Below, piece by piece: positions 1-64,000 of a stretch of DNA of 64,000 bases. Both the position numbers and the translations under genes were made by a program. Origin of the DNA: Halofilum ochraceum. GTDB lineage: Bacteria > Pseudomonadota > Gammaproteobacteria > XJ16 > Halofilaceae. Within the stretch, counting starts at the first letter, position 1, and every line of letters begins with the position of its first letter. The notes below the pieces were generated by a model. It worked only from the letters and a program-made list of their open reading frames with translations, did no database searches and was not told where the DNA came from. The DNA lies in the NCBI RefSeq assembly GCF_001614315.2, contig NZ_LVEG02000005.1, forward strand, positions 124,001-188,000. The letters are read 5' to 3'.

Positions 1-95
1 GTGTCGGTTTTCCTCCCCCGAAATCTGCCCGTGAGCCGGGCAGCCCGGCCGCGGACATTTCGGTGACGGCGGCCGTCAGAATGAGGAATCAGGGC

Positions 96-1535
96 ATGCA
101 AGACGAGACGATCCGCAGCACCGGACAGGTTGCCGTACACGATGGCGGCACCGGCGATACGGATACGGGCGCGCTCCGTGCCGGTGACAATCAGGTAGTG
201 CATCCGTGGGAAGCGCTGGCCGATTACGGGCATAACGAACGTACCGTCATCTCGCACTCGGAAGGAATCTACCTGTACGACACGGAAGGCAACCGGCTGC
301 TGGATGGCCCCGGCGGGATGTGGTGCGTGAATGTGGGCCACGGACGCCGGGAAATCGCCGATGCGGCGGCAACCCAGATGATGGACATGGGCTATGTCAG
401 CCCGTGGTCGCTGACCAGCGGGCCGGCGGCACGTCTCGGTGAACGTCTGGCGAAACTGGCGCCGGGTGACCTGAACAACGTGTTCTTCACCACCGGCGGC
501 TCGACGGCCGTCGACTCGGCGCTGCGATTCGTGCAGTTCCGCAACAACATTCTCGGTCGTCCGGAGAAGAAGCACATCATCACGCGCATGGACGCGTATC
601 ACGGCAGTACGTACCTGTCCGCTTCCGTATCGGGCAAGGGCCGTGACAAGAGCTGGTTCGATTACGAGACCGATACGATCGATTTCCTGTCGTCGCCGAA
701 TCCCTATCGACGTCCGGCGGGCATGAGCGTGGAAGAGTTCCGCGATGAGAAGGTAGCGGAGCTGGAGCAGCGGATCCTGGATATCGGCCCCGAGAAGGTC
801 GCCGCGTTCATCGCGGAACCGATTCTCGCCTCCGGCGGCGTGATCGTCCCGCCGGAGGGGTATCACCGCATGTGCGCCGAGGTCTGCCGCCGGCACGATG
901 TCCTGTACATTTCCGATGAAGTGGTGACCGCGTTCGGACGTCTGGGGCATATGTTTTCCAGCGAAGCCGTGTTCGATGTCGTTCCCGACATCATCACGAT
1001 CGCCAAGGGCCTGACCTCCGGCTACGTCCCCATGGGCGGGGTACTCATCGCCGATCATCTGCTTGAGGGGATCAGTGGTCAGCGCTCGAAAGAGGCGATC
1101 TTCTCCAACGGTTTCACCTACTCGGGGCACCCGGTGTCGTGCGCCGCCGCGATGGCCAATATCGACATCCTGGAGCGCGAAGACCTGCCTGGGCACGTGC
1201 GTTCGATCGCCCCGTATTTCCAGGAACGGCTGGCCGAGCTCCGGGATTTGCCGATCGTCGGCGATGTTCGTGGCATGGGACTGGTCGGGTGTGTCGAGTG
1301 TGAGATCAGCGACGACACCCAGGACGCGCTGGAACTCGATTACGCGATCGGTAATCGCATCGATGCGCATTGCCAGGAACTCGGGCTGCTGGTGCGCCCG
1401 TTCGTCAATATGTGCGTGATGTCGCCGCCGTTGACCATCACCCGGGAGCAGGTCGATGAACTGGTCGATAATCTTCGGCTGGGGATCGAGCGGGCGATGG
1501 TGGACCTGCGCAACGAGGGCATCTGGAAAGGCTGA
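96..1535 (+). CDS. Class III (PLP-dependent) aminotransferase, omega-amino acid or polyamine type
   Basis: Fold-type I PLP aminotransferase of about 479 residues, a normal length for the family. The sequence shows the glycine-rich cofactor region (FFTTGGSTAVDSALR), the Asp of ISDEVVTAFGR that contacts the PLP ring nitrogen, and the Schiff-base lysine in TIAKGLTSGY. These are class III hallmarks, shared with putrescine-pyruvate and taurine-pyruvate transaminases of the SpuC type. A GTG at 63 and an ATG at 81 are also in frame. I chose ATG 96 because GAGGA lies about 8 bp upstream and the earlier residues look non-conserved. A methyltransferase follows 30 bp downstream, probably co-transcribed. 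The substrate is not determined. An amine substrate is a guess from the putrescine genes at the other end of the window. Confidence 0.85.
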   Translation: MQDETIRSTGQVAVHDGGTGDTDTGALRAGDNQVVHPWEALADYGHNERTVISHSEGIYLYDTEGNRLLDGPGGMWCVNVGHGRREIADAAATQMMDMGYVSPWSLTSGPAARLGERLAKLAPGDLNNVFFTTGGSTAVDSALRFVQFRNNILGRPEKKHIITRMDAYHGSTYLSASVSGKGRDKSWFDYETDTIDFLSSPNPYRRPAGMSVEEFRDEKVAELEQRILDIGPEKVAAFIAEPILASGGVIVPPEGYHRMCAEVCRRHDVLYISDEVVTAFGRLGHMFSSEAVFDVVPDIITIAKGLTSGYVPMGGVLIADHLLEGISGQRSKEAIFSNGFTYSGHPVSCAAAMANIDILEREDLPGHVRSIAPYFQERLAELRDLPIVGDVRGMGLVGCVECEISDDTQDALELDYAIGNRIDAHCQELGLLVRPFVNMCVMSPPLTITREQVDELVDNLRLGIERAMVDLRNEGIWKG

Positions 1536-1565
1536 TGGGGCCATCAGAACGCGAGGGAGACGACC

Positions 1566-2357
1566 ATGGCATCCGTTGAAGACGGCGAAGCCGAATATAC
1601 CGACGAGTCGATCAGCTTTCTGGAGACACTCTGGGGCGAGGGCTACCTCTCGCCTGGCGGCCCGGATGAGGTCCGTGCGGTGCTCGAGGGCATCGACCTC
1701 ACCGGCAAGCGGGTACTCGATATCGGCTGCGGTTCGGGCGGTATCACGCGTTCACTGGCGGCCGATTACGGTGCCGCCCAGGTGGTAGGAATCGATGTGG
1801 AAGCGCCGGTGCTGGAGCAGGCCCGGCGTCGGGCGAAGGACGACGATATCTCCGACCGGGTCGATTTCATCCAGGTGGAACCGGGCCCGCTCCCGTTCGC
1901 GGACGGGGAGTTCGATATCGTGTTCAGCAAGGACTCGATGATCCATATCCCGGACAAAGAGTCGCTGTTCGCGGACATCATGCGGATACTGGTCCCGGGT
2001 GGCTGGCTGGTCGCGAGCGACTGGCTCATGGCGCATGACGATGAGCCGTCCGCCGACATGAAACGCTATCTCGATCTGGAGGGGCTGAGTTTCGCGATGG
2101 CCTCTCCAAGACGTTACCGGAAGGCCCTTGAGGGCGCCGGGTTCCACGATGTCGAGTTGCGCAACCGCAACCCGTGGTATCGCGAGGTGGCCCGCCGGGA
2201 ACTGGCCGCGCTTGAAGGCGACCTGTACGAGCAGGCCGCCGCAGCGGCCGGACGGGAGGTGGTGGACGCCAATATACAGACATGGCGCGCGATGAGCGTC
2301 GTGCTGGATAGTGGCGAGCATTGCCCGCATCATCTGCGCGGGCGCAAGCCTGCGTGA
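1566..2357 (+). CDS. SAM-dependent methyltransferase (class I, ubiE/phosphoethanolamine-like)
   Basis: Class I Rossmann methyltransferase of 263 residues. Motif I is visible as VLDIGCGSGGITRSL near residue 50, followed by the acidic end of beta-2 (GIDVEAPVLEQARRRA) and a post-II motif (FDIVFSKDSMIHIPDKESLF). The IHIPDK stretch is typical of small-molecule N- or C-methyltransferases such as phosphoethanolamine, sarcosine or dimethylglycine enzymes. A role in making a methylated compatible solute would suit the neighbourhood but is inference only. GAGGGAG lies about 8 bp before the ATG. The gene follows the aminotransferase by 30 bp and is followed by a strong terminator, so the two form a short operon. 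The substrate cannot be read from the sequence. Confidence 0.8.
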   Translation: MASVEDGEAEYTDESISFLETLWGEGYLSPGGPDEVRAVLEGIDLTGKRVLDIGCGSGGITRSLAADYGAAQVVGIDVEAPVLEQARRRAKDDDISDRVDFIQVEPGPLPFADGEFDIVFSKDSMIHIPDKESLFADIMRILVPGGWLVASDWLMAHDDEPSADMKRYLDLEGLSFAMASPRRYRKALEGAGFHDVELRNRNPWYREVARRELAALEGDLYEQAAAAAGREVVDANIQTWRAMSVVLDSGEHCPHHLRGRKPA

Positions 2358-2484
2358 CGCCGATCATTTCCTGAATCACGCGATGCACCGGGTGTTCCCC
2401 GGTGGAGTTGCCGTGGTGACGCTGTGCCCCGAGGGCTGGCCGTACAAGCGGCCGAATCGGGTTCCTCCCCGCAGGGTCTTGTAA

Positions 2485-2519
2485 CCCCACCGCGATTCGG
2501 TCGCGGTGGGGGATTTTTT
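2485..2519 (+). terminator. Rho-independent terminator after the aminotransferase/methyltransferase pair
   Basis: An 11-bp perfect GC-rich stem (CCCCACCGCGA paired with TCGCGGTGGGG) encloses a 5-nt loop and is followed by GATTTTTTC. It lies 127 bp after the methyltransferase stop codon. The rest of 2358-2484 shows no convincing gene. Confidence 0.9.
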
Positions 2520-2558
2520 CCGGTTAATGGCCGTTGAGCGGCGCGGGCCCATCGAACA

Positions 2559-2639
2559 ATCGCGAGCAAGCTCGCTCCTACAGCGTTGAACATGCCGCGA
2601 TGGCTTGTTTGGCCTTGTAGGAGCGAGCTTGCTCGCGAT
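2559..2639. repeat. REP-like palindrome, 24-bp perfect inverted arms
   Basis: The arms at 2559-2582 and 2616-2639 are exact reverse complements, cored on GTAGGAGCGAGCTTGCTCGC, with 33 bp between them. Each arm is itself a smaller palindrome (GCGAGCAAGCTCGC). This is the layout of the paired REP elements that are mobilised by RAYT transposases in Pseudomonas and relatives. No RAYT gene is present in the window. The repeat sits between the terminator at 2485 and the convergent end of the carnitine operon. Confidence 0.8.
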
Positions 2640-2731
2640 CAATGCGGGTCACTATGGACACGGACGCGCTCACCGATTCAGCTGTACTGACTGCAAGTCG
2701 CCGGTTTTTTTCCGGGAGCCCTGCCTGGGAC

Positions 2732-3217
2732 TCACCCGCGGCGGATACCGATGGTCCGCCCCGCGTCCGCCGGCCATTCTTCATAGCCGTGCGCCCGGTT
2801 CAGTTCATCGACCCTTTCGGCGACGGCGTCAGGGAATGGAGCAGGGCGCTCTGTCGTCGTGTCGATTCCCATCAGCATAATCTCGCCGGTGGCCAGGGCC
2901 GTGCCCTCACCCGCCTCGCGCAGCGTCATCAACACGTGCAGCCGCTTGGCGTCGTGATCAACCAGACGGACTTCAACGGCCAGCGGCTGCGCCTCGTACG
3001 CCTGGGCAAGGTAACGGATATGGGTCTCGAGCGTGAACGCCGTGTAGCCGTGTTCCGCACGCGATGTCGCACCGAGCCCCAGCCACTCCAGCAGCGCATC
3101 GGTCGCCTCGCTGAAGACGCCGGCAAAGGCCGCATCGTTCATGTGACTGTTGTAGTCGACCCATTCGTGCCGGACGGTCGTCCGGTAGCAGGTGAGGGCG
3201 GTCCGTGATGCGCTCAT
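2732..3217 (-). CDS. cdhB: Acyl-CoA thioesterase, probable betainyl-CoA thioesterase
   Basis: Hotdog-fold thioesterase of 161 residues, similar in length to 4-hydroxybenzoyl-CoA thioesterases. The N-terminal HEWVDYNSHMNDAAFAGVFSEATD matches the conserved family start (VRxxEvDxxGHmNnaaY...), which carries the active-site Asp/Asn. It is the third gene of a compact operon: its ATG lies 1 bp after the stop of the carnitine dehydrogenase gene. In the carnitine pathway known from Pseudomonas, this position encodes the enzyme that hydrolyses betainyl-CoA to glycine betaine and CoA. The assignment rests on gene order as much as on sequence, and it could act on another short acyl-CoA. Confidence 0.75.
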   Translation of the reverse strand: MSASRTALTCYRTTVRHEWVDYNSHMNDAAFAGVFSEATDALLEWLGLGATSRAEHGYTAFTLETHIRYLAQAYEAQPLAVEVRLVDHDAKRLHVLMTLREAGEGTALATGEIMLMGIDTTTERPAPFPDAVAERVDELNRAHGYEEWPADAGRTIGIRRG

Positions 3218-3218
3218 C

Positions 3219-4193
3219 TCAGATCCGCCCCTCGATGCCCTCGGCCTCCGGCCAGTACTCGCTCACCAGATCGATGAGGCGTGACAGGAACTCGTCCCGC
3301 CGGGCCTCCAGCTCCTGCACCGAGCGACCCGCCGCCTGGTGTTCGCAGCCGTCGGCCACGCGGTCGATCAGTTCGTCGGTGAGTTCCGGCGCTTCCAGTT
3401 TCGTCCACGGCAGCTTCAGCGCCGGCCCGAACTGATGGAGCATGTGCCGCATGCCGCCTTCGCCGCCGGCAAGGTGGAAGGTCAGGAACGTACCCATCAG
3501 CGACCAGCGCAGGCCGGCGCCGTAGACGACGGCCGCGTCGATCTCTTCCGTGGTCGCTACCCCGTCGTTGACGAGGTGCAGCGCTTCGCGCCACAGGGCT
3601 TCCATAAGACGATCGGCCACGTGTCCCTCGATCTCGCGGCGGACGATCAGGGGACGCATGTCGATCGAGCGGTAGAATGCCGCCGCCCGTTCGACCGCCT
3701 CGGGATCCGTCCGCTCGCCACCGACCAGTTCGACCAGTGGCAGCAGATAGACCGGGTTGAACGGGTGCGCCACCATCACGCGGCCCGGGTTCTCGCAGTC
3801 CGCCTGCAGCGTCGTGGGCAGCAGACCGGAGGTGCTCGAGGCGATGATCGCATCCGGATCCGCGGCGGCGTCGATCTGCGCGAGCACCGCGCGCTTCACG
3901 TCCTCGCGCTCGGGGGCGTTCTCCTGAATCAGGCCGGCGCCGGCGACGGCGTCCTCGAGGTCGGTCGTGAAGCGAATGCGATTGCGGTCCGCACCTTCCG
4001 CCAGACCGCGTTTTTCGAGCGTCGGCCAGGCCGTGTCCACCGCTGCCTGCAGGCGTTTCTCCGCCGCGGGGTCCGGATCGGTAACCACGACGTCGAGTCC
4101 GCGGGCCAGACAGCGTGCCGCCCAGCCGTTACCGATGACGCCGGCGCCGACGATCGCGACGCGCGTGACCGGCGTGGTTTCCGTAGCGCTCAT
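3219..4193 (-). CDS. cdhA: L-carnitine dehydrogenase (3-hydroxyacyl-CoA dehydrogenase family)
   Basis: NAD-dependent oxidoreductase of 324 residues. The N-terminal Rossmann fold reads VAIVGAGVIGNGWAARCLARG (GxGxxG), followed by DPDPAAEKR at the end of beta-2. The C-terminal domain is that of 3-hydroxyacyl-CoA dehydrogenase, with IIASSTSGLLPT and VAHPFNPVYLLPLVELVGG carrying the catalytic Ser and His. Length and the HPFNPVYLLPLVE motif fit L-carnitine dehydrogenases, which oxidise carnitine to 3-dehydrocarnitine. A much longer upstream reading frame exists, but it is the shadow of the preceding gene. The real ATG at 4193 overlaps that gene's stop by one base (TGATG), and translational coupling is likely. 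Confidence 0.87.
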   Translation of the reverse strand: MSATETTPVTRVAIVGAGVIGNGWAARCLARGLDVVVTDPDPAAEKRLQAAVDTAWPTLEKRGLAEGADRNRIRFTTDLEDAVAGAGLIQENAPEREDVKRAVLAQIDAAADPDAIIASSTSGLLPTTLQADCENPGRVMVAHPFNPVYLLPLVELVGGERTDPEAVERAAAFYRSIDMRPLIVRREIEGHVADRLMEALWREALHLVNDGVATTEEIDAAVVYGAGLRWSLMGTFLTFHLAGGEGGMRHMLHQFGPALKLPWTKLEAPELTDELIDRVADGCEHQAAGRSVQELEARRDEFLSRLIDLVSEYWPEAEGIEGRI

Positions 4194-5080
4194 CAGTTGC
4201 TCCCCGGCTTGCGCAGGCCCAGCATGTCGCGGGCTTCCGCGGGGGTGACCACGCGGCTGCCGAGCTGTTCGGTGATGTTGGCCGCACGCTCGACCAGCTG
4301 GCCGTTGCTTGCGAATACGCCCTTGTCGAGATAGATGTTGTCCTCGAGGCCGACCCGGACGTTGCCACCCAGCAGCACCGATTGCGCCGCCATCGGCATC
4401 TGCATGCGGCCGACACCGAATGCGGCCCAGTTGGCGTTCGCCGGCAGTTTGTTGCGCATGGCGACCATACTTTCCGTGTCCGCCTCCGCGGCCCAGGGGA
4501 TGCCGAGGCAGAGCTGGAAGAGGGGGTCGTCGTCGATCAGACCGTCGGCGATCAGTTGCCGCGCCAGGCGGATATGACCGAGTTCGAAACACTCGATCTC
4601 CGGTTTGACACCGCTCTTCTGGATCAGCTCGGCCTGTTCGCGCAGCATGGGGGCCGTGCTGACGTAGACGTTGTCGGCGAAGTTGTAGCTGCCGCAGTCG
4701 AGCGTACAGATCTCCGGCAGCAGCTCGCCGATCGGGGCATGGCGCTCGGCGGGTGTCTGCAGGCTCGTACCGGGACCGGCAACGGCCGGATCCTCTTCAC
4801 CGGGGAACCAGTCGCCGCCACCCCCTGCAGTGATGTTGAGCACCACATCGGTGTCGGCGGCGCGTACGCGCTCCACGACTTCTCGATACAGCGCGCGATC
4901 GTGACTCGGCGCGCCGGTTTCCGGGTCCCGCACGTGGATGTGGGCGATGGCGGCGCCGGCGCTAGCCGCTTCGATGCACGCGTCCGCGATCTGCTCGGGC
5001 GTGACCGGAATGGACGGGTGTTTGCCGACGGTATCGCCCGCGCCGGTTACGGCACAGCTGATAATGACGTTGCGGTTCAT
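4193..5080 (-). CDS. cdhC: 3-keto acid cleavage enzyme (BKACE/DUF849), dehydrocarnitine cleavage
   Basis: BKACE-family TIM barrel of 295 residues, starting [17 protein letters not shown]. Zn-binding and catalytic features include [14 protein letters not shown] (HxH metal site), the [11 protein letters not shown] region and [12 protein letters not shown] with the metal-binding Glu. BKACE enzymes condense a beta-keto acid with acetyl-CoA. The carnitine-pathway member converts 3-dehydrocarnitine plus acetyl-CoA to betainyl-CoA plus acetoacetate. ATG 5080 has AGGAGA 7 bp upstream. The alternative ATG at 5131 lacks a good site. It is the first gene of the three-gene operon and diverges from the thiolase at 5342, so 5081-5341 must hold both promoters. 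Confidence 0.87.
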
Positions 5081-5341
5081 GTTCGAGTCTCCTGGATCGA
5101 TCGCGAGGGGGCGTAGCGTCCCGTACGACATGAATGATCGGAGAGCGGGACGCCTGGGCTTTGATGTAAAACGCCGCGTTTTTGACCGGAACCGCCTGTG
5201 CGCATCCGGTTAACGCCCCGGCGTTTCTCGGCAAACACCGGAGCGTCGTTCAAACGATGCTCGGGTGCACTGTATAGTGCGTCGGCCCGGCCCGGCGGCG
5301 CGATCCCGACGGCCATCGATTCAGAACCGGAGGAACCGACC

Positions 5342-6541
5342 TTGGCTCAACGCGAAATCGTACTCTGTGCACCGGTCCGAACCGCTATCGGCACGTATGG
5401 CGGTTCCCTGGGCGGCGTGGCCGCAACCGAGCTCGGGGCGACCGTGATCCGCGCGACGCTCGCACGCAGTGGCCTTGCCCCGGAACGCGTGGATGGCGTC
5501 ATCGCGGGCCAGGTCCTGCAGGCCGGCGCGAAGATGAATCCGGCCCGCCAGGCGGCGATCAACGGCGGACTCGGGATCGATGTGCCGGCGCAGACGGTCA
5601 ACCGCGTCTGCGGTTCCGGCGCTCAGGCGGTCGTCTCGGCGGCGCAGGCGATCCGGGCCGGCGATGCGGACTGCATGATCGCCGGCGGCATGGAGAATAT
5701 GGACCGCGCGCCGTATCTGGACATGAGCGGCCGCTGGGGGCATCGGATGGGGCCCGTGCAGATGCTCGACTGCATGCTGACGGATGGCCTCAACGACGCG
5801 TTTTCCGATCAGCACTCCGGCTGGCATACCGAGGACCTGGCGACGGAATACGGTATCGACCGGGCTGCGCAGGACGCCTGGGCCGCGCGCTCGCAGCAAC
5901 GTTTCACGGCGGCCCAGACGCGCGGCGATTTCGCGGGCGAGATCGAGCCGGTCGAGATCAAAAAACGGCGCGAGACGGTCGAGTTCGCCATCGACGAACA
6001 CAACCGTGGCGATACGACGGCCGAGGGGCTCGGCAAGCTGCGACCGGCATTCCGCAAGGACGGCACGATCACCGCCGGCAACGCGCCGGGCCTGAACAGT
6101 GGCGCCGCGGCGATGGTCGTTGCTGAGCGCGAGCACGCGCGCGAGGTCGGCCTGCAGCCGATGGCGCGGCTCGCGGGGTACGGTATCGCCGCGGTGGAGC
6201 CGGGTATGTTCGGCATCGGGCCGGTGCCGGCAGTACGCCGGGCGCTGGCCCACGCCGGCTGGGAAACCGGCGACGTGGATCGGGTCGAAATCAATGAGGC
6301 GTTCGCGGCGATCGCGGTCGCCTGCCAGCGGGAACTCGGGTTGCCCGAGGAGATCGTCAACGTCGATGGCGGTGCGATCGCTCACGGGCATCCGATCGGC
6401 GCGACCGGTGCGGTGCTGACCACGCGCCTGCTGCACTCCATGGCACGCGATGGGCTGCGCCGGGGTATCGTCACGCTGTGCATCGGCGGCGGGCAGGGGA
6501 TCGCGCTCGCGCTGGAGATGGATCCGGCATTCGGATCCTGA
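5342..6541 (+). CDS. Acetyl-CoA C-acetyltransferase (thiolase), TTG start
   Basis: Thiolase of 399 residues. The nucleophilic Cys is in NRVCGSGAQAV (about residue 89). The C-terminal motifs HGHPIGATGA and CIGGGQGIALALE carry the catalytic His and Cys. VRTAIGTYGGSLG at the N-terminus is the usual start. No ATG fits that start: the nearest in-frame ATG upstream (5198) would add 48 non-conserved residues. TTG 5342 has GGAGGAA at 5329-5335, 6 bp upstream, and is almost certainly the true start. It probably splits acetoacetyl-CoA, which would use the acetoacetate released by the divergent carnitine operon. No CoA transferase or acetoacetyl-CoA synthetase is nearby. Confidence 0.9.
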   Translation: MAQREIVLCAPVRTAIGTYGGSLGGVAATELGATVIRATLARSGLAPERVDGVIAGQVLQAGAKMNPARQAAINGGLGIDVPAQTVNRVCGSGAQAVVSAAQAIRAGDADCMIAGGMENMDRAPYLDMSGRWGHRMGPVQMLDCMLTDGLNDAFSDQHSGWHTEDLATEYGIDRAAQDAWAARSQQRFTAAQTRGDFAGEIEPVEIKKRRETVEFAIDEHNRGDTTAEGLGKLRPAFRKDGTITAGNAPGLNSGAAAMVVAEREHAREVGLQPMARLAGYGIAAVEPGMFGIGPVPAVRRALAHAGWETGDVDRVEINEAFAAIAVACQRELGLPEEIVNVDGGAIAHGHPIGATGAVLTTRLLHSMARDGLRRGIVTLCIGGGQGIALALEMDPAFGS

Positions 6542-6666
6542 GCGTGCCTTTTGTGCCGAGGCGCGCGGCGGCCCGTTCGTACTGGCCCGGTACTTGACTC
6601 TGTATTGAGCTACCGAGTGTAGTGTGTCGGCTCACTCATGAAATTCGACGTGTGGGGCGGTGTATC

Positions 6667-7026
6667 ATGTCTTCTTTCCGGAAAACGCTTTTGGGCCGGA
6701 TCTTTTGCACGGGATTCGGGTTCGCGGTCAGCCTGCCGGCGGTCGCGGACGCGACGGCTGACGGCTCCTGGGGGCATCACGGTATGATGTGGAATGGCGG
6801 CGGCATGGGCTGGTTCATGGGACCGATCATGATGCTGCTGTTCCTGGCGGCCGCGGTGGCCATCGTCGTGCTCATCGTGCGCGCGCTCGGTGGACATGGT
6901 CCCGCGCAGGGGGCCCAGTCAACCGATGGATCGTCCGCGCTGCGGATCCTCGAGGAGCGATTCGCGCGCGGCGAGATCGACGAAGAAGAGTTCCGCAACC
7001 GCAAAAACGCCCTCGAACGGCACTGA
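6667..7026 (+). CDS. SHOCT-domain small membrane protein
   Basis: Protein of 119 residues in three parts: an N-terminal signal-like hydrophobic stretch (TLLGRIFCTGFGFAVSLPAVADA), a Met/Gly/His-rich linker (GHHGMMWNGGGMGWFMG) leading into a strong transmembrane segment (about residues 55-75), and a C-terminal SHOCT motif (ALRILEERFARGEIDEEEFRNRKNALE). SHOCT modules are short helical C-termini thought to mediate oligomerisation. The Met/His-rich segment recalls small copper-associated membrane proteins, but that is only suggestive. ATG 6667 was chosen over 6622 because the hydrophobic leader starts there. Function is unknown. It lies alone between the thiolase and the choline dehydrogenase gene. 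Confidence 0.75.
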   Translation: MSSFRKTLLGRIFCTGFGFAVSLPAVADATADGSWGHHGMMWNGGGMGWFMGPIMMLLFLAAAVAIVVLIVRALGGHGPAQGAQSTDGSSALRILEERFARGEIDEEEFRNRKNALERH

Positions 7027-7102
7027 AGCGATGCTGACGCCAGCGCGTTGAACCTGACGCCTCGGGGGAAGCGCACGGTCGGTTCGTTATTGGAGAATAC
7101 GC

Positions 7103-8797
7103 ATGAGCGAGTACGATTTTGACCAGTCATTCGACTACGTCATCGTCGGTGCGGGATCAGCGGGCTGCGTACTCGCCGATCGCCTCAGTGCTGACGGCGA
7201 GAATCAGGTCCTCGTGCTCGAATTCGGTGGCAAGGACAACTCCATCTACATCCAGATGCCGACGGCGTTCTCGATCCCGCTGAATAAGCCGCGCTTCGAC
7301 TGGGAGATGCACACGGAAGTCGAACCGGGCCTCAACAACCGCTCTATCCATCAAGCGCGCGGCAAAGTGATCGGCGGTTCCTCATCGATCAACGGCATGG
7401 CCTACGTGCGCGGCTCGGCGGGCGATTTCGAAGAGTGGGCCGAGCTCGGTGCGGAGGGCTGGAACTACCGGGACGTGCTGCCGTACTTCCGGCGTGCCGA
7501 GGACTGCATCTACGGCGAGGACGACTACCGGAGCACCGGCGGCCCGGTCGGCGTCTGCAATGGCAACAATATGCAGAACCCGCTCTACCGCGCCTTCATC
7601 AAGGCCGGGGAGCAGGCGGGCTATGGTCGCACGGATGACTACAACGGCGCCCGCCAGGAAGGCTTCTGCCGCATGGACATGAGCGTGCGCAACGGCGTCC
7701 GCGCATCCACCGCGAACGCGTACCTCAAACCGGCGCTCAATCGGAACAATCTCCATCTCGAGATGCACGCGCTCACACAGCGCGTGATCATGGACGGCAA
7801 GAAGGCGATCGGCGTCGAGTATCGCCAGAACGGGCGCACGATCCGCGTGCGGGCACGGCGCGAGGTGCTTGTCTGTGCCAGCGCTTTCAATTCTCCGAAA
7901 CTGCTGATGCTCTCCGGAATCGGCCCGGCCGAGCACCTGCGCGAGCACGGCATCGACGTCGTCCATGACCTGCCCGGTGTCGGCGAGAACCTGCAGGACC
8001 ATCTCGAGGTCTGGGTCCAGCAGCGCTGCACGCAGAAGATCACGCTCAACGGCTGGCTCAACCCGCTCGCCCAGGCCTGGATCGGCGCGCGCTGGCTGCT
8101 GTTCAAGTCCGGACTGGGTGGGACCAATCACTTCGAGTCGAACGGGTACATCCGCAGCCGTGCCGGCCTCAAGTATCCGGACGTGCAATATCACTTCCTC
8201 GCCGGCGCGATCGCCTACGACGGCTCGAGCGCGGTGAAGGGCCACGGCTTCCAGGTCCATCTGGGCCACAACAAGCCGAAGAGCCGTGGCTGGGTCCGCC
8301 TGCGATCGGCCGATCCGGCGGCGCCGCCGCGCATGTTCTTCAATTACCTCGCCGAGGAGGAAGACCGGCGCGCGTACCGGGACGCCGTGCGGTTCACGCG
8401 CGAGATCTTTGCCCAGCAGGCGTTCGACGAGTTCCGGGGCGCTGAAGTCGCGCCGGGCGACGACGTCCAGAGCGACGACGAACTGGACAACTGGGTGGCC
8501 GATTCGGCTGAGACCGCCTACCACCCCTGCGGGACCTGCCGCATGGGCAAGGATGACATGTCCGTCGTGGACCCCGAATGCCGTGTGCACGGCATCGAGA
8601 ATCTGCGCGTCGTCGACTCGTCGATCATGCCGACCGTCACCAATGGCAACATCAACGCCCCGACGATCATGATCGGCGAGAAGGCCGCCGACCACATTCT
8701 GGGGCATGGATTGCTGGAGCCATCGACCGCGCCGGTCTATGCGGCCGACGGTTGGCAGGAGCGTCAACGGGAAGGGGAGCCCGAGCGCACGCTGTGA
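7103..8797 (+). CDS. betA: Choline dehydrogenase-like GMC oxidoreductase
   Basis: FAD-dependent GMC oxidoreductase of 564 residues. The N-terminal ADP-binding motif is DYVIVGAGSAGCVLADRLS, followed by the GMC signature GKVIGGSSSINGMAYVRG and, near the C-terminus, the catalytic His region HPCGTCRMG and PTVTNGNINAPTIMIGEKAAD. Length and these motifs match BetA, the membrane-associated enzyme oxidising choline to betaine aldehyde. GGAGA lies 9 bp before the ATG. Unlike classic bet loci there is no betB, betI or BCCT transporter beside it. With the carnitine operon next door it suggests supply of glycine betaine from two precursors. Related GMC alcohol dehydrogenases cannot be excluded. Confidence 0.83.
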   Translation: MSEYDFDQSFDYVIVGAGSAGCVLADRLSADGENQVLVLEFGGKDNSIYIQMPTAFSIPLNKPRFDWEMHTEVEPGLNNRSIHQARGKVIGGSSSINGMAYVRGSAGDFEEWAELGAEGWNYRDVLPYFRRAEDCIYGEDDYRSTGGPVGVCNGNNMQNPLYRAFIKAGEQAGYGRTDDYNGARQEGFCRMDMSVRNGVRASTANAYLKPALNRNNLHLEMHALTQRVIMDGKKAIGVEYRQNGRTIRVRARREVLVCASAFNSPKLLMLSGIGPAEHLREHGIDVVHDLPGVGENLQDHLEVWVQQRCTQKITLNGWLNPLAQAWIGARWLLFKSGLGGTNHFESNGYIRSRAGLKYPDVQYHFLAGAIAYDGSSAVKGHGFQVHLGHNKPKSRGWVRLRSADPAAPPRMFFNYLAEEEDRRAYRDAVRFTREIFAQQAFDEFRGAEVAPGDDVQSDDELDNWVADSAETAYHPCGTCRMGKDDMSVVDPECRVHGIENLRVVDSSIMPTVTNGNINAPTIMIGEKAADHILGHGLLEPSTAPVYAADGWQERQREGEPERTL

Positions 8798-8849
8798 TTA
8801 TGGCCGGGGCCGGGCGCGGTGCATCGACCTCCGATCGCGCCGCAGGGCG

Positions 8850-9824
8850 TTACTTGTCCTGCAGCCGCTTCGCCAGTTCCACCGCGGCGTCAACCGCCGG
8901 ATGGATGCGACCCGTGGGCAGACGCTCGATCATGGGCTGAATACTGAAGCCGATATTGACGCCATGGTGTCGGCCCGCTTCCATGACCCGCTCGGCGAAT
9001 TCCAGGTTCATCCGCACCGACTCGTCCACGCGCTGCTTTCGGGTGCGCAGGTCCGTGAACCGCGACTCGCAGGCGAGGATTTCCTTGCGCAGTAGCTGTG
9101 CGTAAAAACGCCGATTCTTCAGACTGAATATCGCGAGTCCCACGTTGTATTCGAGTCCGTTCAGGTCCAGGCCTCTGGATTCGAACGTCTCGGCCAGAGC
9201 ACCCAGGAACTCGACGAACGAGTCGGCCTCGTCCAGGAATTGCCCCATCACCTGCAGCCGCCGCCCGCCGGCCGCCTCGAACTTGTCTGCGATGCGTCCG
9301 GGTTCACCGTTGCGCTGATGGATGCCAATCGCGCCGAGCTCGCAGCCGTGCGATGCGCGGGTAGCGGCCAGCCGTTCGAGGACCTCCTCTACGGTGGCCT
9401 GGTAGCTGGTGTCGGGTGGCGCGGTTCCGTGCGGCTTGCCGACGATAACGACATTCTTGACGTGATGTCGGCTCAGCGCTTCGACCTCCGCGACCTGATC
9501 CGCCGCAGGTGAATAGACCCCAATGTGGTGAGGCACCAGGTCGCTACCGAAACCGTCGCCAAGACTTTCCTGCAGAAAACGCGCGTAGGCGAACGTATCG
9601 AAGCGATCCGCGGACACGTCACCGCGGATCTCCGATACCTCAAAGGGATCGAGGTCCGAGTGATGGAACGCCGTTGGACGGAGTCCGGCCGTCAGGTAGT
9701 GGCGGATGGTGTCGAGGCCTTCCGACATCCCGCCGTCGATCAGCCTGAGTTCGGCGCGCCGGTGCGGGCGACGCCAGACCTGTTTGAACGGGGGCGCATT
9801 CTCGATCAGCAGGCGTACGTCCAT
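8850..9824 (-). CDS. Methylenetetrahydrofolate reductase-like TIM-barrel protein
   Basis: About 324 residues. There are no transmembrane segments or signal peptide. The order of motifs resembles the short, mycobacterial-type methylenetetrahydrofolate reductases: a DGRI/DGGM-like early loop (LRLIDGGMSEGLDTI), a beta strand NVVIVGKPHGTAP, a QxxxKxxxG-like segment (PGRIADKFEAAGGRRLQVMGQFLDEADSFVEFL), then GLEYNVGLAIFSLKNRRFYAQL and a final HGVNIGFSIQPMIER. I recognise this by pattern only. If correct, it would use FAD/NADH to interconvert methylene- and methyl-THF, which fits one-carbon flow from glycine-betaine demethylation. ATG 9824 has GGGGAG 5 bp upstream; the ORF is open to 9863. Confidence 0.45.
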   Translation of the reverse strand: MDVRLLIENAPPFKQVWRRPHRRAELRLIDGGMSEGLDTIRHYLTAGLRPTAFHHSDLDPFEVSEIRGDVSADRFDTFAYARFLQESLGDGFGSDLVPHHIGVYSPAADQVAEVEALSRHHVKNVVIVGKPHGTAPPDTSYQATVEEVLERLAATRASHGCELGAIGIHQRNGEPGRIADKFEAAGGRRLQVMGQFLDEADSFVEFLGALAETFESRGLDLNGLEYNVGLAIFSLKNRRFYAQLLRKEILACESRFTDLRTRKQRVDESVRMNLEFAERVMEAGRHHGVNIGFSIQPMIERLPTGRIHPAVDAAVELAKRLQDK

Positions 9825-10183
9825 TGAACTCCCCGGGTACTCGCGCTTCAGCGGATCCGTCAAGCGTTGCTCCAGATTGATCGCGGCGATTGACCAGCAA
9901 ATCGATCAGGTGGGCGTGTTGGAACATTGGTGGAAAGGGTTTTTGCGAGCGTGCGAAAACTCCATCCATACGAACAAAAGTGCGCACGCCAGGGCGGTTT
10001 CGGACACGCGGGCATCGATCGAATCCGTGACCTTGGAACCCGGTCGTGCGACCGTGCCGAAAGCCGCCTGGCATGAAAGCAGGTGTTGGCGCTCTGCCGT
10101 CTGATCATGTCATCCGCGCCATTGCATGTCGCGCCTATCCCGTGCAGCATACTAATGCAACTCATTCGCATTTGGAGCGAGTC
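9825..10183. other. Intergenic region, no recognisable gene
   Basis: This stretch separates the divergent MTHFR-like and DUF6746 genes. The reading frames in it have no recognisable motif or convincing ribosome site. It must contain both promoters, but no clear -35/-10 pair stands out. Confidence 0.5.
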
Positions 10184-10561
10184 ATGCGTAAAGCGTCCCT
10201 GCAATCAATCATGATCACAGCGGCCGGCTTCCTGCTGAGCGCGCCATTGCCGGCTTCGGACGTGGATCATTATGAGGGTAAGAAAGCCGAGACGCTCGAA
10301 GAGGCGGTCACCAATCTGCGCGAGTACAACGGGCGCCTCGAGACCGTGCTCGAAAAGGAGGAACTGAGCGCCGAGGACCATGCGCAAGTGCATCGACTCT
10401 CCTACACGCTGGAAAACGCACTCCAGCGTATCGAGAAAGAACTGCCTGGTATCGCCGCGGACCTCGAGAGTGTGCACCTCGCTTCCGAGCGCCAGGAGTC
10501 CGAAACCGTGCGCATGGACGGGGAGAACTACCTCAAGCAGGTCGATACCCTGATCGATTGA
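10184..10561 (+). CDS. Exported DUF6746-family protein
   Basis: A 125-residue protein with a Sec signal peptide (MRKASLQSIMITAAGFLLSAPLPAS, cleavage near residue 25). A short acidic, all-helical mature part follows: DHYEGKKAETLEEAVTNLREYN, then LSAEDHAQVHRLSYTLENALQRI. This arrangement matches DUF6746 periplasmic proteins of marine gammaproteobacteria, whose function is unknown. The ORF is open from 10046, but the signal peptide and the GGAG at about 10174 fix the start at 10184. It is monocistronic and convergent with the sterol-desaturase gene. Confidence 0.75.
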   Translation: MRKASLQSIMITAAGFLLSAPLPASDVDHYEGKKAETLEEAVTNLREYNGRLETVLEKEELSAEDHAQVHRLSYTLENALQRIEKELPGIAADLESVHLASERQESETVRMDGENYLKQVDTLID

Positions 10562-10669
10562 TCGACAGGCGGCGCGTTGGGGCGGGTGATGCAGGACGAG
10601 CTCACAGCCCGCCAGATCGGGGGCTTACGAGTATCAGGCTGTAAGACCGATCTGCGGTAGTCCCAATAA

Positions 10670-11545
10670 TCAGAGGTCCCGGTCCGCTTCCCTGTCCGGG
10701 ATGCTTTTGTCATCCCGACTCCGCGCATTGATCGGATAGCTGTGGGTGGGACCATGGAAGGGCTGCCACAGCATCCGGTCCAGGCGCAGGTCGCGCGGGT
10801 CGCGGAACAGGTTGATGCCGATCGTCATCCCGGTGTGACCGTCGCGGGGCTGTGCGCGGTAGGTGCCGAAAATCCGGTCCCACCACGGCAGGTTGAACCC
10901 GAAATTCGAGTTGGTCTCATTCGGGTACCAGGAGTGGTGGACACGGTGCATCTCCGGCGTGACCACGATCCAGCGCAGCACGCGGTCGATCCGTCCGGGC
11001 AACCGCACGTTGCCGTGATTGAACATCGAAGTGGCGTTGAGGAGCACCTCGAACAGCAGAACGGCCAGTGCCGGGGCGCCCAGCATTACGATCACGCCCG
11101 CCTTGATGAACATCGACAGCAGGATCTCGACGGGGTGGAAGCGCAGGCCCGTGGTGACATCGAAGTCCAGATCCGCATGGTGCATCCGGTGCAGACGCCA
11201 GAGTGCCGGCACGGCGTGGAAGAACACGTGCTGTGCCCAGATCGCGAAATCCAGGACCACTACGGCGATTACGATCATCAGCCAGTACGGCACGTCGAGC
11301 AGGCGCAGAAGCCCCCACCCCTGGGTCTCGACGAACAGTGCCGTGCCGACGGCCGCCGCCGGAAAGAGCAGGCGTACGATCACGGCATCCAGTACCACGA
11401 CGCCCAGGTTGTTGAGCCAGCGGTAGCCTTTGCCGATTTGCCACTCGCGGCGCGGCGCCAGGATCTCCCAGAGCGCCATGGCCAGAAAGACACCCGCGAA
11501 TGCCCCCATGCGCACCATGGGCTCCTGCGACAGCAACATCTCCAC
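10670..11545 (-). CDS. Sterol desaturase / fatty acid hydroxylase superfamily membrane protein
   Basis: Integral membrane di-iron enzyme of 291 residues. The histidine boxes are visible: HVFFH (about residue 105), HRMHH (about 120), and HRVHHSWYPNETNSNFG (about 200), the spacing expected of the fatty-acid hydroxylase superfamily. At least four hydrophobic segments precede and separate the boxes. Family members oxidise C-H bonds in lipids (sterols, carotenoids, alkylglycerols) using O2 and a di-iron centre. The lipid substrate here is not known. The final GTYRAQPRDGHTGMTIGINLFRDPRDL is the usual cytosolic tail. Confidence 0.85.
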   Translation of the reverse strand: MEMLLSQEPMVRMGAFAGVFLAMALWEILAPRREWQIGKGYRWLNNLGVVVLDAVIVRLLFPAAAVGTALFVETQGWGLLRLLDVPYWLMIVIAVVVLDFAIWAQHVFFHAVPALWRLHRMHHADLDFDVTTGLRFHPVEILLSMFIKAGVIVMLGAPALAVLLFEVLLNATSMFNHGNVRLPGRIDRVLRWIVVTPEMHRVHHSWYPNETNSNFGFNLPWWDRIFGTYRAQPRDGHTGMTIGINLFRDPRDLRLDRMLWQPFHGPTHSYPINARSRDDKSIPDREADRDL

Positions 11546-11849
11546 TACGTGATCACTCCAGACAGTACTGCCAGAACATCCGCACGACGAGCGTGAGGAT
11601 AGCGCGGCCGCCCGGCCGCGAGGAATTACGGGTCGTTCACGGTGTCGATCGCACGGAACCGAGCCGCCTTGTCCGGGATTGGCTACCGAATATAGAGACC
11701 GCGGATGTCATCCCCGGGTTCCCTGGCATCCGGGAGAATCCCCAGCAGCGACCGTCCCCAGCGTGTTTTGTACGGTACCGCACAGTCTGTACCATGATGG
11801 GCGCAGGACAATTGCTCGGATATGCAAAGGGCCGAGCAGGTTCTGACGG
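11546..11849. other. Intergenic region upstream of the Crp/Fnr pair
   Basis: It separates the sterol-desaturase gene (minus) from the first Crp/Fnr regulator (plus). I see no coding region with recognisable motifs and no clear operator palindrome or terminator. Confidence 0.5.
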
Positions 11850-12590
11850 ATGCCACAGAACGCGATCTCTCCAGAGCAGAACCAGTTACTGGCTGCAATG
11901 CCCGCGGCCGCGCGGGACCGCCTGGACCCGTATCTTGAGCCGGTCTCGCTCGACCTCGGTGACGTATTATACGAATCCGGCGACCGCCTGCAGTACGTGC
12001 ATTTCCCCACGGACTCGATCGTGTCTCTCATGTACGTCATGGAGAACGGCTCCTCGGCCGAGATCTCCGTGGTCGGCAATGAGGGGGTCGTCGGGATCGC
12101 CGTGTTCATGGGTGGGGCCAGCACGACCAGTCGTGCCGTCGTCCAGAGCGCCGGGTCCGCCTACCGGCTCGCCGGCGCGCGCCTGAACACCGAATTCAAC
12201 GCCGTTGGGGAAGTGCAGCACCTGCTGCTCCTGTACACGCAGGCGCTGCTGACCCAGATGGCGCAGACAGCGGTCTGCAACCGGCATCACACGATCGATC
12301 AGCAGCTCGCGCGCTGGCTGCTGCTGTCACTGGACCGCCTGCGCAACGACGAGGTGGCCATGACGCAGGAGTTGATCGCCAATATGCTCGGCGTTCGCCG
12401 GGAGGGCGTCACCAACGCCGCCATGAAGCTGCAGCGTATGGGCGTTATCCAGTATAACCGCGGGCACATCCGGGTGCTGGATCGCCCGCGGCTCGAGGAG
12501 CTCACCTGCGAGTGCTACGCGGTGGTCAAACGGGAAACAGATCGACTGCTGCCCACTCCGATTCAGCGAGACTCCTCCGTAACGGAGTAG
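11850..12590 (+). CDS. Crp/Fnr family transcriptional regulator (copy 1)
   Basis: Regulator of 246 residues with an N-terminal cyclic-nucleotide-binding-like jelly roll (GDVLYESGDRLQYVHFPTDSIVSLMYVMENG) and a C-terminal winged helix (MTQELIANMLGVRREGVTNAAMKLQRMG). The cAMP-contacting Arg-Ser pair of CRP and the FNR iron-sulfur cysteine cluster are both missing, so it belongs to the large group of Crp-like proteins with unknown or no ligand. The recurrent CNRHHTIDQQLARWLL segment at the dimer helix is typical of that group. The ribosome site is weak. A second, related regulator follows 74 bp downstream. Confidence 0.85.
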   Translation: MPQNAISPEQNQLLAAMPAAARDRLDPYLEPVSLDLGDVLYESGDRLQYVHFPTDSIVSLMYVMENGSSAEISVVGNEGVVGIAVFMGGASTTSRAVVQSAGSAYRLAGARLNTEFNAVGEVQHLLLLYTQALLTQMAQTAVCNRHHTIDQQLARWLLLSLDRLRNDEVAMTQELIANMLGVRREGVTNAAMKLQRMGVIQYNRGHIRVLDRPRLEELTCECYAVVKRETDRLLPTPIQRDSSVTE

Positions 12591-12664
12591 ACTGGCCATA
12601 GAGCGGGCTCCTCGTGCAGGCGGGGTGGTGGCACCCGTAACCGCCAGTGGACACGGGAGCCCGC

Positions 12665-13375
12665 ATGCAGACCTACACGCACGTACCGCTCGGCAACTAC
12701 CTGGTCGAGTCCCTCCCCATCGCCGCGAAGAATCATGTGCTCGCCCGCTGCGAGACCGTGGAGCTGGCTGCGGGTGACAAACTCTGTGAACCGGGGGAGG
12801 ATTACGGGTATGCCTGGTTCCCGCTGACCGGCCTGATCTCACAGGGCTCGAAACTGCGCCACCACAACCCCCTCGATATGGGGCTGATCGGGAGTGAGGG
12901 CATGCTCGGGGCCACGCTCGCGCTGGGCGTTGACGCGGCCCCCCTGCAGGCCGTGGTGACCGGAGCCGGCACCGCGTTGCGTATGCGTGTGGCCGACCTG
13001 CGCCGATCGCTGCGCGAAAACGACGTACTGCGGCAGCGGATCGATCATTACCTCTACATCGTGTTCGCCGAGCTTGCGCGCACCGCCTCCTGTAATCGCT
13101 TTCACGCCATTGGCCCCCGACTGGCGCGGTGTCTGCTGCTCGCGACGGACCGGACCTCGACGAACCGTCTGCACCTCACTCATGAATCAATGGCCGCGAT
13201 GCTCGGCGTACGCCGCAGCGGAATCACGGTCGCCGCCCGCGCCCTGCGCGATCAGGGTCTGATTCGCTATGCCCGTGGCGAAATCGAGATCCTCGACCGT
13301 GAGGGGCTGAAGGCGACTGCCTGCGCCTGCTACGCGGACTGGCCGTCCCAGCGCAACGGCATGTCCCTCACCTGA
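12665..13375 (+). CDS. Crp/Fnr family transcriptional regulator (copy 2)
   Basis: A 236-residue regulator with the same architecture as its upstream neighbour: jelly-roll domain (AAGDKLCEPGEDYGYAWFPLTGLISQGSKL), dimer helix with CNRFHAIGPRLARCLLLATD, and a winged helix (HLTHESMAAMLGVRRSGITVAARALRDQG). The HTH recognition helices of the two differ, so they should bind different sites. The CNRxHxI...LARxLL segment shows they are paralogues. ATG 12665 was preferred to 12647 because of the upstream GGGAG. No FNR-type cysteine cluster is present. Confidence 0.85.
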   Translation: MQTYTHVPLGNYLVESLPIAAKNHVLARCETVELAAGDKLCEPGEDYGYAWFPLTGLISQGSKLRHHNPLDMGLIGSEGMLGATLALGVDAAPLQAVVTGAGTALRMRVADLRRSLRENDVLRQRIDHYLYIVFAELARTASCNRFHAIGPRLARCLLLATDRTSTNRLHLTHESMAAMLGVRRSGITVAARALRDQGLIRYARGEIEILDREGLKATACACYADWPSQRNGMSLT

Positions 13376-13544
13376 GCCCGGCGGCGGCGTCCTGTCCAGG
13401 CCCGATCCGATGACGCGGTCCCGCGCGCTATAAACCGAGTCTGTTCGCCAACACACAGACGGCGCACCGGAACCGGCGGATTCTGTCGTTAAGTGTTCCA
13501 GGCGACTTCGCCAGTGAAACACGGCACTGGGGGGGATCCTCCCG

Positions 13545-14639
13545 ATGACCGATCAGTACCTGAACGGAACGGATCCACCGAGCACCTCAAAGCCGAGGGC
13601 ATCCACGCGTCAGCCTGTCGCAGATGACGCCTGGGACGAGCGTGCGAACACGCTTTGTCCTTTGCTCGGACACTTCGGCGTAATGGCGATCTACCTGCGC
13701 GCTCTGCAATGCGCCGAGCCCGATCACCCTTGGCTCAGTGAAGTCCGTGAACAGACCCTTCGGTCGAACTCCTTCGCTCCCCTGCGAGCGCGTCTTTCCC
13801 TGTGCATCCCCGAAACGGCCGTTGCCGTTCAGAGTTTCCTGCTGGAGGAGTTCGACCGGCAGCTTGCTCTGCTGATCGGCGAGCCACTGGCCCAGCGGCT
13901 GCTGGCAGTGGTCCGGGCGATAGGGGAGGGCACGGACGCGCCGCCGGCACCACCCGCCGATGAAATCGCGGAACAGCTTACCCTGACCGTCCTGCGGGCC
14001 GAAGCCGACGCCAGGGTCGCCCGGCGCGAACGCGACGATGCACTACGCGCCAGTGAACAGGACGAGCTAACCGGAACCGCGAACCGCTCGCGCATGCTCG
14101 ATCGCCTCAAGAGTGCGATCGCACTGGCGGATCGCACCTCGACGCCGACCGCGGTCCTGTTTATCGATCTCAACAATTTCAAACAGATCAACGATGACAT
14201 GGGGCATGGCGTCGGCGACGAAATGCTGCGCGAAGTTGGAGCCCGGCTGCAGGCAGCCGTCCGCAAAACCGACACCGTCTGCCGCTATGGCGGAGACGAG
14301 TTCGTGGTGATTCTCACCCCGATGGAACGGCGTTCCGAAGCCGCTCCGGCGGCCGCACGCATGCTCATGGCCATTACAAAAGTGCGAGGGACCGGTCCCG
14401 CCATTCCCGCGCTGTCGGCCAGTATCGGGATCGGCCTTTACCCCGAACACGGAACGACCCCGGATGCCCTGCTCAGTCGGGCGGACCGGGCGATGTACGA
14501 CAACAAGCGAGGTCAACACGATCCGCTGCCCGCTGCACAAGCAGACGGAGGTGGCTCGCAGCCCGATACCCACTGTCGACCAGGGAACGACATTCCCCTG
14601 GTCTTCGAGCTGCTCGCCAGAGTCAACTACAGGGAGTGA
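13545..14639 (+). CDS. GGDEF diguanylate cyclase
   Basis: A 364-residue protein. The N-terminal ~160 residues are helical and soluble, with no recognisable sensor. A linker coiled coil (ADARVARRERDDALRASEQDELTGTANR) leads into a complete GGDEF domain. The active site is CRYGGDEFVVIL (about residue 248), and an RxxD inhibitory site (RKTD) lies five residues before GGDEF, so an active, product-inhibited cyclase making c-di-GMP is expected. GGGGGG lies just before the ATG. The stop codon is 6 bp before the rpoS start, within rpoS's ribosome site (GGGAGTGA), so translation is probably coupled. Confidence 0.9.
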   Translation: MTDQYLNGTDPPSTSKPRASTRQPVADDAWDERANTLCPLLGHFGVMAIYLRALQCAEPDHPWLSEVREQTLRSNSFAPLRARLSLCIPETAVAVQSFLLEEFDRQLALLIGEPLAQRLLAVVRAIGEGTDAPPAPPADEIAEQLTLTVLRAEADARVARRERDDALRASEQDELTGTANRSRMLDRLKSAIALADRTSTPTAVLFIDLNNFKQINDDMGHGVGDEMLREVGARLQAAVRKTDTVCRYGGDEFVVILTPMERRSEAAPAAARMLMAITKVRGTGPAIPALSASIGIGLYPEHGTTPDALLSRADRAMYDNKRGQHDPLPAAQADGGGSQPDTHCRPGNDIPLVFELLARVNYRE

Positions 14640-14645
14640 TCTTCA

Positions 14646-15611
14646 ATGGTTCACGTGGATGATCAATACAATACCTTCGCCCGCGCGGCCGACCAGAACG
14701 ATGCTGGCGGCACCATCGTCACCCCGCGGTCCGCGAGCGCCCCACAAGAGCGCCGCGAAACGGCTGCGTCACGTGAGGAGCCAGACGCGGGCCGCCTCTA
14801 TCTGCGCGAGATCAACAACCGGGCGCTGTTGACGGCCGAAGAAGAGCGTACGCTCGGGAAGGCCATTCAGAACGGTGACGCCGAGGCGCGTCAACACATG
14901 ATCGAGAGCAACCTGCGGCTCGTGGTCAAGATTGCCCGGCGCTACATGAATCGCGGACTGCCGCTGCTTGACCTGGTCGAGGAGGGCAATCTCGGCCTGA
15001 TTCACAGCGTCGGGAAGTTCGACCCGGAGCGCGGTTTCCGCTTCTCCACCTACGCCACCTGGTGGATCCGCCAGACCATCGAGCGGGCACTGATGAACCA
15101 GTGCCGCACGATCCGGTTGCCGGTACACGTCGGAAAGGGCATCAACAGGTATCTGCGTGCCAGCCGCGAATTGAGCCAGTCGCTGGGGCGTGCCCCGACG
15201 CTCGACGAGATCGCTGCACGGATGGATTGCTCACCGGCGGAGATCGAGCGCATGCAGCGCTACAACGAGCGGGCTACGTCGGTGGACGTTCCACTCTCCC
15301 GCGACGGGGAGGCGTCCGTACTGGATCTGATTCAGGATGCCGATATGCCGGATCCGCTCACGACCGTCGCCGACACGGAACTCCTTCCGCACATCGAAAG
15401 TTCGCTCAACGAACTCACCACCAGGCAGCAGGCCGTCATCGTCCGCCGCTTCGGTCTGCGCGGGCATACGGCCTCGACGCTGGAGCAGGTGGGTGCGGAA
15501 CTCGGGGTCACGCGGGAGCGCGTGCGCCAGATCCAGATCCATGCACTGCAACGCCTGCGGCGTGTCCTGGAAGCGCACGGTCTCTCGGTCGAAACGCTGT
15601 TCGCGGCCTGA
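14646..15611 (+). CDS. rpoS: RNA polymerase sigma factor RpoS
   Basis: Group 2 sigma factor of 321 residues. Region 1.2 starts at AGRLYLREINNRALLTAEEE. Region 2 has ESNLRLVVKIARRYMNRGLPLLDLVEEGNLGLI and the promoter-melting stretch FRFSTYATWWIRQTIERALMNQCRTIRLPVHV. Region 3 and region 4.2 (LEQVGAELGVTRERVRQIQIHALQRLR) complete it. It is shorter at the N-terminus than RpoD and matches RpoS throughout, including the ending LSVETLF. Normally rpoS follows nlpD; here it sits directly behind a diguanylate cyclase, which links c-di-GMP output and the general stress regulon at the level of transcription. Confidence 0.92.
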   Translation: MVHVDDQYNTFARAADQNDAGGTIVTPRSASAPQERRETAASREEPDAGRLYLREINNRALLTAEEERTLGKAIQNGDAEARQHMIESNLRLVVKIARRYMNRGLPLLDLVEEGNLGLIHSVGKFDPERGFRFSTYATWWIRQTIERALMNQCRTIRLPVHVGKGINRYLRASRELSQSLGRAPTLDEIAARMDCSPAEIERMQRYNERATSVDVPLSRDGEASVLDLIQDADMPDPLTTVADTELLPHIESSLNELTTRQQAVIVRRFGLRGHTASTLEQVGAELGVTRERVRQIQIHALQRLRRVLEAHGLSVETLFAA

Positions 15612-15809
15612 CGTCGCCGCGGAGGAGGGCGGCTCCACTACGGACCCGACTGACCGGAGGCCGTGCCGGCGAGCGAGCGCCTGAGCCTTGGCCTCTTGTA
15701 AGCAGCGACCGTGCTTCGTGTGCCGCGTGTCAGCCTGGACGCGATGCGCAGGCTGTGGGGGCCCAAAGATGCGAGCAGCTGTGCCTGCGACGACACGCAT
15801 TGTCCGAGT

Positions 15810-16163
15810 TCATGCGTGCGGCTCCTCGGGGTCATTGCCCGACTCGACGGGCAGACCGGCGGCCTCCCAGTCCTGTCGACCCTCGACGTACTCGCGCACG
15901 TCGCCGTAGCCGAGCGCATCCAGGCGAGCGGCGGCCTTGGCCGAGCGTTGGCAGGCGGTACTGCCGCAGTACACCACCACGGTGCGCTCGCGCTCCGGCA
16001 GGCGCCACGGCGCCTCGGCCTCGATGTCATCGGAGACGATGTGGATCGCTCCGGGCAGGTGATGCTGCTCGTAGGCCGCGCGGGGCAGGGTGTCGACCAG
16101 CTCGAAGTCCTGCCCCTGGTGCATCCACTCCCGCAGCGTCCCGCGGTCGATCGTTCGTGCCAT
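15810..16163 (-). CDS. Rhodanese-like domain protein
   Basis: Single-domain rhodanese of 117 residues. The substrate strand DFELVDTLPRAAYEQHHLPGAIHI is followed by the active-site region TVVVYCGSTACQRSAKAAARL with the persulfide-forming Cys. Single-domain rhodaneses move sulfane sulfur or, in some lineages, act as arsenate reductases. It is the last gene of an operon (ArsR regulator, membrane protein, rhodanese), starting 3 bp after the membrane-protein stop codon. This context suggests a job in sulfur or metalloid stress. Confidence 0.85.
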   Translation of the reverse strand: MARTIDRGTLREWMHQGQDFELVDTLPRAAYEQHHLPGAIHIVSDDIEAEAPWRLPERERTVVVYCGSTACQRSAKAAARLDALGYGDVREYVEGRQDWEAAGLPVESGNDPEEPHA

Positions 16164-16165
16164 GG

Positions 16166-16609
16166 TCAGGCCCTCCGGTCACGGAAGAGCAGGCGGCCCA
16201 GGCCCCACAGGAACAGGATGAACAACGCGTGGGGCACGAGGGCGGCGGGGATCAGTTTCGGGTTCACGCCCAGCCCGAGTAGGCCCCAGCCGTTGATCGG
16301 GAAGAACACCACCAGGGCCACGATCCAGAGGATCAGTCCCAGTCCCAGTGCCGTCGTGAACCGCAGGCGCGGGTAATCGAGTGCGACCCAGATAATCGAC
16401 CAGAACGTCACGTACGCGAGGTGGAAGAGCAGGCCGACGGGCATTGGCAGGCCCTCGCCGAGCAGTACCTCGGCAAAAGCGAGACTCGGCGGCTGGGGCA
16501 TCGGCGGGAGGCCCGCCAGGAACGCCGGCACCATGATCAGGGACAGGAGAATGCCGTTGACTACGCCGAGCACAGCGCCGCGGATCAGGAGCGCGGGTTC
16601 GGTACTCAT
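16166..16609 (-). CDS. Integral membrane protein of unknown function
   Basis: A 147-residue protein with four hydrophobic segments (about residues 7-28, 58-78, 83-106 and 118-140) and a basic end (RLLFRDRRA). I do not recognise the family. ATG 16609 has GAGGAG just upstream and overlaps the ArsR stop codon by 4 bp (ATGA), so it is translationally coupled to the regulator. It lies between that regulator and a rhodanese. A transport or membrane-anchor role for the rhodanese substrate is possible but not shown. Confidence 0.7.
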   Translation of the reverse strand: MSTEPALLIRGAVLGVVNGILLSLIMVPAFLAGLPPMPQPPSLAFAEVLLGEGLPMPVGLLFHLAYVTFWSIIWVALDYPRLRFTTALGLGLILWIVALVVFFPINGWGLLGLGVNPKLIPAALVPHALFILFLWGLGRLLFRDRRA

Positions 16610-16983
16610 CGGGATGGCTCCTCGTCGGTCATGGACTTCGCAGAATCGGAACTTGAACTGCCGGCGCCACAAACCGGCGCGCAGCGCCGACCCCCAACGG
16701 CCTCGGTGCAACAGGTTTCGCCCAGGAAATCCAGCAGTGCCTGCACGGCCGCGAAATCGGCGTTGTAGCGGACTTCGCGACCGACTCGCTGGCGCTGGGC
16801 CAGCCCGGCCAGCCGCAGTCGGTTCAGGTGGAACGTGGTGGCGTTCGGCGCAAGTCCCGCCGCGTCCGCGAGCGTGCGGGCCGGCGCGCCGTCCGTGCCG
16901 GCGGCCATCAGTGTCCGCAGTACCGACAGGCGGGCCGGGTGACCGAGTGCCGCCAACTGTTCTGCAGCTTCTATTTCAATCAT
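16606..16983 (-). CDS. ArsR family regulator with C-terminal cysteine cluster
   Basis: ArsR/SmtB winged-helix repressor of 125 residues. The fold starts EAAEQLAALGHPARLSVLRTLMAAG, with the recognition helix in LAPNATTFHLNRLRLAGL and the wing in RQRVGREVRYNAD. The usual alpha-3 ELCVCD metal site is absent. Instead four cysteines lie in the C-terminal helix and tail: C91, C92, C101 and C105 (FLGETCCTEAVGGRRCAPVC). A Cys pair plus a third Cys about here forms the As(III) site in the Acidithiobacillus ferrooxidans ArsR type, so a thiol-based metalloid sensor is likely. It is the first gene of an operon with a membrane protein and a rhodanese. Confidence 0.82.
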   Translation of the reverse strand: MIEIEAAEQLAALGHPARLSVLRTLMAAGTDGAPARTLADAAGLAPNATTFHLNRLRLAGLAQRQRVGREVRYNADFAAVQALLDFLGETCCTEAVGGRRCAPVCGAGSSSSDSAKSMTDEEPSR

Positions 16984-16999
16984 CGTTGATATATTGAAA
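16974..16999. promoter_or_regulatory. Candidate ArsR operator (inverted repeat over the start codon)
   Basis: TTTCAAT and ATTGAAA form a 7-bp perfect inverted repeat with a 12-bp spacer that covers the arsR-like start codon at 16983. The spacing fits a dimeric winged-helix repressor and autorepression. Binding is inferred. Confidence 0.5.
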
Positions 17000-17263
17000 A
17001 TACACCGGAATGCTGTCAACGACCCGTCTGTGCCGATTTTGAGTTGTCCCGTCTGTCCTGACTCGCACGGCGGTTGGGCAGGGGGAATGCAGGCGAACGT
17101 CTCGAAGACGTCCAGCACTCGCCACGAAGAATCCGCAACGCATGGTCCCCGGGGCTGGTGCCGGCCAACAGTGGCAGGGTGCACTGCCCGAAAGGATTTG
17201 CTGCGATCTTCTTCGGGGGTTTCCCACGGCGTAATCCGGAACAGGGGAGGGCTTGCGAAGTAT

Positions 17264-17278
17264 AGACGACCGGTCTAT
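17264..17278. promoter_or_regulatory. TetR operator, copy 1
   Basis: TAGACGACCGGTCTA, in which TAGAC/GTCTA arms surround an ACCGGT core, lies 10 bp before the tetR-like start codon and is exactly repeated at 17929-17943. TAGACC-type palindromes are typical operators of TetR regulators. Confidence 0.85.
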
Positions 17279-17287
17279 TATAAGGTC

Positions 17288-17872
17288 ATGGCTTACGATG
17301 ATACACGCTCCGCCCTGATCGCCGCAGGCATGCGGGACATGCTGCTCGGCGGCTATGACAGCGTCGGGATAGCCGGCGTGCTCGCGCGAACGGGTGTACC
17401 CAAGGGCTCCTTCTACCACTACTTCGACAGCAAGGAGTCGTTCGGCCGCGCGATCGTGGAAGCGTACGCCGAAGAGTGGCGAGCCACCCGTCAGGCCACC
17501 TTCGCACGGGCCGCCCTCGGGCCTGTCGAGCGCCTGGAAGCGCATTTCCTTGAACTCGAGGAGGATGTCATCGCCCAGGAGGGCATGGGCGGATGTCTGC
17601 TGGGCAACCTCTCGCAGCTCATGGCCTCGCGCAGCGCCGTGCTTCGGCGCGCCGTCGAGACCGGTTTCCAGGAGTGGCAGGACGATATCGTAGGCGTGCT
17701 ACTGACGGCGCAGTCGACCGGTGAGTTGCCGTCCACCGCCGATCCCGAGCAAATTGCCGCACTGGTCATCGAGGCCTACGAAGGCGCCCTTATGCGCGCC
17801 AAATCGCAGTCCTCCCTGATGCCCCTCAAGCGGTTTCGCGAAATAACCCTGAAGCGGTTGCTCGGCAGCTGA
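17288..17872 (+). CDS. TetR/AcrR family transcriptional regulator
   Basis: Regulator of 194 residues. The N-terminal HTH reads AAGMRDMLLGGYDSVGIAGVLARTGVPKGSFYHYFDSKESFGRAIVEAY, the classic TetR pattern ending in FYHYFxSKE. The C-terminal ligand domain contains GGCLLGNLSQLMASRS, seen in the TetR_C_16 (YP_..NemR/AcuR-like) group. ATG 17288 directly follows an operator copy; the ORF open to 16994 is not credible. The second operator copy lies 57 bp beyond its stop, in front of a deleted EamA transporter gene, which was probably its main target. Confidence 0.88.
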   Translation: MAYDDTRSALIAAGMRDMLLGGYDSVGIAGVLARTGVPKGSFYHYFDSKESFGRAIVEAYAEEWRATRQATFARAALGPVERLEAHFLELEEDVIAQEGMGGCLLGNLSQLMASRSAVLRRAVETGFQEWQDDIVGVLLTAQSTGELPSTADPEQIAALVIEAYEGALMRAKSQSSLMPLKRFREITLKRLLGS

Positions 17873-17928
17873 ACTGAATCGAAGTGACGGCCTCTACCAT
17901 CGCCAGCGAGATCGTTGAATCGAAATAA

Positions 17929-17943
17929 TAGACGACCGGTCTA
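17929..17943. promoter_or_regulatory. TetR operator, copy 2
   Basis: The same 15 bases as the site at 17264-17278. It lies 16 bp before the start of the EamA transporter remnant, so the regulator probably controlled that gene. Confidence 0.85.
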
Positions 17944-17959
17944 CTTAGGGGAGAGCACG

Positions 17960-18158
17960 ATGTCCATATCCGTTTCCGACAATGGCCGAGCTACCGGCAC
18001 TATGCTGATTCTGGTCGCGGCGAATGGCGGAGCCGATTACGGCCGCCGCTTTCGGCCTTGTCGTCCTTGAACAGACGTTGGCGCCCCGACAGGTGTTAGG
18101 CGCCACCATCGTGATCGCGACGGTCACGGTATTAAACCGACCGCGCTCGGAGACATAA
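17960..18158 (+). pseudogene. EamA/DMT-family transporter remnant with a large internal deletion
   Basis: ATG 17960 follows GGGGAGAG and begins an N-terminus ending in a hydrophobic start (GTMLILVAA). Within 70 bp the sequence switches, in another frame from 18024, to the typical C-terminal end of an EamA drug/metabolite transporter: MAEPITAAAFGLVVLEQ, then TLAPRQVLGATIVIATVTVL and a stop at 18158. About 200-230 residues of the usual ~290 are therefore missing and the join is out of frame. It cannot make a working exporter. The intact promoter region with the TetR operator shows the loss is probably recent. Confidence 0.8.
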
Positions 18159-18214
18159 GGCGCTGCGTCGGAGTGGTTATAGCGTTCCAGGTATCGACAG
18201 CGAAGGGGAGAAGA

Positions 18215-18643
18215 ATGGCTGAACTGACAGGGCATTGTTTTTGCGGCGCGGTGGTATGGCGAGCGGCGGGGCCCATGCTCTGGACGGCGCTTTGTCATTG
18301 CGAGGATTGCCGGCGTGCCGCCTCTTCCGATTATGTAAGCTGGTTCGGCGTCAGGCGTCAGTCGGTGGTCTGGCAAGGGCCGCGATCCTTTTATCGTTCG
18401 TCTGAAAAAGTGACGCGCAGTTTTTGCAAAACCTGCGGAACGCCGACCTCGTTCGAGACGGAAGTGTTTCCGCACGAGACGCTTCTTTATGCAAATACCC
18501 TGAACGATCCGGAGATATACGAGCCTACGGCCCATATCTTTTGGTCTGAGCGCTTGCCTTGGGTCCGGGTGAATGACGACTTGCCGAAACATCCCAAGGG
18601 TTTGCAGCACGCGGCCCAGTCAGGGAAAAGGCTGCTGGACTGA
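18215..18643 (+). CDS. GFA family (glutathione-dependent formaldehyde-activating/CENP-V-like) protein
   Basis: A 142-residue zinc-binding beta protein. The Cys ligands are visible as CFCGAVVW near the start, CHCEDCRRAA at about residue 30, and FCKTCGTPTSFET at about 75, the standard GFA pattern. GFA-domain proteins may act on S-hydroxymethylglutathione or related adducts, but most members are uncharacterised. AGGGGAG before ATG 18215 fixes the start. It is followed by another glutathione-linked gene (YghU type), although 171 bp separates them. Confidence 0.87.
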   Translation: MAELTGHCFCGAVVWRAAGPMLWTALCHCEDCRRAASSDYVSWFGVRRQSVVWQGPRSFYRSSEKVTRSFCKTCGTPTSFETEVFPHETLLYANTLNDPEIYEPTAHIFWSERLPWVRVNDDLPKHPKGLQHAAQSGKRLLD

Positions 18644-18814
18644 TTCGCAAGAGCGGATTCCATGCGGGAATTCGGGTTGATGGAGTGCCCTCGGGGCGGC
18701 ATTTCCGTTCGCGCCGCCGAGCTTGAAGTCCCCCCCGGGGTCCGAGAACAAGACAATCCACGCTGACGGGACCGCCTCGTCCGGCGGCCCAGTCGTATTT
18801 CTGGAGCGAGTCAC

Positions 18815-19690
18815 ATGAACGGAGAAACCGGTTACATCCCACCCCGCGTCTGGACCTGGAACGAGGTAAACGGAGGCAGCTTTTCCGCTACTAACCGGCC
18901 CATTGCCGGCCCGACCCATGAACAGGCGCTGCCGGTCGGGGAGCATGCATTCCAGCTCTATTCTCTCGCCACGCCCAATGGCGTGAAGGTAACCGTGCTG
19001 CTCGAGGAACTGCTGGAGCTGGGACACACCGAGGCCGAATACGATGCGTGGCCGATCCGCATCGGCGAGGGTGACCAGTTCTCCAGCGGTTTCGTGGAAA
19101 TCAACCCCAACTCCAGGATCCCGGCGCTGGTCGACTACAGCGGCTGTCAGCCGCTCCGCGTATTCGAGTCCGGATCCATCCTGCTGCACCTGGCGGAGAA
19201 GTTCGGCGAATTCCTGCCCGCGTCCAGTCCCGAACGCATCGAAACGCTCAACTGGCTCTTCTGGCAGATGGGGAGCGCGCCCTACCTGGGTGGCGGATTC
19301 GGCCATTTCTACGCCTATGCGCCCGAATGGATGAAATACCCGATCGATCGTTACACCATGGAGGTCAAGCGTCAGCTCGACGTGCTCAACAGGCGGTTGG
19401 CCGACAACCGCTTCCTGGCCGGCGACCAATACACGATCGCGGACATCGCCAGTTGGCCGTGGTACGGGGAATTGGTCGCCGGCCGGCGGTACGACGCAGG
19501 AGAATTCCTGAATGTCGACGAGTATGGACATGTCCAGCGCTGGGCCAGTGAAATCAACGAACGACCGGCCGTCAAACGTGGTTGCATGGTCAACCGCACC
19601 TGGGGCCCCCCGGATAAACAGTTGCACGAGCGCCATGCCCCGAGCGACTTTACCGAACAGGTTGAGAGTAAGAGGGGCCACGACCGCTGA
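18815..19690 (+). CDS. yghU: YghU-type glutathione-dependent disulfide-bond oxidoreductase
   Basis: Nu-class glutathione transferase of 291 residues. The N-terminal extension (YIPPRVWTWNEVNGGSFSATNRPIAGPTHE) is characteristic of YghU and YfcG relatives. It is followed by a thioredoxin-fold GST domain (FQLYSLATPNGVKVTVLLEEL, then NPNSRIPALVD and FESGSILLHLAEKFG) and an all-helical C-terminal domain ending in NDRPAVKRG-like EINERPAVKRGCMVNR. These enzymes reduce disulfides of glutathione conjugates and act in the cytosol. It is the last intact core gene before the Tn7-like insertion. Confidence 0.92.
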   Translation: MNGETGYIPPRVWTWNEVNGGSFSATNRPIAGPTHEQALPVGEHAFQLYSLATPNGVKVTVLLEELLELGHTEAEYDAWPIRIGEGDQFSSGFVEINPNSRIPALVDYSGCQPLRVFESGSILLHLAEKFGEFLPASSPERIETLNWLFWQMGSAPYLGGGFGHFYAYAPEWMKYPIDRYTMEVKRQLDVLNRRLADNRFLAGDQYTIADIASWPWYGELVAGRRYDAGEFLNVDEYGHVQRWASEINERPAVKRGCMVNRTWGPPDKQLHERHAPSDFTEQVESKRGHDR

Positions 19691-19878
19691 AACGGGGCAC
19701 CGGCGAGTGCTTGTGGGCATTCTGCACGGGGGCGGCAGGCTGCTCGAGCTGGATCACGGCGCCGCCATGATCGTGTGCTCCCGCCCGGACGCCCGAATGA
19801 GCCGGATGGAGCTCGCCGGACGCGGCTGCTACGTCTGTTCCACGGTGTAAGGGGTGAGACCGTACCCCTTGATTCGAG
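19691..19878. other. Intergenic; one 47-codon open frame of unknown value
   Basis: A GTG-started frame at 19707-19850 (ending CSRPDARMSRMELAGRGCYVCSTV) stays open between yghU and the HTH pseudogene. It has three cysteines but no ribosome site and no family I recognise. Confidence 0.2.
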
Positions 19879-20132
19879 TCACCGGTTACCGCCGTGGACC
19901 TCCCAGCCTTGCCAGCCCGCCCAGGGCACGTAACCGGTCTCGATCGCCAGCAGGCGCATGGCGGTCGGATTCGGCGGCGATCGGAGCGCCAGCGGCGAAA
20001 CGTGTGCGGCGAGACGCAGCAGCGCCGCGCGGCGGTCAGATTGTCTATTCCGGTCAGCAGCTGCAGGGTGCGGATGCTGGTCAATCTGCCCATGTAGCCG
20101 TCCCGCAGGATTTCGGTGACGGCCGCGCTCAT
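19879..20132 (-). pseudogene. Frameshifted phage-type HTH protein (DUF3653-like), cut from its promoter by the transposon
   Basis: Reading from ATG 20132, the first frame gives RLTSIRTLQLLTGIDNL then AARRCCVSPHTFRRWRSDRR, an HTH-like region. Near 19973-19980, in a run of CGG/CGC triplets, the homology moves by one frame to NPTAMRLLAIETGYVPWAGW and on to QGWEVHGGNR and a stop at 19879. The LLAIxxGYxPWxGWxGW ending is typical of small regulators of filamentous phages and plasmids. A one-base indel explains both halves. The ATGAG at its start is the 5-bp target duplicated by the Tn7-like element, so its original upstream region now lies at 47798 and beyond. Confidence 0.7.
20128..20132. repeat. 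Left target-site duplication (CTCAT)
   Basis: CTCAT directly precedes the left terminal repeat and is repeated exactly at 47793-47797 after the right terminal repeat. A duplication of 5 bp is the hallmark of Tn7-family insertion. Confidence 0.88.
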
Positions 20133-20271
20133 TGGTCGGAGACAGAAAACGCTAAACCTCAATCCCGTAATTTCAATGAGTTGCGTGATTGTTTTACACA
20201 AAGTACTTGAAAACAGGCAATTGCCGCGAAGCGTCGCCACGGCCTTGGGGCTTTGACAGAAAACGCTTTAC
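20133..20271. repeat. Transposon left end: terminal repeat and three spaced TnsB-like sites
   Basis: Reading inward on the plus strand, sites L1 (20139-20158, GAGACAGAAAACGCTAAACC), L2 (20193-20212, TTTACACAAAGTACTTGAAA) and L3 (20252-20271, TTTGACAGAAAACGCTTTAC) share an ACAxxAAxxxCTT/A core. They are spaced 34 and 39 bp apart. Spaced sites at one end and tandem sites at the other is the Tn7 plan. Confidence 0.85.
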
Positions 20272-20324
20272 CTCTGGACCACTACACTTAACGCCGACCC
20301 GGGGGCGTTGGTTTTACCGTCTTG

Positions 20325-22577
20325 TTACTGTCCAGACCGAGTAAGCCGGCCGGCGACTCGGATCGCAGCCTGCGTGTCCAGTCTCCGGGATGACCAGTCG
20401 ACGTTAAGCAGATCCTCACCGAGGTATTCGTCGTACTTCTCCGTCTGTTTGTTCTGAACGCCGGATGCCAAATCCTCGGGGGAGGGCGCGGGGGCATCGC
20501 ATATATCCCTCAGCTTCGCACGAACCTCAGATGGCTGGGCGTCCTTCACCCTCACGCAGATACCTTCCCGTTCGGAGTGCGTAGCCTTGCTCGTCAGAAT
20601 CGCCGCCAACGTGTCCATAGCGATATCACCCGCCCATGGAAAGACGAGCGTGTTCTTCCCGTCTTCCACGAGGCACTCATCACGCAACCCAAGGCGCTGG
20701 AAGTGCTCTCGCCCCTCCGTGAAGAGTTCTTTCGCCTGAGTGTCGAGATAGACGGGGTCGGCCGCCCCACGATAGAGCTCGAACATCTTGTCCCGCACCT
20801 TGTCGTGTACCGTTCCGGGTGTACCGCCGAAACTGGGGGCGCGACCACCGGTAGCCCGGGCCAAGTCGATGCGTTTGTGGTCCGTATCGACATGCAATAC
20901 CCGCCACCGACGACCGGAAAAGATGAGATATGACTCCTCCATGACCGGTCGGTCGATCGGCAACGTCCCGATGATCTTCCCGTCGACGGCCAGGGAGAAC
21001 TCTTCCGGGGCGTTGAACGCGGAGTAGAAGCTGTAGTGGTTGACTATGCGTTCGCCGTGCTCGCCGTGAAGAAGCGTCCCGTCGCGGCTTTGCATCAGCA
21101 GCCGAGCCGCGCCCATCTGTCGAAGCAACGCCAGGAAGTGATCCTGGCTGACGGCGCTGAATGGGGCACTTTCGCACAGCACGTTCCACAGTCCCTGGGC
21201 GGTGGCTCCGCCGTACTGGGCCACCACTGACAGGATCTGCTGGATGAGCGTGGACAGGTGCAGTGCGGAGACCCGCGGCGGCTCGGTCCAGCGTTCGAGC
21301 AGCAACTCCGTCATCGCAGCGGCCTGAAAGAGGGCGGGGCGCAGTCGGTCGGGCGGCGGCGTCTGATCGTCGATTCGGTCTTCCCGGATGTAGAGACGCA
21401 GGACCGCCGCATCGCCACGCCGACCGGACCGGCCCAGGCGCTGTCGCAGGCTGGCCACCTGATGCGGCGGACCGATCTGCGCAATGCTGGCGACCGCCCC
21501 GATATCGATCCCCATCTCCAGGGTCGATGTACATACCGCGGTGACCGGCTGGGTGCCCGTTTTCAGGGAGGTCTCGACGTGTTCACGCAGGTCCTTCGAG
21601 AGACTCCCGTGGTGGGGAAAGAACTCCACGGGCACGCCGAGGGAATCACACTCGCGGCGAAGCAGGTCGCCATAAACCTCCACATCCCGCCGCGAATTCG
21701 CGAAGATCAGATTGTTCGTGCCACGCAAGGTCCGGAACAGGTGTCGGGCGATATCGACGACGTCGCCGTTCAGCGTATCGGCTTGGTCAACCTGTTCACC
21801 CCGTTCGTCACGCTCTTCCGCCTCGTTCGTCGACAGGGCGGGTGGCTTGTGCTCGTAGCCACGGACCTGCAGCTTCAATGCGGCTCCGGAATCCTCCGTG
21901 GAGACGATCGTGTCGACCTGCTCGCCGCCGCCTGGGCGAAGGAACTCGGCGGCGAGGCCCATGTCGCCGAGGGTGGCGGAAAGTCCCACCCGCGGCACGC
22001 GCCGCCGCAGGGTCAGCTCGAGTCGATGCATCAGGGATTGCAGCTGCATCCCGCGTTCGACGCCGATGAACGCGTGCAGCTCGTCCACAATGAGGTAGCG
22101 GAGGCGCTCGAAAAGTTGGGGAACGCGATGGCCGTGCGTGACGAACAGTGCCTCGAGCGACTCCGGGGTGATCAGGAGCACACCCTGCCGCTTACGGAAG
22201 AAGCGGTCCTTCTGTTTTCGGCCGACGTCGCCATGCCACGGCACCACCGGGATGTCCGTGCCCTCGACCATCAGTTCCAGGCGCTGGAACTGGTCATTGA
22301 TCAGGGCCTTTAGCGGGGAGATGTATAGCGCAAGGCCTTCGCATTCGTAATGTCCCGGTTCGTCGCCGAGGAGACGGGAGAGGACCGGGAGGAACGCGGC
22401 CTCGGTCTTGCCGCCGGCGGTCGCCGCTGCAACGATGACATCCTGATCGCCCGCGACGAGAGTCGGAATCGCACGTTCCTGGGTCGGTGTGAGTGCACCC
22501 CACCCCTGGCGCCAGATCCACCGCTGGACGTGCGGATGCAGGGCCTCGAAGGCACGGGAAGACTCCGCGCTGGTCAT
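20325..22577 (-). CDS. sngC: Shango defence helicase SngC (Lhr-like DEAD/DEAH-box)
   Basis: Superfamily 2 helicase of 750 residues. Motifs in order: Q-like WGALTPTQERAIPTL, Walker A AAATAGGKTEAAFLP, Ib LLITPESLEALF, Walker B YLIVDELHAF (DELH), motif III GLSATLGD, then the second RecA domain with NNLIFANSRRDVEVY and motif VI LRQRLGRSGRRGDAAVLRL. The C-terminal ~300 residues lack the accessory modules of full-length Lhr. It resembles the BrxHI/Lhr-type helicases of defence islands. It is the last gene of a TerB-ATPase-helicase operon, which is the composition of Shango. It starts 12 bp after the ATPase stop. Confidence 0.82.
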   Translation of the reverse strand: MTSAESSRAFEALHPHVQRWIWRQGWGALTPTQERAIPTLVAGDQDVIVAAATAGGKTEAAFLPVLSRLLGDEPGHYECEGLALYISPLKALINDQFQRLELMVEGTDIPVVPWHGDVGRKQKDRFFRKRQGVLLITPESLEALFVTHGHRVPQLFERLRYLIVDELHAFIGVERGMQLQSLMHRLELTLRRRVPRVGLSATLGDMGLAAEFLRPGGGEQVDTIVSTEDSGAALKLQVRGYEHKPPALSTNEAEERDERGEQVDQADTLNGDVVDIARHLFRTLRGTNNLIFANSRRDVEVYGDLLRRECDSLGVPVEFFPHHGSLSKDLREHVETSLKTGTQPVTAVCTSTLEMGIDIGAVASIAQIGPPHQVASLRQRLGRSGRRGDAAVLRLYIREDRIDDQTPPPDRLRPALFQAAAMTELLLERWTEPPRVSALHLSTLIQQILSVVAQYGGATAQGLWNVLCESAPFSAVSQDHFLALLRQMGAARLLMQSRDGTLLHGEHGERIVNHYSFYSAFNAPEEFSLAVDGKIIGTLPIDRPVMEESYLIFSGRRWRVLHVDTDHKRIDLARATGGRAPSFGGTPGTVHDKVRDKMFELYRGAADPVYLDTQAKELFTEGREHFQRLGLRDECLVEDGKNTLVFPWAGDIAMDTLAAILTSKATHSEREGICVRVKDAQPSEVRAKLRDICDAPAPSPEDLASGVQNKQTEKYDEYLGEDLLNVDWSSRRLDTQAAIRVAGRLTRSGQ

Positions 22578-22589
22578 CGACTTGGCAGC

Positions 22590-23933
22590 CTAAAGGCGGA
22601 AGGTCTGGAGTTCGTCGTCCGAACCGTCCTCCTGGCGCGGCTCAGTGGTCGCTTCGTCCTCGGCGTCACCAGCCGGCATCGCCTCGATCTCCTCCGCTTC
22701 GTCCGGCTGCACCTCGACTGTCCCGATGAGCTCGCGCCAGTCCTGATCGGGATTCTGCTCAAGCACGGACAACAGGTTCACGAACTCCTTGATGGAGTTT
22801 CGCGGTGTCGTGAAATACGCGGCCCCGATCCGCTGGTGGCAGTGGTCCATGAAGGCATGCAGGGCGTCATCCGGCACGAGATATTGGGATTCATCGCCGC
22901 CGGCCATGACATGGCGGATTTTGGTCAGGAGGATATAGAGGTCTTCCTGCGTGAGATTGCCGAGGCGGATGACCGGACCGCTGTAGTCCACAAGGCCGTC
23001 CCGGGCGAAACGGTTTTCGGCCAGTCGGGTCTGCAGGGCCTCGTAGCTGTAAAGTCCGCGTCGCGGATCCATCAGGAACTCCGGCGTGCCTCCCATGAGG
23101 AAGCCGAGGCCCTCGGCGTGCCCCTGCAGCGTGTCGTTGAGTATGCGCAGGATCTGCTCGTAGTTGCTCTTTCGGGCTTGGCTGCTGGACAGCTTGAACA
23201 GATTGACCATTTCGTCCATGCCGACGAGCAGGCCCTGATAGCCCGCCAGACGAACGAACCGGGCCATCAGCTTGAGATGGTCGTAGCAGTTGGCGTCGTC
23301 GATGATCGTGCGGACGCCGAGGGCCTTGCGGGCATCGGTCTTGGTCGAGAACTCCCCGCGCAGCCACCGGACCGCGTCCATCTTGAGCTGCTCGTTGCCG
23401 CTGTCGTGCCCTCGCCAGTAGGCCTCGATCACCAGGGCGAAGTCGTAACCGCCGGTCATTTCGGTCAGGTGACCGAGGCGGTCGTGTATGGCCGATACGG
23501 GCGACTCTCCACTCGAACGCGCCTGTTTCAGGCTCTCCGAGACGAAGCGCTCCGCGATACTGGCCAGCGCACCTCCCTCGGGCTTGGAGCGCGTGGAGAT
23601 GTTCCGCATCAATTCGGCATAGAGGGCTCGGGCCTGGCCTCCGGTCGCATGCAGGCGGCGGTCCGGCGTCAGGTCGGCGGAGGTCGCAACCAGCTTCTTC
23701 TCGAGCGCGATCGAATGGATCAGATTCAGGAAGAACGTCTTGCCGGACCCGTACTCGCCGATGATGAAGCGGATGCTCGACCCGCCATCGGCGATATTGT
23801 GGATGTCGCGAAGGAGCGCCTCGACCTCGTCGGCCCGGCCGACCTGGATGTGCTGCTGGCCGACCCTCGGTACGACACCGGCACGCAGGGAATCAAGAAT
23901 GGCTCGACGTTCCTTCTCGCGTATACGGCTCAT
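22590..23933 (-). CDS. sngB: Shango defence ATPase SngB (DUF2791/BrxD-like P-loop)
   Basis: AAA-like P-loop ATPase of 447 residues. Walker A is FIIGEYGSGKTFFLNLI at about residue 58, and Walker B is QGLLVGMDEMVNLF at about residue 235. LGFLMGGTPEFLMDPRRGLYSYEALQTRL and RLGNLTQEDLYILLTKI match the DUF2791 family, which also includes BrxD of BREX. The C-terminus is acidic and low-complexity. Its ATG overlaps the stop of the TerB-protein gene by 4 bp (ATGA). It probably works with the helicase on DNA of infecting phage. The mechanism of Shango is not settled, and BREX can be excluded by the missing pglX, pglZ and brxC. Confidence 0.82.
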   Translation of the reverse strand: MSRIREKERRAILDSLRAGVVPRVGQQHIQVGRADEVEALLRDIHNIADGGSSIRFIIGEYGSGKTFFLNLIHSIALEKKLVATSADLTPDRRLHATGGQARALYAELMRNISTRSKPEGGALASIAERFVSESLKQARSSGESPVSAIHDRLGHLTEMTGGYDFALVIEAYWRGHDSGNEQLKMDAVRWLRGEFSTKTDARKALGVRTIIDDANCYDHLKLMARFVRLAGYQGLLVGMDEMVNLFKLSSSQARKSNYEQILRILNDTLQGHAEGLGFLMGGTPEFLMDPRRGLYSYEALQTRLAENRFARDGLVDYSGPVIRLGNLTQEDLYILLTKIRHVMAGGDESQYLVPDDALHAFMDHCHQRIGAAYFTTPRNSIKEFVNLLSVLEQNPDQDWRELIGTVEVQPDEAEEIEAMPAGDAEDEATTEPRQEDGSDDELQTFRL

Positions 23934-26221
23934 TGGACCATCTCCTGGTAGATTTCACGATCGAGTGCGTAGAGGTCGCCGTCCTCCTCGATGCAGGGCG
24001 CATCGCAATGGTCGAATGCCGCCTCGTTGATGGTGTCCAGCGCCCCGTCCAGCATCAACCCATGGTGATGGGCGAGCTTCTCCAGCGCATCGCGTTCCCA
24101 ACTGTCGTGTTCGCCCAGTCGCCGCAGCAGCGCCGAGTGTTCCGTATCGAGGCCGTCGATGGTTGGCACCGAAGCGTCGTCTGCCTCCGCGGGTTCCCCG
24201 GATTCGTCCGAACCGTCTTCCTCTCCGAAAACCCCGTGGAGGAGGGTGGACACCTGCGTTGTCTCGGCCAGCTTGCGCTGGAGTGCATCCGGATCCAGAG
24301 CGGATCGTCCACCCTCCGGTGTCGGCTCCGCTGCGGCGGCGCGCCGCCCGGGCTGCTCGGGGATGCTGTAGCCCTGTTGTGGGGTGGCGGGTTTCACGGT
24401 CACTGGGCCCGCGCTCACGCCGTGCAGATCAGATACCACCCGCTCCGGATCGAGGCCCAACTGCTTGTAGAGCTTCTGCAGGATTTTGACCTCACCGGGA
24501 TCGACGTGTCCGTCCGCCGCGGCGATCGCGACAAGATACTCGCCGACGGTTCCGCGCTGCGACTCCGACAATTCCCCGATCTGCGCCTTGAGCCCGGCCA
24601 TGCCGCGATCGTGCCGGAGTTGCCACTCCTTGTGTGCGTGCAGGCGGCTCCGTTCGCCCGCCTCCAGCGACAGGCTCGTCTCGATATGATGCTCCAGGTG
24701 CTGTTCCTCGGCCGAAGAGACCTCTCCGTCAGCGACGGACACCATCGCCGCCAGTCGCATGACCAGTGCAGCGGCCTCGAAGGCCGGTGAGGGGGCGCTC
24801 GGTGCGTCGTGGTCCTGTCGAAACACTACCAACTGCTCGTCGGGGTCTGGCTTTAGGCCGCTGAACCGGACATCCGGTTCCATACCGTAGCCAGTCTTCT
24901 CGAGGAGCTGCGCGAGTAACACCGATTCCTTCTTGGAGAACCTGTCCGGCTTATCGACCGGGAAGTCCTCGATCAGCTCACCAACCGGAACGAAAGTCCA
25001 TTCGCGACCTTCTGCGTGGCGGTCGAGCGTCGCCCGAAGCGCTTTGAGGCCGGGATGATCCACCGACCCGGCAAGTTCCGTGGGCAGGAGCGCGACTGCG
25101 TGCAGGCTCTCGCGGCCGTTGCCGTCTTTACCCAGGAAGCGGCTGTAGGAATCGAGCTTGTCGGTGGCCTGCTCCGCGATATCGGTGAGCAGCGTGCGCG
25201 GACGCTTGAGAATCGTGATGTCGGGTAGGGCAGGCCCCTTGTAAAGATCCACTGCCCCGCGCATGCCTCCGGATGCCGGATGATATTGCGCCCGCACGGG
25301 TGTCTTGTTTGGTTTGACGACAATTCCCTCGCCGTGGCGCTCCCGGTAAAGGGACTCGAACAGCGCCCGGAATTCGGATGGACAGCGCCTCGCCGGCGTG
25401 CGCAGACGGATCTCCGGGTGATGAATTACCCACGCCAACGCCCATTCTGCCGGGATCGGCTTGCCCGCCTTGCTGAATTGTCCCAGTCCGACTTTCAGCG
25501 ATGCCGGGATCTCATGTCCCGAAGTTGCGGAAACGGGCGGGGCGTTGGTGAGGTCGCGGTCGCCCCCGCCCAATTCGATCGCAGCCAGGAACTCCTCGGC
25601 GTAACGGGCAAAGGACCGATTGTCGCCATAAAGCTGCAACAGGCGCTCGACTTCAGCACGGATCGCGAGACGTTCTTCGGGATCATCGGCCCCGCTTCGG
25701 TGATCGTGCAGCAGCCGCCTTTCCAACCCGTAGAAGTACAGAAAGACGTAGCCAATGTACGCCCGCGGGTCCTTGCGGCCCTTAGCCAGCCATTCCAGAT
25801 AGGCGGCGCGGCAGCGCGGTCCGATGTCCGCGTAGGCGGGCCAGTAGTCCATGCCGGCTCCGTCCCGAGCGGGGCGGGCGCGATCCACCTTCAGATTGGG
25901 GTCGATCAGGGCGGGCTCGGTTCGGTAGCCATCGACGGAGGCCAGATCACGACCGACGTACAACAGGCCACCGTCGAGCGAATAGTCTTGCACGGTCGTC
26001 GCGCGGCCAGCGGGAAGCCAGAACTGGCGGAAGTTTCGGCTGAGCTTCCTTCTCGTATTCCTGCGCCCAATGCTGTCGCCGCTCGAGGAAACCTGAACAC
26101 GAACGCCGTTGTCGCGCGTCGGCCGTCGCGACTCGCGCGGCGAGTTGATGGATTTCTTGTCCGAACCGCTCAACCAGATCAGACCTCCGGCGACCAGGGC
26201 GATGATGACCAGGTATTCCAA
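23930..26221 (-). CDS. sngA: Shango defence TerB-domain protein SngA, TTG start
   Basis: Protein of about 763 residues. It starts with a single transmembrane segment (LEYLVIIALVAGGLIWLSG) and a basic linker. A TerB-N region follows (DYWPAYADIGPRCRAAYLEWLAKGRKDPRAYIGYVFLYFYGLERRLL), then a TerB-like helical domain with acidic metal-binding character (AAMVSVADGEVSSAEEQHLEHHI, later AAADGHVDPGEVKILQKLY). The C-terminus is TerB-C-like (LDREIYQEMVQ). TerB modules sit at the membrane in stress and phage-defence complexes. The frame is open to ATG 26374, but those residues look non-coding. TTG 26221 has AGGA 7 bp upstream and places the membrane segment at the N-terminus. It is the first gene of the operon. 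Confidence 0.82.
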   Translation of the reverse strand: MEYLVIIALVAGGLIWLSGSDKKSINSPRESRRPTRDNGVRVQVSSSGDSIGRRNTRRKLSRNFRQFWLPAGRATTVQDYSLDGGLLYVGRDLASVDGYRTEPALIDPNLKVDRARPARDGAGMDYWPAYADIGPRCRAAYLEWLAKGRKDPRAYIGYVFLYFYGLERRLLHDHRSGADDPEERLAIRAEVERLLQLYGDNRSFARYAEEFLAAIELGGGDRDLTNAPPVSATSGHEIPASLKVGLGQFSKAGKPIPAEWALAWVIHHPEIRLRTPARRCPSEFRALFESLYRERHGEGIVVKPNKTPVRAQYHPASGGMRGAVDLYKGPALPDITILKRPRTLLTDIAEQATDKLDSYSRFLGKDGNGRESLHAVALLPTELAGSVDHPGLKALRATLDRHAEGREWTFVPVGELIEDFPVDKPDRFSKKESVLLAQLLEKTGYGMEPDVRFSGLKPDPDEQLVVFRQDHDAPSAPSPAFEAAALVMRLAAMVSVADGEVSSAEEQHLEHHIETSLSLEAGERSRLHAHKEWQLRHDRGMAGLKAQIGELSESQRGTVGEYLVAIAAADGHVDPGEVKILQKLYKQLGLDPERVVSDLHGVSAGPVTVKPATPQQGYSIPEQPGRRAAAAEPTPEGGRSALDPDALQRKLAETTQVSTLLHGVFGEEDGSDESGEPAEADDASVPTIDGLDTEHSALLRRLGEHDSWERDALEKLAHHHGLMLDGALDTINEAAFDHCDAPCIEEDGDLYALDREIYQEMVQ

Positions 26222-26530
26222 TAAAGCGTCCTCGCGGTTTTCGTTATTTACATGCCCTGAGGCGGGTCCGGATGCGTCGGCGTGCCGTGGCCGGGAGGCG
26301 CCCACCTTGCCGGATCGACTGCGCGCTAAGCCTAGCATCACCGGGTCGACCGCTGACACGGGTCCCGGAGCCACCGGTGGTTTCTTTGCAGCGGCGGGCC
26401 GGTTGTCCTACGTTCGATTCGGCGGGGGACTTCTGGGCGCTGGCGACACGGCTGCCCCGCCGGCCGATCGGCGCCGAAGAGCAGTGAACTTGCCAGTGGA
26501 GGGAACAGCTGGCGGCTCCGGGAGTGACGC

Positions 26531-26920
26531 ATGGAGGATGGCACGTGTGATGATCTGCGCAAGTGGCACACGCGCCTCGTGGCCGGCATGAGCGGTGCCG
26601 AGGCGCAGCGCCTTTTGCGCCAAACGGGCCTCAAGGACGCCGAACTGGCGTATGTGCTCGGCATTTCCGTCTCGACGCTTCGCCGCCGCTTCCGCCAACG
26701 GCGCCTGCGTTCGCACGAGGGCGACTGCCTGTATCGCCTCACCGTGATTCTGGGCGCTGCCCCCGTAGCGTGGCTTCGGCAGGCGCAACCGGACCTGGAC
26801 GGTCTAAGGCCCCTCGAGGTGATCCGAACCGAGGTCGGCTATGAGCTGATCCGCGACATGCTCGCGGCGGACGCCCGAAGCGGGCCCGGTATGGAACCCG
26901 ATCGGCCTTCGCCTGCGTAA
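26531..26920 (+). CDS. Orphan Xre/MbcA/ParS-like antitoxin (DUF2384)
   Basis: A 129-residue protein in two halves: an Xre-like HTH (LLRQTGLKDAELAYVLGISVSTLRRRFRQRRLRSHEGDCLYRLTVI) and a C-terminal toxin-binding module (DLDGLRPLEVIRTEVGYELIRDML), as in antitoxins of RES-domain toxins. GGGAG lies 8 bp before ATG 26531. No RES-domain toxin gene follows: the next 240 bp hold nothing recognisable, then tniQ arrives on the opposite strand. It may be a leftover antitoxin, an anti-addiction gene or a regulator. It diverges from the Shango operon across a 310-bp gap, so it could influence that promoter. Confidence 0.65.
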   Translation: MEDGTCDDLRKWHTRLVAGMSGAEAQRLLRQTGLKDAELAYVLGISVSTLRRRFRQRRLRSHEGDCLYRLTVILGAAPVAWLRQAQPDLDGLRPLEVIRTEVGYELIRDMLAADARSGPGMEPDRPSPA

Positions 26921-27161
26921 CGCGCAGACGCGAGAAAGGCAGTGCACGCGGCGTTGAACCGCGGAGTTTGGCGCGGTAACGTCTGATCAACAAAGCCCGC
27001 CGGGGCTATGCCTTCATGCCAAGGTATCCTCAAACAGGCGGGTTACTTTTCCCTTCGCTTCTTCTGGGCTGGCGCGCATAGCCTAGCCCCGCCCCGGGTC
27101 GTCCACCTGCCCAACGGTCCGCGACCAAGCCACCAACGGGCTGGCCCGCGCGGCGCGGTCG

Positions 27162-28673
27162 CTAGGCCGGGCGCCCGATCCCCGGGAAGGGGACGGTCGT
27201 CGTCAGAAATTGCCGGAATCGCTTGTGCAGTTCGAGGAACGCCTCGTACGGGAGGCCGTCGCGCTCGATCTCGAAATCGAAGGCCGTGATCACGCCCGCA
27301 TTCGGCCCGCAATGGTGCCGGTGGAAGGTGCGACACCGGGAGCCGGTGCGTGGTCCCGTGGGCACCGTACACATGTCGAGCGGGTGCTCACCCTCGTAGT
27401 AGAACGTGAGGCGCTCTCCCGAAACGGCGCTCGCGTACCAGTGGTCGGGCGGAACCGCCTGCGCCCGCGCGCGACGAAATGCGCCGGCGTCATGGTTCTC
27501 CCGGTAGTGCCGCAGCTGTTCACACCACTCGTTCAGGAACCGGTAGAGCACGACGAACTGGCTCTCGAGCTGTCTGCGGATCAGCCACGCGCGGAAACCA
27601 CTGCCCGGATAGCTCACGCGACCGTCTTCGTGGCGGACTGCGGGCCACCAGATCGGTGCGGGCTCCGGTCCCTGTGCCTGTTCGTAGAAGGGGTAGGCCT
27701 CGAGCTGGCGCGCGAAAAAAGGAGCGTAATGCCGCGCCGCGGCACGGAAAAACCACAGACTCAGCGCCATGCATTGGGGGCAGGGATCCGGTCCGTCGAG
27801 CAAGTGCTCCGGGCGCAGGTGGCGGTAGCTGGTGACGTGCGGACGGTGGCGGGGCGCGCGCCGCGAGAGCCAGGCGACGATCGCCCGCGTCACGGCATAG
27901 TCGGCCGTGAGCACCGAACGCGGTGGGGCGGAGGGGCCGGCGTTGCGGCTGGCCCTCGGCATCACCGAGGCCAACGTCGGATCCGTTTCCGAGAGTCGGG
28001 TGGTGCGGTGGGCAAGGGGCAGGCGGCGGATATGCAGGGCATCGAGCTCGTCTGCGCGGAACGCCCGGCAACGATGCGCCTGAAAGGCCCCATAGAGCGG
28101 TGAGTCGAGGCTGATCTCCCGCCAGGCGGGATCGATCAGCGGTGGTGGGAGACGCCCTGGCAGGCCGAGCAGATCGTGCGTCTCGCCGGTCTCGCGCATG
28201 AACCGGTGGATCTCACCAATGGGACTGCAGTCCAGGTCCGCGATCACATCTGGAAGGCGCTCGAACGGTACGCACCCGCAATGGGGGCAGTCGCGTGCTG
28301 CGAGCTTTTCCCAGGGCGGCCACGGTCGGGCACAGACCGGACAGCATTCGGTGAACGCGCAGTGATGGATCGGGCAACGCTCGAGCCAGGGCAGGGCATA
28401 GACATCCGAGTGGTAGAGCGCGGCGGCGCATGCGGGACACTGCCGCGGGCTGCGCCCGCGCGCCGGCGATGCGCCGTCGCCGTCATTCGCCGCCTGCAGT
28501 GCCGCGACCCGCTCGAACAGCGAGCCGCGGTCGGGCACAACGCGGCGCAACGTCACTTCGATGGCTGATAGCGGGATACCCGGGTTGGCACTGAGGCAGC
28601 GGCGCAGCATCGAATAGCGGCTCTCGTAGGGGCGCTCAAAGAGCCGGCCGAGATTGACGAGGAAGGGCTCCAT
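27162..28673 (-). CDS. tniQ: TniQ/TnsD-family target-selection protein
   Basis: TniQ-family protein of 503 residues. The start PFLVNLGRLFERPYESRYSMLRRCLSANP resembles TniQ N-termini. It is followed by a double zinc-ribbon region: CPACAAALYHSDVYALPWLERCPIHH, then CPVCARPWPPWE and DCPHCG. The Cys/His set and the ALPWLERCPIHH phrase (usually W...CPxHxxxL) are diagnostic. The ~300-residue C-terminal half is unlike Tn5053 TniQ in length and probably reads the target DNA, as in TnsD. ATG 28673 shares one base with the stop of tniB (TGATG). There is only one TniQ-family gene, so this should be the sole target selector. Confidence 0.82.
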   Translation of the reverse strand: MEPFLVNLGRLFERPYESRYSMLRRCLSANPGIPLSAIEVTLRRVVPDRGSLFERVAALQAANDGDGASPARGRSPRQCPACAAALYHSDVYALPWLERCPIHHCAFTECCPVCARPWPPWEKLAARDCPHCGCVPFERLPDVIADLDCSPIGEIHRFMRETGETHDLLGLPGRLPPPLIDPAWREISLDSPLYGAFQAHRCRAFRADELDALHIRRLPLAHRTTRLSETDPTLASVMPRASRNAGPSAPPRSVLTADYAVTRAIVAWLSRRAPRHRPHVTSYRHLRPEHLLDGPDPCPQCMALSLWFFRAAARHYAPFFARQLEAYPFYEQAQGPEPAPIWWPAVRHEDGRVSYPGSGFRAWLIRRQLESQFVVLYRFLNEWCEQLRHYRENHDAGAFRRARAQAVPPDHWYASAVSGERLTFYYEGEHPLDMCTVPTGPRTGSRCRTFHRHHCGPNAGVITAFDFEIERDGLPYEAFLELHKRFRQFLTTTVPFPGIGRPA

Positions 28674-29617
28674 CAGGCGGGGCGAACCAGTGCGGGCACG
28701 AGCCCCGAGATGCGCACGCACTCGTGCACCATCTCGTCGTCGAAGGCCTCCACGCCGAGATCGGCGAGGAAGTCGGTCAGCAGGGTGTTCACCGTCGCGA
28801 CGAAGTACTGCATCCCCCAGGAGTCGATCGCGTAGGCGGTCTGGTACTCGCGAAAAACCCGCCACAGATCGCCGGCGAGCGAAGCCAGGCGCCATCCCTG
28901 CTGTTCGGCCTCGGGCAGGAAATAGCCGGTGTAGGTGGGACCGTCGGCGGGGTAGCGCAGGCGATCGTACTGAGAGAGACAGAAGTGCACCTGCTCCCGG
29001 GAAGTCAGGCCGGGGAAGGTCGTGCGCTGGGCGAAGAAGCGCCCATGGATATGCGCGTAGCGCGGTTGCTCACACGCCTCGAGCAACTCGCTCGACTCCT
29101 GATCGTTACCGACAAAAAAGTGGGTCAGTGCCATGTCGAGCAGCCGCAGCCGGTCGTGGAGCTCGGCGAACGGGCCGAACTGCAGGGGCGTCAGGCGCTG
29201 CATCTCGTCGACGATCAGCACCGCATAGCGGCTGTCGCTCTCCACGGCCCGGTCGGCGATGTAGTGCAGGAACCGGTCGGCGAGGTGGTCTGCCCGGTCG
29301 TGGTTGGCCGAGCGCAGCCCGACGCTCCAGCACAGCTGGCGAAAGACCGTCATGACCGTGTGCTGGTCGCGAAGGGGCATCGAGACGTAGTAGACCGGGA
29401 TCGGCGTGTTATCCCGCGCGCGCAGTTGCGAGGCGAGGGTGCGCACCGCGGTCGTCTTGCCCACGCGCGCGGCGCCCAGGATCAGCCCGCCGGTGGCCCC
29501 GGTCCACAGCCAGCGATGCAGCTCGTCGCGCAGGCCCTGGATGGCCGGCGTCTCCAGGTGCAGGCGGTCGTGCTGGAAGACCGGATGGTCGTAGAAATCG
29601 CGGGCGCTGCGGTCCAT
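28673..29617 (-). CDS. tniB: TniB/TnsC-type AAA+ transposition regulator
   Basis: AAA+ ATPase of 314 residues. Walker A is LILGAARVGKTTAVRTLASQL (about residue 47) and Walker B is YAVLIVDEMQRLTP (about residue 145), followed by the sensor-1 segment THFFVGNDQESSELLEA. The N-terminus (DFYDHPVFQHDRLHLETPAIQGLRDELHRWL) is of TnsC/TniB type. Such proteins form filaments on target DNA and connect the target selector with the transposase. ATG 29617 lies 2 bp after the tnsB stop codon. The frame stays open far upstream (to 30619), but that part is antisense-like shadow of tnsB. Confidence 0.87.
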   Translation of the reverse strand: MDRSARDFYDHPVFQHDRLHLETPAIQGLRDELHRWLWTGATGGLILGAARVGKTTAVRTLASQLRARDNTPIPVYYVSMPLRDQHTVMTVFRQLCWSVGLRSANHDRADHLADRFLHYIADRAVESDSRYAVLIVDEMQRLTPLQFGPFAELHDRLRLLDMALTHFFVGNDQESSELLEACEQPRYAHIHGRFFAQRTTFPGLTSREQVHFCLSQYDRLRYPADGPTYTGYFLPEAEQQGWRLASLAGDLWRVFREYQTAYAIDSWGMQYFVATVNTLLTDFLADLGVEAFDDEMVHECVRISGLVPALVRPA

Positions 29618-29619
29618 GG

Positions 29620-31488
29620 TCAGCCCCGGTGCGCGGCGCGCGTCGGATGCCAGACATGGCGCCGCGCGGGCTCGGTGGCCGTGGGTTCGCCGCCCTCGAG
29701 CACCAGCCCGGAACTGCGCCCGCCGGTGAACTCGGTGTAGACGCGCAGCAGGGACAACGCGTTGGTCGGCTCCGCGCGGTGCTCGAGCAGGTATCGAAAG
29801 TAGGCGGCCAGCGGGTCGCGCGCGCCGAGGCGATGGCGCGCGGCGTTCTTGTGGATCCACTGGCGGGTCGCCAGCGTATGCGCGAAACGCTGCCACGGCG
29901 TGGAGACCTGCAGCTCGCCGAGATCGGCGCCGGCGAGCGTGTAGGCGTGCAGCGTGCGGATGTCGCGCCGATCGAACTCCACCCGCACACGCGTTTCCTG
30001 CCCGGCGACGTGGACCAGTCCCGCACCATGGTAGCGCGCGTAGGCGAAGTTGATATGCGGGCGGCGATGCTCTTCGCGGTACCAGTGCAGGCGCACGACG
30101 GTACTCGACAGCAGGGGATGCCACTGGCGGGCGAGGAGGGCGGGCACGAAGCGCACGAAGTGCGCCCGGCAGTGGTGGCGGAAGACTTCCAGTGGCGCGG
30201 CGTCGCCGAGCGCGGCCTGCGGTGTCACGTTGTGCTCGGTCAGCAACACCGCGAGCGCCTCGTCGAGCGCCTGGAAGGTCATCACCGGCGGCTGCTTGCG
30301 GTTCGCGCGCGACTCCCGCTCGCGGTCGGTGGGATGCGAACCGGTGGTGGCGGCGGGGCGGTGCGTGCCCGCCTGTGCGAGGTAGTCGAACACCGCTTCC
30401 ACGCGCTGGCGCACGGTCGGCACGCCCGGCGGTCCGAAGCTCAGCGTCGCGCCGAACCGCCCGCACAGGAGGTCGACGATCGAGTGCGCCTGGTGCATGA
30501 GCGCGTTGTCGAGCTGCACGGTGCCGAAGCTGATCGGGAAGGCCTCGTCGGACGCGGCCGGGAAGCAGGCGCCCGGCGCATAGCGAAGCCCCGGGGTGGT
30601 CAATGACGGCGGCCGCCACGGGCGGACGCAGCGGTCGATCAGCGTCAACAGATCCTGCTGATTCGGCTGGCGCGTGGGCGCGAGGTGGTAGCCGAGCACG
30701 CAGCGCGTATCGACGTCGATGGTCACGAGCACGCTGGCGCGCGCGATGCGCAGCGGAATCAGCTCATCGTTGAGCAGCAGGTGCACGCGGTTGCCGAGAT
30801 CGAGGATGTGCTCGTCGATCTGCACGGCGCGCAGCGCGCGGTGCCCTGGATCGCCCGGCATCGGGCGGGGCGTGGCGCGGCGTCGGCGCTGCAGGCGCGC
30901 CTGTTCGAGCTCGGCGGCGCGTCGCTGCGCGTAGCGGCGCACGGACTGGTAGGCCACCGAGGCAGTGGTGTAGGGGTAGCGATCGCGCGGCCAGTGGAGC
31001 TCGGCCAGCAGGCGCTTGAATTCGCCATGCACGGCGTGGGGCGTAAGCCTCTGGGCGAAGGCGGCATCGCGGTGGCGGGCCTCGATCAGGCCATCGAGAC
31101 CCTCGCGCACCGCCGGCGCGGCCTCCAGCAGGGCGCGGAAGGCACAGGAATCCCCGCCCGCGCGGGCATGCGTCGGCAACGCCCGTCGACGGCGGCGTTG
31201 GTTGACGTTGGCGTGGGGCACGAGCCCCAGGGTGAGTGCGGGCGCTTCGCCGTCCTCGCCTGCCAGGCAGCGATCGAGGATCTGGCCGACGCGGGCCGGG
31301 CTCAGCGAATGCGCGCGGGCCGCGGCCTTCAGCGCCTCGCCCGCCAGCACGCAGGCGACGACCTGCTGGTTGCGCATGAACCCCCGCTGCTGGCGACTCG
31401 AGAGCGCCTCGACCGGGATCGCCGGCCACTCGGCGAGATCCCGCAGCCGCGGCTGCTGCTCGAGGCGAGCGCGCCAGCTCAGGTGCAT
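29620..31488 (-). CDS. tnsB: TnsB/TniA-type DDE transposase
   Basis: Retroviral-integrase-like transposase of 622 residues. The N-terminal third is helical and DNA-binding (EALSSRQQRGFMRNQQVVACVLAGEALKAAARAHSLSPARVGQILDRCLAG). The catalytic core has its first Asp in AVQIDEHILDLGNR, the following strand VLVTIDVDTRCVLGYHLA, the second Asp in VQLDNALMHQ, and the Glu in RVEAVFDYLAQAG. A C-terminal SH3-like barrel (YARYHGAGLVHVAGQETRVRVEFDRRDIRTLHAY) follows. It should bind the ~20-bp end repeats and cut the 3' ends. Start 31488 overlaps the tnsA end by 10 bp. No disruption is seen. Confidence 0.87.
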   Translation of the reverse strand: MHLSWRARLEQQPRLRDLAEWPAIPVEALSSRQQRGFMRNQQVVACVLAGEALKAAARAHSLSPARVGQILDRCLAGEDGEAPALTLGLVPHANVNQRRRRRALPTHARAGGDSCAFRALLEAAPAVREGLDGLIEARHRDAAFAQRLTPHAVHGEFKRLLAELHWPRDRYPYTTASVAYQSVRRYAQRRAAELEQARLQRRRRATPRPMPGDPGHRALRAVQIDEHILDLGNRVHLLLNDELIPLRIARASVLVTIDVDTRCVLGYHLAPTRQPNQQDLLTLIDRCVRPWRPPSLTTPGLRYAPGACFPAASDEAFPISFGTVQLDNALMHQAHSIVDLLCGRFGATLSFGPPGVPTVRQRVEAVFDYLAQAGTHRPAATTGSHPTDRERESRANRKQPPVMTFQALDEALAVLLTEHNVTPQAALGDAAPLEVFRHHCRAHFVRFVPALLARQWHPLLSSTVVRLHWYREEHRRPHINFAYARYHGAGLVHVAGQETRVRVEFDRRDIRTLHAYTLAGADLGELQVSTPWQRFAHTLATRQWIHKNAARHRLGARDPLAAYFRYLLEHRAEPTNALSLLRVYTEFTGGRSSGLVLEGGEPTATEPARRHVWHPTRAAHRG

Positions 31489-32162
31489 GGCCCGATCTCC
31501 GTGTCGAAGTCGAGCCTCCGCTCGGTAAGGCTTGCGCGCAGGTGCCCGCGGTGGACCAGGCGCAACAGCGCGATCTCGTGTGTGTAGGTGCGCTCGCGAT
31601 CGCCCGCATCGACCAGGTCGCCGAGTGTGCACGGGCCCCGGTTGGCCAGGCGCTCGAGCACGGCATACTCGGCCTCGGCCGTCTCCAGCGTCCGTGACTG
31701 GTGCAGGACGCGCACGATCTCCGCCCAGTTCTCGGCCTCCGTCTCGCGCTCGAACACCGACTCGTTGCTGATGACCTCGAACTGCAGGCCGCGCGCGGCG
31801 AAGAAGTGCGCCAGCGGTTCACGCAGTTCCTCGCGCAGCACGCCGCGCGGCTTGATCTCCACGACGCGCCGCGGTCCCGCGTCGCTCACCACGTAGCAGT
31901 CGGGGGTGTAGAGCTGGCGGCGCACGCGCAGGCGAAAGGGCTGCGGCACGTAACCGCTCACGGCGGGGGCGCCCTCGAGCAGCGCGGCGTGCAGGTGCTC
32001 GGCCCGGCTGTGGAACTCCGAGAGGTGGGGGTGCTTGAGCATCCACTGCAGGCGCAAGTCGGCGGCCGTGCGCAGGCGCCGCGCCGAGCGCTGCTGCTGG
32101 GGCGCGAGCGTCTCCGCCGTCACCGTGCGGGCGAGGGCGGGGTCGAAGTCGGGCGTCGCCAT
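31479..32162 (-). CDS. tnsA: TnsA-type endonuclease
   Basis: A 227-residue protein with the TnsA N-terminal nuclease fold: LKHPHLSEFHSRAEHLHAALLEG provides the early Glu region, and QLYTPDCYVVSDAGPRRVVEIKPRG gives the PD and ExK residues of the PD-(D/E)xK active site. A helical C-terminal part (AEYAVLERLANRGPCTLGDLVDAGDRERTYTHEIALLRLVHRGHL) resembles the winged TnsA C-domain. TnsA cuts the 5' ends so that Tn7-type elements move by cut-and-paste rather than cointegrate. Its presence separates this element from Tn5053. The chosen ATG 32162 drops a non-conserved 33-residue extension. Confidence 0.82.
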   Translation of the reverse strand: MATPDFDPALARTVTAETLAPQQQRSARRLRTAADLRLQWMLKHPHLSEFHSRAEHLHAALLEGAPAVSGYVPQPFRLRVRRQLYTPDCYVVSDAGPRRVVEIKPRGVLREELREPLAHFFAARGLQFEVISNESVFERETEAENWAEIVRVLHQSRTLETAEAEYAVLERLANRGPCTLGDLVDAGDRERTYTHEIALLRLVHRGHLRASLTERRLDFDTEIGPCT

Positions 32163-32358
32163 CGGCCGTCCCCGTAGCGGGGGTCGCGCTTCTGAGTATA
32201 GTCCGCGGGCGCGATCGGGCCAGGGTCGAGGTCTGCACCAGAAACGCATACAACGGTGCACCGCGCGCGGCGCCCGTTTTTCGGCTATCGTGGGGGCATC
32301 ACGGCGCCCGCGTGGCGGTGGAAACGGTGCGTAAGCTGCACCGGAAATCGGAGGGGAA

Positions 32359-33096
32359 ATGGTGCAGATTCAGACGGGCGGAGGGCGGTTTCCGCGCCGC
32401 CGCGGCCAGCGCCTCTTCCAGGCGCGCGCCGAGCCTGCCGCGACGTTCCCGATCGAGACCGTGCGCATCGACTGGGAGCGCCTGGTCGCCAAGCGCCCAG
32501 TCGTGCTCGAGACCATCGACGCGATGCCGGCCTATCTGCTCAAACCCGAGGTGCTTGGGCTCCTGGACGCCGAGAAGCACCCCACCTACCGCCTGATCAT
32601 GGATCTGATGTGGGTCACGGGCGCCCGGGTGTCCGAGGTGCTCGCATTGACGCCGGCGAGCTTCATCGACGACGGCTATGACTTCGGCGTGGTGCTCAAG
32701 ACGCTCAAGACCCGCCCGGGGCGACCGAGCAAGGCATCATTACAGCGCTCGCCCAAGCGCTACGTGCCGATCGCCGACACGCTCCTCGCCGACCGGGTGC
32801 AGAGCTACCTCTACGCCGGGCGTTTTCGAAAAGACGAGCGGATCTTCCCGATGGCGCGCCAGACCGTGAACCGCCACATCGCCGCCGCGGTGGAAGCCGT
32901 CGGCGGCGGGGCGCCGTTCTCGATCAGCGCCCACACCTTCCGCCACTCCTTCGCCGTGCACCTGCTGCTGCACGGCCGCCCGCTCAAGTACGTCAGCCAG
33001 CTGCTGGGGCACGCCTCGGTGGAGAGCACGGAGGTCTACACCAACGTGCTCACGATCGACGGGGGGCATTTCCTGGAAGGGGTGGAGTTTCATTGA
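32359..33096 (+). CDS. Tyrosine recombinase of the transposon
   Basis: Short tyrosine recombinase of 245 residues. The catalytic Arg is in MWVTGARVSEVLAL, HxxR is in ISAHTFRHSFAVHLLLHG, the second His is in VSQLLGHASVES, and the nucleophile is the Tyr of TEVYTNVLTID. The N-terminal arm-binding part is only ~90 residues. GGAGGGG lies just before the ATG. It diverges from tnsA across 196 bp, a place where a recombinase could regulate or resolve the element. Possible jobs are resolution of cointegrates or capture of cargo. Sequence alone does not decide. Confidence 0.87.
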   Translation: MVQIQTGGGRFPRRRGQRLFQARAEPAATFPIETVRIDWERLVAKRPVVLETIDAMPAYLLKPEVLGLLDAEKHPTYRLIMDLMWVTGARVSEVLALTPASFIDDGYDFGVVLKTLKTRPGRPSKASLQRSPKRYVPIADTLLADRVQSYLYAGRFRKDERIFPMARQTVNRHIAAAVEAVGGGAPFSISAHTFRHSFAVHLLLHGRPLKYVSQLLGHASVESTEVYTNVLTIDGGHFLEGVEFH

Positions 33097-33163
33097 CCTC
33101 GGATCACGCCCACTGCAGTGTCCCGGGTGAGGCGGACTGGCCGGTCCAGTCAACGTCTGGAAA

Positions 33164-36100
33164 ATGTTTGACGGATACGACGGAACAATGGACGAGCTCC
33201 CGCCACTGAATACAGGCAATCCGCCGGCATTCCACACGCTCGACGACGAACTGTTCGAGGAATTCTGTTGTGCTCTGCTCGACAATGAGCCGGGTATAAA
33301 AACAGCCGACCGGCATGCGACTCCAAGGAAGCCTCAGTACGGCGCCGATCTCATCGGCAATCGAGATGACGCCCGGCTGGAGATCATCTCCTGTAAGTGC
33401 TACAGCAAAGCGAAGAAGGGCGACATTCCGACGGCATGCGATGAGTTCCTGCGCTGGTGGGAAGCGCACTGGAAACATAAAGGCGTCACGCGATTTATCT
33501 TGGCCATCGCCGCCGACGTCCGCGCGACACCGCGGCGTCAGGAAATCGAACAACAGAGAGCCCGCTTCGAATCGCTAGACGTGGAATTTGAGGTATGGGG
33601 CCCGCGCACGCTCCAGGAGAAGATGCGCCGGCATCCGGGAATAGTCGCTCAGTATCTTGGGCCTGAGTATGTCAAGCGCTACTGCGGTCGACAGCAACCG
33701 CAGATCAGCGATAGCCCGATCGAGTCCGCTCTGCTGCAACAGCTGGCTCAGATGCAATCTGCACTTGCAGAGGAGGTGGATTCCGCGCTTGATGACGTCT
33801 CCGTCGAACTTAGGCACGGACGGGACGAGCGCGCTGACCGGGAACTGGACCGCCTCAGAAGCGACCCGCAGCGATGGGCCGCACTGTCCGTGGAATCCCG
33901 GGCGAGGGTAACTCGCCTTCGGGCACTGCGGGAATTGCGTTCCGGCACACCGGAACGTGCAACCGATCTGGCCGACGAGGCGGACGCGCTGGATGATGGA
34001 AAGGAAGGGGCGCGCTTGCGAGCCTCGCTGGCGGCCGAATCCGGTGATCTGGAAGGCGCTCTCGATCTGCTGGCTACCAGCACTGCGCCGGAGGATCTTC
34101 GGCTTCGTGCGAGTGTCTGGCTGGCACTCGAAAAACCCAAGCAGGCACTCGAGGAACTGGCCGGCCTTGCGGGTGCCGAGGAGTTCGCCTTGCAGGCCCA
34201 TGCATTCGCCGTCCTCGGCCGGGGAGAAGAGGCCCGATCGTGCCTCTACGAGGGCGAGAAAATCGAGCCGAGTCTGCTCAACGTCCGGCGCGCCGGAATT
34301 GCAGTCCGCTACTGGCAAGCAATGTCGCCGGAGATGCCCTACCGCCTGGACGCTGGGCTGCACCCCGTCCCGCTCGGGCTGGTCCGTGCCGACGCGGAAA
34401 CACAACAACTACTTGAACGTGCGTGCGGTCTCGCCCGGACAACACTCGAAGATCCGGCGCTCGCCCCCAACTGGACGGAAGAATTTGAAACATGGCAATT
34501 GGCGTGTCTCGCCAACCAGCGCGACAAGACGGACGAGGCAGAAGCGTATGCCCGTGCGCTGCTGAAACATCCGCGCCCACACTGCGGGGCTCTTGTATGG
34601 TCGATGGCTCGCGGCTACGCGATCGATCACCGGCGCGAAATCCGGCGCCTGGAACACATGCTCGGCGGCGGACCCGCCGAAGTCATTCATTTGACGGTCA
34701 TGCTTGCTTTGGCCCTGGACCAGGGCAAGCCCCAGCGTGCAGAACGCGCGCTCTCCGATCATGCGGCACGCTTTCCCGGTCATGAGCAGTTGCTCGACCA
34801 GTGGCGGGTGATTGTTGCGGCCGAACTGCGCAACGAACATTCAGGCTCGTTGCCGCCCGTGCTCGCAGTCCAGCGGGCCGCCGAGGACGCAGACTGGAAC
34901 GAAGTCGTTCGACAGATCGCGGACAGGCTCACGGAGTCCGATCTCACGTCCGCGTACATAGGATGTGAAGCCCTTGCGGCGAACGGCCAGTGGGCGCATA
35001 TCGAACAATTTATACCAGCGCTCCTTGATCGGATCCAGACACCGGACGCGATCACGATGGCCTGTTTCGCGGCATACCACATGGACCAGCCGGAACGCGC
35101 ACGGGATATCTCCGACCGCTATCGTGCGCATTTCGCAGACGCGAAGCTCCCTCTGTCGATTCGAAGAATTCGTCTTCACGGACTGCAGCAGTCCGGTAAG
35201 TTGCCCGAGGCCTACGAAGAGGCCGACGGGCTTGTTTCCGAAGGGAACCTCACTGACATTATCACGGCGGTCAACACGCGGCTCATCGCGGGCGATATCG
35301 GTGGAGCCGTTCCTCTGATTCGAAAGGTGGCCGGAGACTCAAACCTACCGCCGCAGACCGCACTCGAATACGCACGTGTGGTGCGTCATGTCGATCCGGA
35401 TGTGGCCCGTGATCTTTGGAATCGAGTTCCGAAGGGGGAAATTCAAGGCCAGCTCGCGGAACTCGCCGTCGCCACTGCGTTCGAGCTCGGTCTCGACGAT
35501 CAGGCTGGTCCCGTGATCAAAGCGCTCGCCCGCAACGCCGAAGACCCAAATTCGACCACGAAGACGATGACAATCGAGGACCTTCCCGGCTTCCTCGAAC
35601 AGCAAAGGCGACACACCGAACACGTGGAACGTGAGTACCGACACGGTCGAATCCCACTGCACATCGCCTCTGATACATTGCACGTTCCGATGGCCGACTG
35701 GTTCAGCGAGGCATTTTCGGGGAGTCAGCAGTTTCCCTTGTACCTATTGCATGGAAATAGGGCGCTTGCGCGTCCAGGTGTCTCGACATCCACTTGCCGC
35801 CTGCGCCTTGACCTGACAGGCCTGTTAACTGCATTCCATCTCGAGCTTCTCGATGTACTCGAAAGGCGGTGGCATCCGATTGAGCTGCCGTTCTCTTTGC
35901 CTCAGACGCTGAACGGAATGGAACGACAGCTGCGCCAGATTCAGCCCGTCGAATTGCGAGCAAACGAGTTGCTCATATCGAACGTCGAAGCACAAAGAAT
36001 CGGCGAGGTTGATGTTGAAAGCACTCGCGCAGGAAATGAGACTGAATACGCGGCATGCCAGGTCACGGTCGTCGAATACACCGACAACCTGGCTGGGCCA

Positions 36101-39100
36101 ACCTCAGCGAACCCGCGACGCATACTGGACGTATTGGCCGACTTGCGGGTGGAATCGCCAGACCTGCTTGAGACTGCCGCATCCAATTTGGGCGTTATCG
36201 GGTCAGAAGAGCCGCTCGGTCCATATCCGAAACCCGGACAGGAGCTCGCGTTCTCGGGCAACACTATTTTGTTGTTCGCCCGCGAAGGACTCCTGCGGGC
36301 GCTGACAACGACATTCGCCGTTAACGTGGACAGTCGCTATCTGCAGATGGCGCGCGCGGAAGTCGCCGAACATCGCCGAAAGATGGGCGTTGCTGATCAT
36401 CTCCAAATGCTCAGTGACAGGATAGCAAAAGGGATACAGAGCGGCGCATACCAGGTCCTGGGTTATCGGGATGCCGAGAGAACGGACGACGAAGAGGGAG
36501 ACCGACAAGGCCCCGTAGGCGCGACCGCTCGCTGTCTCGTCGAAGCGATCAGTAGCCCGTGCCACCAGAGGACCGTCTTGTGGGTAGATGACCGCAATAT
36601 AAACGGCTTCCGAGGCGCGGAAGCGCTCGACATCGCCTGCGTATGCGACATCTTGTCTTACCTGCGTGACGAGAATGAGATCACTGAGGGTGACTATTTC
36701 GCGCACTTGCTTCAGCTGCGTGAAGCCGGTGTACGCAATATTCCCGTCTCCTCCGAGGAAGTACTGTATTACCTGCGAGCTGCGCCCTGCCACGGCGGCC
36801 GCATTCAGGAAACCCGCGGATTGCAGGCCCTGAGACGCTGCCTCGCAGAGACCGCTCTGTCAGAAACGGTGCTCGAACTCGACCCTTCCCAGAGTGCTGG
36901 CGGCGATCGGGCTGACGAGCTTCCACTGCTTCAGATGCTTTGGCGCGTGCCTCGCGAGACGCTCGTGCGACTCTGGAACGACGATAGCGCCCACGGGAAC
37001 GATACAACGGTAGCGTACGCAAACTGGATATACGAGACGCTGATCATTGACCACTTCTCGCGTCTGCCGCTGGGGGATGAGCCGCAAATACGCCGGCGAC
37101 TCGCGGTGACGGGGCTGGCCGGATTCATTGTCGACGGACTCCAGATTACTCAGCATTCCGAAAACGATGGTCTCCGTGCCGCATATTTCGACTGGCTGGA
37201 TGAGACAATACTCGCTCCGCATTTCCGGATCGAGCGCGCTATCATCACGGATGTCGCCGAGATGGTGGGTGACATCCTCGATGGACTCCTACGCGACGCC
37301 GAAAGCAGCGGATCGACCGGAGACCCTTTGCGACAGGACCAGGTCGCGGTGATCCTCGCAGACTACGTCCGGGCCCTTCCGGAACGCGTCCGCGATGCTC
37401 TCAGTGATCGGTCCGAGCTGATGCAGCGCCTTCCTCTACGCATAGGCCCGACCGTCGAAATCGGAGACGAAACGTTCGACGCAATCGCCTTCTTTGACGG
37501 CGTAGCTGTGGCTATGCGGGACGGACAAGCTCACATTCGTTCAGCCGAAGACCAGATTCTGTGTCTTGAGTGGAACCCCGAAAAGCCTGGGCGTATCAGC
37601 GGAAACGGCCGATCGTATTGGAATCTGGACGATCCTGGTCTGGAAGTGCTCGCAGACGACGTCGAGCGTCGACGTCGGGCGCTTCACGATCATCCTTCCT
37701 GGATCGACCGTGCGGCCGTTGATCGGATTTCAGCGATTGAGACAATCGCCGGCCTTGAAGAACCTCACGCGCGTATGCTTCGGCTTGATGACGAGCGCCG
37801 TGCGAGCGCCGAGTTCCAGTATCGTTGTATCGAACAGTCGGTCGCACGTCGGGAATCCATTGGTCCGGATCAGCTCAGTGTGATCTCGACTAATATGGTG
37901 CTGCGACATCTGCGCGTCGACCCAGATGCTGAAGGGTACAGTGTCGACGATGCCGCCGCTCAACTTCTAGACGAACTCGCGCCTGAGGATGCCATCCGCC
38001 GAATGGTGGGGCTGCCCATTGACCTGCCGCGGCCAATGGCGGAGGCATTGTGGCAGCTAGCGCCGTCGGTCCGGCACTCCTTGATCCACGAACTAGGCGC
38101 TCGTTCGGCATCACCCGTGCGCCAGATGCGCGCAGTCGAGTGGGCTCGGTCGTTCCCTGACTGTGAAGTAAGTGTCGAGCCGCTCATCGGTCATCTTTTC
38201 GAAGACCTCGAGCCGCGAACCAGGCTCCTGCACCAAAATGCCCTGTGGGTCGAGCGGTCATTTGAGGCCGATGGCTCCTGGCGTGATCTACCTCAGGATG
38301 TCCGCTTGCTTACCGTCTGGTGCCACGCCGAGCGTCTGACCAACCTATTGCTCCAGGCCGGCGTGAGCCCGGACTCGACAGCATCGATCGCCGCTCAGTG
38401 GACACCACGGGCCTTCGGTTCGTGGTTCAGCAGAGACCCGCTGGACGAGCACGCCCCCTGTAGCCCGCATGCCGTTCTCGACAAGTCGCTCGCCTGGACA
38501 TTGGTCGGAACGGCGGTCGGTGACGCGGCGAACGATCTGCTTTCTGCCGAGCACCGCACCGCCCTCACAGAATCGATCAGTCATGTGACGGAGACCGGCT
38601 CACGCTGGCCAGACCCAGCGGTCATGGCTACTCCATCCCGTTCGAGTTGTCTCGACTGTATTATAGGGCGGGATCATCCGGCGCTGCGAGAGTCGCTCAA
38701 CGATGCAGCCTTAGCCGAAAGGCTGGGTCCAGCTTTTCGTGAGGGTCTCGTGGGCGAAGCGCTTTCTGAGCTGGAGACCACCCCCTCCGACAGTCACGCA
38801 TGGACGAAAATCCTGATTTGCCGACATGGGGAGTTGAAGACAGGTGAGATCGAGCGAATAGTACCAATACTCGAGAGGCTCGACATTAAGCAGCTAAGCG
38901 CGAACAACACCGACACGGCATTGGCGGTGATCGTATACCTCTGCCGATCTCCAACACTGATGGGATACGAATCTGCTCGGGCGAAAGCCGAAACGTTCTT
39001 GTTGAATTTGTCCTCCGAGTACAGCGGCCAAACAGCAGACAGTCATTTCTCACGGACCACAATCTCCGCGGATGATATATTGATTACGCTCAGCGATGCT

Positions 39101-39322
39101 TTACTCCACATCGTACGCAATTCGCGCAGCGCGAATTATCCCCAGCAATTAGCGACTCTCGTGGGTCGGATTGTGGAAACCTCGGCGGACGCTAAGCGAC
39201 TGTGGCAATACTCCTTACCAACCATCGCCCGACAACTTCCGATCAACGCGGCTAAAGAGTTGTGGCCTTTGATACTGCGCTTACGCGCTGACTGCGACAG
39301 CTACCGCGCGAATAGTATTTAA
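33164..39322 (+). CDS. Giant 2052-residue protein: Mrr-like nuclease domain, helical repeats, possible PIN domain
   Basis: I do not recognise the whole protein. Residues ~20-165 look like an Mrr/restriction-endonuclease fold: LFEEFCCALLDN, then KPQYGADLIGNRDDARLEIISCKCYSKAKKGDI, where Asp of GADLIG and Lys of SCKCY sit at PD-(D/E)xK positions, with Ser replacing the usual Gln/Glu. Residues ~190-850 are Ala/Leu-rich helical, TPR-like repeats. Around 880 LRLDLTGLLTAFHLELLDVLERR, and around 1142 VLWVDDRNINGF, resemble the acidic strands of a PIN nuclease. The last ~850 residues are unassigned. There is no Walker A motif, signal peptide or membrane segment. Start may instead be ATG 33188. Codon use looks less GC-rich than in core genes. 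It is transposon cargo; a defence role is inferred. Confidence 0.7.
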   Translation: MFDGYDGTMDELPPLNTGNPPAFHTLDDELFEEFCCALLDNEPGIKTADRHATPRKPQYGADLIGNRDDARLEIISCKCYSKAKKGDIPTACDEFLRWWEAHWKHKGVTRFILAIAADVRATPRRQEIEQQRARFESLDVEFEVWGPRTLQEKMRRHPGIVAQYLGPEYVKRYCGRQQPQISDSPIESALLQQLAQMQSALAEEVDSALDDVSVELRHGRDERADRELDRLRSDPQRWAALSVESRARVTRLRALRELRSGTPERATDLADEADALDDGKEGARLRASLAAESGDLEGALDLLATSTAPEDLRLRASVWLALEKPKQALEELAGLAGAEEFALQAHAFAVLGRGEEARSCLYEGEKIEPSLLNVRRAGIAVRYWQAMSPEMPYRLDAGLHPVPLGLVRADAETQQLLERACGLARTTLEDPALAPNWTEEFETWQLACLANQRDKTDEAEAYARALLKHPRPHCGALVWSMARGYAIDHRREIRRLEHMLGGGPAEVIHLTVMLALALDQGKPQRAERALSDHAARFPGHEQLLDQWRVIVAAELRNEHSGSLPPVLAVQRAAEDADWNEVVRQIADRLTESDLTSAYIGCEALAANGQWAHIEQFIPALLDRIQTPDAITMACFAAYHMDQPERARDISDRYRAHFADAKLPLSIRRIRLHGLQQSGKLPEAYEEADGLVSEGNLTDIITAVNTRLIAGDIGGAVPLIRKVAGDSNLPPQTALEYARVVRHVDPDVARDLWNRVPKGEIQGQLAELAVATAFELGLDDQAGPVIKALARNAEDPNSTTKTMTIEDLPGFLEQQRRHTEHVEREYRHGRIPLHIASDTLHVPMADWFSEAFSGSQQFPLYLLHGNRALARPGVSTSTCRLRLDLTGLLTAFHLELLDVLERRWHPIELPFSLPQTLNGMERQLRQIQPVELRANELLISNVEAQRIGEVDVESTRAGNETEYAACQVTVVEYTDNLAGPTSANPRRILDVLADLRVESPDLLETAASNLGVIGSEEPLGPYPKPGQELAFSGNTILLFAREGLLRALTTTFAVNVDSRYLQMARAEVAEHRRKMGVADHLQMLSDRIAKGIQSGAYQVLGYRDAERTDDEEGDRQGPVGATARCLVEAISSPCHQRTVLWVDDRNINGFRGAEALDIACVCDILSYLRDENEITEGDYFAHLLQLREAGVRNIPVSSEEVLYYLRAAPCHGGRIQETRGLQALRRCLAETALSETVLELDPSQSAGGDRADELPLLQMLWRVPRETLVRLWNDDSAHGNDTTVAYANWIYETLIIDHFSRLPLGDEPQIRRRLAVTGLAGFIVDGLQITQHSENDGLRAAYFDWLDETILAPHFRIERAIITDVAEMVGDILDGLLRDAESSGSTGDPLRQDQVAVILADYVRALPERVRDALSDRSELMQRLPLRIGPTVEIGDETFDAIAFFDGVAVAMRDGQAHIRSAEDQILCLEWNPEKPGRISGNGRSYWNLDDPGLEVLADDVERRRRALHDHPSWIDRAAVDRISAIETIAGLEEPHARMLRLDDERRASAEFQYRCIEQSVARRESIGPDQLSVISTNMVLRHLRVDPDAEGYSVDDAAAQLLDELAPEDAIRRMVGLPIDLPRPMAEALWQLAPSVRHSLIHELGARSASPVRQMRAVEWARSFPDCEVSVEPLIGHLFEDLEPRTRLLHQNALWVERSFEADGSWRDLPQDVRLLTVWCHAERLTNLLLQAGVSPDSTASIAAQWTPRAFGSWFSRDPLDEHAPCSPHAVLDKSLAWTLVGTAVGDAANDLLSAEHRTALTESISHVTETGSRWPDPAVMATPSRSSCLDCIIGRDHPALRESLNDAALAERLGPAFREGLVGEALSELETTPSDSHAWTKILICRHGELKTGEIERIVPILERLDIKQLSANNTDTALAVIVYLCRSPTLMGYESARAKAETFLLNLSSEYSGQTADSHFSRTTISADDILITLSDALLHIVRNSRSANYPQQLATLVGRIVETSADAKRLWQYSLPTIARQLPINAAKELWPLILRLRADCDSYRANSI

Positions 39323-39607
39323 TCGTAAATCCTCTGCGCCGCGCCGGACAGGGTGGTGACGCCTAGCCACAGAAGCGGCACTTTCTGCAAAGATGAGGAG
39401 ACATTTGGGAAAAGTCGTGGCCGCCTGCTGTATCCGTGGGAGGTAAGTCTCGCGGAAGCCCACTTTGCAAAAACCTAATAGCTCAATAGAGATCAGGCCC
39501 GGCAACGCGTTCATGCAAACTTTACAAGGTTGGAGGGCGCTTTCGAGTAAAGGCGTCCACCACGAATGGCAGCTCAATTAACGGATACGTAAGCCGAACG
39601 TCGCTGC

Positions 39608-40084
39608 CTAATCGCCTGTATCGACTCGGTCTCGTGCCGAAGATTCCGTTGTCCGAGAGGGCCGCACGCCCCATGCCGCTTGGGCCGTTGCCTCGATGCG
39701 GGCCATGAATCGGTCCACGTTGAGTCCAGCGATGAACGCCAAGGCGAGGAATCCCAGGGGATTGCCATCAGGGTCGTGAGAGGCGTCGAGAGCCAGCAAG
39801 CCTGCCTTGAGAAATAGGAAACTGACGCCGCCAAAGATGATACTGACGAACGGACGGATAAAGTACCAAGGGAGCCAGTCCGCGTCCCATCGCTTGTGCA
39901 CGCACGCGTTGAGGTAGATGGCACGGAGGCAGTACGCCGCGCCGCCCAAGCCTCCAAGTGCTGCGCACATTGCAGGCAACAGCCAAACATCAACCCAGAC
40001 GCCCGGGGCTAGGGTATAAAGGCTCGCAAGGGCTCCAATCACCACAATGCTGAAGGTGATTTCAAAGGCGGCGACGGCATACAT
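39608..40084 (-). CDS. Small multi-spanning membrane protein paired with an MBL-fold gene
   Basis: A 158-residue protein with about four hydrophobic segments (residues ~5-25, ~32-50, ~75-95 and ~105-122) and a polar C-terminal tail (about 30 residues). The family is not recognised. It starts 8 bp after the stop of the metallo-beta-lactamase gene, with GGGAAGA upstream, so the two are one operon. Small membrane proteins tied to an enzyme in mobile defence cargo are often killing effectors. That is inference here. The ORF is open to 40183, but that extra N-terminus overlaps the upstream gene. Confidence 0.65.
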   Translation of the reverse strand: MYAVAAFEITFSIVVIGALASLYTLAPGVWVDVWLLPAMCAALGGLGGAAYCLRAIYLNACVHKRWDADWLPWYFIRPFVSIIFGGVSFLFLKAGLLALDASHDPDGNPLGFLALAFIAGLNVDRFMARIEATAQAAWGVRPSRTTESSARDRVDTGD

Positions 40085-40092
40085 TGGTGCGC

Positions 40093-41193
40093 TCAATCTT
40101 CCCAAGGCTCGACGGTTTCGAAGAATTCGTACGGTATCGCCTGACTGAAGTCGGCGCGCAGGGGCATATTTCGATGATGCCACTTCGTGTTTCCCCGGGT
40201 GGCGTAGACCGTGGCCCCACGCCGGATAAACCCGTTGACGACCATGCGTCGAGGGTGGGTCTCGGTCTTGCTAGCGACCGAGGCAAAGGCCGTTACCGAC
40301 TCAGTCCCGCCGCGCTCAGTATCGGTTTCACCGAGTAGTCGATCTAGGATCGACGGCGCAACGTTGTGTCGCCCACCGTGATGGGGGACCTGCACGAAAC
40401 GCGGCGGCAGCGGATACAACGATGGGTTGTCCTCGATGTACGAGAGCGCCTCATCCAACGTTTCGATGCCTGCGTCTGCGGTAAGTAGCGCGATACGGTC
40501 GGTGAAAACAGCAGCCTGTACGAGACTGCTCTCGTTTGAGGCGGTCGTCTTGACGTGCTCCCGCAGCGATTCCACGCCGAAAGTCTCCAGGATCCAGTCG
40601 CGCACGCTGCCCGCGGCGTGGGCTAAGTCGCGTAGGGTAAAGCGGTCGGCATGGTCCTCGGATTCTTCCGGCGTGCGGGCGAAACCGGGCACAAGGTGCA
40701 TATAGCGGGCGCGGCTGGGCGCGAGCACCGTGAAGGCGCCGATCTGGTCACCTTGGAAGACGGTGCGTATCGGGATTCCGCGCCGCTCGGCGGTCTCCTC
40801 AATCTCGACGACCATTGGATACGCATCACGCAGATGGCGGGCGAGACTGGCAGCCGTAAGTCGGTCATCCTCAAAATGGTCGACTAGCTCCTCGGCGAAG
40901 AGCCATGGCCGATTCAACCAAACAGTACCTATGGTATTGCGCTCGAGGACAGTGCGTAGCCCCGACACGTGATCGTCGTCGAGATGGCTGCATACCAAGT
41001 GGTCTACGTGGGTAGTACCGTAGTAGTGAGACAGGTGCCAGCATAGCGCTTCACCGGAGTCCCGGTTGCCGCCATCGATCACGTGCACCCACTGCCGTCC
41101 CGCCTGATAATAGCGAACAGCGATTGCGTCACCACTGCGCTCTCCATCACCTACGGGAAGAAAATCGATTTCGTAAGGGAGGTCGGACATCAC
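40093..41193 (-). CDS. ComEC/Rec2-like metallo-beta-lactamase-fold protein
   Basis: Soluble MBL-fold protein of 366 residues. The metal motif HLVCSHLDDDHVSGL (HxDxDH), the first strand pair (VHVIDGGNRDSGEAL) and the late QVPHHGGRHNV segment match the ComEC/Rec2-like branch, whose known members act on nucleic acid or phosphodiesters. The ending TKWHHRNMPL contains a further His pair. It is the first gene of a two-gene operon with a four-helix membrane protein. Two ATGs (41193 and 41190) are possible. It is cargo of the Tn7-like element, with long gene-poor stretches upstream and downstream of the pair. Confidence 0.8.
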   Translation of the reverse strand: MMSDLPYEIDFLPVGDGERSGDAIAVRYYQAGRQWVHVIDGGNRDSGEALCWHLSHYYGTTHVDHLVCSHLDDDHVSGLRTVLERNTIGTVWLNRPWLFAEELVDHFEDDRLTAASLARHLRDAYPMVVEIEETAERRGIPIRTVFQGDQIGAFTVLAPSRARYMHLVPGFARTPEESEDHADRFTLRDLAHAAGSVRDWILETFGVESLREHVKTTASNESSLVQAAVFTDRIALLTADAGIETLDEALSYIEDNPSLYPLPPRFVQVPHHGGRHNVAPSILDRLLGETDTERGGTESVTAFASVASKTETHPRRMVVNGFIRRGATVYATRGNTKWHHRNMPLRADFSQAIPYEFFETVEPWED

Positions 41194-41938
41194 GCGTCCC
41201 TGCGAGGGAATATTAGGGTAGGGTACACGATAGGTCCCATATCGTGCGAGCTATAATGTGCTCTATATTGGGCTCGGACGGCGAGCGCGACTCGCCCACC
41301 TCGGTGTCCAAGATTAGCAGCATAGACGGGGGGCATGCGGGCCACACCCAACTCGGTAAACGCTCCCGGCCCGCCGTTTGCTTCTCAGTCAATCAAGGTC
41401 GAGGGCGGTCTCTGGCCTACTAGCGTTAACTGCGCAGACCAGCTTTTGGGCCCGCAGCCGGGCGATGACTTGCTCATACCAAGGTGGACGCCATCGGGCG
41501 GAGCAAGATTTCCGATAGTCGGCATTATCGGCAGGCAAAGATGAGGCGATACCAGTGACCCTCGCGGGGGGAAACCGGGTTCGTTTCTTCTTGGGTGATC
41601 GACCGCGACTCGAACCATCATGCTCCGCGACACCGCACCGTCGACCCGCCAGAGCGCCACCGTAACCCCAACCCAGATAATCTCGAGGAGTGCTGGTTAG
41701 TTCCCCCGGATGGGCAGCAAGCCCCCTTCTGTGTCCGCTGCACAGGCGACCTTAAGTGCACTCGTCCCCACATCACGGGTGGCTCAAACCAAGGGGCACG
41801 GTCAACAGGAGGACACAGGTTGCGCCGTGGTTACTCGACTATCCTCTGATCGTATAGGGCCGCGAGTTGAATCAGGCAAGCTGCAACCCGAGGTTCGGAA
41901 AAGCAGCGGCTTGATGTCGAGTCAGTGTATTCCACGAC
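41194..41938. other. Gene-poor stretch inside the transposon
   Basis: No gene I can support. It should contain the promoter of the MBL operon. A 69-codon frame at 41335-41544 has no recognisable motif or ribosome site, and other frames are shadows. It may be the scar of lost cargo. Confidence 0.5.
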
Positions 41939-42817
41939 TCAGCCGAAGAACGAGAGCATCGCCTCGGCGGAAGCGGTTGGTTGTTCCTCTACCACGAAGT
42001 GCCCGCAGTCAAGCGGAACATCCCGGACGTCATCGGCCCATTGTTCCCAGGAAGCTCGGGGCGAGACCGCGTTCTCGCCGAGGTATCCCCGTCCCCAGAG
42101 CAGGAGTACAGGTGCGGTCAGCTTTCGCCCGGCCGTGCGATCATGGCGGTCCAGTGCGCAGTCGCATGTGGCGCCCGCCCGGTAGTCCTCGCACTGCGCA
42201 TGGATGCGACCAGGGCGGCCGTATTGCGCGAGGTACATTTCCATCGCGCCCGCGTCGAGACCGCGCCAATCGCCGGCCCAGCGTTCGAAGAGATGACCGA
42301 AGTAGAATCGGGGATCGTGACCAATGAGTGTCTCGGGGACGGGTGAAGGCAAGGCGAGGAATGACCAGTGGTAGTGTGCCAGCGCTGTGGCCGCATCCAT
42401 CTGTTCCCAGACATCCAGCGTCGGGATCACGTCAACTGAGCAGAAACGCGTGACCCGTCCCGGGTGATCGAGAACCAGTCGATAACCGACTCGAGCCCCT
42501 CGATCGTGGCCGGCGAGCGCGAACCGGGCGTGTCCCAGGTGATCGGCCAGTTCGACGATGTCCTGCGCCATCGCCCGTTTGGAATAGGGGAAGTGCTGGT
42601 CGTCGGTCTCAGGTGCCGACGTCTTCCCATAGCCGCGAAGGTCGGGAATGACGACCGTATGCTTTTCGGAAAGGGCGGGTGCCACCCGGTGCCACGCGAC
42701 ATGCGTCTGCGGGAAACCGTGGAGGAGATACAGCGGCGGCCCACTGCCTCCGATCTGGTAGAACATCTCGACATCGCTCAGTTCGGCCGAGCGTGCCTTG
42801 AAACCGACGGGGAACAT
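41939..42817 (-). CDS. Fluoroacetate/haloacetate dehalogenase-like alpha/beta hydrolase
   Basis: Alpha/beta hydrolase of 292 residues with oxyanion motif YLLHGFPQTHVAWHRVAP and an Asp nucleophile in ALAGHDRGARVGYRLVLDHPGRV. The cap has ALAHYHWSFLALPSPVPETLIG, and later CEDYRAGA and CGHFVVEEQP carry the catalytic His. HDRGARV together with HYHWSFLA is the pattern of fluoroacetate/haloacetate dehalogenases, where His and Trp of the cap bind the halide. It should hydrolyse haloacetates to glycolate. It is the farthest of three same-strand hydrolases. The acid residue expected near LLWGRGYLG is replaced (Arg where Ser/Asp is common), so activity needs testing. Confidence 0.75.
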   Translation of the reverse strand: MFPVGFKARSAELSDVEMFYQIGGSGPPLYLLHGFPQTHVAWHRVAPALSEKHTVVIPDLRGYGKTSAPETDDQHFPYSKRAMAQDIVELADHLGHARFALAGHDRGARVGYRLVLDHPGRVTRFCSVDVIPTLDVWEQMDAATALAHYHWSFLALPSPVPETLIGHDPRFYFGHLFERWAGDWRGLDAGAMEMYLAQYGRPGRIHAQCEDYRAGATCDCALDRHDRTAGRKLTAPVLLLWGRGYLGENAVSPRASWEQWADDVRDVPLDCGHFVVEEQPTASAEAMLSFFG

Positions 42818-43046
42818 GGCTCAGTTGGCTCCCGCGAACTTCGCACCGAATCAATGCGGTTGCACTTCATGCAAACGGCGCGGTTGTCGCGTTGTCTCGA
42901 ATATCGATTGTCCCGTTGCGGCAGGCCTCGTGCTGCGCGCAGTGGCACGGTCGGTAAGGGCGGCTTGAGTCGGGTGCGGACCTCGCCGAACAGTGACCAC
43001 GTCCACCAGGCTGACTGTTCTCCCGCGCCGAGCCGTGATCTCTCTC

Positions 43047-43877
43047 TCATGCTCGCCCGTCACGTGCACCCAGCAATGCAGCCACGACCGCTTCTGGCGC
43101 ATCTTCCATGACAATATGCGCGGCATCGGGAACCACGGTGAATGAATCGGCGTTCAGGGCGTCGGCCAGCTCACGTCCCTGCGAGACCGGAATGTTGTCG
43201 TCGTGCTCGCCCCACACGAGGTGAACCGGGAACGCCACGGGCGCATAGCAGTCCTGTACCTCTTGGATATAGCCGGACCCCGAATGAAGGATCTGTCGAT
43301 AGAATGCGGGCTGACCGACGTCACCGCGCCAGGGGGCTGCGTACATGTCGATGGTTTCGGCCAAGAGGCCGTGGAGCGAGCCGAAGTTCACGAATGCCCT
43401 GAACAGCGCGTCATGGGTGAACCCCGGGGTTTCAGCGAACGCTTCGAAGTGCTCCTTCGCGTGGGCGAAGAACGGCGAGCCGGACGGAAGCACCGAGACC
43501 GCATCGATGAGGTAGAGCGCACTGTACTCGATGCCGCTGAGGAAGTGGCCCCGCAGCGCAGCCAGCCCGCCGAAGTCGTGGGCAACGACGAGCGGCTTCG
43601 AGAGGCCCCAATGATCGATCAGGTTCGCCAGCAGCTCATTCTGCACGGCCGGCGACACATCCTGCTCCGCATGCTTGGCGGACTGACCGCACCCGAGCAT
43701 GTCAAAGTAGTACACGGAACGCTCGCGCGCAAGCCAGGGCGCAATCCGGCGCCATGCCTGGGCCGACCAGGGGAATCCGTGGATCAGCACGGCGGGTGGT
43801 GCCGTATCCGGGCCCTTGATCCAGCCCCAGGCCACGGCGTCACCGTGGAAATCGAACGTGCGGTCAAGTGTCAGCAT
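43047..43877 (-). CDS. Alpha/beta hydrolase, haloalkane dehalogenase/epoxide hydrolase type
   Basis: A 276-residue hydrolase with oxyanion loop AVLIHGFPWSAQAWRRIAPWLA, Asp nucleophile in LVVAHDFGGLAALRG, catalytic acid in HLVWGEHDDNIPVSQ and catalytic His in VVPDAAHIVMEDAP. An Asp (not Ser) nucleophile restricts it to dehalogenase or epoxide-hydrolase chemistry. GGAGGA sits 8 bp before ATG 43877; the ATG at 43895 has none. It is the middle member of the three-hydrolase group, separated from its neighbours by 229 and 283 bp, so the group may be several transcripts. Substrate unknown. Confidence 0.78.
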   Translation of the reverse strand: MLTLDRTFDFHGDAVAWGWIKGPDTAPPAVLIHGFPWSAQAWRRIAPWLARERSVYYFDMLGCGQSAKHAEQDVSPAVQNELLANLIDHWGLSKPLVVAHDFGGLAALRGHFLSGIEYSALYLIDAVSVLPSGSPFFAHAKEHFEAFAETPGFTHDALFRAFVNFGSLHGLLAETIDMYAAPWRGDVGQPAFYRQILHSGSGYIQEVQDCYAPVAFPVHLVWGEHDDNIPVSQGRELADALNADSFTVVPDAAHIVMEDAPEAVVAALLGARDGRA

Positions 43878-44160
43878 GGCAATCCTCCGTGGCAACCGCC
43901 GAAAAATTCTTTCGGGCTAGCGCTTTGGGAACGAGCATCGTCCAGAATCGGGGCGGCGTATGCCCCTGTCTCGGTTACGGGGCCATCGCCTGCATGGTCA
44001 TGGTCTTTCGTCGGGCGCTCCGTGACCCGCGCCCGAGAGCATTGCTCGCGGAAGCGGCCGTGAGCAATCCCTGAATACCGGAGCGACTGGGCCGCAGATG
44101 CGGCCACCTGAAATCTCGCGTAACCGAAACGCCCGCCGCCCGGTGAGCTGCTCGCATCGT

Positions 44161-45039
44161 TCATGCAGATTGGCTCGCCCCGCTGGTTGCTCCGGATTCT
44201 CCCCGCGCGGCGCGTGATTCGTGATCCCTGAGGAGCATGTCCAGTTCGCGAGCGAACAGTCCGGGGCAATCGACCATGGAAAAGTGCCCGGCATCGGGCA
44301 GAATTCGCAGGGATGAGCCGGGCGCGAGATCGCATAGACGGTCGCCGACGGACGGTGCAACCCACTGGTCGTGTTCGCCCCAGAGGATCCCGACCGGGAT
44401 ATCCAACTGCGGATAACGCGACTCGAGCCAGTCCGTGTACTCATAGTCAAATTGCGCTACCTGACGGTAGTACGCGGGCTGACCGATCGAACCCGTCCAG
44501 GGCTCAATCAGTGCCGATTGCAGTGTCGGTGGCATCGGGCGATGGACGGCCGTCGCAAGGTGCGCCGCGAGCGAGGCCCGGTGGATATAGTCCGGGACCG
44601 CCGCGAAGACGGCTTCGTGATTGCGGACGTGGCGCGAGTAGGGTGTGCCCCATGGTCCGAGCAGGACGCCGTCCGCGACGGTGATGGATGCCGCGGCTCG
44701 GCCCTCGATCAGATGAGCCCCCATCACCGCCGCGGCCCCAAAATCGTGCCCGACCAGGTGCGGGTGATTGAGCCCCCGGTCGACCAGGAACTCGGCAAGG
44801 ATCCGGGCAAACGACCGCAGGCGGACTTCCTGGCCCTCGTACTGCGCGGATTGTCCGTAGCCCGGCAGATCGAGGACATGGATGCGGTAGCGCCCCTGCA
44901 GGCGCTCGATCACTTCGTTCCAGATGATCGAACTGGTTGGCGTACCATGCACCAGCACCACGTCGGGCCCGTCGCCTACCGCGCCCCATGCGATCCTCCC
45001 CGCGGACGAGGGCGATCGTTCGGTCAAATGACAATGCAT
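44161..45039 (-). CDS. Alpha/beta hydrolase, haloalkane dehalogenase-like, divergent from lysR
   Basis: About 292 residues. Oxyanion loop VVLVHGTPTSSIIWNEVIERL, Asp nucleophile in HLVGHDFGAAAVMGAHLI, acid in GILWGEHDQWVAPSVG and His in RILPDAGHFSMVDCPG are all present. The cap segment IEPWTGSIGQPAYYRQVAQFDYEY is close to that of the neighbouring hydrolase (GDVGQPAFYRQI), so the two are paralogues. I chose ATG 45039; a longer frame reaches 45144 but would run through the divergent promoter. Control by the adjacent LysR regulator is likely. Confidence 0.78.
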   Translation of the reverse strand: MHCHLTERSPSSAGRIAWGAVGDGPDVVLVHGTPTSSIIWNEVIERLQGRYRIHVLDLPGYGQSAQYEGQEVRLRSFARILAEFLVDRGLNHPHLVGHDFGAAAVMGAHLIEGRAAASITVADGVLLGPWGTPYSRHVRNHEAVFAAVPDYIHRASLAAHLATAVHRPMPPTLQSALIEPWTGSIGQPAYYRQVAQFDYEYTDWLESRYPQLDIPVGILWGEHDQWVAPSVGDRLCDLAPGSSLRILPDAGHFSMVDCPGLFARELDMLLRDHESRAARGESGATSGASQSA

Positions 45040-45135
45040 CCTTTGGACTCCCGCGCCAGAACTGCTGAACCGAATTATCCGCACCGTTTCCGGACTCTGC
45101 AGCGAAGAATCGCCAACTGGACTTGACGCAACGTC
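45040..45135. promoter_or_regulatory. Divergent lysR/hydrolase promoter, duplicated at 46260-46325
   Basis: The 96-bp gap must hold both promoters. Positions 45074-45135 recur in inverted orientation at about 46260-46323, with shared blocks such as ACCGTTTCCGG, GCAGCGAAGAA and CAACTGGAC. Conservation of this block in a decayed copy marks it as the likely LysR-binding region. Confidence 0.6.
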
Positions 45136-46041
45136 ATGCATCACAGTAGCGGCATGGGCGCCATTCCCCCCATTTCGCAGATCCGCTCATTCGTCGCGGT
45201 CGTGGCTCACGGGCGATTGAATCGAGCTGCCGCGGCGCTCGGGCTGAGCGAGTCCGCCGTCAGCCATCACCTGCGCAAGCTGGAGCATGCCCTCGGAGCG
45301 AAACTGCTCGAGCGGGGCGGGATCAGTGTCGTCCTCACGGCGGCCGGAGAGCGCTTCGCCCCGCTGGCTCGCGATGCTGTCGCGCGGCTCGAGGAAGCCG
45401 TGGGAGCGGTCGCTGGTGCGGAGAGCGGCCGGGTCCTGCTGACCTTGCCGCGCTCACTGGCGACCCACTGGGTCGTGCCGCGTTTCCCGCGCCTGTACGC
45501 GCAGACCGGCGAACCGGAATTGCAACTGCTGCCGACCACCCGGCGCTGTGATCTGGAGCGAGAACAGATCGACCTGGCAATCCGGCTCGGCGAGGGCAAA
45601 TGGCCCGGGCTGGATGGCGTTTTTATGATGCCTGAGCGGATCTGCCCCGTGACGACGCCGGGCATCGCCGAGGATCTGCGTGGACATGGCTGGGGGGCGC
45701 TGGCACCGAATCAACGAGTCATCGTGAACGAAGCCCACCCGGGTGAGTGGGCGGCGTGGTGCGAGGCCACCGGTCGGGCCCCGCCGAACAAGACGCGATC
45801 GCTCGAATCCTTCGACTTCGTGCTCCAGGCCGGACTCGCCGGCTCGGGCCTGATCATGGGCCGCACACCGATGGTCCACGACGCGCTCACGCGCGGCGAT
45901 CTGGTCGCCCCGTTCCCAGACTGGGTCGATACCGGCCCTTGCTGGTATGTGGTCTGGTCGGAGCAGCGCCCGCCAAATCGCCATGCCGCCCGTGTGCTGG
46001 AGTGGCTCAAGACCTGTGCAGGCGAAGGCATCGCCGAGTAA
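45136..46041 (+). CDS. LysR family regulator (GcvA-like)
   Basis: LysR-type regulator of 301 residues. The N-terminal HTH reads PISQIRSFVAVVAHGRLNRAAAALGLSESAVSHHLRKLEHALGAKLLERG, with the linker helix after it. The effector domain starts at GRVLLTLPRSLATHWVVPRFPRLYAQTGEPELQL, and LERGG...LTAAGERFAPLARDAVARL is the GcvA-group pattern. It faces the hydrolase gene at 44161 across a 96-bp promoter region, the usual position for a regulator of the divergent gene. A partial inverted copy of its start lies just beyond its 3' end. It is transposon cargo. Confidence 0.9.
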   Translation: MHHSSGMGAIPPISQIRSFVAVVAHGRLNRAAAALGLSESAVSHHLRKLEHALGAKLLERGGISVVLTAAGERFAPLARDAVARLEEAVGAVAGAESGRVLLTLPRSLATHWVVPRFPRLYAQTGEPELQLLPTTRRCDLEREQIDLAIRLGEGKWPGLDGVFMMPERICPVTTPGIAEDLRGHGWGALAPNQRVIVNEAHPGEWAAWCEATGRAPPNKTRSLESFDFVLQAGLAGSGLIMGRTPMVHDALTRGDLVAPFPDWVDTGPCWYVVWSEQRPPNRHAARVLEWLKTCAGEGIAE

Positions 46042-46179
46042 ACAATATTGTGACTTGAGACCCTTGCGGGCTGGCACAGGGAGCCGGGATTCGATATTGG
46101 CTCAATCGCTGACCGGGGCATACAGGGGCGATATCCATCACGGCTCCGGTCGCTCGGCGCGATCCCGAGGCGGCGCCGG

Positions 46180-46325
46180 GCCCGGTCGGACTCGGTCAGC
46201 CCGCGTGCCCCCGACGCTCGCTGCAACCGCCCATGAGCCATGATCGCACCGCAACGCATGACATTCTGTAAGGTCCAGTTGACAGTTCTTCGCTGCGGAC
46301 GCCGGAAACGGTATGGATAATACGG
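46180..46325 (-). pseudogene. Inverted fragment of a lysR gene with its promoter
   Basis: On the minus strand 46325-46260 repeats the promoter of the neighbouring lysR gene. From ATG 46259 it reads MRCGAIMAHGRLQRASGARGLTESDRARRRL, against VVAHGRLNRAAAALGLSESAVSHHLRKL in the intact gene. About 16 codons are missing at the start and similarity stops after about 30 codons. It is a decayed paralogue, not a mere promoter repeat, because coding similarity continues past the ATG with third-base changes. The rest of 46042-46584 shows no gene. Confidence 0.7.
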
Positions 46326-46584
46326 CTCTATGCCTTCTGCGTGGGAATCCGCATCCCTTGGAGAGCTCGTACCGTAATGTTCTACACGGGTGACAGTCGT
46401 CTTTCTTCGATCGAGAAGCACAACACGGCCGCACGGTCCGCCGCATTCGCTGCGGCCGGGAAGATACTCGTCAGCGCGGTGTCCCGGCTTGCGGCCACAT
46501 TCCGAGGGCCTCGTGTGCGTCCACTGAGGAGGCGGAGGTGAGCCCTTGGGGGCGGAAGCAGGGGCAGGGCACAGGAGCGATGCG

Positions 46585-47328
46585 ATGCACTGGCTGATTG
46601 TTCATTCCCACCCGGAGCCCGATTCCTTCAACGGGGCGCTTACGGCTACGGCCCGCCGGGCACTGGAGGGCCGCGGCGACAGCATCGAGGTGTCCGACCT
46701 CTACGGTGAGGGCTTCGACCCGGTGGAGGGGCCCGCGCACTACGCAGAGCGCGCCGATTCCGACTACTTCGCTGCGCTCGGCGAGCAGCGCCATGCCTGG
46801 AAGGCGGGCGCATTGGCCCCGGAAGTCACCCGCGAGATCGCGCGCCTCCAGCGCGCCGAGGGGCTGATCCTGCAGTTCCCGCTCTGGTGGCATGGTCCGC
46901 CGGCGATACTCAAGGGCTGGATGGATCGAGTGTTCATCAGCGGTGGGCTGTATACGAGCCGGATGCGCTATGACAACGGCTACTTCCGCGGACGTACCGC
47001 CTTGTGTGCCGTCACCACCGGGGCTCCGGCCGAGACGCTCGGCCCCGGCAGCCGGGGCGGCGATCCGGACACGATGCTCTGGCCGGTCGAGTACTCGCTG
47101 CATTACATGGGGTTTCGCGTACTCACGCCGTTTATCGCGCCCGGTGTTCAGGGACACGGTTACAGCTACCAGGATGCTGAGTCGGCCGATGGACTGCTCC
47201 AGCGACATCTGGCGCGCTGGCACGAGCGCCTCGTCAATCTCCACACGGACGCTCCCAGAGCTTTCCCCGGATGGGAAGACTGGGACGAGAGCGGTCGGGC
47301 GCGGCGTCCGCAGGTTTCTGGCCCGTAG
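46585..47328 (+). CDS. NAD(P)H:quinone oxidoreductase, flavodoxin-fold (NQO/KefF type)
   Basis: FMN/FAD flavodoxin-like protein of 247 residues. It starts MHWLIVHSHPEPDSFNGAL, the phosphate-binding loop of the NQO family, followed by LILQFPLWWHGPPAILKGWMDRVFISG, which carries the FPLWW and KGWxDRV signatures. It should catalyse two-electron reduction of quinones or related electrophiles in the cytosol. ATG 46585 with GGAG upstream is chosen over 46546. It is the last cargo gene before the right end of the transposon. The tail beyond residue ~225 is divergent. Confidence 0.85.
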   Translation: MHWLIVHSHPEPDSFNGALTATARRALEGRGDSIEVSDLYGEGFDPVEGPAHYAERADSDYFAALGEQRHAWKAGALAPEVTREIARLQRAEGLILQFPLWWHGPPAILKGWMDRVFISGGLYTSRMRYDNGYFRGRTALCAVTTGAPAETLGPGSRGGDPDTMLWPVEYSLHYMGFRVLTPFIAPGVQGHGYSYQDAESADGLLQRHLARWHERLVNLHTDAPRAFPGWEDWDESGRARRPQVSGP

Positions 47329-47724
47329 GCCATCAGTATTCCGCCGGCGGTACAGTTTCTCGAGACCATGGGCACGGGCGCCTGCATGGCCCAGGTAGAC
47401 CGCGACCCCGGCGCTCCTCGCTCGGTGGACGCGGAGATCGGGCGATGGAACTCCAGACCCGGCCGGACAAGCGCAAGGTGGAAATTCTCGGGGATTCACT
47501 CGTTACCTTATACGAGCAGACGGCGAAGCGGCATGTACCTCGCATTCACTGCGGCGCAACGAGCCGAGCGGCTGGCAATCGTCGTCCAGGCAATCGCTCG
47601 TCGTCGCGCTAGAGCAGAGCTCCGCGTAGCCGGTACGCCTTTCCGCGCAAGAAACCGACGGTTTCTGCTCAGCCGATTCATGCCGCATTTCCCGGATACG
47701 ACCAAGACCCGGTTCTGGTCAACG

Positions 47725-47792
47725 ACACAAGCACTTTGTGTAAAGATTTAGCACTTGTTGTCAAAAACTTAAGTGCTTTCTGTTCTCGACCA
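47725..47792. repeat. Transposon right end: three tandem TnsB-like sites and terminal repeat
   Basis: Read inward on the minus strand, R1 (47767-47786, AGAACAGAAAGCACTTAAGT), R2 (47745-47764, TTGACAACAAGTGCTAAATC) and R3 (47725-47744, TTTACACAAAGTGCTTGTGT) share the ACAxxAAxxxCTT/A core with the left-end sites. R2 and R3 abut, and R1 lies 2 bp from R2. The outer 6 bases TGGTCG match the left end. 47329-47724 inside the end holds no supportable gene. Confidence 0.85.
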
Positions 47793-47797
47793 CTCAT
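47793..47797. repeat. Right target-site duplication (CTCAT)
   Basis: An exact copy of the 5 bases at 20128-20132, directly after the right terminal repeat. Confidence 0.88.
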
Positions 47798-48503
47798 GCG
47801 GGCGTCCGGGCATTTCTGCCCGATCCTGTACTGCGCATAATGTATATTATGTTAAATAGTGCCTGAGGCCATGTGATCTTGAGCGCTCGGCCGGCCGAGA
47901 TCGGCTCCCTGCCAGAATCCCTTGCTGGTCCGTGTTCGTTCCAGACGGATTCGACCGGCGCACCAATCGTCCGCCTGAGGACACCGCCATCCGCGCAGTT
48001 CCCCCGACTGAAGACTTCTCGCGCATCACGGGGCCGTTTAGTCCCCCGGTTTGCACTCCCGAGTTGACTCGCAAATGCGTGGATCGGCTCGCGAACCTTT
48101 GCCTTCGCGAAGGCATGCTGCCCGCCTGCCGCGGTAACGAAGACAGTAGGCTGGCGTGTACGGATGCCGGCGAGTTCGCCTTTCGGTCGATAGGTGCAGT
48201 CAATCATTCAGTCTCGATGGCTTCTGGAAAGTATGCGTAACTCATTGTTATGAGGTCTTATAACGGGCACGATTAGTGGATTGCCCACTTACAGGGTATA
48301 TATAAAAATCTTGATACGAATAGGCGGTAACTTTCTGACAGAAAAGGAGTAATAGACCAAAACCCGAGGATGTGGGCGTGGCGGGTCAAGGAGATCGGTA
48401 GCGAAGCCGCCGCGAAACATTTGCCGCGGGCATCGATAGGGACCGGGTCCTGCGGCTATAATTGAACGGTGATAGCCCGCCGCTCCAATCCCCTGGAGGT
48501 TTC
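47798..48503. other. Gene-poor region between the transposon and acnA
   Basis: No gene with recognisable motifs. CATAAT-N4-ATTATG (47843-47858) is an inverted repeat that lay about 45 bp upstream of the phage-type HTH gene before the transposon split them, and may be its operator. The A/T-rich part around 48290-48350 and a TATAAT at 48457-48462 (with no good -35 at the normal distance) could belong to the acnA promoter. Confidence 0.4.
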
Positions 48504-51257
<2,754 letters not shown>

Positions 51258-51857
51258 ATGGCGTCGGCGTCGGACCCTCTGTATACGGAGGCGATCGAGC
51301 GTTTCAGCGGGCTGTTCGAACAGGCGAAGTCGGCCGAACCGGGCGAAAAGACCGCCGTCACCCTTGCGACGGCGGGCCCCGATGGTCGGCCCAGCGCAAG
51401 GACGGTCCTGCTGAAGCACTTCGACGAGCGCGGTTTTGTGATCTACACGAACCTGACGAGCCGCAAGGGCACCCAGGTCCGCGACAATCCGCAGGCCGCC
51501 CTGCTCTTCCTGTGGCAGTCCCTGGCCCGGCAGGTCCGGATCGAGGGTCCGGTGGAACAGGTCGCCGATGCCGAAGCGGACGCCTACTGGGCCTCCCGGC
51601 CGCGCGAGAGCCAGCTTGGCGCCTGGGCCTCGGAGCAGTCGGCACCGCTGGATCGACGCGAGACGTACGAGCAGCGGCTGGATGAGTACCGGCAGCGGTT
51701 CGACGGTGTCGAGGTGCCGCGTCCGCCCTTCTGGTCCGGCCTGCGGATCGTTCCCGACCGGATCGAATTCTGGCATGAGCGCAAATACCGCCAGCATGAA
51801 CGGGAACTGATCTGGTTCGATGGGGAATGCTGGCAGTGGACGCTTCTGAACCCGTGA
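51258..51857 (+). CDS. pdxH: Pyridoxamine 5'-phosphate oxidase
   Basis: FMN-dependent oxidase of 199 residues, slightly shorter than E. coli PdxH (218) because the N-terminal extension is missing. Conserved stretches: TLATAGPDGRPSARTVLLKHFDERGFVIYTNLTSRKGTQ and NPQAALLFLWQSLARQVRIEGPVEQ, and the ending RPPFWSGLRIVPDRIEFWHERKYR plus a C-terminal WTLLNP (usually RLxP). It makes the PLP cofactor from PNP/PMP. It starts directly after the acnA stop codon, an unusual pairing that implies co-transcription. Confidence 0.93.
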   Translation: MASASDPLYTEAIERFSGLFEQAKSAEPGEKTAVTLATAGPDGRPSARTVLLKHFDERGFVIYTNLTSRKGTQVRDNPQAALLFLWQSLARQVRIEGPVEQVADAEADAYWASRPRESQLGAWASEQSAPLDRRETYEQRLDEYRQRFDGVEVPRPPFWSGLRIVPDRIEFWHERKYRQHERELIWFDGECWQWTLLNP

Positions 51858-51931
51858 CGCCCCCTTGTACACCGGCCTGGGGACATCACAGCATGGGGGT
51901 CCGCGTGCGAGCCCCTGGCGGAGCCTGATCG

Positions 51932-52342
51932 ATGTACCAGAAGCAGCTCAGCGTCGAAACGCGCACCCGCGCAACGCATGAGGTTACCGAGGCGATTCAA
52001 CAGGCGGTCGCGGACAGCGGTGTCGAAACGGGCCTCGCGCACGTCTTCCTGCATCATACGAGCGCCTCATTGATGCTCTGCGAAAATATCGATCCAGATG
52101 TCCGTGATGATCTGGAACGCTTCTTTTCCCGGCTGGTCACCGACGGTGACCCGATGTTCCGTCACCGTGCCGAAGGCGACGACGATATGTCGGCCCACGT
52201 GCGGACCGTGATGACCCACTCCGATCTCACGGTCCCGGTCACCGATGGGCGCCTCGCGCTTGGGCGGTATCAGGGCATCTACATCTGGGAACACCGCTAT
52301 CGCGGCTACAGCCGACAACTGACGGTTACGGTCAATGACTGA
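51932..52342 (+). CDS. YjbQ family (UPF0047) protein
   Basis: A 136-residue protein matching the YjbQ/UPF0047 family along its whole length: GLAHVFLHHTSASLMLCENIDPDVRDDLERFFSRL, then the metal-binding HxxD/H region DDMSAHVRTVMTHSDLTVPVTDGRLALGRYQGIYIWEHR. E. coli YjbQ has weak thiamine-phosphate synthase activity; the physiological role is unknown. GGCGGAG precedes the ATG. The SDR gene overlaps its end by 8 bp. Confidence 0.92.
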   Translation: MYQKQLSVETRTRATHEVTEAIQQAVADSGVETGLAHVFLHHTSASLMLCENIDPDVRDDLERFFSRLVTDGDPMFRHRAEGDDDMSAHVRTVMTHSDLTVPVTDGRLALGRYQGIYIWEHRYRGYSRQLTVTVND

Positions 52343-53057
52343 ATCCCGCACCAGCGGTGAACGGGTTCTCGTAACGGGCGCCAATCGCGGCCTTGGACTG
52401 GAGTTCGTGCGGCAGTACGCCGAGCGCGGCGCCCGCGTGTTTGCGGGCTGCCGCAATCCGGACGGGGCCGGTTTCCTCAGCACGCTGGTCGCGCACCGCG
52501 AGGACAGGATCGAGGTGCTGGAACTGGATGTGACGCGGCGGGATTCCATCGACGCGGTGGTCAATCGGATTGCCCTCGACGGCGACGGCTCTCTCGATCT
52601 CGTGATCAACAACGCCGGCACTTCTCCACGCGGCGAGGAATTCTCGAATCTCCATGCGGCCTCGATGACCGCCGTTCTGGAAGTGAACGCCATTGCGCCC
52701 CTGATCGTGGCCCAGCGCTGCCACCGGCTGCTGGTTCATTCCGGGCGCCCCCGGATCGTGAATATCAGTTCGTCCATGGGCTCACTGGCGCACAAGGAAT
52801 CCGGCCGCCATTACAGTTACGCGGCCAGCAAGGCCGCGCTCAATATGCTCACCCGGGCGGCCGCGCACGACCTCGCTCCCGAGGGCATGATCGTGGTGGC
52901 GCTGCATCCCGGTTGGGTGCAAACGGACCTCGGTGGCCCGCACGCCGAATTGACCGCGAGCGAGTCCGTGAATGACATGCTGACCGTGATCGACCGCCTC
53001 GAACCGGCGCACTCGAGCCGTTTTCTCACCCGGGACGGCAGCGAGCACCCCTGGTGA
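52335..53057 (+). CDS. Short-chain dehydrogenase/reductase
   Basis: SDR of 240 residues. The cofactor motif is VLVTGANRGLGLEFVRQ (TGxxxGxG), then LVINNAGTS (NNAG), INISSSMGS-like IVNISSSMGSLAHKES with the catalytic Ser, and YSYAASKAALNML with YxxxK. The late LHPGWVQTDLGG fits the group related to C-factor/csgA and sniffer-type SDRs. It overlaps the YjbQ-family gene by 8 bp, so the two are co-translated. Substrate unknown. Confidence 0.92.
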   Translation: MTESRTSGERVLVTGANRGLGLEFVRQYAERGARVFAGCRNPDGAGFLSTLVAHREDRIEVLELDVTRRDSIDAVVNRIALDGDGSLDLVINNAGTSPRGEEFSNLHAASMTAVLEVNAIAPLIVAQRCHRLLVHSGRPRIVNISSSMGSLAHKESGRHYSYAASKAALNMLTRAAAHDLAPEGMIVVALHPGWVQTDLGGPHAELTASESVNDMLTVIDRLEPAHSSRFLTRDGSEHPW

Positions 53058-53085
53058 CGTTAACGTGCGGGAATGCGCCCTCTGC

Positions 53086-54054
53086 TTATCCGGCGTGACC
53101 GCCGCTTTGAACCGGTGGTGGCTTGACGATTGACGCGTGGGCAAACGCACCGCCGCCGCGCACCTTGACGCTGTACATGGCAGCATCCGCCGATTCCAGC
53201 AGCAACTCCGGCGTTTCCCGGGTTTCGGTCGCTATCGCGATGCCGATACTGACCGACAAGCGGATGCCGCGATCCGCGAGCCGGACGGGTTTCTGCAGCG
53301 CCTGCAGGATCCGCTCGGCGACACGCTCGGCAATCTCCTCCGCGACCGCCGGCTCGCCCGGCTCTTCCATCAGCACGACAAACTCGTCGCCCCCGTAGCG
53401 GGCGACGATGTCCTGCGGTCGGACGGCACTCGTGAGCCGTTGACCGAGGATCTCCAGCGCCCGGTCCCCGCCCGAATGCCCCATCGTGTCGTTGATCTCC
53501 TTGAAGCGGTCGATATCGACGAACAGCAGCCCAATGCCGGCGCCACGTTGCTTTGCTCCGGCGCTGGCCTCGCGGAGACGCTGCATGAAGTGGGCCCGGT
53601 TGGGCAGATCGGTCACCGTGTCGCTATAGGCGAGACGAGTGAGTTTGTCACCGTGTTCGAGTTGCGCGGTGAGGTCGACAAGAAGCACGACATAGCAGAT
53701 ATCGCCGGAGTCGATGATACTGACTACCGAGATCTGTACGGCGAAGTGCGTACCATTGAAGCGAAGCGCTTCGCCCCGCTGGCGGTCGATGAGCCACTCC
53801 GGGCGCCACCGGCCGATTTCCATCACGCGCCGGCTGCGGCGGAGTTGATCCACGGAGAATCCGGGTAACAGTTCCTCGATCGATTGTCCGATCAGTTTTC
53901 CGTCCGCGCATGCGAACAGGAGGTTCGCGCCGCTCCCGCTGAGGCGGATCCGACCCGCGCTGTCGATACCGAGCAGCCCGATCGCGTCCGAACCGAGCAG
54001 CAGTTCGCCGAACAGGCCCAGTGGCCGCAGCGACGTTGAAATGGGGTCTTTCAT
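53086..54054 (-). CDS. PAS-GGDEF diguanylate cyclase
   Basis: A 322-residue protein. Residues ~20-130 form a PAS-like sensor (GLLGIDSAGRIRLSGSGANLLFACADGKLIGQSIEELLPGF). Residues ~150-315 form a GGDEF domain with the active site VARYGGDEFVVLM and an RxxD (RPQD) inhibitory site five residues before it. NRAHFMQRL and DIDRFKEINDTMGHSGGDRAL are standard substrate and metal motifs. It should make c-di-GMP, is cytosolic and has no membrane segment. It is convergent with the SDR gene. Confidence 0.92.
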   Translation of the reverse strand: MKDPISTSLRPLGLFGELLLGSDAIGLLGIDSAGRIRLSGSGANLLFACADGKLIGQSIEELLPGFSVDQLRRSRRVMEIGRWRPEWLIDRQRGEALRFNGTHFAVQISVVSIIDSGDICYVVLLVDLTAQLEHGDKLTRLAYSDTVTDLPNRAHFMQRLREASAGAKQRGAGIGLLFVDIDRFKEINDTMGHSGGDRALEILGQRLTSAVRPQDIVARYGGDEFVVLMEEPGEPAVAEEIAERVAERILQALQKPVRLADRGIRLSVSIGIAIATETRETPELLLESADAAMYSVKVRGGGAFAHASIVKPPPVQSGGHAG

Positions 54055-54392
54055 CGTAGTGTCCGCTGAAACCCGACTACCGCTCCGCCTCCCTGCCGTG
54101 TTTTCCGCTGCGTCCAGCCGGGTTGGCCGGGAACCCGCGGCGCGCCGTGATCTGGATGAGCACCGGTCGATGGTTTTCCGTCACCGGTTAGCCCTGACTA
54201 TGGTTCGCTGCGATTATGATGCCACCCGGGAATTCGGGCGTTTGTTGGCGCAATTGACTATTATCAATGTAAGGATCGTTACACCGCCGCTTGCCGGCGA
54301 TCGAAGCCGGGGACGGAACCGCACCGGCGCCCTCTCCTGTCCCCACTTCGCCCGCTGCGCAGCGCGGAGCAAGGTGTCAGGAGCTTACAGCC
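54055..54392. other. Intergenic region between divergent GGDEF and histidine kinase genes
   Basis: It holds the promoters of both genes. I see no supportable gene in it. The AT-rich portion around 54240-54290 (AATTGACTATTATCAATG) includes the inverted half-sites TTGA/TCAA. Confidence 0.4.
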
Positions 54393-55190
54393 ATGAAACG
54401 CGATCACGCCGACCGGAAATCGGAACATCCGGACGAATCCGCGACCCGCGAAGCCCGGGAGCTCGCGGCCGACTATGAAGCGCATCTGGAGGCGCTCAAT
54501 CGGGAGCTGGAAAGCCGTGCCCGGGAGGCGGAACTGCGGACGCAACAGCTGCAGGCGCTGACGCTCCAGTTGACGCATGCCGAGCACAGTGAGCGTCGGC
54601 GGATCGCCCGCTTCATCCATGATCAACTGCAGCAGGTGCTGGTCACCGCGAAACTGCAGACCGTAGGGCTCGTCGGCGCCCCCCCGGCCGAGGTCGAACA
54701 AAAGGCGCAGCGCCTGCAGGAACTGCTGGACTCGGCGATCCAGCGTGCACGGGGCCTGAGCCATGAACTGTGTCCGTTGATCCTCTCGGATCACGGCCTC
54801 GCCGCCGCGCTCGAGTGGCTCGCCGAGGAATACCGTCGTGACCAGGTCATGGATGTGCGTGTGGAGGTCGATGCGGAACTGTCGCTGTCGGAGGACCTCG
54901 AGACGTTCCTGTTCCAGGCGATCCGGGAACTGCTCCTGAACGCCCTCAAGAACGGCGACGCCACCCGCGTGGAGGTCACGCTGGACCAGACCGCCAAGGC
55001 GGTCCGCGTCGCCGTCGAAGACAATGGCAGCGGCGACGAGGTCGCGCAGGCCCTCCCCCACCAGGGCACGCCGGGTATCGGCCTCTCGGTCATGCGGGAA
55101 CGCGTCGACATGCTCGGCGGCAGTATGGATGTGGAGACCGCTCCCGGAAGCGGGTTCCGCGTGGGTCTCTACTTGCCGACAGGCGCTTGA
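54393..55190 (+). CDS. NarL-type (HisKA_3) sensor histidine kinase without sensor domain
   Basis: A 265-residue kinase. An N-terminal coiled coil (ARELAADYEAHLEALNRELESRAREAELRTQQLQALTLQL) leads into the HisKA_3 box ERRRIARFIHDQLQQVLVTAKLQ, with the phospho-accepting His in IHDQLQQ. The ATPase domain has N box ELLLNALKNG, G1 VEDNGSGDE and G2 GTPGIGLSVMRERVDMLGG. It lacks membrane segments and any PAS/GAF input, and no response-regulator gene is adjacent. The coiled coil may receive a signal from another protein. AGGAG upstream supports ATG 54393. Confidence 0.88.
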   Translation: MKRDHADRKSEHPDESATREARELAADYEAHLEALNRELESRAREAELRTQQLQALTLQLTHAEHSERRRIARFIHDQLQQVLVTAKLQTVGLVGAPPAEVEQKAQRLQELLDSAIQRARGLSHELCPLILSDHGLAAALEWLAEEYRRDQVMDVRVEVDAELSLSEDLETFLFQAIRELLLNALKNGDATRVEVTLDQTAKAVRVAVEDNGSGDEVAQALPHQGTPGIGLSVMRERVDMLGGSMDVETAPGSGFRVGLYLPTGA

Positions 55191-55225
55191 TGGCCGCGGC
55201 AGGAACAGCGTTCCTGCCGCTGCGA

Positions 55226-56218
55226 TCAGGAGGCGTTCAGGGCCGGCGCTTCGAGTCCTTTGCCCGCGAGCCAGGACGGATCGAACAGGCGCGACTGGTA
55301 GCGTGCCCCGCTGTCGCAGAGAATGGTCGCGATCGTGTGGCCGGGGCCCAGTTCGCGTGCGACCTGCACGGCGGCGCAGACATTGAGTCCGGAAGATCCG
55401 CCCAGGAACAACCCATCGCGATGCAGCAGGCGATAGACCATGTCGACCGATTCCTGGTCGGCGGGCATGACCGCGTCGTCGATGGCCGTGCCCTCGAGGT
55501 TGGCGGTAATCCGGCTCGTCCCGATCCCCTCCGTGATCGAGCCGGAACCGACGGCCTGCAATTCGCCGTTTTTCACCCAGTTGTAGAGGGCGCTTCCGGG
55601 CGGATCCGCCAGTACGATCCGCACGCCCTCGTTCTGTTGCTTAAGATACCGGGATACGCCGGCGAGCGTGCCGCCCGTGCCGGTCGCGGCGACGAAGGCG
55701 TTGATCCGCCCTTCGGTCTGCCGCCAGAGCTCGGGGCCGGTGGTCGCATAATGGGCGTCTCGATTCGCGGTATTATCGAACTGAGCCGCCCAGATCGCGT
55801 TGTCCGTCTCCTCCGCCAGGCGGCGGGCCACGTGCTGGTAATTGTCCGGATCGCGGTAGGGCTTCGCGGGAACCGGCCGGACCTCGGCCCCCAGGATGCG
55901 CAGCAGGTCCATCTTCTCCTGGGACTGGGTCTCGGGGATCACGATCACGCAGCGGTAGCCACGCGCATTACAGATATGCGCGAGCCCGATGCCGGTATTG
56001 CCGGCGGTACCCTCGACAACGGTGCCGCCGGCGCGCAGTTCACCGCTTGCCTCGGCCGCCTCGATGATGCCCAGCGCGGCGCGATCCTTGACGGACCCGC
56101 CGGGATTCAGGAACTCCGCTTTGCCCAGAATCTCGCAGCCGGTCTCCTCGCTGAGGCGCGACAGGCGAATCAACGGCGTATTGCCGACAGTTCCGGTGAA
56201 TCCTTCGGTTATGTGCAT
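55226..56218 (-). CDS. cysK: Cysteine synthase A-like PLP enzyme
   Basis: Fold-type II PLP enzyme of 330 residues. The Schiff-base Lys lies in FLNPGGSVKDRAAL, the substrate loop is VEGTAGNTGIGLAH (TSGNTG in E. coli CysK), and the phosphate-binding loop is AATGTGGTLAGVSRYL. EGIGTSRIT and GLFLGGSSGLN complete the pattern. It makes cysteine from O-acetylserine and sulfide, or acts on a related beta-replacement substrate. The TAGNTG variant and the C-terminal ARYQSRLFDPSWLAGKGL belong to a CysK subgroup common in pseudomonads. ATG 56218 has GGGAG 5 bp upstream; the frame is open to 56380. Confidence 0.85.
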   Translation of the reverse strand: MHITEGFTGTVGNTPLIRLSRLSEETGCEILGKAEFLNPGGSVKDRAALGIIEAAEASGELRAGGTVVEGTAGNTGIGLAHICNARGYRCVIVIPETQSQEKMDLLRILGAEVRPVPAKPYRDPDNYQHVARRLAEETDNAIWAAQFDNTANRDAHYATTGPELWRQTEGRINAFVAATGTGGTLAGVSRYLKQQNEGVRIVLADPPGSALYNWVKNGELQAVGSGSITEGIGTSRITANLEGTAIDDAVMPADQESVDMVYRLLHRDGLFLGGSSGLNVCAAVQVARELGPGHTIATILCDSGARYQSRLFDPSWLAGKGLEAPALNAS

Positions 56219-56471
56219 GCTGGCTCCCGCCTGAACGCGTTTCGGCCCAACGGCATCACGACCGTCGCTTCGGTCCATCCAGGACGGGTCCTGGTGCCCA
56301 TCGGGCGCTCCCGAAGGGAATGGTACGGGGGTGCCCGCGGGCCGACAAGGCAACCGTATTGCACTTGGCAGCCGGCACACCAGGTGTCCCGGTGTGATTG
56401 ATCCCTGGCGACCATCGGGAGATGATCATCGAGCCGGTCGCGGTCGATCGGCGCCTTACACGGGAATCGGC

Positions 56472-57362
56472 ATGCACGGAGCCGCGCGGGCGTATCGCCC
56501 CTGGTCACCACCCCCGCTGCGCATGACGGTGCTCGTTCTGCTCGTGGTGCTGACAGGCTGCAGTGCGTTCTCCCTCGCATGGAGCTACGTCGACAGCGTG
56601 CTCGTCGATCGTGTGGATGACTGGGTCGCCCTGAAACCGGCACAGCGCTCGGATCTGCAGAGCCAACTGGAACCGTGGCTCGACCGGATCGCGGTCGAGC
56701 GCATGCCGGGATATACGGAGTTCCTGCGCGCCGCCGCCCTTCGAACCCGTAGTGAGCTGACCGGTGCCGATGTCCAATGGGCCTACCGTGGCGCCAAAAA
56801 GCGGTATGAAGCGCTGATGGGCGACGCGATCGATGGGTGGCTGGCGTCGGTACTCGCGGACACCGATCAGGACCAGCGCCGGTACCTGCGTCAACGGATG
56901 CAGACGGAAAATGCGGCGTACCGCGAGCGCTATGTCGATGTCTCCCACCGTGCAAGCCAGCGGGCGCTCGCCGAACGGATGATCGACTTCATCGAGAGCT
57001 GGACCGGCCCGCTGGACGTCCATCAAACGCAATTACTGTATCGCGGTGTACGCGAATTGCCCGATACCTCTGCCGAATGGTACCGCTATCGGACCCGCAT
57101 GCAGGCGGGGCTGCTCGCCCTGCTCCGCCGTGATGCAGAAGCGGCGGAAGTGGCCGCGTGGATGCGCGGCTGGTGGGTGGACCGCGCGGCATTGCGGCCG
57201 CACGAGCGTGCTGCATTCGACCGGTTCAGGGCGGGGCTCATCGATCTGCTCACCGAATTCGCCGGGACACTGACGCCGCTGCAGCGCCTGGCGATCGGCC
57301 GCCGCCTGCGCGGGATCGCGAATGAACTCGAAAGCATCCATTTCCAGACCGTTCGGGGGTAA
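56472..57362 (+). CDS. DUF6279-family lipoprotein
   Basis: Predicted outer- or inner-membrane lipoprotein. The signal (MTVLVLLVVLTGCSAFSLAW) has a lipobox LTGC, with the acylated Cys at about residue 30 from the first start or 13 from ATG 56523. The mature protein is all-helical and rich in Arg and Leu (DRVDDWVALKPAQRSDLQSQLEPWLDR, then YLRQRMQTENAAYRERYVDVS). This matches DUF6279 lipoproteins of gammaproteobacteria, of unknown function. ATG 56523 may be the true start, since it gives a conventional signal length. Confidence 0.75.
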   Translation: MHGAARAYRPWSPPPLRMTVLVLLVVLTGCSAFSLAWSYVDSVLVDRVDDWVALKPAQRSDLQSQLEPWLDRIAVERMPGYTEFLRAAALRTRSELTGADVQWAYRGAKKRYEALMGDAIDGWLASVLADTDQDQRRYLRQRMQTENAAYRERYVDVSHRASQRALAERMIDFIESWTGPLDVHQTQLLYRGVRELPDTSAEWYRYRTRMQAGLLALLRRDAEAAEVAAWMRGWWVDRAALRPHERAAFDRFRAGLIDLLTEFAGTLTPLQRLAIGRRLRGIANELESIHFQTVRG

Positions 57363-57528
57363 CCCGGCGCCCGGGCCAGGATTACTGATCGGGCGATAAA
57401 GACGCCTCGACATCGGCCAATGGCCGTTCGCGCCGCGGGTGCTTACACTTCCCCGGTCTGCCCCGATCCGGGGCCTGCGCCGCCGCCGACCGCGGGGCGG
57501 CAAGCACAACGAAACGGATGGAGGCGAT

Positions 57529-58536
57529 ATGTCGGCCCAGTTGACACTCGAGCAGGTGGAAGAACTCACGCAGAGCGCCCTGGTCGCCTGTAACACGCGC
57601 GAAGACAATGCCCGTTCGGTGACGCAGTCGGTCGTCGCCAGCGAGGCGGACGGTATCCACAGCCACGGTCTGGCGCGCCTGCCCACCTATTGTGAACATG
57701 CCCGCTGCGGCAAGATCGACGGCAACGCCAATCCGACCGTGGAGCCGGTTGCGCCGTCCGGGCTGCTGGCCGATGCGAAGGACGGCTTCGCGCATCCGGC
57801 GATCGATCGCGGACTGGAGCGGCTGTATCCGCTCGCCCGCGAACAGGGAATCGCCGCGCTGGCTGTCACGAACTCGTATAACTGCGGCGTCTGCGGTTAT
57901 CACGTCGAGCGGATCGCCGATGCCGGGCTGGTCGCACTCGGCTTCGTCAACGCCCCCGCATCCATCGCGCCCTGGGGCGGCAGCAAGGCCGTGTTCGGCA
58001 CCAATCCCCTCTCCTGTGCCGTACCCCGGCGGTCCGGTGCACCGCTGGTGATCGACCAGTCCTCGTCGGTGATCGCGAAGAGCGAGGTCGTGGTGCACAA
58101 GCAGAAAGGCGAACCCATCCCCGAAGGCTGGGCACTCGACAAACACGGGCATCCGACCACCGACCCGGAAGCCGCACTCGACGGCGGGACGATGCTGCCG
58201 ATGGGCGGCTACAAGGGCGCCGGGATCGCCCTCATTGTCGAGATCATGGCGGCCGCGATGACGCGCTCGAACTTTGCGATCGATGCGTCATCGTTCGCGA
58301 CCAACGAAGGTGGATCGCCGCGTACCGGGCAGTTCTTCATCGCCATCGATCCCGCTGCGTTCGGCGGGCCCGATTTCGGCGATCGGCTGGAACATATGCT
58401 GGCCGCGATCGAGGGTCAGGAAGGTGCTCGCCTGCCCGGTCAGGGGCGGCTTGCCGCCCGCGAGCGTACGGGCGCGGAAGGGATTACGATCGCCGACGCG
58501 CTGTACGAGAAGATCCGTGGGTACGCCGGCGCCTGA
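57529..58536 (+). CDS. Ldh/malate dehydrogenase-2 family NAD(P)H oxidoreductase
   Basis: A 335-residue member of the malate/L-lactate/ureidoglycolate dehydrogenase family, unrelated to the Rossmann LDHs. The signature SEADGIHSHGLARLPTYCEH holds the catalytic His, and later NPLSCAVPRRSGAPLVIDQSSSVIA and PMGGYKGAGIALIVEIMAA bind the cofactor. Members include delta-1-piperideine-2-carboxylate reductase, ureidoglycolate and sulfolactate dehydrogenases. Which applies is open; an imino-acid substrate would suit the amine catabolism next door. GGAGG 6 bp before ATG 57529 fixes the start. The gene is convergent with the agmatinase. Confidence 0.83.
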   Translation: MSAQLTLEQVEELTQSALVACNTREDNARSVTQSVVASEADGIHSHGLARLPTYCEHARCGKIDGNANPTVEPVAPSGLLADAKDGFAHPAIDRGLERLYPLAREQGIAALAVTNSYNCGVCGYHVERIADAGLVALGFVNAPASIAPWGGSKAVFGTNPLSCAVPRRSGAPLVIDQSSSVIAKSEVVVHKQKGEPIPEGWALDKHGHPTTDPEAALDGGTMLPMGGYKGAGIALIVEIMAAAMTRSNFAIDASSFATNEGGSPRTGQFFIAIDPAAFGGPDFGDRLEHMLAAIEGQEGARLPGQGRLAARERTGAEGITIADALYEKIRGYAGA

Positions 58537-58576
58537 AGCGGGTCGGCCCCAACCGACCACCCTGTCAGGCGGTTGG

Positions 58577-59527
58577 TCAGCCGTCGCGCCGCTGGGCGGC
58601 GAGCAGGCACAGGTAATCATGGGCAATGGTCGCGGCGGCCGTTGCCGTAATGCCGCTGTGGTCGTACGCGGGCGCGACCTCGACGACGTCCATGCCCACA
58701 AGCGAGAGGTCGCCCAGGTCGCGCAGGATCGCAAGCGCCTGGGCCGAGCTCAGCCCGCCGGGGACCGGCGTGCCCGTGCCCGGTGCAAAGGCGGGATCCA
58801 GGCAATCGATATCGAACGTCACGTAGACGGGGTCTGACCCCACGGTCTCGCGGATACGCTCCACGGCCGCAGCGGGACCGTTGGCATGAATCCACGGGGC
58901 GTCGATCACGTTGAATCCCATGGCCGGTGCGTGGGTGCGGATGCCGAGCTGTACCGAACGGCCGGGATCAATCACCCCTTCGTGCACTGCGCGCCCGATC
59001 ATCGTGCCGTGATCGAGTTGGACGCCATCGTCGGGCCAGGTATCCGGATGCGCATCGAACTGGATCAGGGCCAGCGGGCCGTGCCGCTCGGCGTGCGCTT
59101 TCAGCAGTGGCCAGGTGACGTAATGGTCGCCCCCGAACGTCAGCATGCCCGGACCCCGCGCGAGGATGGCGCGCGCATGCTCGAGGATCGATTCGGCCAT
59201 GCCGTGCGGGTCGCCGGGTGGCAGGTAGCAATCGCCCCAGTCGGCCACCGCGAGGTGGTCGAACGGATCAAACCCCCAGGGAAACGCGTCGAGTTCCGCC
59301 AGTTGGGTGGATGCGGCGCGGATCGCCTGGGGACCGAATCGGCTGCCCGGGCGGTTGGTCGTCGCCAGATCGAATGGCAGGCCGCTGACGACCACATCGG
59401 CCGCGTCAATCTCGCGCGTGTAGCGCCGGCGCAGGAAGCTGAGCGCGCCGCCATAGGTCATCTCCGGCTCGCGACCATACAGCGTGGTCGCGCGGAACGC
59501 CTGATCGCCCTGCCCGTGTTCGCTCAT
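58577..59527 (-). CDS. speB: Agmatinase-type ureohydrolase
   Basis: Binuclear Mn ureohydrolase of 316 residues. The metal ligands are in TFGGDHYVTWPL (His), IQFDAHPDTWPDD (Asp-His-Asp) and VTFDIDCLDPAFAPGTGTPVPGG (two Asp). RPGSRFGPQAIRAAS is the family start motif. It should hydrolyse agmatine to putrescine and urea, and putrescine can then enter the adjacent gamma-glutamyl pathway. Guanidinobutyrase or another guanidino-acid hydrolase is possible. It lies 80 bp after the oxidase gene on the same strand, so it may be the last gene of the puuA-puuB transcript. Confidence 0.85.
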   Translation of the reverse strand: MSEHGQGDQAFRATTLYGREPEMTYGGALSFLRRRYTREIDAADVVVSGLPFDLATTNRPGSRFGPQAIRAASTQLAELDAFPWGFDPFDHLAVADWGDCYLPPGDPHGMAESILEHARAILARGPGMLTFGGDHYVTWPLLKAHAERHGPLALIQFDAHPDTWPDDGVQLDHGTMIGRAVHEGVIDPGRSVQLGIRTHAPAMGFNVIDAPWIHANGPAAAVERIRETVGSDPVYVTFDIDCLDPAFAPGTGTPVPGGLSSAQALAILRDLGDLSLVGMDVVEVAPAYDHSGITATAAATIAHDYLCLLAAQRRDG

Positions 59528-59607
59528 TCAACTGCCCCCATGATCTGTCTGCCGACCCGCATGCCGCACCACTAAGCGGGACCCGCCGCGTGCCGCCTGT
59601 CCGACTC

Positions 59608-60942
59608 TTACAGCCCGATTTTTTCCTTCGCCAGGTAGTACCAGGCGCCCAGCATCGTCAACGGCACCCGCAGGGTCCGGCCGCCGGGGAACGGGTAATT
59701 GCGCAGGCGCGCGAACGCATCGAAGCGCTCGGTCTCGCCGTCGATCGCCTCGGCGATCAGGCGTCCCGCGAGATGGGTGGTGGTCACACCGTGGCCGCTG
59801 TACCCGTGGGTGAAGTACACCGGGCCGTTCAGCCGCCCCATATGGGGAATGCGGGTGAGCGTGAGCGCGAAATTCCCGCTCCAGGCGTAATCGATGCGCG
59901 CGTCGGCGAGTTCCGGGAATGTGCGTGCGAGATGCGGGCGGAGTTTGCCCACGATGTCATCGGGGGTGACACCGCCGTAGATCGTGCCGCCACCGAAGAG
60001 AATCCGGTTATCCGCGGTCGGGCGGTAATAGTCGAGGATGTAGTTGCAGTCCTCCACGCACACGCCGGTCGGGAACAGGCGCTCGATCACCGCGGGGTCA
60101 AGCGGCTCGGTCGCCATGACCTGGGTGCTGACCGGCATCACGCGATCGCGCAGCGCCGGAACGGCATCGCCGAGATAGGCATTGCCACAGAGCACGACGT
60201 GCTTCGCGTGGACCCGTCCACCGGACGTGTGAACGACCGGCCGCTCGCCCTGCTCGACCCGTGTGACGGCCGAATGCTCATGGATCCGTCCGCCGAGCGA
60301 TTCCACTGCCTCCGCCTCGCCCAGCACGAGATTGAGGGGGTGGATGTGGCCGCTCCATCGATCCAGGAGCCCGCCGACATACAGATCCGTCGCGACGTGC
60401 TTGCGGATGGAATCGCGATCCAGCAGTTCGAGCCCGTCGTGGCCGTATTCTCCCCATTCCTTTTTCTGCTGCTCGAGTTCCCCCAACTGCCGGCGGTTCA
60501 AGGCCGCGAAGAGTCCGCCTTCACGCAGATTGCAGTCGATGTCGTAGCGTTTGACGAGCTCGCGGATAATCCCCGAGCCCTCGAAGGCCATCGAGCCGAG
60601 CTGGCGGGCGGCCTCCGGGCCATAGCGTTTCTCGATGGTGGCGAGATCCCGGCTGTAGCCGTTGACGAGCTGCCCACCATTGCGCCCCGAGGCGCCCCAG
60701 CCGACACGTGCGGCTTCCAGCACGGTCACCGCGTAGCCGCGCTCGGCGAGATGCAGCGCCGTCGACATGCCCGAAAACCCGGCCCCGACAACGCACACGT
60801 CGGTCGTCACGTCGCCCTCGAGCGCTGGCCGTTCGGGGGAAGGTCTGGCGGTCGCCGCATACCAGGATTCGGCGTGCTCCAGGCTTCCGGTCGCGCCGGG
60901 CGCCACTGTGCGCGCGGCGGTCTGTTCGGCAGTCGCGTTCAT
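59608..60942 (-). CDS. puuB: Gamma-glutamylputrescine oxidase-like FAD oxidoreductase
   Basis: DAO-family FAD enzyme of 444 residues. The dinucleotide motif is TDVCVVGAGFSGMSTALHLAERGYAVTVLEAARVGWGASGRNGGQ, with GASGRNGGQ typical of PuuB/OrdL. Toward the C-terminus it has YAWSGNFALTLTRIPHMGRL and YFTHGYSGHGVTTTHLAGRLIAE. It should oxidise gamma-glutamylputrescine to the aldehyde with release of ammonia and H2O2. The ATG lies one base after the stop of the ligase gene. It is the second step of the Puu pathway encoded here. Confidence 0.9.
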   Translation of the reverse strand: MNATAEQTAARTVAPGATGSLEHAESWYAATARPSPERPALEGDVTTDVCVVGAGFSGMSTALHLAERGYAVTVLEAARVGWGASGRNGGQLVNGYSRDLATIEKRYGPEAARQLGSMAFEGSGIIRELVKRYDIDCNLREGGLFAALNRRQLGELEQQKKEWGEYGHDGLELLDRDSIRKHVATDLYVGGLLDRWSGHIHPLNLVLGEAEAVESLGGRIHEHSAVTRVEQGERPVVHTSGGRVHAKHVVLCGNAYLGDAVPALRDRVMPVSTQVMATEPLDPAVIERLFPTGVCVEDCNYILDYYRPTADNRILFGGGTIYGGVTPDDIVGKLRPHLARTFPELADARIDYAWSGNFALTLTRIPHMGRLNGPVYFTHGYSGHGVTTTHLAGRLIAEAIDGETERFDAFARLRNYPFPGGRTLRVPLTMLGAWYYLAKEKIGL

Positions 60943-60943
60943 A

Positions 60944-62314
60944 TCAGATCGCACCCAGGTAACTTTCGTATTCGAAGCGCGGAACATCCCGGCGGAAGCG
61001 GGCCTGCTCCTGACGTTTGCAGACCGTGAACAGGCGCCGGTACTCCTCGCCGAAGTACTCCGCGACGAACGCCGATTCCCCGAAGGCGCCCAGCGCGCTC
61101 TCCCACGTCTCGGGCAGTCCCGGCGCATGCTGGTTGAACGCCGAGCCCTTCGTCTCAGGCGGCGGCTGGACCGCGTTCGCGAGTCCGTGATCGATGCCCG
61201 CCAGTATGGCCGCGACGGCGAGATAGGGATTCGCATCCGCGCCCGCTACCCGGTGCTCGACCCGTGTCGCGGCTGGACTCGAGAGTGGTACGCGGACCGC
61301 GGTCGTGCGGTTGTCGAATCCCCAGGTGGGGCCCATCGGAACGTGCGCACCGACCTGGAATCGGCGCCAGGAGTTCGCATGCGGCGCGAATACCGCGGCC
61401 GCGTCGTACATCGTCTCCATCAGGCCACCCACGGCATGATGCAGGGCCGCGGTCGGGCGTTCGCCATCGGTGAAGATATTGTTGCCATCACGGTCCAACA
61501 GACTGGCATGCACGTGCAGTCCGTTCCCCGCCTCATCGCCGAACGGCTTCGCCATGAAGCTCGCCACCAGGCCGTGGCGTCGTGCGACCGCCTTGATCGT
61601 GCGCTTGAGGAGAATGGCGTGATCCGCGGCCGCGACCGGATCGCCCACGTGCGTGAGGTTGACTTCGTACTGGCCATCGCTCTGCTCGGCGATGACCGTA
61701 TCCGCGGGCACTCCCTGCGCGCGGCAGGCCCGGTCGATCTCCGAGAAAACCGCGTCCATTACGTCGAGCTCATCGAGGCCGAACAGCTGCGAACCGCCCC
61801 CGCGTCCCAGCCGGGTCGGCGGCACCGGTGAGCCGTCGGCCGCGGGCTCCGGCTCGAACAGCCGGAATTCCAGTTCCGTGGCGATGACCGGCGTCTGCCC
61901 GCGCGCGGCGAACCGCTCGGCTACACCGACGAGGACATTACGCGGATCCGCGTGGTATGGCGTGGTATCCGGTGTCTCCATGCGCAACAGCAGCTGGCCG
62001 CCGCGCCCCTCGGTCCATGGCAGCGGTTGCAGTGTTCCCGCAATCGGCCAGCATGGGTGATCCGCATCGCCCGTATCGAAGATCAGGCCGGAGGCCTCGA
62101 CTTCATTGCCCCAGACGTCAAGGATCAGCGTCGATGCCGGCAGGCACAGGCCCTTGTCATAGAGACGCGCGAGCGCCGCGGCCGGAACCCGTTTGCCGCG
62201 TGCAATTCCGTTGATGTCGGTGACGAAGGCCTCGATGTACTCCAGCCCCGGGTACCGGTCGAGAAACCGCTCGACCTCCGCCGGTGTGCCGGTGTCTTCC
62301 TTCTCCTCGGACAT
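60944..62314 (-). CDS. puuA: Glutamate-putrescine ligase-like glutamine synthetase
   Basis: Type III/GlnA3-like glutamine synthetase of 456 residues. The N-terminal beta-grasp starts VEAFVTDINGIARGKRVP (here EYIEAFVTDINGIARGKRVPAA). The catalytic domain has TELEFRLFEPEP, ADTVIAEQSDGQYEVNLTH, KPFGDEAGNGLHVHASLLDRDGNN and a final NPYLAVAAILAG. ARGK near the start and this length separate it from biosynthetic GlnA. It should make gamma-glutamylputrescine from glutamate, putrescine and ATP. GAGGA precedes ATG 62314, and an operator-like palindrome lies about 62-71 bp upstream. Confidence 0.88.
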   Translation of the reverse strand: MSEEKEDTGTPAEVERFLDRYPGLEYIEAFVTDINGIARGKRVPAAALARLYDKGLCLPASTLILDVWGNEVEASGLIFDTGDADHPCWPIAGTLQPLPWTEGRGGQLLLRMETPDTTPYHADPRNVLVGVAERFAARGQTPVIATELEFRLFEPEPAADGSPVPPTRLGRGGGSQLFGLDELDVMDAVFSEIDRACRAQGVPADTVIAEQSDGQYEVNLTHVGDPVAAADHAILLKRTIKAVARRHGLVASFMAKPFGDEAGNGLHVHASLLDRDGNNIFTDGERPTAALHHAVGGLMETMYDAAAVFAPHANSWRRFQVGAHVPMGPTWGFDNRTTAVRVPLSSPAATRVEHRVAGADANPYLAVAAILAGIDHGLANAVQPPPETKGSAFNQHAPGLPETWESALGAFGESAFVAEYFGEEYRRLFTVCKRQEQARFRRDVPRFEYESYLGAI

Positions 62315-62375
62315 GGGTACCGTCCTCGCGTCTGGCGGTCGGGCACGACCAGGGCGCGCCACGGACCGTATGTAA

Positions 62376-62385
62376 TGTGATCACA
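62376..62385. promoter_or_regulatory. Probable GntR operator at puuA (TGTGATCACA)
   Basis: A perfect 10-bp palindrome TGTGATCACA in the puuA/gntR divergent region. It is repeated at 63237-63246 in front of the aldehyde dehydrogenase gene, with a partial copy at 62419. Confidence 0.75.
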
Positions 62386-62418
62386 AACTAGCAGCCCATC
62401 TGGCGCCTGGCAACACAC

Positions 62419-62428
62419 TGTGATCAAA
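62419..62428. promoter_or_regulatory. Probable GntR operator, imperfect copy (TGTGATCAAA)
   Basis: It matches the palindrome at 62376 in 9 of 10 bases and lies 47 bp before the gntR start codon, consistent with autoregulation. Confidence 0.6.
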
Positions 62429-62474
62429 TTTGCTAACCTCGGTACAGGTTACCGTTTTCCGGAGGACGCGGGCG

Positions 62475-63203
62475 ATGCTCGATTCCGTGAACACCACAGC
62501 GCTCCACCCGCGCGCCGATGATGGCGCCATCACCGTACAGGAATGGGTATACCGGCAGCTCAAGGAGCGGATCCTCACCGGCCAGTTCGTGCCCGGGCGC
62601 AGCGTGACGCTGCGCGGGATCGCGGCCATGCTCGAGGTCAGCCCCACGCCGGTGCGCGAGGCCCTGCGGCGGCTCGTGTCGGAGCGCGCACTGGAGGTCC
62701 ACGGCAACCGGCGCGTGAGCGTCCCGACCATGACGCGGCGCAAGTTCGATGATCTCTGCGCCGTGCGCGTGTCGCTGGAGACGCTGGCGGCGGAGCGTGC
62801 CATGCCGCACATCGACGCGGGTCACCTGGAGCGCCTTCGCCGCCTCGACGCGGAGGTCGACGAGGCGGTCGAGAACGGCGAGATCAACCGCTACCTGCAC
62901 CGCCACCGGGAGTTCCACTTCAGCATCTACGAGTTGGGTTCGGCCGAGGTGCTGATGCCCTTGATCGAGAGCGTCTGGCTGCAGTTCAGTCCGTTCCTGC
63001 GGCTGGTCGTGAGTCATATCGGGGTCGACTACATCGTCGACCGCCACGCCGACGCACTGAACGCACTCGAACGCCAGGACCACGCAGCGCTGCGATTCGC
63101 GATCGAGGCGGATGTCCGCGAGGGTTTGGGGTCGCTGACGGAGTCGGAATGGCGGGATCTCGACGCCGCGACCCGCAAGGCCAGCGATGAGCCGGGCCGT
63201 TGA
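62475..63203 (+). CDS. GntR family (FCD) transcriptional regulator
   Basis: A 242-residue regulator. The N-terminal winged helix reads VQEWVYRQLKERILTGQFVPGRSVTLRGIAAMLEVSPTPVREALRRLVSERALEVHGNRRVSV, the GntR signature. The C-terminal FCD domain contains CAVRVSLETLAAERAM and the metal-binding His/Asp region HRHREFHFSIYELG. FCD-type regulators usually repress catabolic genes until an acid or amine ligand binds. It stands between puuA and puuC and probably replaces PuuR, which is an unrelated cupin-HTH repressor in E. coli. GGAGGA precedes ATG 62475. Confidence 0.9.
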   Translation: MLDSVNTTALHPRADDGAITVQEWVYRQLKERILTGQFVPGRSVTLRGIAAMLEVSPTPVREALRRLVSERALEVHGNRRVSVPTMTRRKFDDLCAVRVSLETLAAERAMPHIDAGHLERLRRLDAEVDEAVENGEINRYLHRHREFHFSIYELGSAEVLMPLIESVWLQFSPFLRLVVSHIGVDYIVDRHADALNALERQDHAALRFAIEADVREGLGSLTESEWRDLDAATRKASDEPGR

Positions 63204-63236
63204 GCGGGGATTGCGCCCGAAAGCGCGAGACGCTAT

Positions 63237-63246
63237 TGTGATCACA
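63237..63246. promoter_or_regulatory. Probable GntR operator at the aldehyde dehydrogenase gene (TGTGATCACA)
   Basis: The same 10 bases as 62376-62385, 56 bp before the start codon of the aldehyde dehydrogenase gene and 33 bp after the gntR stop. Confidence 0.75.
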
Positions 63247-63301
63247 AAATAACACCCGGCGAAGACGCGCCGGCGTTCACCGATATGCGGAGGATCGCAG
63301 G

Positions 63302-64000
63302 ATGGAATTGCCCGAAACACGGCAAGCCTGGGCCACACTGGCCGACTCGCTCGACATCCGGAATCGCGCGTTCATCGACGGCCGCTATGTCGATGCCGCC
63401 AGCGGCCGAGCCTTCGACTGCGTCAACCCGGCCACCGGTGAAATCATCACCCGCGTGGCCGAATGCGACAGCGAGGACGTGGACCGGGCCATTCAGTCCG
63501 CCCGGGCCTCGTTCGAGGACGAGCGCTGGGCAGGCATGGATCCCCGCGCGCGCAAGACGGTCCTGTTGCGACTCGCCGCGCTGATCGAAGAACACCGTGC
63601 GGAACTCGCCCTGCTCGAAACACTGGACATGGGCAAGCCGATCGCCGACTCCAGCGGCGTCGATATCCCGCTGGTGGCGCGTACGTTCGGCTGGTACGCC
63701 GAGGCGATCGACAAGCTCTACGGCGAGACCGCGCCGACCGCGGACAACGTGCTGGCCACGATTACGCGCGAGCCGATCGGTGTCGTCGCCGCGGTCGTGC
63801 CCTGGAATTTCCCGCTGATGATGGCCGCCTGGAAACTCGGCCCCGCCCTCGCGGCCGGCAACTCGGTCGTGCTCAAGCCGGCGGAGCAGAGCCCGCTCAG
63901 CGCGCTGCGACTGGCGGAACTGGCGATCGAGGCGGGGCTGCCCGAGGGCGTGCTCAATGTCGTGCCTGGATTCGGGCCGACCGCCGGCAAGGCATTGGGC
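63302..64000 (+). CDS. puuC: Gamma-glutamyl-gamma-aminobutyraldehyde dehydrogenase-like protein (3' end outside window)
   Basis: N-terminal 233 residues of an NAD(P)-dependent aldehyde dehydrogenase (full length near 495). It starts MELPETRQAWATLADSLDIRNRAFIDGRY, followed by NPATGEIITRVAECDSEDVDRAI and the cofactor-binding VVPWNFPLMMAAWKLGPALAAGNSVVLKPAEQSPLSAL. The catalytic Cys lies beyond the window. The opening LAxxLxIxxRAFIDGxY is typical of PuuC (4-guanidinobutyraldehyde/gamma-glutamyl aldehyde dehydrogenase). GGAGGA lies 8 bp before the ATG. It continues the putrescine pathway from PuuB. Confidence 0.9.
   Translation, partial: MELPETRQAWATLADSLDIRNRAFIDGRYVDAASGRAFDCVNPATGEIITRVAECDSEDVDRAIQSARASFEDERWAGMDPRARKTVLLRLAALIEEHRAELALLETLDMGKPIADSSGVDIPLVARTFGWYAEAIDKLYGETAPTADNVLATITREPIGVVAAVVPWNFPLMMAAWKLGPALAAGNSVVLKPAEQSPLSALRLAELAIEAGLPEGVLNVVPGFGPTAGKALG

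Follow-up and report, generated by a model that had tools for sequence, protein, structure and literature searches.

A Tn7-like transposon of Halofilum ochraceum with dif as the probable attachment site of its lineage

The 64-kb window (the whole stretch of contig NZ_LVEG02000005.1 that was analysed) contained a Tn7-like element of Halofilum ochraceum, which spanned positions 20133–47792. The element was interpreted as a complete-looking Tn7-like cut-and-paste transposon, and the attachment site of its lineage was probably the chromosomal dif site (probability about 0.83, judged from sequence). The borders were as follows.

20128..20132, no strand: target-site duplication CTCAT, left copy (sequence)
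20133..20270, no strand: left end, TnsB-like sites starting at 20142, 20196 and 20256 on the + strand (motif only)
47727..47792, no strand: right end with three TnsB-like sites in tandem, at 47727, 47747 and 47769 on the − strand (motif only)
47793..47797, no strand: target-site duplication CTCAT, right copy (sequence)

The termini of the element read TGGTCG...ACAGAAA. The left end sequence was TGGTCGGAGACAGAAAACGC, and the right end, reverse-complemented, was TGGTCGAGAACAGAAAGCAC. Every TG...CA pair that bracketed the tns genes and had the same 5-bp flank on both sides was scored by end similarity and duplication, and the CTCAT-flanked pair ranked first of 3575 with a score of 20 (runner-up, 17). 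Since chance pairs at other loci reached 19–20, this score was by itself near noise, and the layout of the TnsB-like sites and the target gave the end assignment its extra weight. A motif derived from the ends matched 13 times in the 64 kb at up to three mismatches, and six of these matches were the end sites, three per end, which pointed inward and were spaced on the left and tandem on the right (motif only). The original prediction had drawn the borders at the two CTCAT copies and the TGGTCG ends, and had described three sites per end in this inverted, asymmetric layout; the borders agreed with the top-ranked pair, and the motif scan recovered all six sites.

The transposition genes and the adjacent recombinase gene were located in the middle of the element.

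27162..28673, − strand: tniQ/tnsD-like gene coding for ~503 aa with conserved Cys/His zinc ligands; start inferred
28673..29617, − strand: tnsC (tniB), AAA ATPase, from Pfam AAA_22, alignment and a PDB TnsC match (0.0024); start inferred
29620..31488, − strand: tnsB, DDE transposase, from alignment and a match to solved TnsB; start inferred
31479..32162, − strand: tnsA, PD-(D/E)xK-like endonuclease (motif by eye), from alignment; start inferred from relatives
32359..33096, + strand: gene for a 245-aa tyrosine recombinase, divergent from tnsA, sole Pfam domain PF00589 (1.4e-19)

The tnsA, tnsB, tnsC (TniB) and tniQ genes formed one cluster in which all four frames were open, and residues D226, D328 and E365 of TnsB were invariant in an alignment of eight sequences including that of the window, in agreement with the predicted intactness of the four genes. 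Profile matches to solved structures were obtained for TnsB (5.5e-13) and TniQ (5.1e-7), and weakly for TnsC (0.0024), while TnsA matched NCBIfam NF033179 at 1.5e-8, under the cut-off. The library matches of TnsA and TnsC were weak alone, and the gene order and alignments backed both assignments. The TniQ profile matched ShTniQ at 5.1e-7 and TnsD at 2.1e-4; with ~503 aa, the protein was close in size to TnsD (462-aa chain) and not to the 167-aa ShTniQ. The AlphaFold models of TniQ (pLDDT 33) and the tyrosine recombinase (pLDDT 41) were too poor for use. The element shared with Tn7 and Tn7-like elements (TnsA-TnsB-TnsC-TniQ/TnsD) the gene set and order, the 5-bp duplication, the spaced-left and tandem-right sites and a defence-rich cargo. 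Its assignment as Tn7-like, already made in the original prediction, was supported by gene content, duplication length, end layout and the TnsB, TniQ and (weak) TnsC profile matches; the lone TniQ, listed there as unusual, is not odd by itself.

The insertion was compared with a genome of the same genus (G002). By blastn, syntenic pieces of the fetched G002 stretch matched window positions 2728–15613 and 47820–56879, and no match fell within 20133–47792. Synteny of element parts in relatives had been named beforehand as evidence against a transposon, and G002 matched the flanks only. The proposed search for an empty site also succeeded, as G002 aligned uninterrupted across the joined flanks: of 15 letters of left flank, a stretch that includes the duplication, 14 were matched and led straight into the right flank. 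The joined-flank alignment scored 75 versus 61 for the right flank alone, and the left score was reached in 3 of 2000 shuffles. This comparison was limited to 15 left-flank letters because further to the left G002 carries an end-like sequence of its own. The region of 15.6–20.1 kb, on which the original prediction was silent, was likewise missing at the G002 locus, which places the element at the margin of a longer variable stretch.

The right end of the element was 37 nt from the core of dif, the site at which linked bacterial chromosomes are parted. It is a short and widely conserved sequence of 28 bp that, according to PMC5357621, occurs across bacteria and archaea.

47830..47857, + strand: chromosomal dif, 28-mer core, sole genome match at up to three mismatches, with KOPS reversal

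At this threshold the core was single-copy in each of G000 (the genome of the window), G002, and the G145 and G475 genomes described below. In G000, the 40 kb left of the element contained 10 KOPS on the + strand and 2 on the − strand, and the 34 kb right of dif contained none and 4, respectively. This reversal of KOPS polarity supports the 28-mer as chromosomal dif. GC skew, which was expected to switch at dif, showed no sharp change: 47858–64000 was still +0.004 (+ strand), and adding the next 18 kb brought the value right of dif to −0.035. Within the window, G475 and G145 elements, 14 KOPS pointed toward dif and 1 away; none was present in the scanned G145 flanks. Both the dif core and the tyrosine recombinase next to tnsA had been missed in the original prediction.

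Related elements occupied the same position relative to dif. The TnsB of the window was divergent, with 364 of 369 genomes of its class yielding no match at an E-value of 1e-10 or below. A single-protein pattern scan of genome contigs and viral contigs found no relatives, a two-row profile found two among the genome contigs, and a profile search of the order to which G145 belongs recovered G145 alone out of 109. An element in a Sedimenticola MAG (G475; TnsB 47% identical, duplication CAAAT) and one on an Arenicella contig (G145; TnsB 28% identical, duplication AAAAA) each had one terminus 36 nt away from the dif of the respective genome, so that the spacing was nearly constant in the three delimited elements. 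In all three, the dif-side pair was top-ranked by the scan, which scored end similarity and duplication only; candidate pairs with an end 30–45 nt from dif numbered 3 of 3575 in the window, and 1 of 4410 and 1 of 3669 for the other two elements. By eye, dif was the sole sequence common to the three target flanks. In a fourth, incomplete element (G182), tnsA-tnsB-tnsC was followed by an array of end-like repeats and this in turn by dif, at a distance of 39 or 64 nt (uncertain, by eye); the element gave no duplication because only one end was visible, and no tniQ was visible between tnsC and this end. In G002, a lone end-like sequence lay 66 nt (by eye) from dif. Counting against dif as the attachment site, orientation varied: the tnsA-side end faced dif in the window, G475 and G145, with the opposite end in this place in G182 and in the Klebsiella plasmid pNY3A. 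The element lay beside the XerC arm in the window and G475, and beside the XerD arm in G145 and G182.

Eight TnsB-bearing genomes were searched for dif at up to three mismatches. It was found in six, with a transposon end beside it in four and a misfit in two. In one misfit (G274), dif was on the same contig, ~89 kb from TnsB, with a partial dif repeat ~7.2 kb from dif; in the other (G477), dif was on a different contig from TnsB and no end was visible beside it. In G366 and G646, no dif was found at this threshold. Among plasmids, 10 of the 59 records with a TnsB relative were examined and one had clear ends. In this one, pNY3A, the element ended 35 nt away from an inverted repeat of 11-6-11 geometry, in which 10 of the 11 positions paired. 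The same measure gave at most 8 pairs in the other seven flanks examined and does not single out dif itself, since the window dif scored only 7 of 11. Best end scores of G274, G366, G646 and nine of the 10 plasmid loci were 16–18, within noise, and four plasmid relatives had no dif-like motif (up to seven mismatches) less than 20 kb from TnsB.

The near-constant spacing probably reflects active targeting. The alternative that the dif surroundings are a permissive, hypervariable terminus in which elements gather by chance and selection is consistent with the variable 15.6–20.1 kb region and with G274, including its distant element and partial dif repeat. It predicts spread positions, whereas gaps of 37, 36 and 36 nt were found among elements with TnsB 28–47% identical, and this explanation was considered improbable. 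An integrative element exploiting Xer (IMEX), such as GGI, would account for a tyrosine recombinase gene and an adjoining dif. According to passages of PMC5357621, these elements integrate into dif itself via XerCD recombination; the window element would transpose beside it and has borders of a 5-bp duplication and TnsB-type ends rather than two dif copies. This explanation was rejected as extremely improbable, the genome containing a single dif and no second copy at up to three mismatches. Targeting of dif would set the window element apart from Tn7-like elements with attachment sites at glmS, comM, parE and tRNA genes, as named in passages of PMC10293859 and PMC11406308.

TniR of Tn5053 and Tn402 is a serine recombinase, and a Pfam scan of 20 ORFs of the element detected no member of that family at E 0.001. 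According to PMC7765201, Tn5053 and Tn402 are hunters of res sites that work with TniABQ and carry res-TniR; they resemble the window element in 5-bp repeats and insertion near a dimer-resolution type site. Unlike these, the window element has tnsA (a passage of PMC11406308 names Tn5053 among elements without TnsA), and assignment as a res-site hunter was rejected on the presence of tnsA and the missing serine recombinase.

The tyrosine recombinase is a candidate target selector or resolvase. Its gene was divergent beside tnsA in the window, G475 and G646, and between the window and G475 it was 76% identical, compared with 45–50% for TnsA, TnsB and TnsC and 35.5% for TniQ. Moreover, the elements of G475 and G646 shared a 1155-bp recombinase cassette at 92% identity, as if exchanged, and this was their only blastn match to each other. 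Searches against phage records gave 53 weak matches, none at 60% identity or above. A precedent is TnsF of Tn6022, a tyrosine-recombinase-like protein encoded with tnsABC-tniQ that, according to PMC10293859, has zinc fingers, no catalytic chamber and targets comM. In addition, elements without TnsA usually pair with a cointegrate resolvase (PMC11406308), which should not be needed here because TnsA is present. On this reading, the recombinase would act like TnsF, attaching to dif or to the Xer complex and bringing in TniQ-TnsC. Unlike TnsF, the window protein has a single PF00589 domain with little preceding it and keeps the R, HxxR, H and Y positions by eye, so that it may be an active recombinase; neither the zinc-finger N-terminus nor the inactivated catalytic domain of a TnsF-type selector was found. 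Furthermore, the dif-bound G145 element lacks this cassette and has a different 337-aa recombinase ~1 kb from its dif-side end, no such gene was seen on the 13.5-kb contig of G477 (TnsB 46% identical), and G646, which bears the cassette, had no dif at up to three mismatches. No dif-like or shared motif was found between the recombinase and tnsA in the window, G475 and G646. Selection by the recombinase was thus regarded as rather unlikely. There is about an even chance that TniQ selects the site, alone in the manner of TnsD or with XerC/XerD at dif in the manner of Tn5053, the recombinase being cargo or a resolvase. The length and profile matches of TniQ point to this, as does pNY3A, where a similar geometry at a different inverted repeat would fit sensing of a bound complex rather than one sequence; PMC7765201 describes res-site hunters as inserting where resolvase is bound and forming 5-bp repeats. 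The lack of a visible tniQ between tnsC and the end in G182 argues against it.

With dif as the target, TnsB would bind the three sites of each end, TnsA and TnsB would excise the element, and TnsC would connect them to a selector seated on dif, presumably TniQ on dif or XerC/XerD-bound dif, perhaps helped by the tyrosine recombinase. Insertion would occur 36–37 nt outside the 28-bp core on the side of either arm. Because this leaves dif intact, the cost to the host should be small, and a transposase landing at a fixed distance from an unbroken dif could be a broad safe-site inserter. Targeting of dif would tie Tn7 target choice to chromosome-dimer resolution and FtsK translocation, bring tyrosine recombination sites within the scope of the res-site-hunter idea, and raise the question of whether the machinery reads DNA or the bound XerCD complex. 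A more tentative proposal, with somewhat less than even odds, is that a branch of the Tn7 family uses the Xer dimer-resolution complex as its platform at chromosomal dif and plasmid Xer-like core sites, with one selector for vertical and horizontal inheritance, an exchangeable tyrosine-recombinase cassette as selector, and KOPS within the element oriented to suit a position next to dif. No report of Tn7-like targeting of dif was found in the full texts that were searched; PMC12893667 mentions transposon insertion, a dif site and TniQ.

The cargo was annotated as follows.

20325..22577, − strand: sngC, DEAD/DEAH helicase of Shango (PADLOC SngC 6.9e-271)
22590..23933, − strand: sngB, BrxC/BrxD-like ATPase of Shango (PADLOC SngB 1.9e-183)
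23930..26374, − strand: sngA, TerB domains, Shango (PADLOC SngA 6.1e-96; Pfam)
33164..39322, + strand: 2052-aa protein, possible defence cargo (HTH_upst_double_PIN, Pfam 1.3e-6; restriction-endonuclease-like N-terminus by eye; no PADLOC match)
40093..41193, − strand: PDC-M48B, MBL-fold candidate defence protein (PADLOC 1.1e-108)
41939..42817, − strand: fluoroacetate dehalogenase homologue (5k3d 7.7e-97)
43047..43895, − strand: alpha/beta hydrolase (5w15 3.2e-76)
44161..45144, − strand: alpha/beta hydrolase (Pfam)
45136..46041, + strand: LysR-type regulator (Pfam)
46546..47328, + strand: flavodoxin-like NAD(P)H oxidoreductase (Pfam, NCBIfam)

Shango, with putative activity, was complete by gene set (SngA, SngB and SngC together). 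The defence and dehalogenation cargo expected from the original prediction was matched by Shango, PDC-M48B and the fluoroacetate dehalogenase homologue, and it should equip the host with a dehalogenase and, through Shango and PDC-M48B, with defence against phages. The cargo was split, with Shango on the left and PDC-M48B and the fluoroacetate dehalogenase on the right.

The element spanned 27,660 bp (window 20133-47792), was bracketed by two copies of CTCAT, and opened with TGGTCG at both ends. Each end contained three related inward-pointing sites, located by motif search, and the four transposition genes, with starts inferred from alignment, lay between the ends.

20142, 20196 and 20256, inward: left-end sites, spaced
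47769, 47747 and 47727, inward: right-end sites, tandem
31479-32162, leftward: tnsA
29620-31488, leftward: tnsB
28673-29617, leftward: tnsC
27162-28673, leftward: tniQ

Every TG...CA pair that enclosed the tns genes and had the same 5 bp on either side was scored on end similarity alone, and the pair 20133/47792 ranked first of 3575 candidates, with a score of 20 against 17 for the next. Because chance pairs in other loci scored 19–20 in the same scan, this score was supportive and not decisive alone. The transposition genes were barely recognised in single-sequence searches; profiles built with relatives matched the solved TnsB (5.5e-13), TniQ (5.1e-7), and TnsC (0.0024). All four features tested for membership of the Tn7-like transposons were present, and the originally predicted element, with its CTCAT flanks, TGGTCG ends, three sites per end, and tns gene set, was borne out.

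The host order was represented in the collection by three genomes, all of one genus. Window positions 2728-15613 and 47820-56879 matched the same-genus genome G002 in syntenic pieces (blastn, fetched G002 stretches), and nothing inside 20133-47792 matched these stretches, so no part of the element appeared as syntenic core there. The empty site sought in a related genome was found in G002, where the joined flanks aligned through the target-site duplication (TSD) without interruption, as GACGGC(C/G)GCGCTCAT followed by the right flank. On the left side 14 of 15 letters matched, the joined flanks scored 75 versus 61 for the right flank alone, and the left score was reached by 3 of 2000 shuffled left flanks. 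Left of the element, window 15613-20132 was a second variable stretch, absent at this place in G002, with a TetR gene and a small, apparently frameshifted ORF ending at the insertion site. The segment at 18.8-19.65 kb of the window was repeated at G000:C1:112226-113093 in the same genome and on contigs of G002 and G001.

The sequence ACTGCGCATAATGTATATTATGTTAAAT was located at 47830-47857, 37 nt past the right end of the element, and resembled E. coli dif, the chromosome-dimer resolution site of XerC/XerD. Its core occurred once in the host genome with up to 3 mismatches, and was kept in place in G002 with one change. The polarity of the FtsK-orienting motifs (KOPS; GGGNAGGG) flipped across the site, with counts of 10 and 2 on the left and 0 and 4 on the right. 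The GC skew, a weaker witness than the other tests of dif, was +0.024 in the 40 kb left of dif and -0.035 in the 34 kb right of it, the first 16 kb of which were still at +0.004. According to PMC5357621, dif is a 28-bp site in the terminus, and in the B. subtilis site a 6-bp centre separates two half-sites of 11 bp.

A lone Tn7-like end with two tandem TnsB-like sites, ...ACTGGCCA, was observed in G002 (contig C2, L015:7600-7800), at a distance from the G002 dif that was counted by eye as ~66 nt. No tns gene was found among ten ORFs scanned nearby, so this end may be the remnant of another, perhaps dif-directed, insertion in the sister species. At a contig end in G001 (C193, L017:90-115), beside a short tandem repeat, a dif variant retained an intact XerD arm with the XerC arm and centre altered; a Xer-integrated element may have left it behind as a hybrid.

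Relatives of the window TnsB were found at E 1e-10 in four other genomes among 369 of the class (G145, G182, G274, and G366). A profile search of the 210 genomes in the order of the Sedimenticola MAG G475 added three (G475 itself, G477, and G646). The G475 proteins (JALWRH010000027.1) were 50 (TnsA), 46.5 (TnsB), 45 (TnsC), and 35.5% (TniQ) identical to those of the window, and the G475 element (5788-36419, TSD CAAAT) had an end 36 nt from the only dif of that genome. In G145, which matches a contig of an uncultured Arenicella (CANMNN010000002.1), a 41.4-kb element with the TSD AAAAA also ended 36 nt from dif, on the side of the opposite arm. These ends were first located by looking near dif; a later scan that ignored dif ranked the same pairs first of 4410 (G475) and first of 3669 (G145). 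Candidate pairs with an end 30-45 nt from dif numbered three in the window and one each in G475 and G145. In G182, tnsA-tnsB-tnsC were followed by a repeat array and then by dif within ~40-65 nt, and the contig broke in tnsA. The dif of G274 was on the TnsB contig, ~89 kb away from TnsB, and that of G477 had no visible transposon end adjoining. A search allowing 3 mismatches found no dif in G366 or G646. Thus, four of the six TnsB-bearing genomes with a dif fitted, three being delimited at both ends.

KOPS inside the three delimited elements pointed toward dif by 7:1, 3:0, and 4:0, small post hoc counts with gene direction uncontrolled, and this is the orientation expected of an element that has long resided next to dif. 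The scanned G145 flanks contained no KOPS. In G274, dif and its flank were also partly repeated in direct orientation ~7.2 kb from dif (G274:C86:90327-97541), which might be the trace of a Xer-integrated element. Downstream of the G274 tniQ, tandem repeats CCACCAAAGATGCCCG, 30 bp apart (L028:4683-4758), are probably TnsB sites in the end of the TnsB-bearing element of that genome.

A TnsB relative was present in 59 of 72,556 plasmid records. Clear ends were seen in one of ten fetched plasmid relatives, Klebsiella pNY3A (L034:8942-24664, TSD AGATA), and its tniQ-side end was 35 nt from TGTTCGTTAAATTCCTATTTAACGAACT (L034:24700-24727), an 11-6-11 inverted repeat in which 10 of the 11 positions pair. 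By the same measure, none of the seven other flanks examined, those at dif included, exceeded 8. This putative core has Xer-type geometry at nearly the same distance. The pNY3A element also encoded ThiF/Mov34/SAVED genes of defence type.

The new part of the Tn7-like element is the probable attachment site. No description of a Tn7-like transposon at dif was found in full-text searches of main texts, largely of openly available papers, and the whole word dif was absent from the main texts of PMC10293859, PMC8649781, PMC7765201, and PMC11406308. TnsF (PMC10293859) and the res-site hunters (PMC7765201) are the two precedents, and the defining features of neither fit the element.

To the right of the tns genes, a 245-aa tyrosine recombinase was encoded, followed by cargo genes of defence and metabolism. 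It scored 83 bits on NCBIfam XerD against a cut-off of 330, and two far stronger PF00589 proteins were present elsewhere in the genome, which makes it unlikely to be the host XerC or XerD. Out of at least 5000 plasmid records, the top 25 listed encode recombinases that share 36-42% identity with it and are presumably of the ResD type. The G475 recombinase was 76% identical to that of the window with only 45% identity at four-fold sites, which speaks for selective conservation rather than very recent transfer between the two. G475 and G646 shared by blastn a block comprising the recombinase gene and ~400 bp upstream.

G475:C27:29661-30812 and G646:C302:15756-16906: recombinase cassette, 1155 bp, 92% identical

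Outside this block the two elements gave no blastn match, and it looks like a swapped cassette. In each of the three elements that carry the cassette, it lies next to tnsA in divergent orientation; no such recombinase was seen on the 13.5-kb contig of G477. G145 lacked it and had instead a 337-aa recombinase near the dif-side end, and a second recombinase of 276 aa was located near the dif-side end in G475.

The predicted cargo of defence and dehalogenation genes on both sides of the transposition genes was confirmed. SngC, SngB, and SngA of the Shango system were on the left, and the candidate defence protein PDC-M48B was on the right (both PADLOC), together with a homologue of fluoroacetate dehalogenase (match to 5k3d at 7.7e-97), two more alpha/beta hydrolases, a LysR regulator, and a flavodoxin-like oxidoreductase. 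A 2052-aa protein (33164-39322), convergent with PDC-M48B and without a PADLOC match, contained an HTH_upst_double_PIN domain and, by eye, a restriction-endonuclease-like N-terminus; its gene is a possible undescribed defence gene.

Follow-up and report, generated by a model that had tools for sequence, protein, structure and literature searches.

A 2052-residue Mrr-like, TPR and double-PIN protein from a mobile defence island of Halofilum ochraceum: a likely variant form of the TPR-GreA/B-C-PIN conflict system known from prediction

The analysed DNA is a 64,000-nucleotide stretch of Halofilum ochraceum contig NZ_LVEG02000005.1 (positions 124,001 to 188,000, hereafter the window), and positions 33164–39322 of its plus strand hold a single ORF of 2052 amino acids with an ATG start and without an internal stop codon. 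The features of this gene and its surroundings are as follows, with residue numbers referring to the encoded protein.

20325–26374, minus strand: Shango system genes SngC, SngB and SngA (E-values 7e-271, 2e-183 and 6e-96)
28673–32261, minus strand: Tn7-like genes for a TnsC-like ATPase, TnsB-like transposase and TnsA-like endonuclease
32359–33096, plus strand: tyrosine recombinase (PF00589, E-value 1.4e-19), 67 bp upstream of the large gene
33164–39322, plus strand: the whole gene, 2052 aa, with Mrr-like effector, TPR, HTH, PINa, PINb, permuted GreAB-C-like domain and alpha-solenoid
33230–33703, plus strand: Mrr-like PD-(D/E)xK-type effector domain, residues 23–180 (alignment and Mrr_cat matches)
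33761–35563, plus strand: TPR-type helical repeats, residues ca. 200–800 (alignment with homologue L019)
35573–35782, plus strand: HTH, PF24407 HTH_upst_double_PIN, residues 804–873 (Pfam; 804–849 directly matched)
35795–36211, plus strand: PINa, residues 878–1016, keeping the invariant first-strand D883, C-terminal half without a conserved acid
36239–36781, plus strand: PINb, residues 1026–1206, first-strand Asp lost, keeping W1140-V-D1142-D1143-R1144, R1186 and E1199
37451–37633, plus strand: beta-beta-alpha-beta-beta-beta-beta domain at the Permuted_GreAB-C (PF24388) position, residues 1430–1490 (AF2 model)
37637–39319, plus strand: alpha-solenoid (HEAT/ARM-like), residues 1492–2052 (model; no specific family)
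39608–40183, minus strand: 191-aa protein of no family, overlapping the following gene
40093–41193, minus strand: PDC-M48B-type MBL-fold protein (metallo-hydrolase; E-value 1.1e-108), also LmuA-like (E-value 2e-21)

At the GC content and base composition of the gene, 2052 codons without a stop would arise by chance with a probability of about 10^-29, and homologues of ca. 1950–2200 aa were aligned with the window protein across both ends at ca. 20–28% identity. The ORF is therefore a real gene, intact and, as the initial annotation had described it, single and large; a chance ORF was ruled out by the former figure and a pseudogene by the full-length alignment. Homologues were located on cyanobacterial, rhizobial and Azospirillum plasmids and in other Pseudomonadota genomes, and partial relatives on Nitrospirota and Chloroflexi contigs. 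Close relatives are rare, and genome contigs scanned with the window protein as the sole query returned zero matches. The HTH family, used as a marker, was found in 5 of the 369 genomes of the class and in 0 of 14 controls, and the distribution of the family is very patchy. Two scans of viral contigs gave zero relatives, and phage genomes zero matches, which leaves the gene with no sign of phage-gene origin. PDB sequence searches returned nothing meaningful, and no promoter-like site was detected.

Two family members deviate in gene structure. In genome G732 the protein (L035, 6943–12686) is encoded as two overlapping frames of 1273 and 651 aa, the break falling after the PIN module and before the Gre-like/solenoid part; this is either a two-gene form that occurs naturally or the result of a frameshift. 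The copy of Rhizobium beringeri (L017, 7938–14192) is broken into several frames and is an apparent pseudogene.

The gene is flanked by the Tn7-like cluster and tyrosine recombinase on one side and by the PDC-M48B pair (39608–41193), a candidate two-gene defence pair, on the other. The complete Shango system lies upstream and ends 7 kb from the gene, in agreement with the defence context initially proposed. GC content is ca. 0.58–0.60 across 35–41 kb versus 0.61–0.72 in most of the remaining window. From its gene content, the setting can be assigned to a mobile defence island. The region 27162–33096 comprises the TnsA/B/C-like genes together with a 577-aa protein without family match, adjoining the tyrosine recombinase, and this pairing of Tn7-like genes with a tyrosine recombinase is unusual. 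The sequence GACAGAAAACGCTNNACCTC occurs twice, at 20141 and 20255 (20141–20274), 114 bp apart, when 0.02 occurrences are expected by chance, and the copies are possible transposase-binding repeats at one end of an element. No far end matching the GACAGAAAACGCTNNACCTC repeats was found, for which reason no limits are assigned to a transposon. An empty site was likewise not recovered when two congeneric genomes were compared.

Defence genes were found beside some homologues, namely pPIWI-RE/DinG (L025), a PLD-helicase (L027) and a HEC-05-like gene (L038). In L053 (243–13088) the homologue comes immediately after HmaB- and HmaC-like genes, is oriented as they are, and may act together with the Hma system. 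ThiF/multiubiquitin genes adjoin L013, and around L009, L010 and L014 no defence gene was present apart from toxin-antitoxin genes. As the flanking genes for the PADLOC scan were chosen by eye, these neighbours provide supporting context, not enrichment against a control set.

The N-terminal domain supports the Mrr-like assignment made initially, with eight of the nine family members matching the Mrr_cat profile (best E-value 5.9e-6); the window protein itself gave E-values of 0.045 at full length and 0.0018 as a separate domain. The PD-(D/E)xK-type residues placed near positions 61 and 78 correspond to D62 and K78, which together with Q58 and G60 are invariant in the nine-member alignment, D62 and K78 also in NACHT-linked copies. 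The window domain carries the variant motif D62...S76-C77-K78, and the residue two places ahead of the Lys, which is Ser here as well as in rhizobial and Azospirillum members, is Gln in cyanobacterial and NACHT copies. Catalytic competence is not assured, because Ser76 replaces the usual Glu or Gln in the middle position of the motif, and the putative nuclease could be weak or inactive. On this ground the Mrr domain might be regarded as a non-catalytic DNA-binding or docking module, leaving the PIN RNase as the main effector in the manner of toxin-like PIN defence proteins, and the PIN residues do belong to the best-conserved positions in the protein. However, D62 and K78 are invariant and clear enzymes occupy the same slot in other members, and we regard this alternative as a whole as quite improbable.

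The same Mrr-like domain was also found on plasmid-borne NACHT, TPR and HEAT-repeat proteins, one of the NACHT carriers matching the Avs2 N-terminus and another, of Pantoea, matching the window Mrr domain with a BLASTP E-value of 2e-16. The domain is a plug-in effector serving several scaffolds. Conversely, the conserved core is combined with varied N-termini: besides Mrr, a caspase (L013, PF00656, E-value 1.9e-9), a nucleoside phosphorylase (L019, PNP_UDP_1, E-value 1.4e-14), a Death-like bDLD3 domain (L020, E-value 4.6e-26, next to a gene encoding a phosphorylase-bDLD3 fusion), and an HNH domain resembling the HNH of CBASS effectors (L036) were identified. Still other N-termini are carried by L011, L027 and L029, that of L011 being present on a NACHT protein as well. 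In the core tree, L011 and L023, both of Azospirillum, are sisters despite their different N-termini, the caspase member L013 falls inside the cyanobacterial Mrr clade, and the Mrr state must have changed three times or more to fit the strongly supported branches; the deep joins of the tree are uncertain, since it was built by a quick method and its branches are long. Comparison of the sequences thus indicates that the core has been conserved while the N-terminal effector has been exchanged, even between sister proteins.

Within this core, residues ca. 200–800 were aligned throughout across the homologues. The helical repeats noted at first reading were borne out by TPR_2 in homologue L019 (E-value 3.8e-7), aligned with the window protein, whose own TPR match was weak and insignificant. 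The HTH segment matched PF24407 with an E-value of 1.3e-6 in the window protein, above the curated cut-off, and of up to 1.3e-20 in homologue L013. A Walker A motif is absent from the window protein and the profile search returned no NTPase family, consistent with the initial statement that it has no ATPase motif.

The acidic pattern of PIN type, described initially as split between residues 883 and 1142, was upheld by the alignment: D883 is Asp in all 23 homologues having a letter at that column, position 1142 is Asp or Glu in 24 of 24, and D1143, R1144, R1186 and E1199 are each present in 24 of 24. The two PIN copies, which are similar in profile comparison (E-value 6e-6), each lack one catalytic acid; PINb lacks the first-strand Asp except in L035–L037, and PINa has no conserved third-motif acid. 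Relatives L019–L021 have a single PIN, the N-terminal half of which resembles PINa (mean z 13.0) but not PINb (0.5), and the C-terminal half of which resembles PINb (mean z 19.8) but not PINa (0.5). Most simply, the N-terminal half of PINa and the C-terminal half of PINb would together make up a single catalytic PIN. By residue conservation, the putative catalytic set (D883 and D1142/D1143) is kept across the family but spread over two PIN copies.

PF20698 was matched by relatives L036 (2.5e-10) and L013 (6.4e-6) around D883 and the WxDDR columns, the window protein itself matching neither PF20698 nor PF24388. The AlphaFold model of residues 800–1340 (8-row alignment, mean pLDDT 75.9, pTM 0.74) displayed two consecutive units with the strand-helix order expected for a PIN domain, but Foldseek searches of the PDB with the double-PIN model returned no PIN structure (best E-value 0.2), only generic helical and solenoid matches. 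Owing to the negative Foldseek result and the lack of a PF20698 match in the window protein, the PIN assignment rests on the sequence of relatives.

The division of the catalytic acids bears on an alternative in which the protein senses as Avs and NLR-like proteins do: the TPR and solenoid arms would bind a conserved phage protein, Mrr would be the sole effector, and the PIN and Gre-like domains would be idle structural parts. The Mrr domain is indeed common to NACHT (Avs2-like) proteins, N-terminal effectors are swapped as in Avs, and each PIN copy alone is without one catalytic acid. In conflict with this alternative, the invariance of D883, D1142/D1143, R1144, R1186 and E1199 at 20–30% identity is unexpected for an idle domain, and the window protein has no NTPase; we consider Avs-like sensing rather unlikely.

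The C-terminal ca. 850 residues, initially said to match nothing known, are unmatched only in part. A model of residues 1290–2052 (pLDDT 75.5) contains a small beta/alpha domain at 1430–1490, and the PF24388 matches of L036 (7.2e-9), L009 and L019, one above the curated cut-off and two weak, all fall within window residues 1433–1479. The Gre-like assignment rests on these relatives, and the predicted secondary structure is compatible with it. The solenoid was assigned to no specific family, and Foldseek searches of the PDB with the C-terminal model gave only generic helical and solenoid matches; Gre was not identified by this search.

Taken together, the explanation favoured, with some reserve, is an anti-invader protein that stands alone and has no NTPase, a variant of the TPR-GreA/B-C-PIN system in rearranged form, with a double PIN, a permuted Gre domain and a solenoid tail. 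In the proposed course of events, the TPR/solenoid core and Gre-like domain would dock on RNA polymerase or on the transcription product of the invader, docking would assemble or expose the split PIN site for cutting of RNA, and the engaged core would release the N-terminal Mrr domain to cut DNA, whereby phage replication would be stopped or the cell killed. These parts differ in standing: a defence function is probable, the prospects of the Mrr and PIN modules both being catalytic are about evenly balanced, and action through RNA polymerase, taken over from the published prediction, is tentative and somewhat doubtful. The original picture of a repeat scaffold flanked by two nuclease folds oversimplifies the layout: the Mrr domain is an exchangeable effector, and the PIN is duplicated, split and situated in mid-core.

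A more far-reaching version, which we think unlikely, is that PINa and PINb form a composite RNase site completed only upon sensing of an invader, assembly itself being the alarm switch, with the independently exchanged DNA-cutting or killing domain as a second effector; if true, the composite site would make the protein an NTPase-free two-tier immune receptor within one polypeptide. Several homologues are plasmid-borne, some adjoining partition genes, and these locations, with the HTH and Gre-like domains, could also fit a regulator of transcription or of plasmid or transposon maintenance carried on mobile elements, outside defence. Such a role is hardly credible against the exchange of toxic effector domains, the Shango, pPIWI-RE and Hma neighbours and the very patchy distribution. 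Were the proposed anti-invader role true, the family would represent a bacterial immune receptor without an NTPase switch that accepts many plug-in effectors, and surveillance of transcription may be coupled to the cutting of both RNA and DNA.

The suggestion of a new single-gene defence system was not sustained, because the HTH is already in Pfam as PF24407 and the general design goes back to Kaur et al. 2021 (PMC8195603, Fig. 2K). Their predicted stand-alone TPR-GreA/B-C-PIN conflict system (PF20698) joins a variable effector to a constant TPR, GreA/B-C and PIN region and would act on RNA polymerase that a virus has commandeered. PF24407 and PF24388 (Permuted_GreAB-C) both match the present family at corresponding positions; they are domain models, for which the literature searched yielded no paper or functional test, nor did it yield an experimental study of the TPR-GreA/B-C-PIN system or of the present family. 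The parent system dates from 2021 as a computational prediction, and the invariant residues now supply mutants for direct testing.

Avs2 and other NACHT proteins with an Mrr-like N-terminus have a homologous effector domain in common with the window protein, but differ in their NACHT/STAND NTPase, absent here, and in their unrelated cores. DS-3 (DefensePredictor, PMC13092281) is a single PIN protein whose catalytic residues are required for phage defence, and like the window protein it is a single polypeptide whose PIN is discontinuous along the chain; the split of DS-3 lies between its N- and C-terminus, and the two are likened by description.

The closest correspondence is with the TPR-GreA/B-C-PIN system, of which the present family is very likely a variant. 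Both have a stand-alone gene, a variable N-terminal effector and TPR, and putatively a Gre C-domain and PIN, which in the present family are assigned through relatives; the effectors listed for the system include REase, HNH and PNPase, and its third PIN motif is DD as here. The canonical proteins L066 and L067 have Mrr-like N-termini too (E-value 2e-7 with the window), and the BLAST match between the cores is weak. The canonical members examined are of 1103–1469 aa with PIN near the C-terminus, in the order TPR, GreA_GreB, PIN where GreA_GreB was detected (L063, L066), whereas the present proteins are of ca. 2000 aa in the order TPR, HTH, PIN, PIN, permuted Gre, solenoid. Because PIN precedes the Gre-like domain, in departure from the order of Kaur et al. 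2021 (TPR, Gre, PIN), the family is filed as a variant and not as a plain member, distinguished by its invariant DDR motif, split PIN, added HTH, usually doubled PIN, and solenoid tail.
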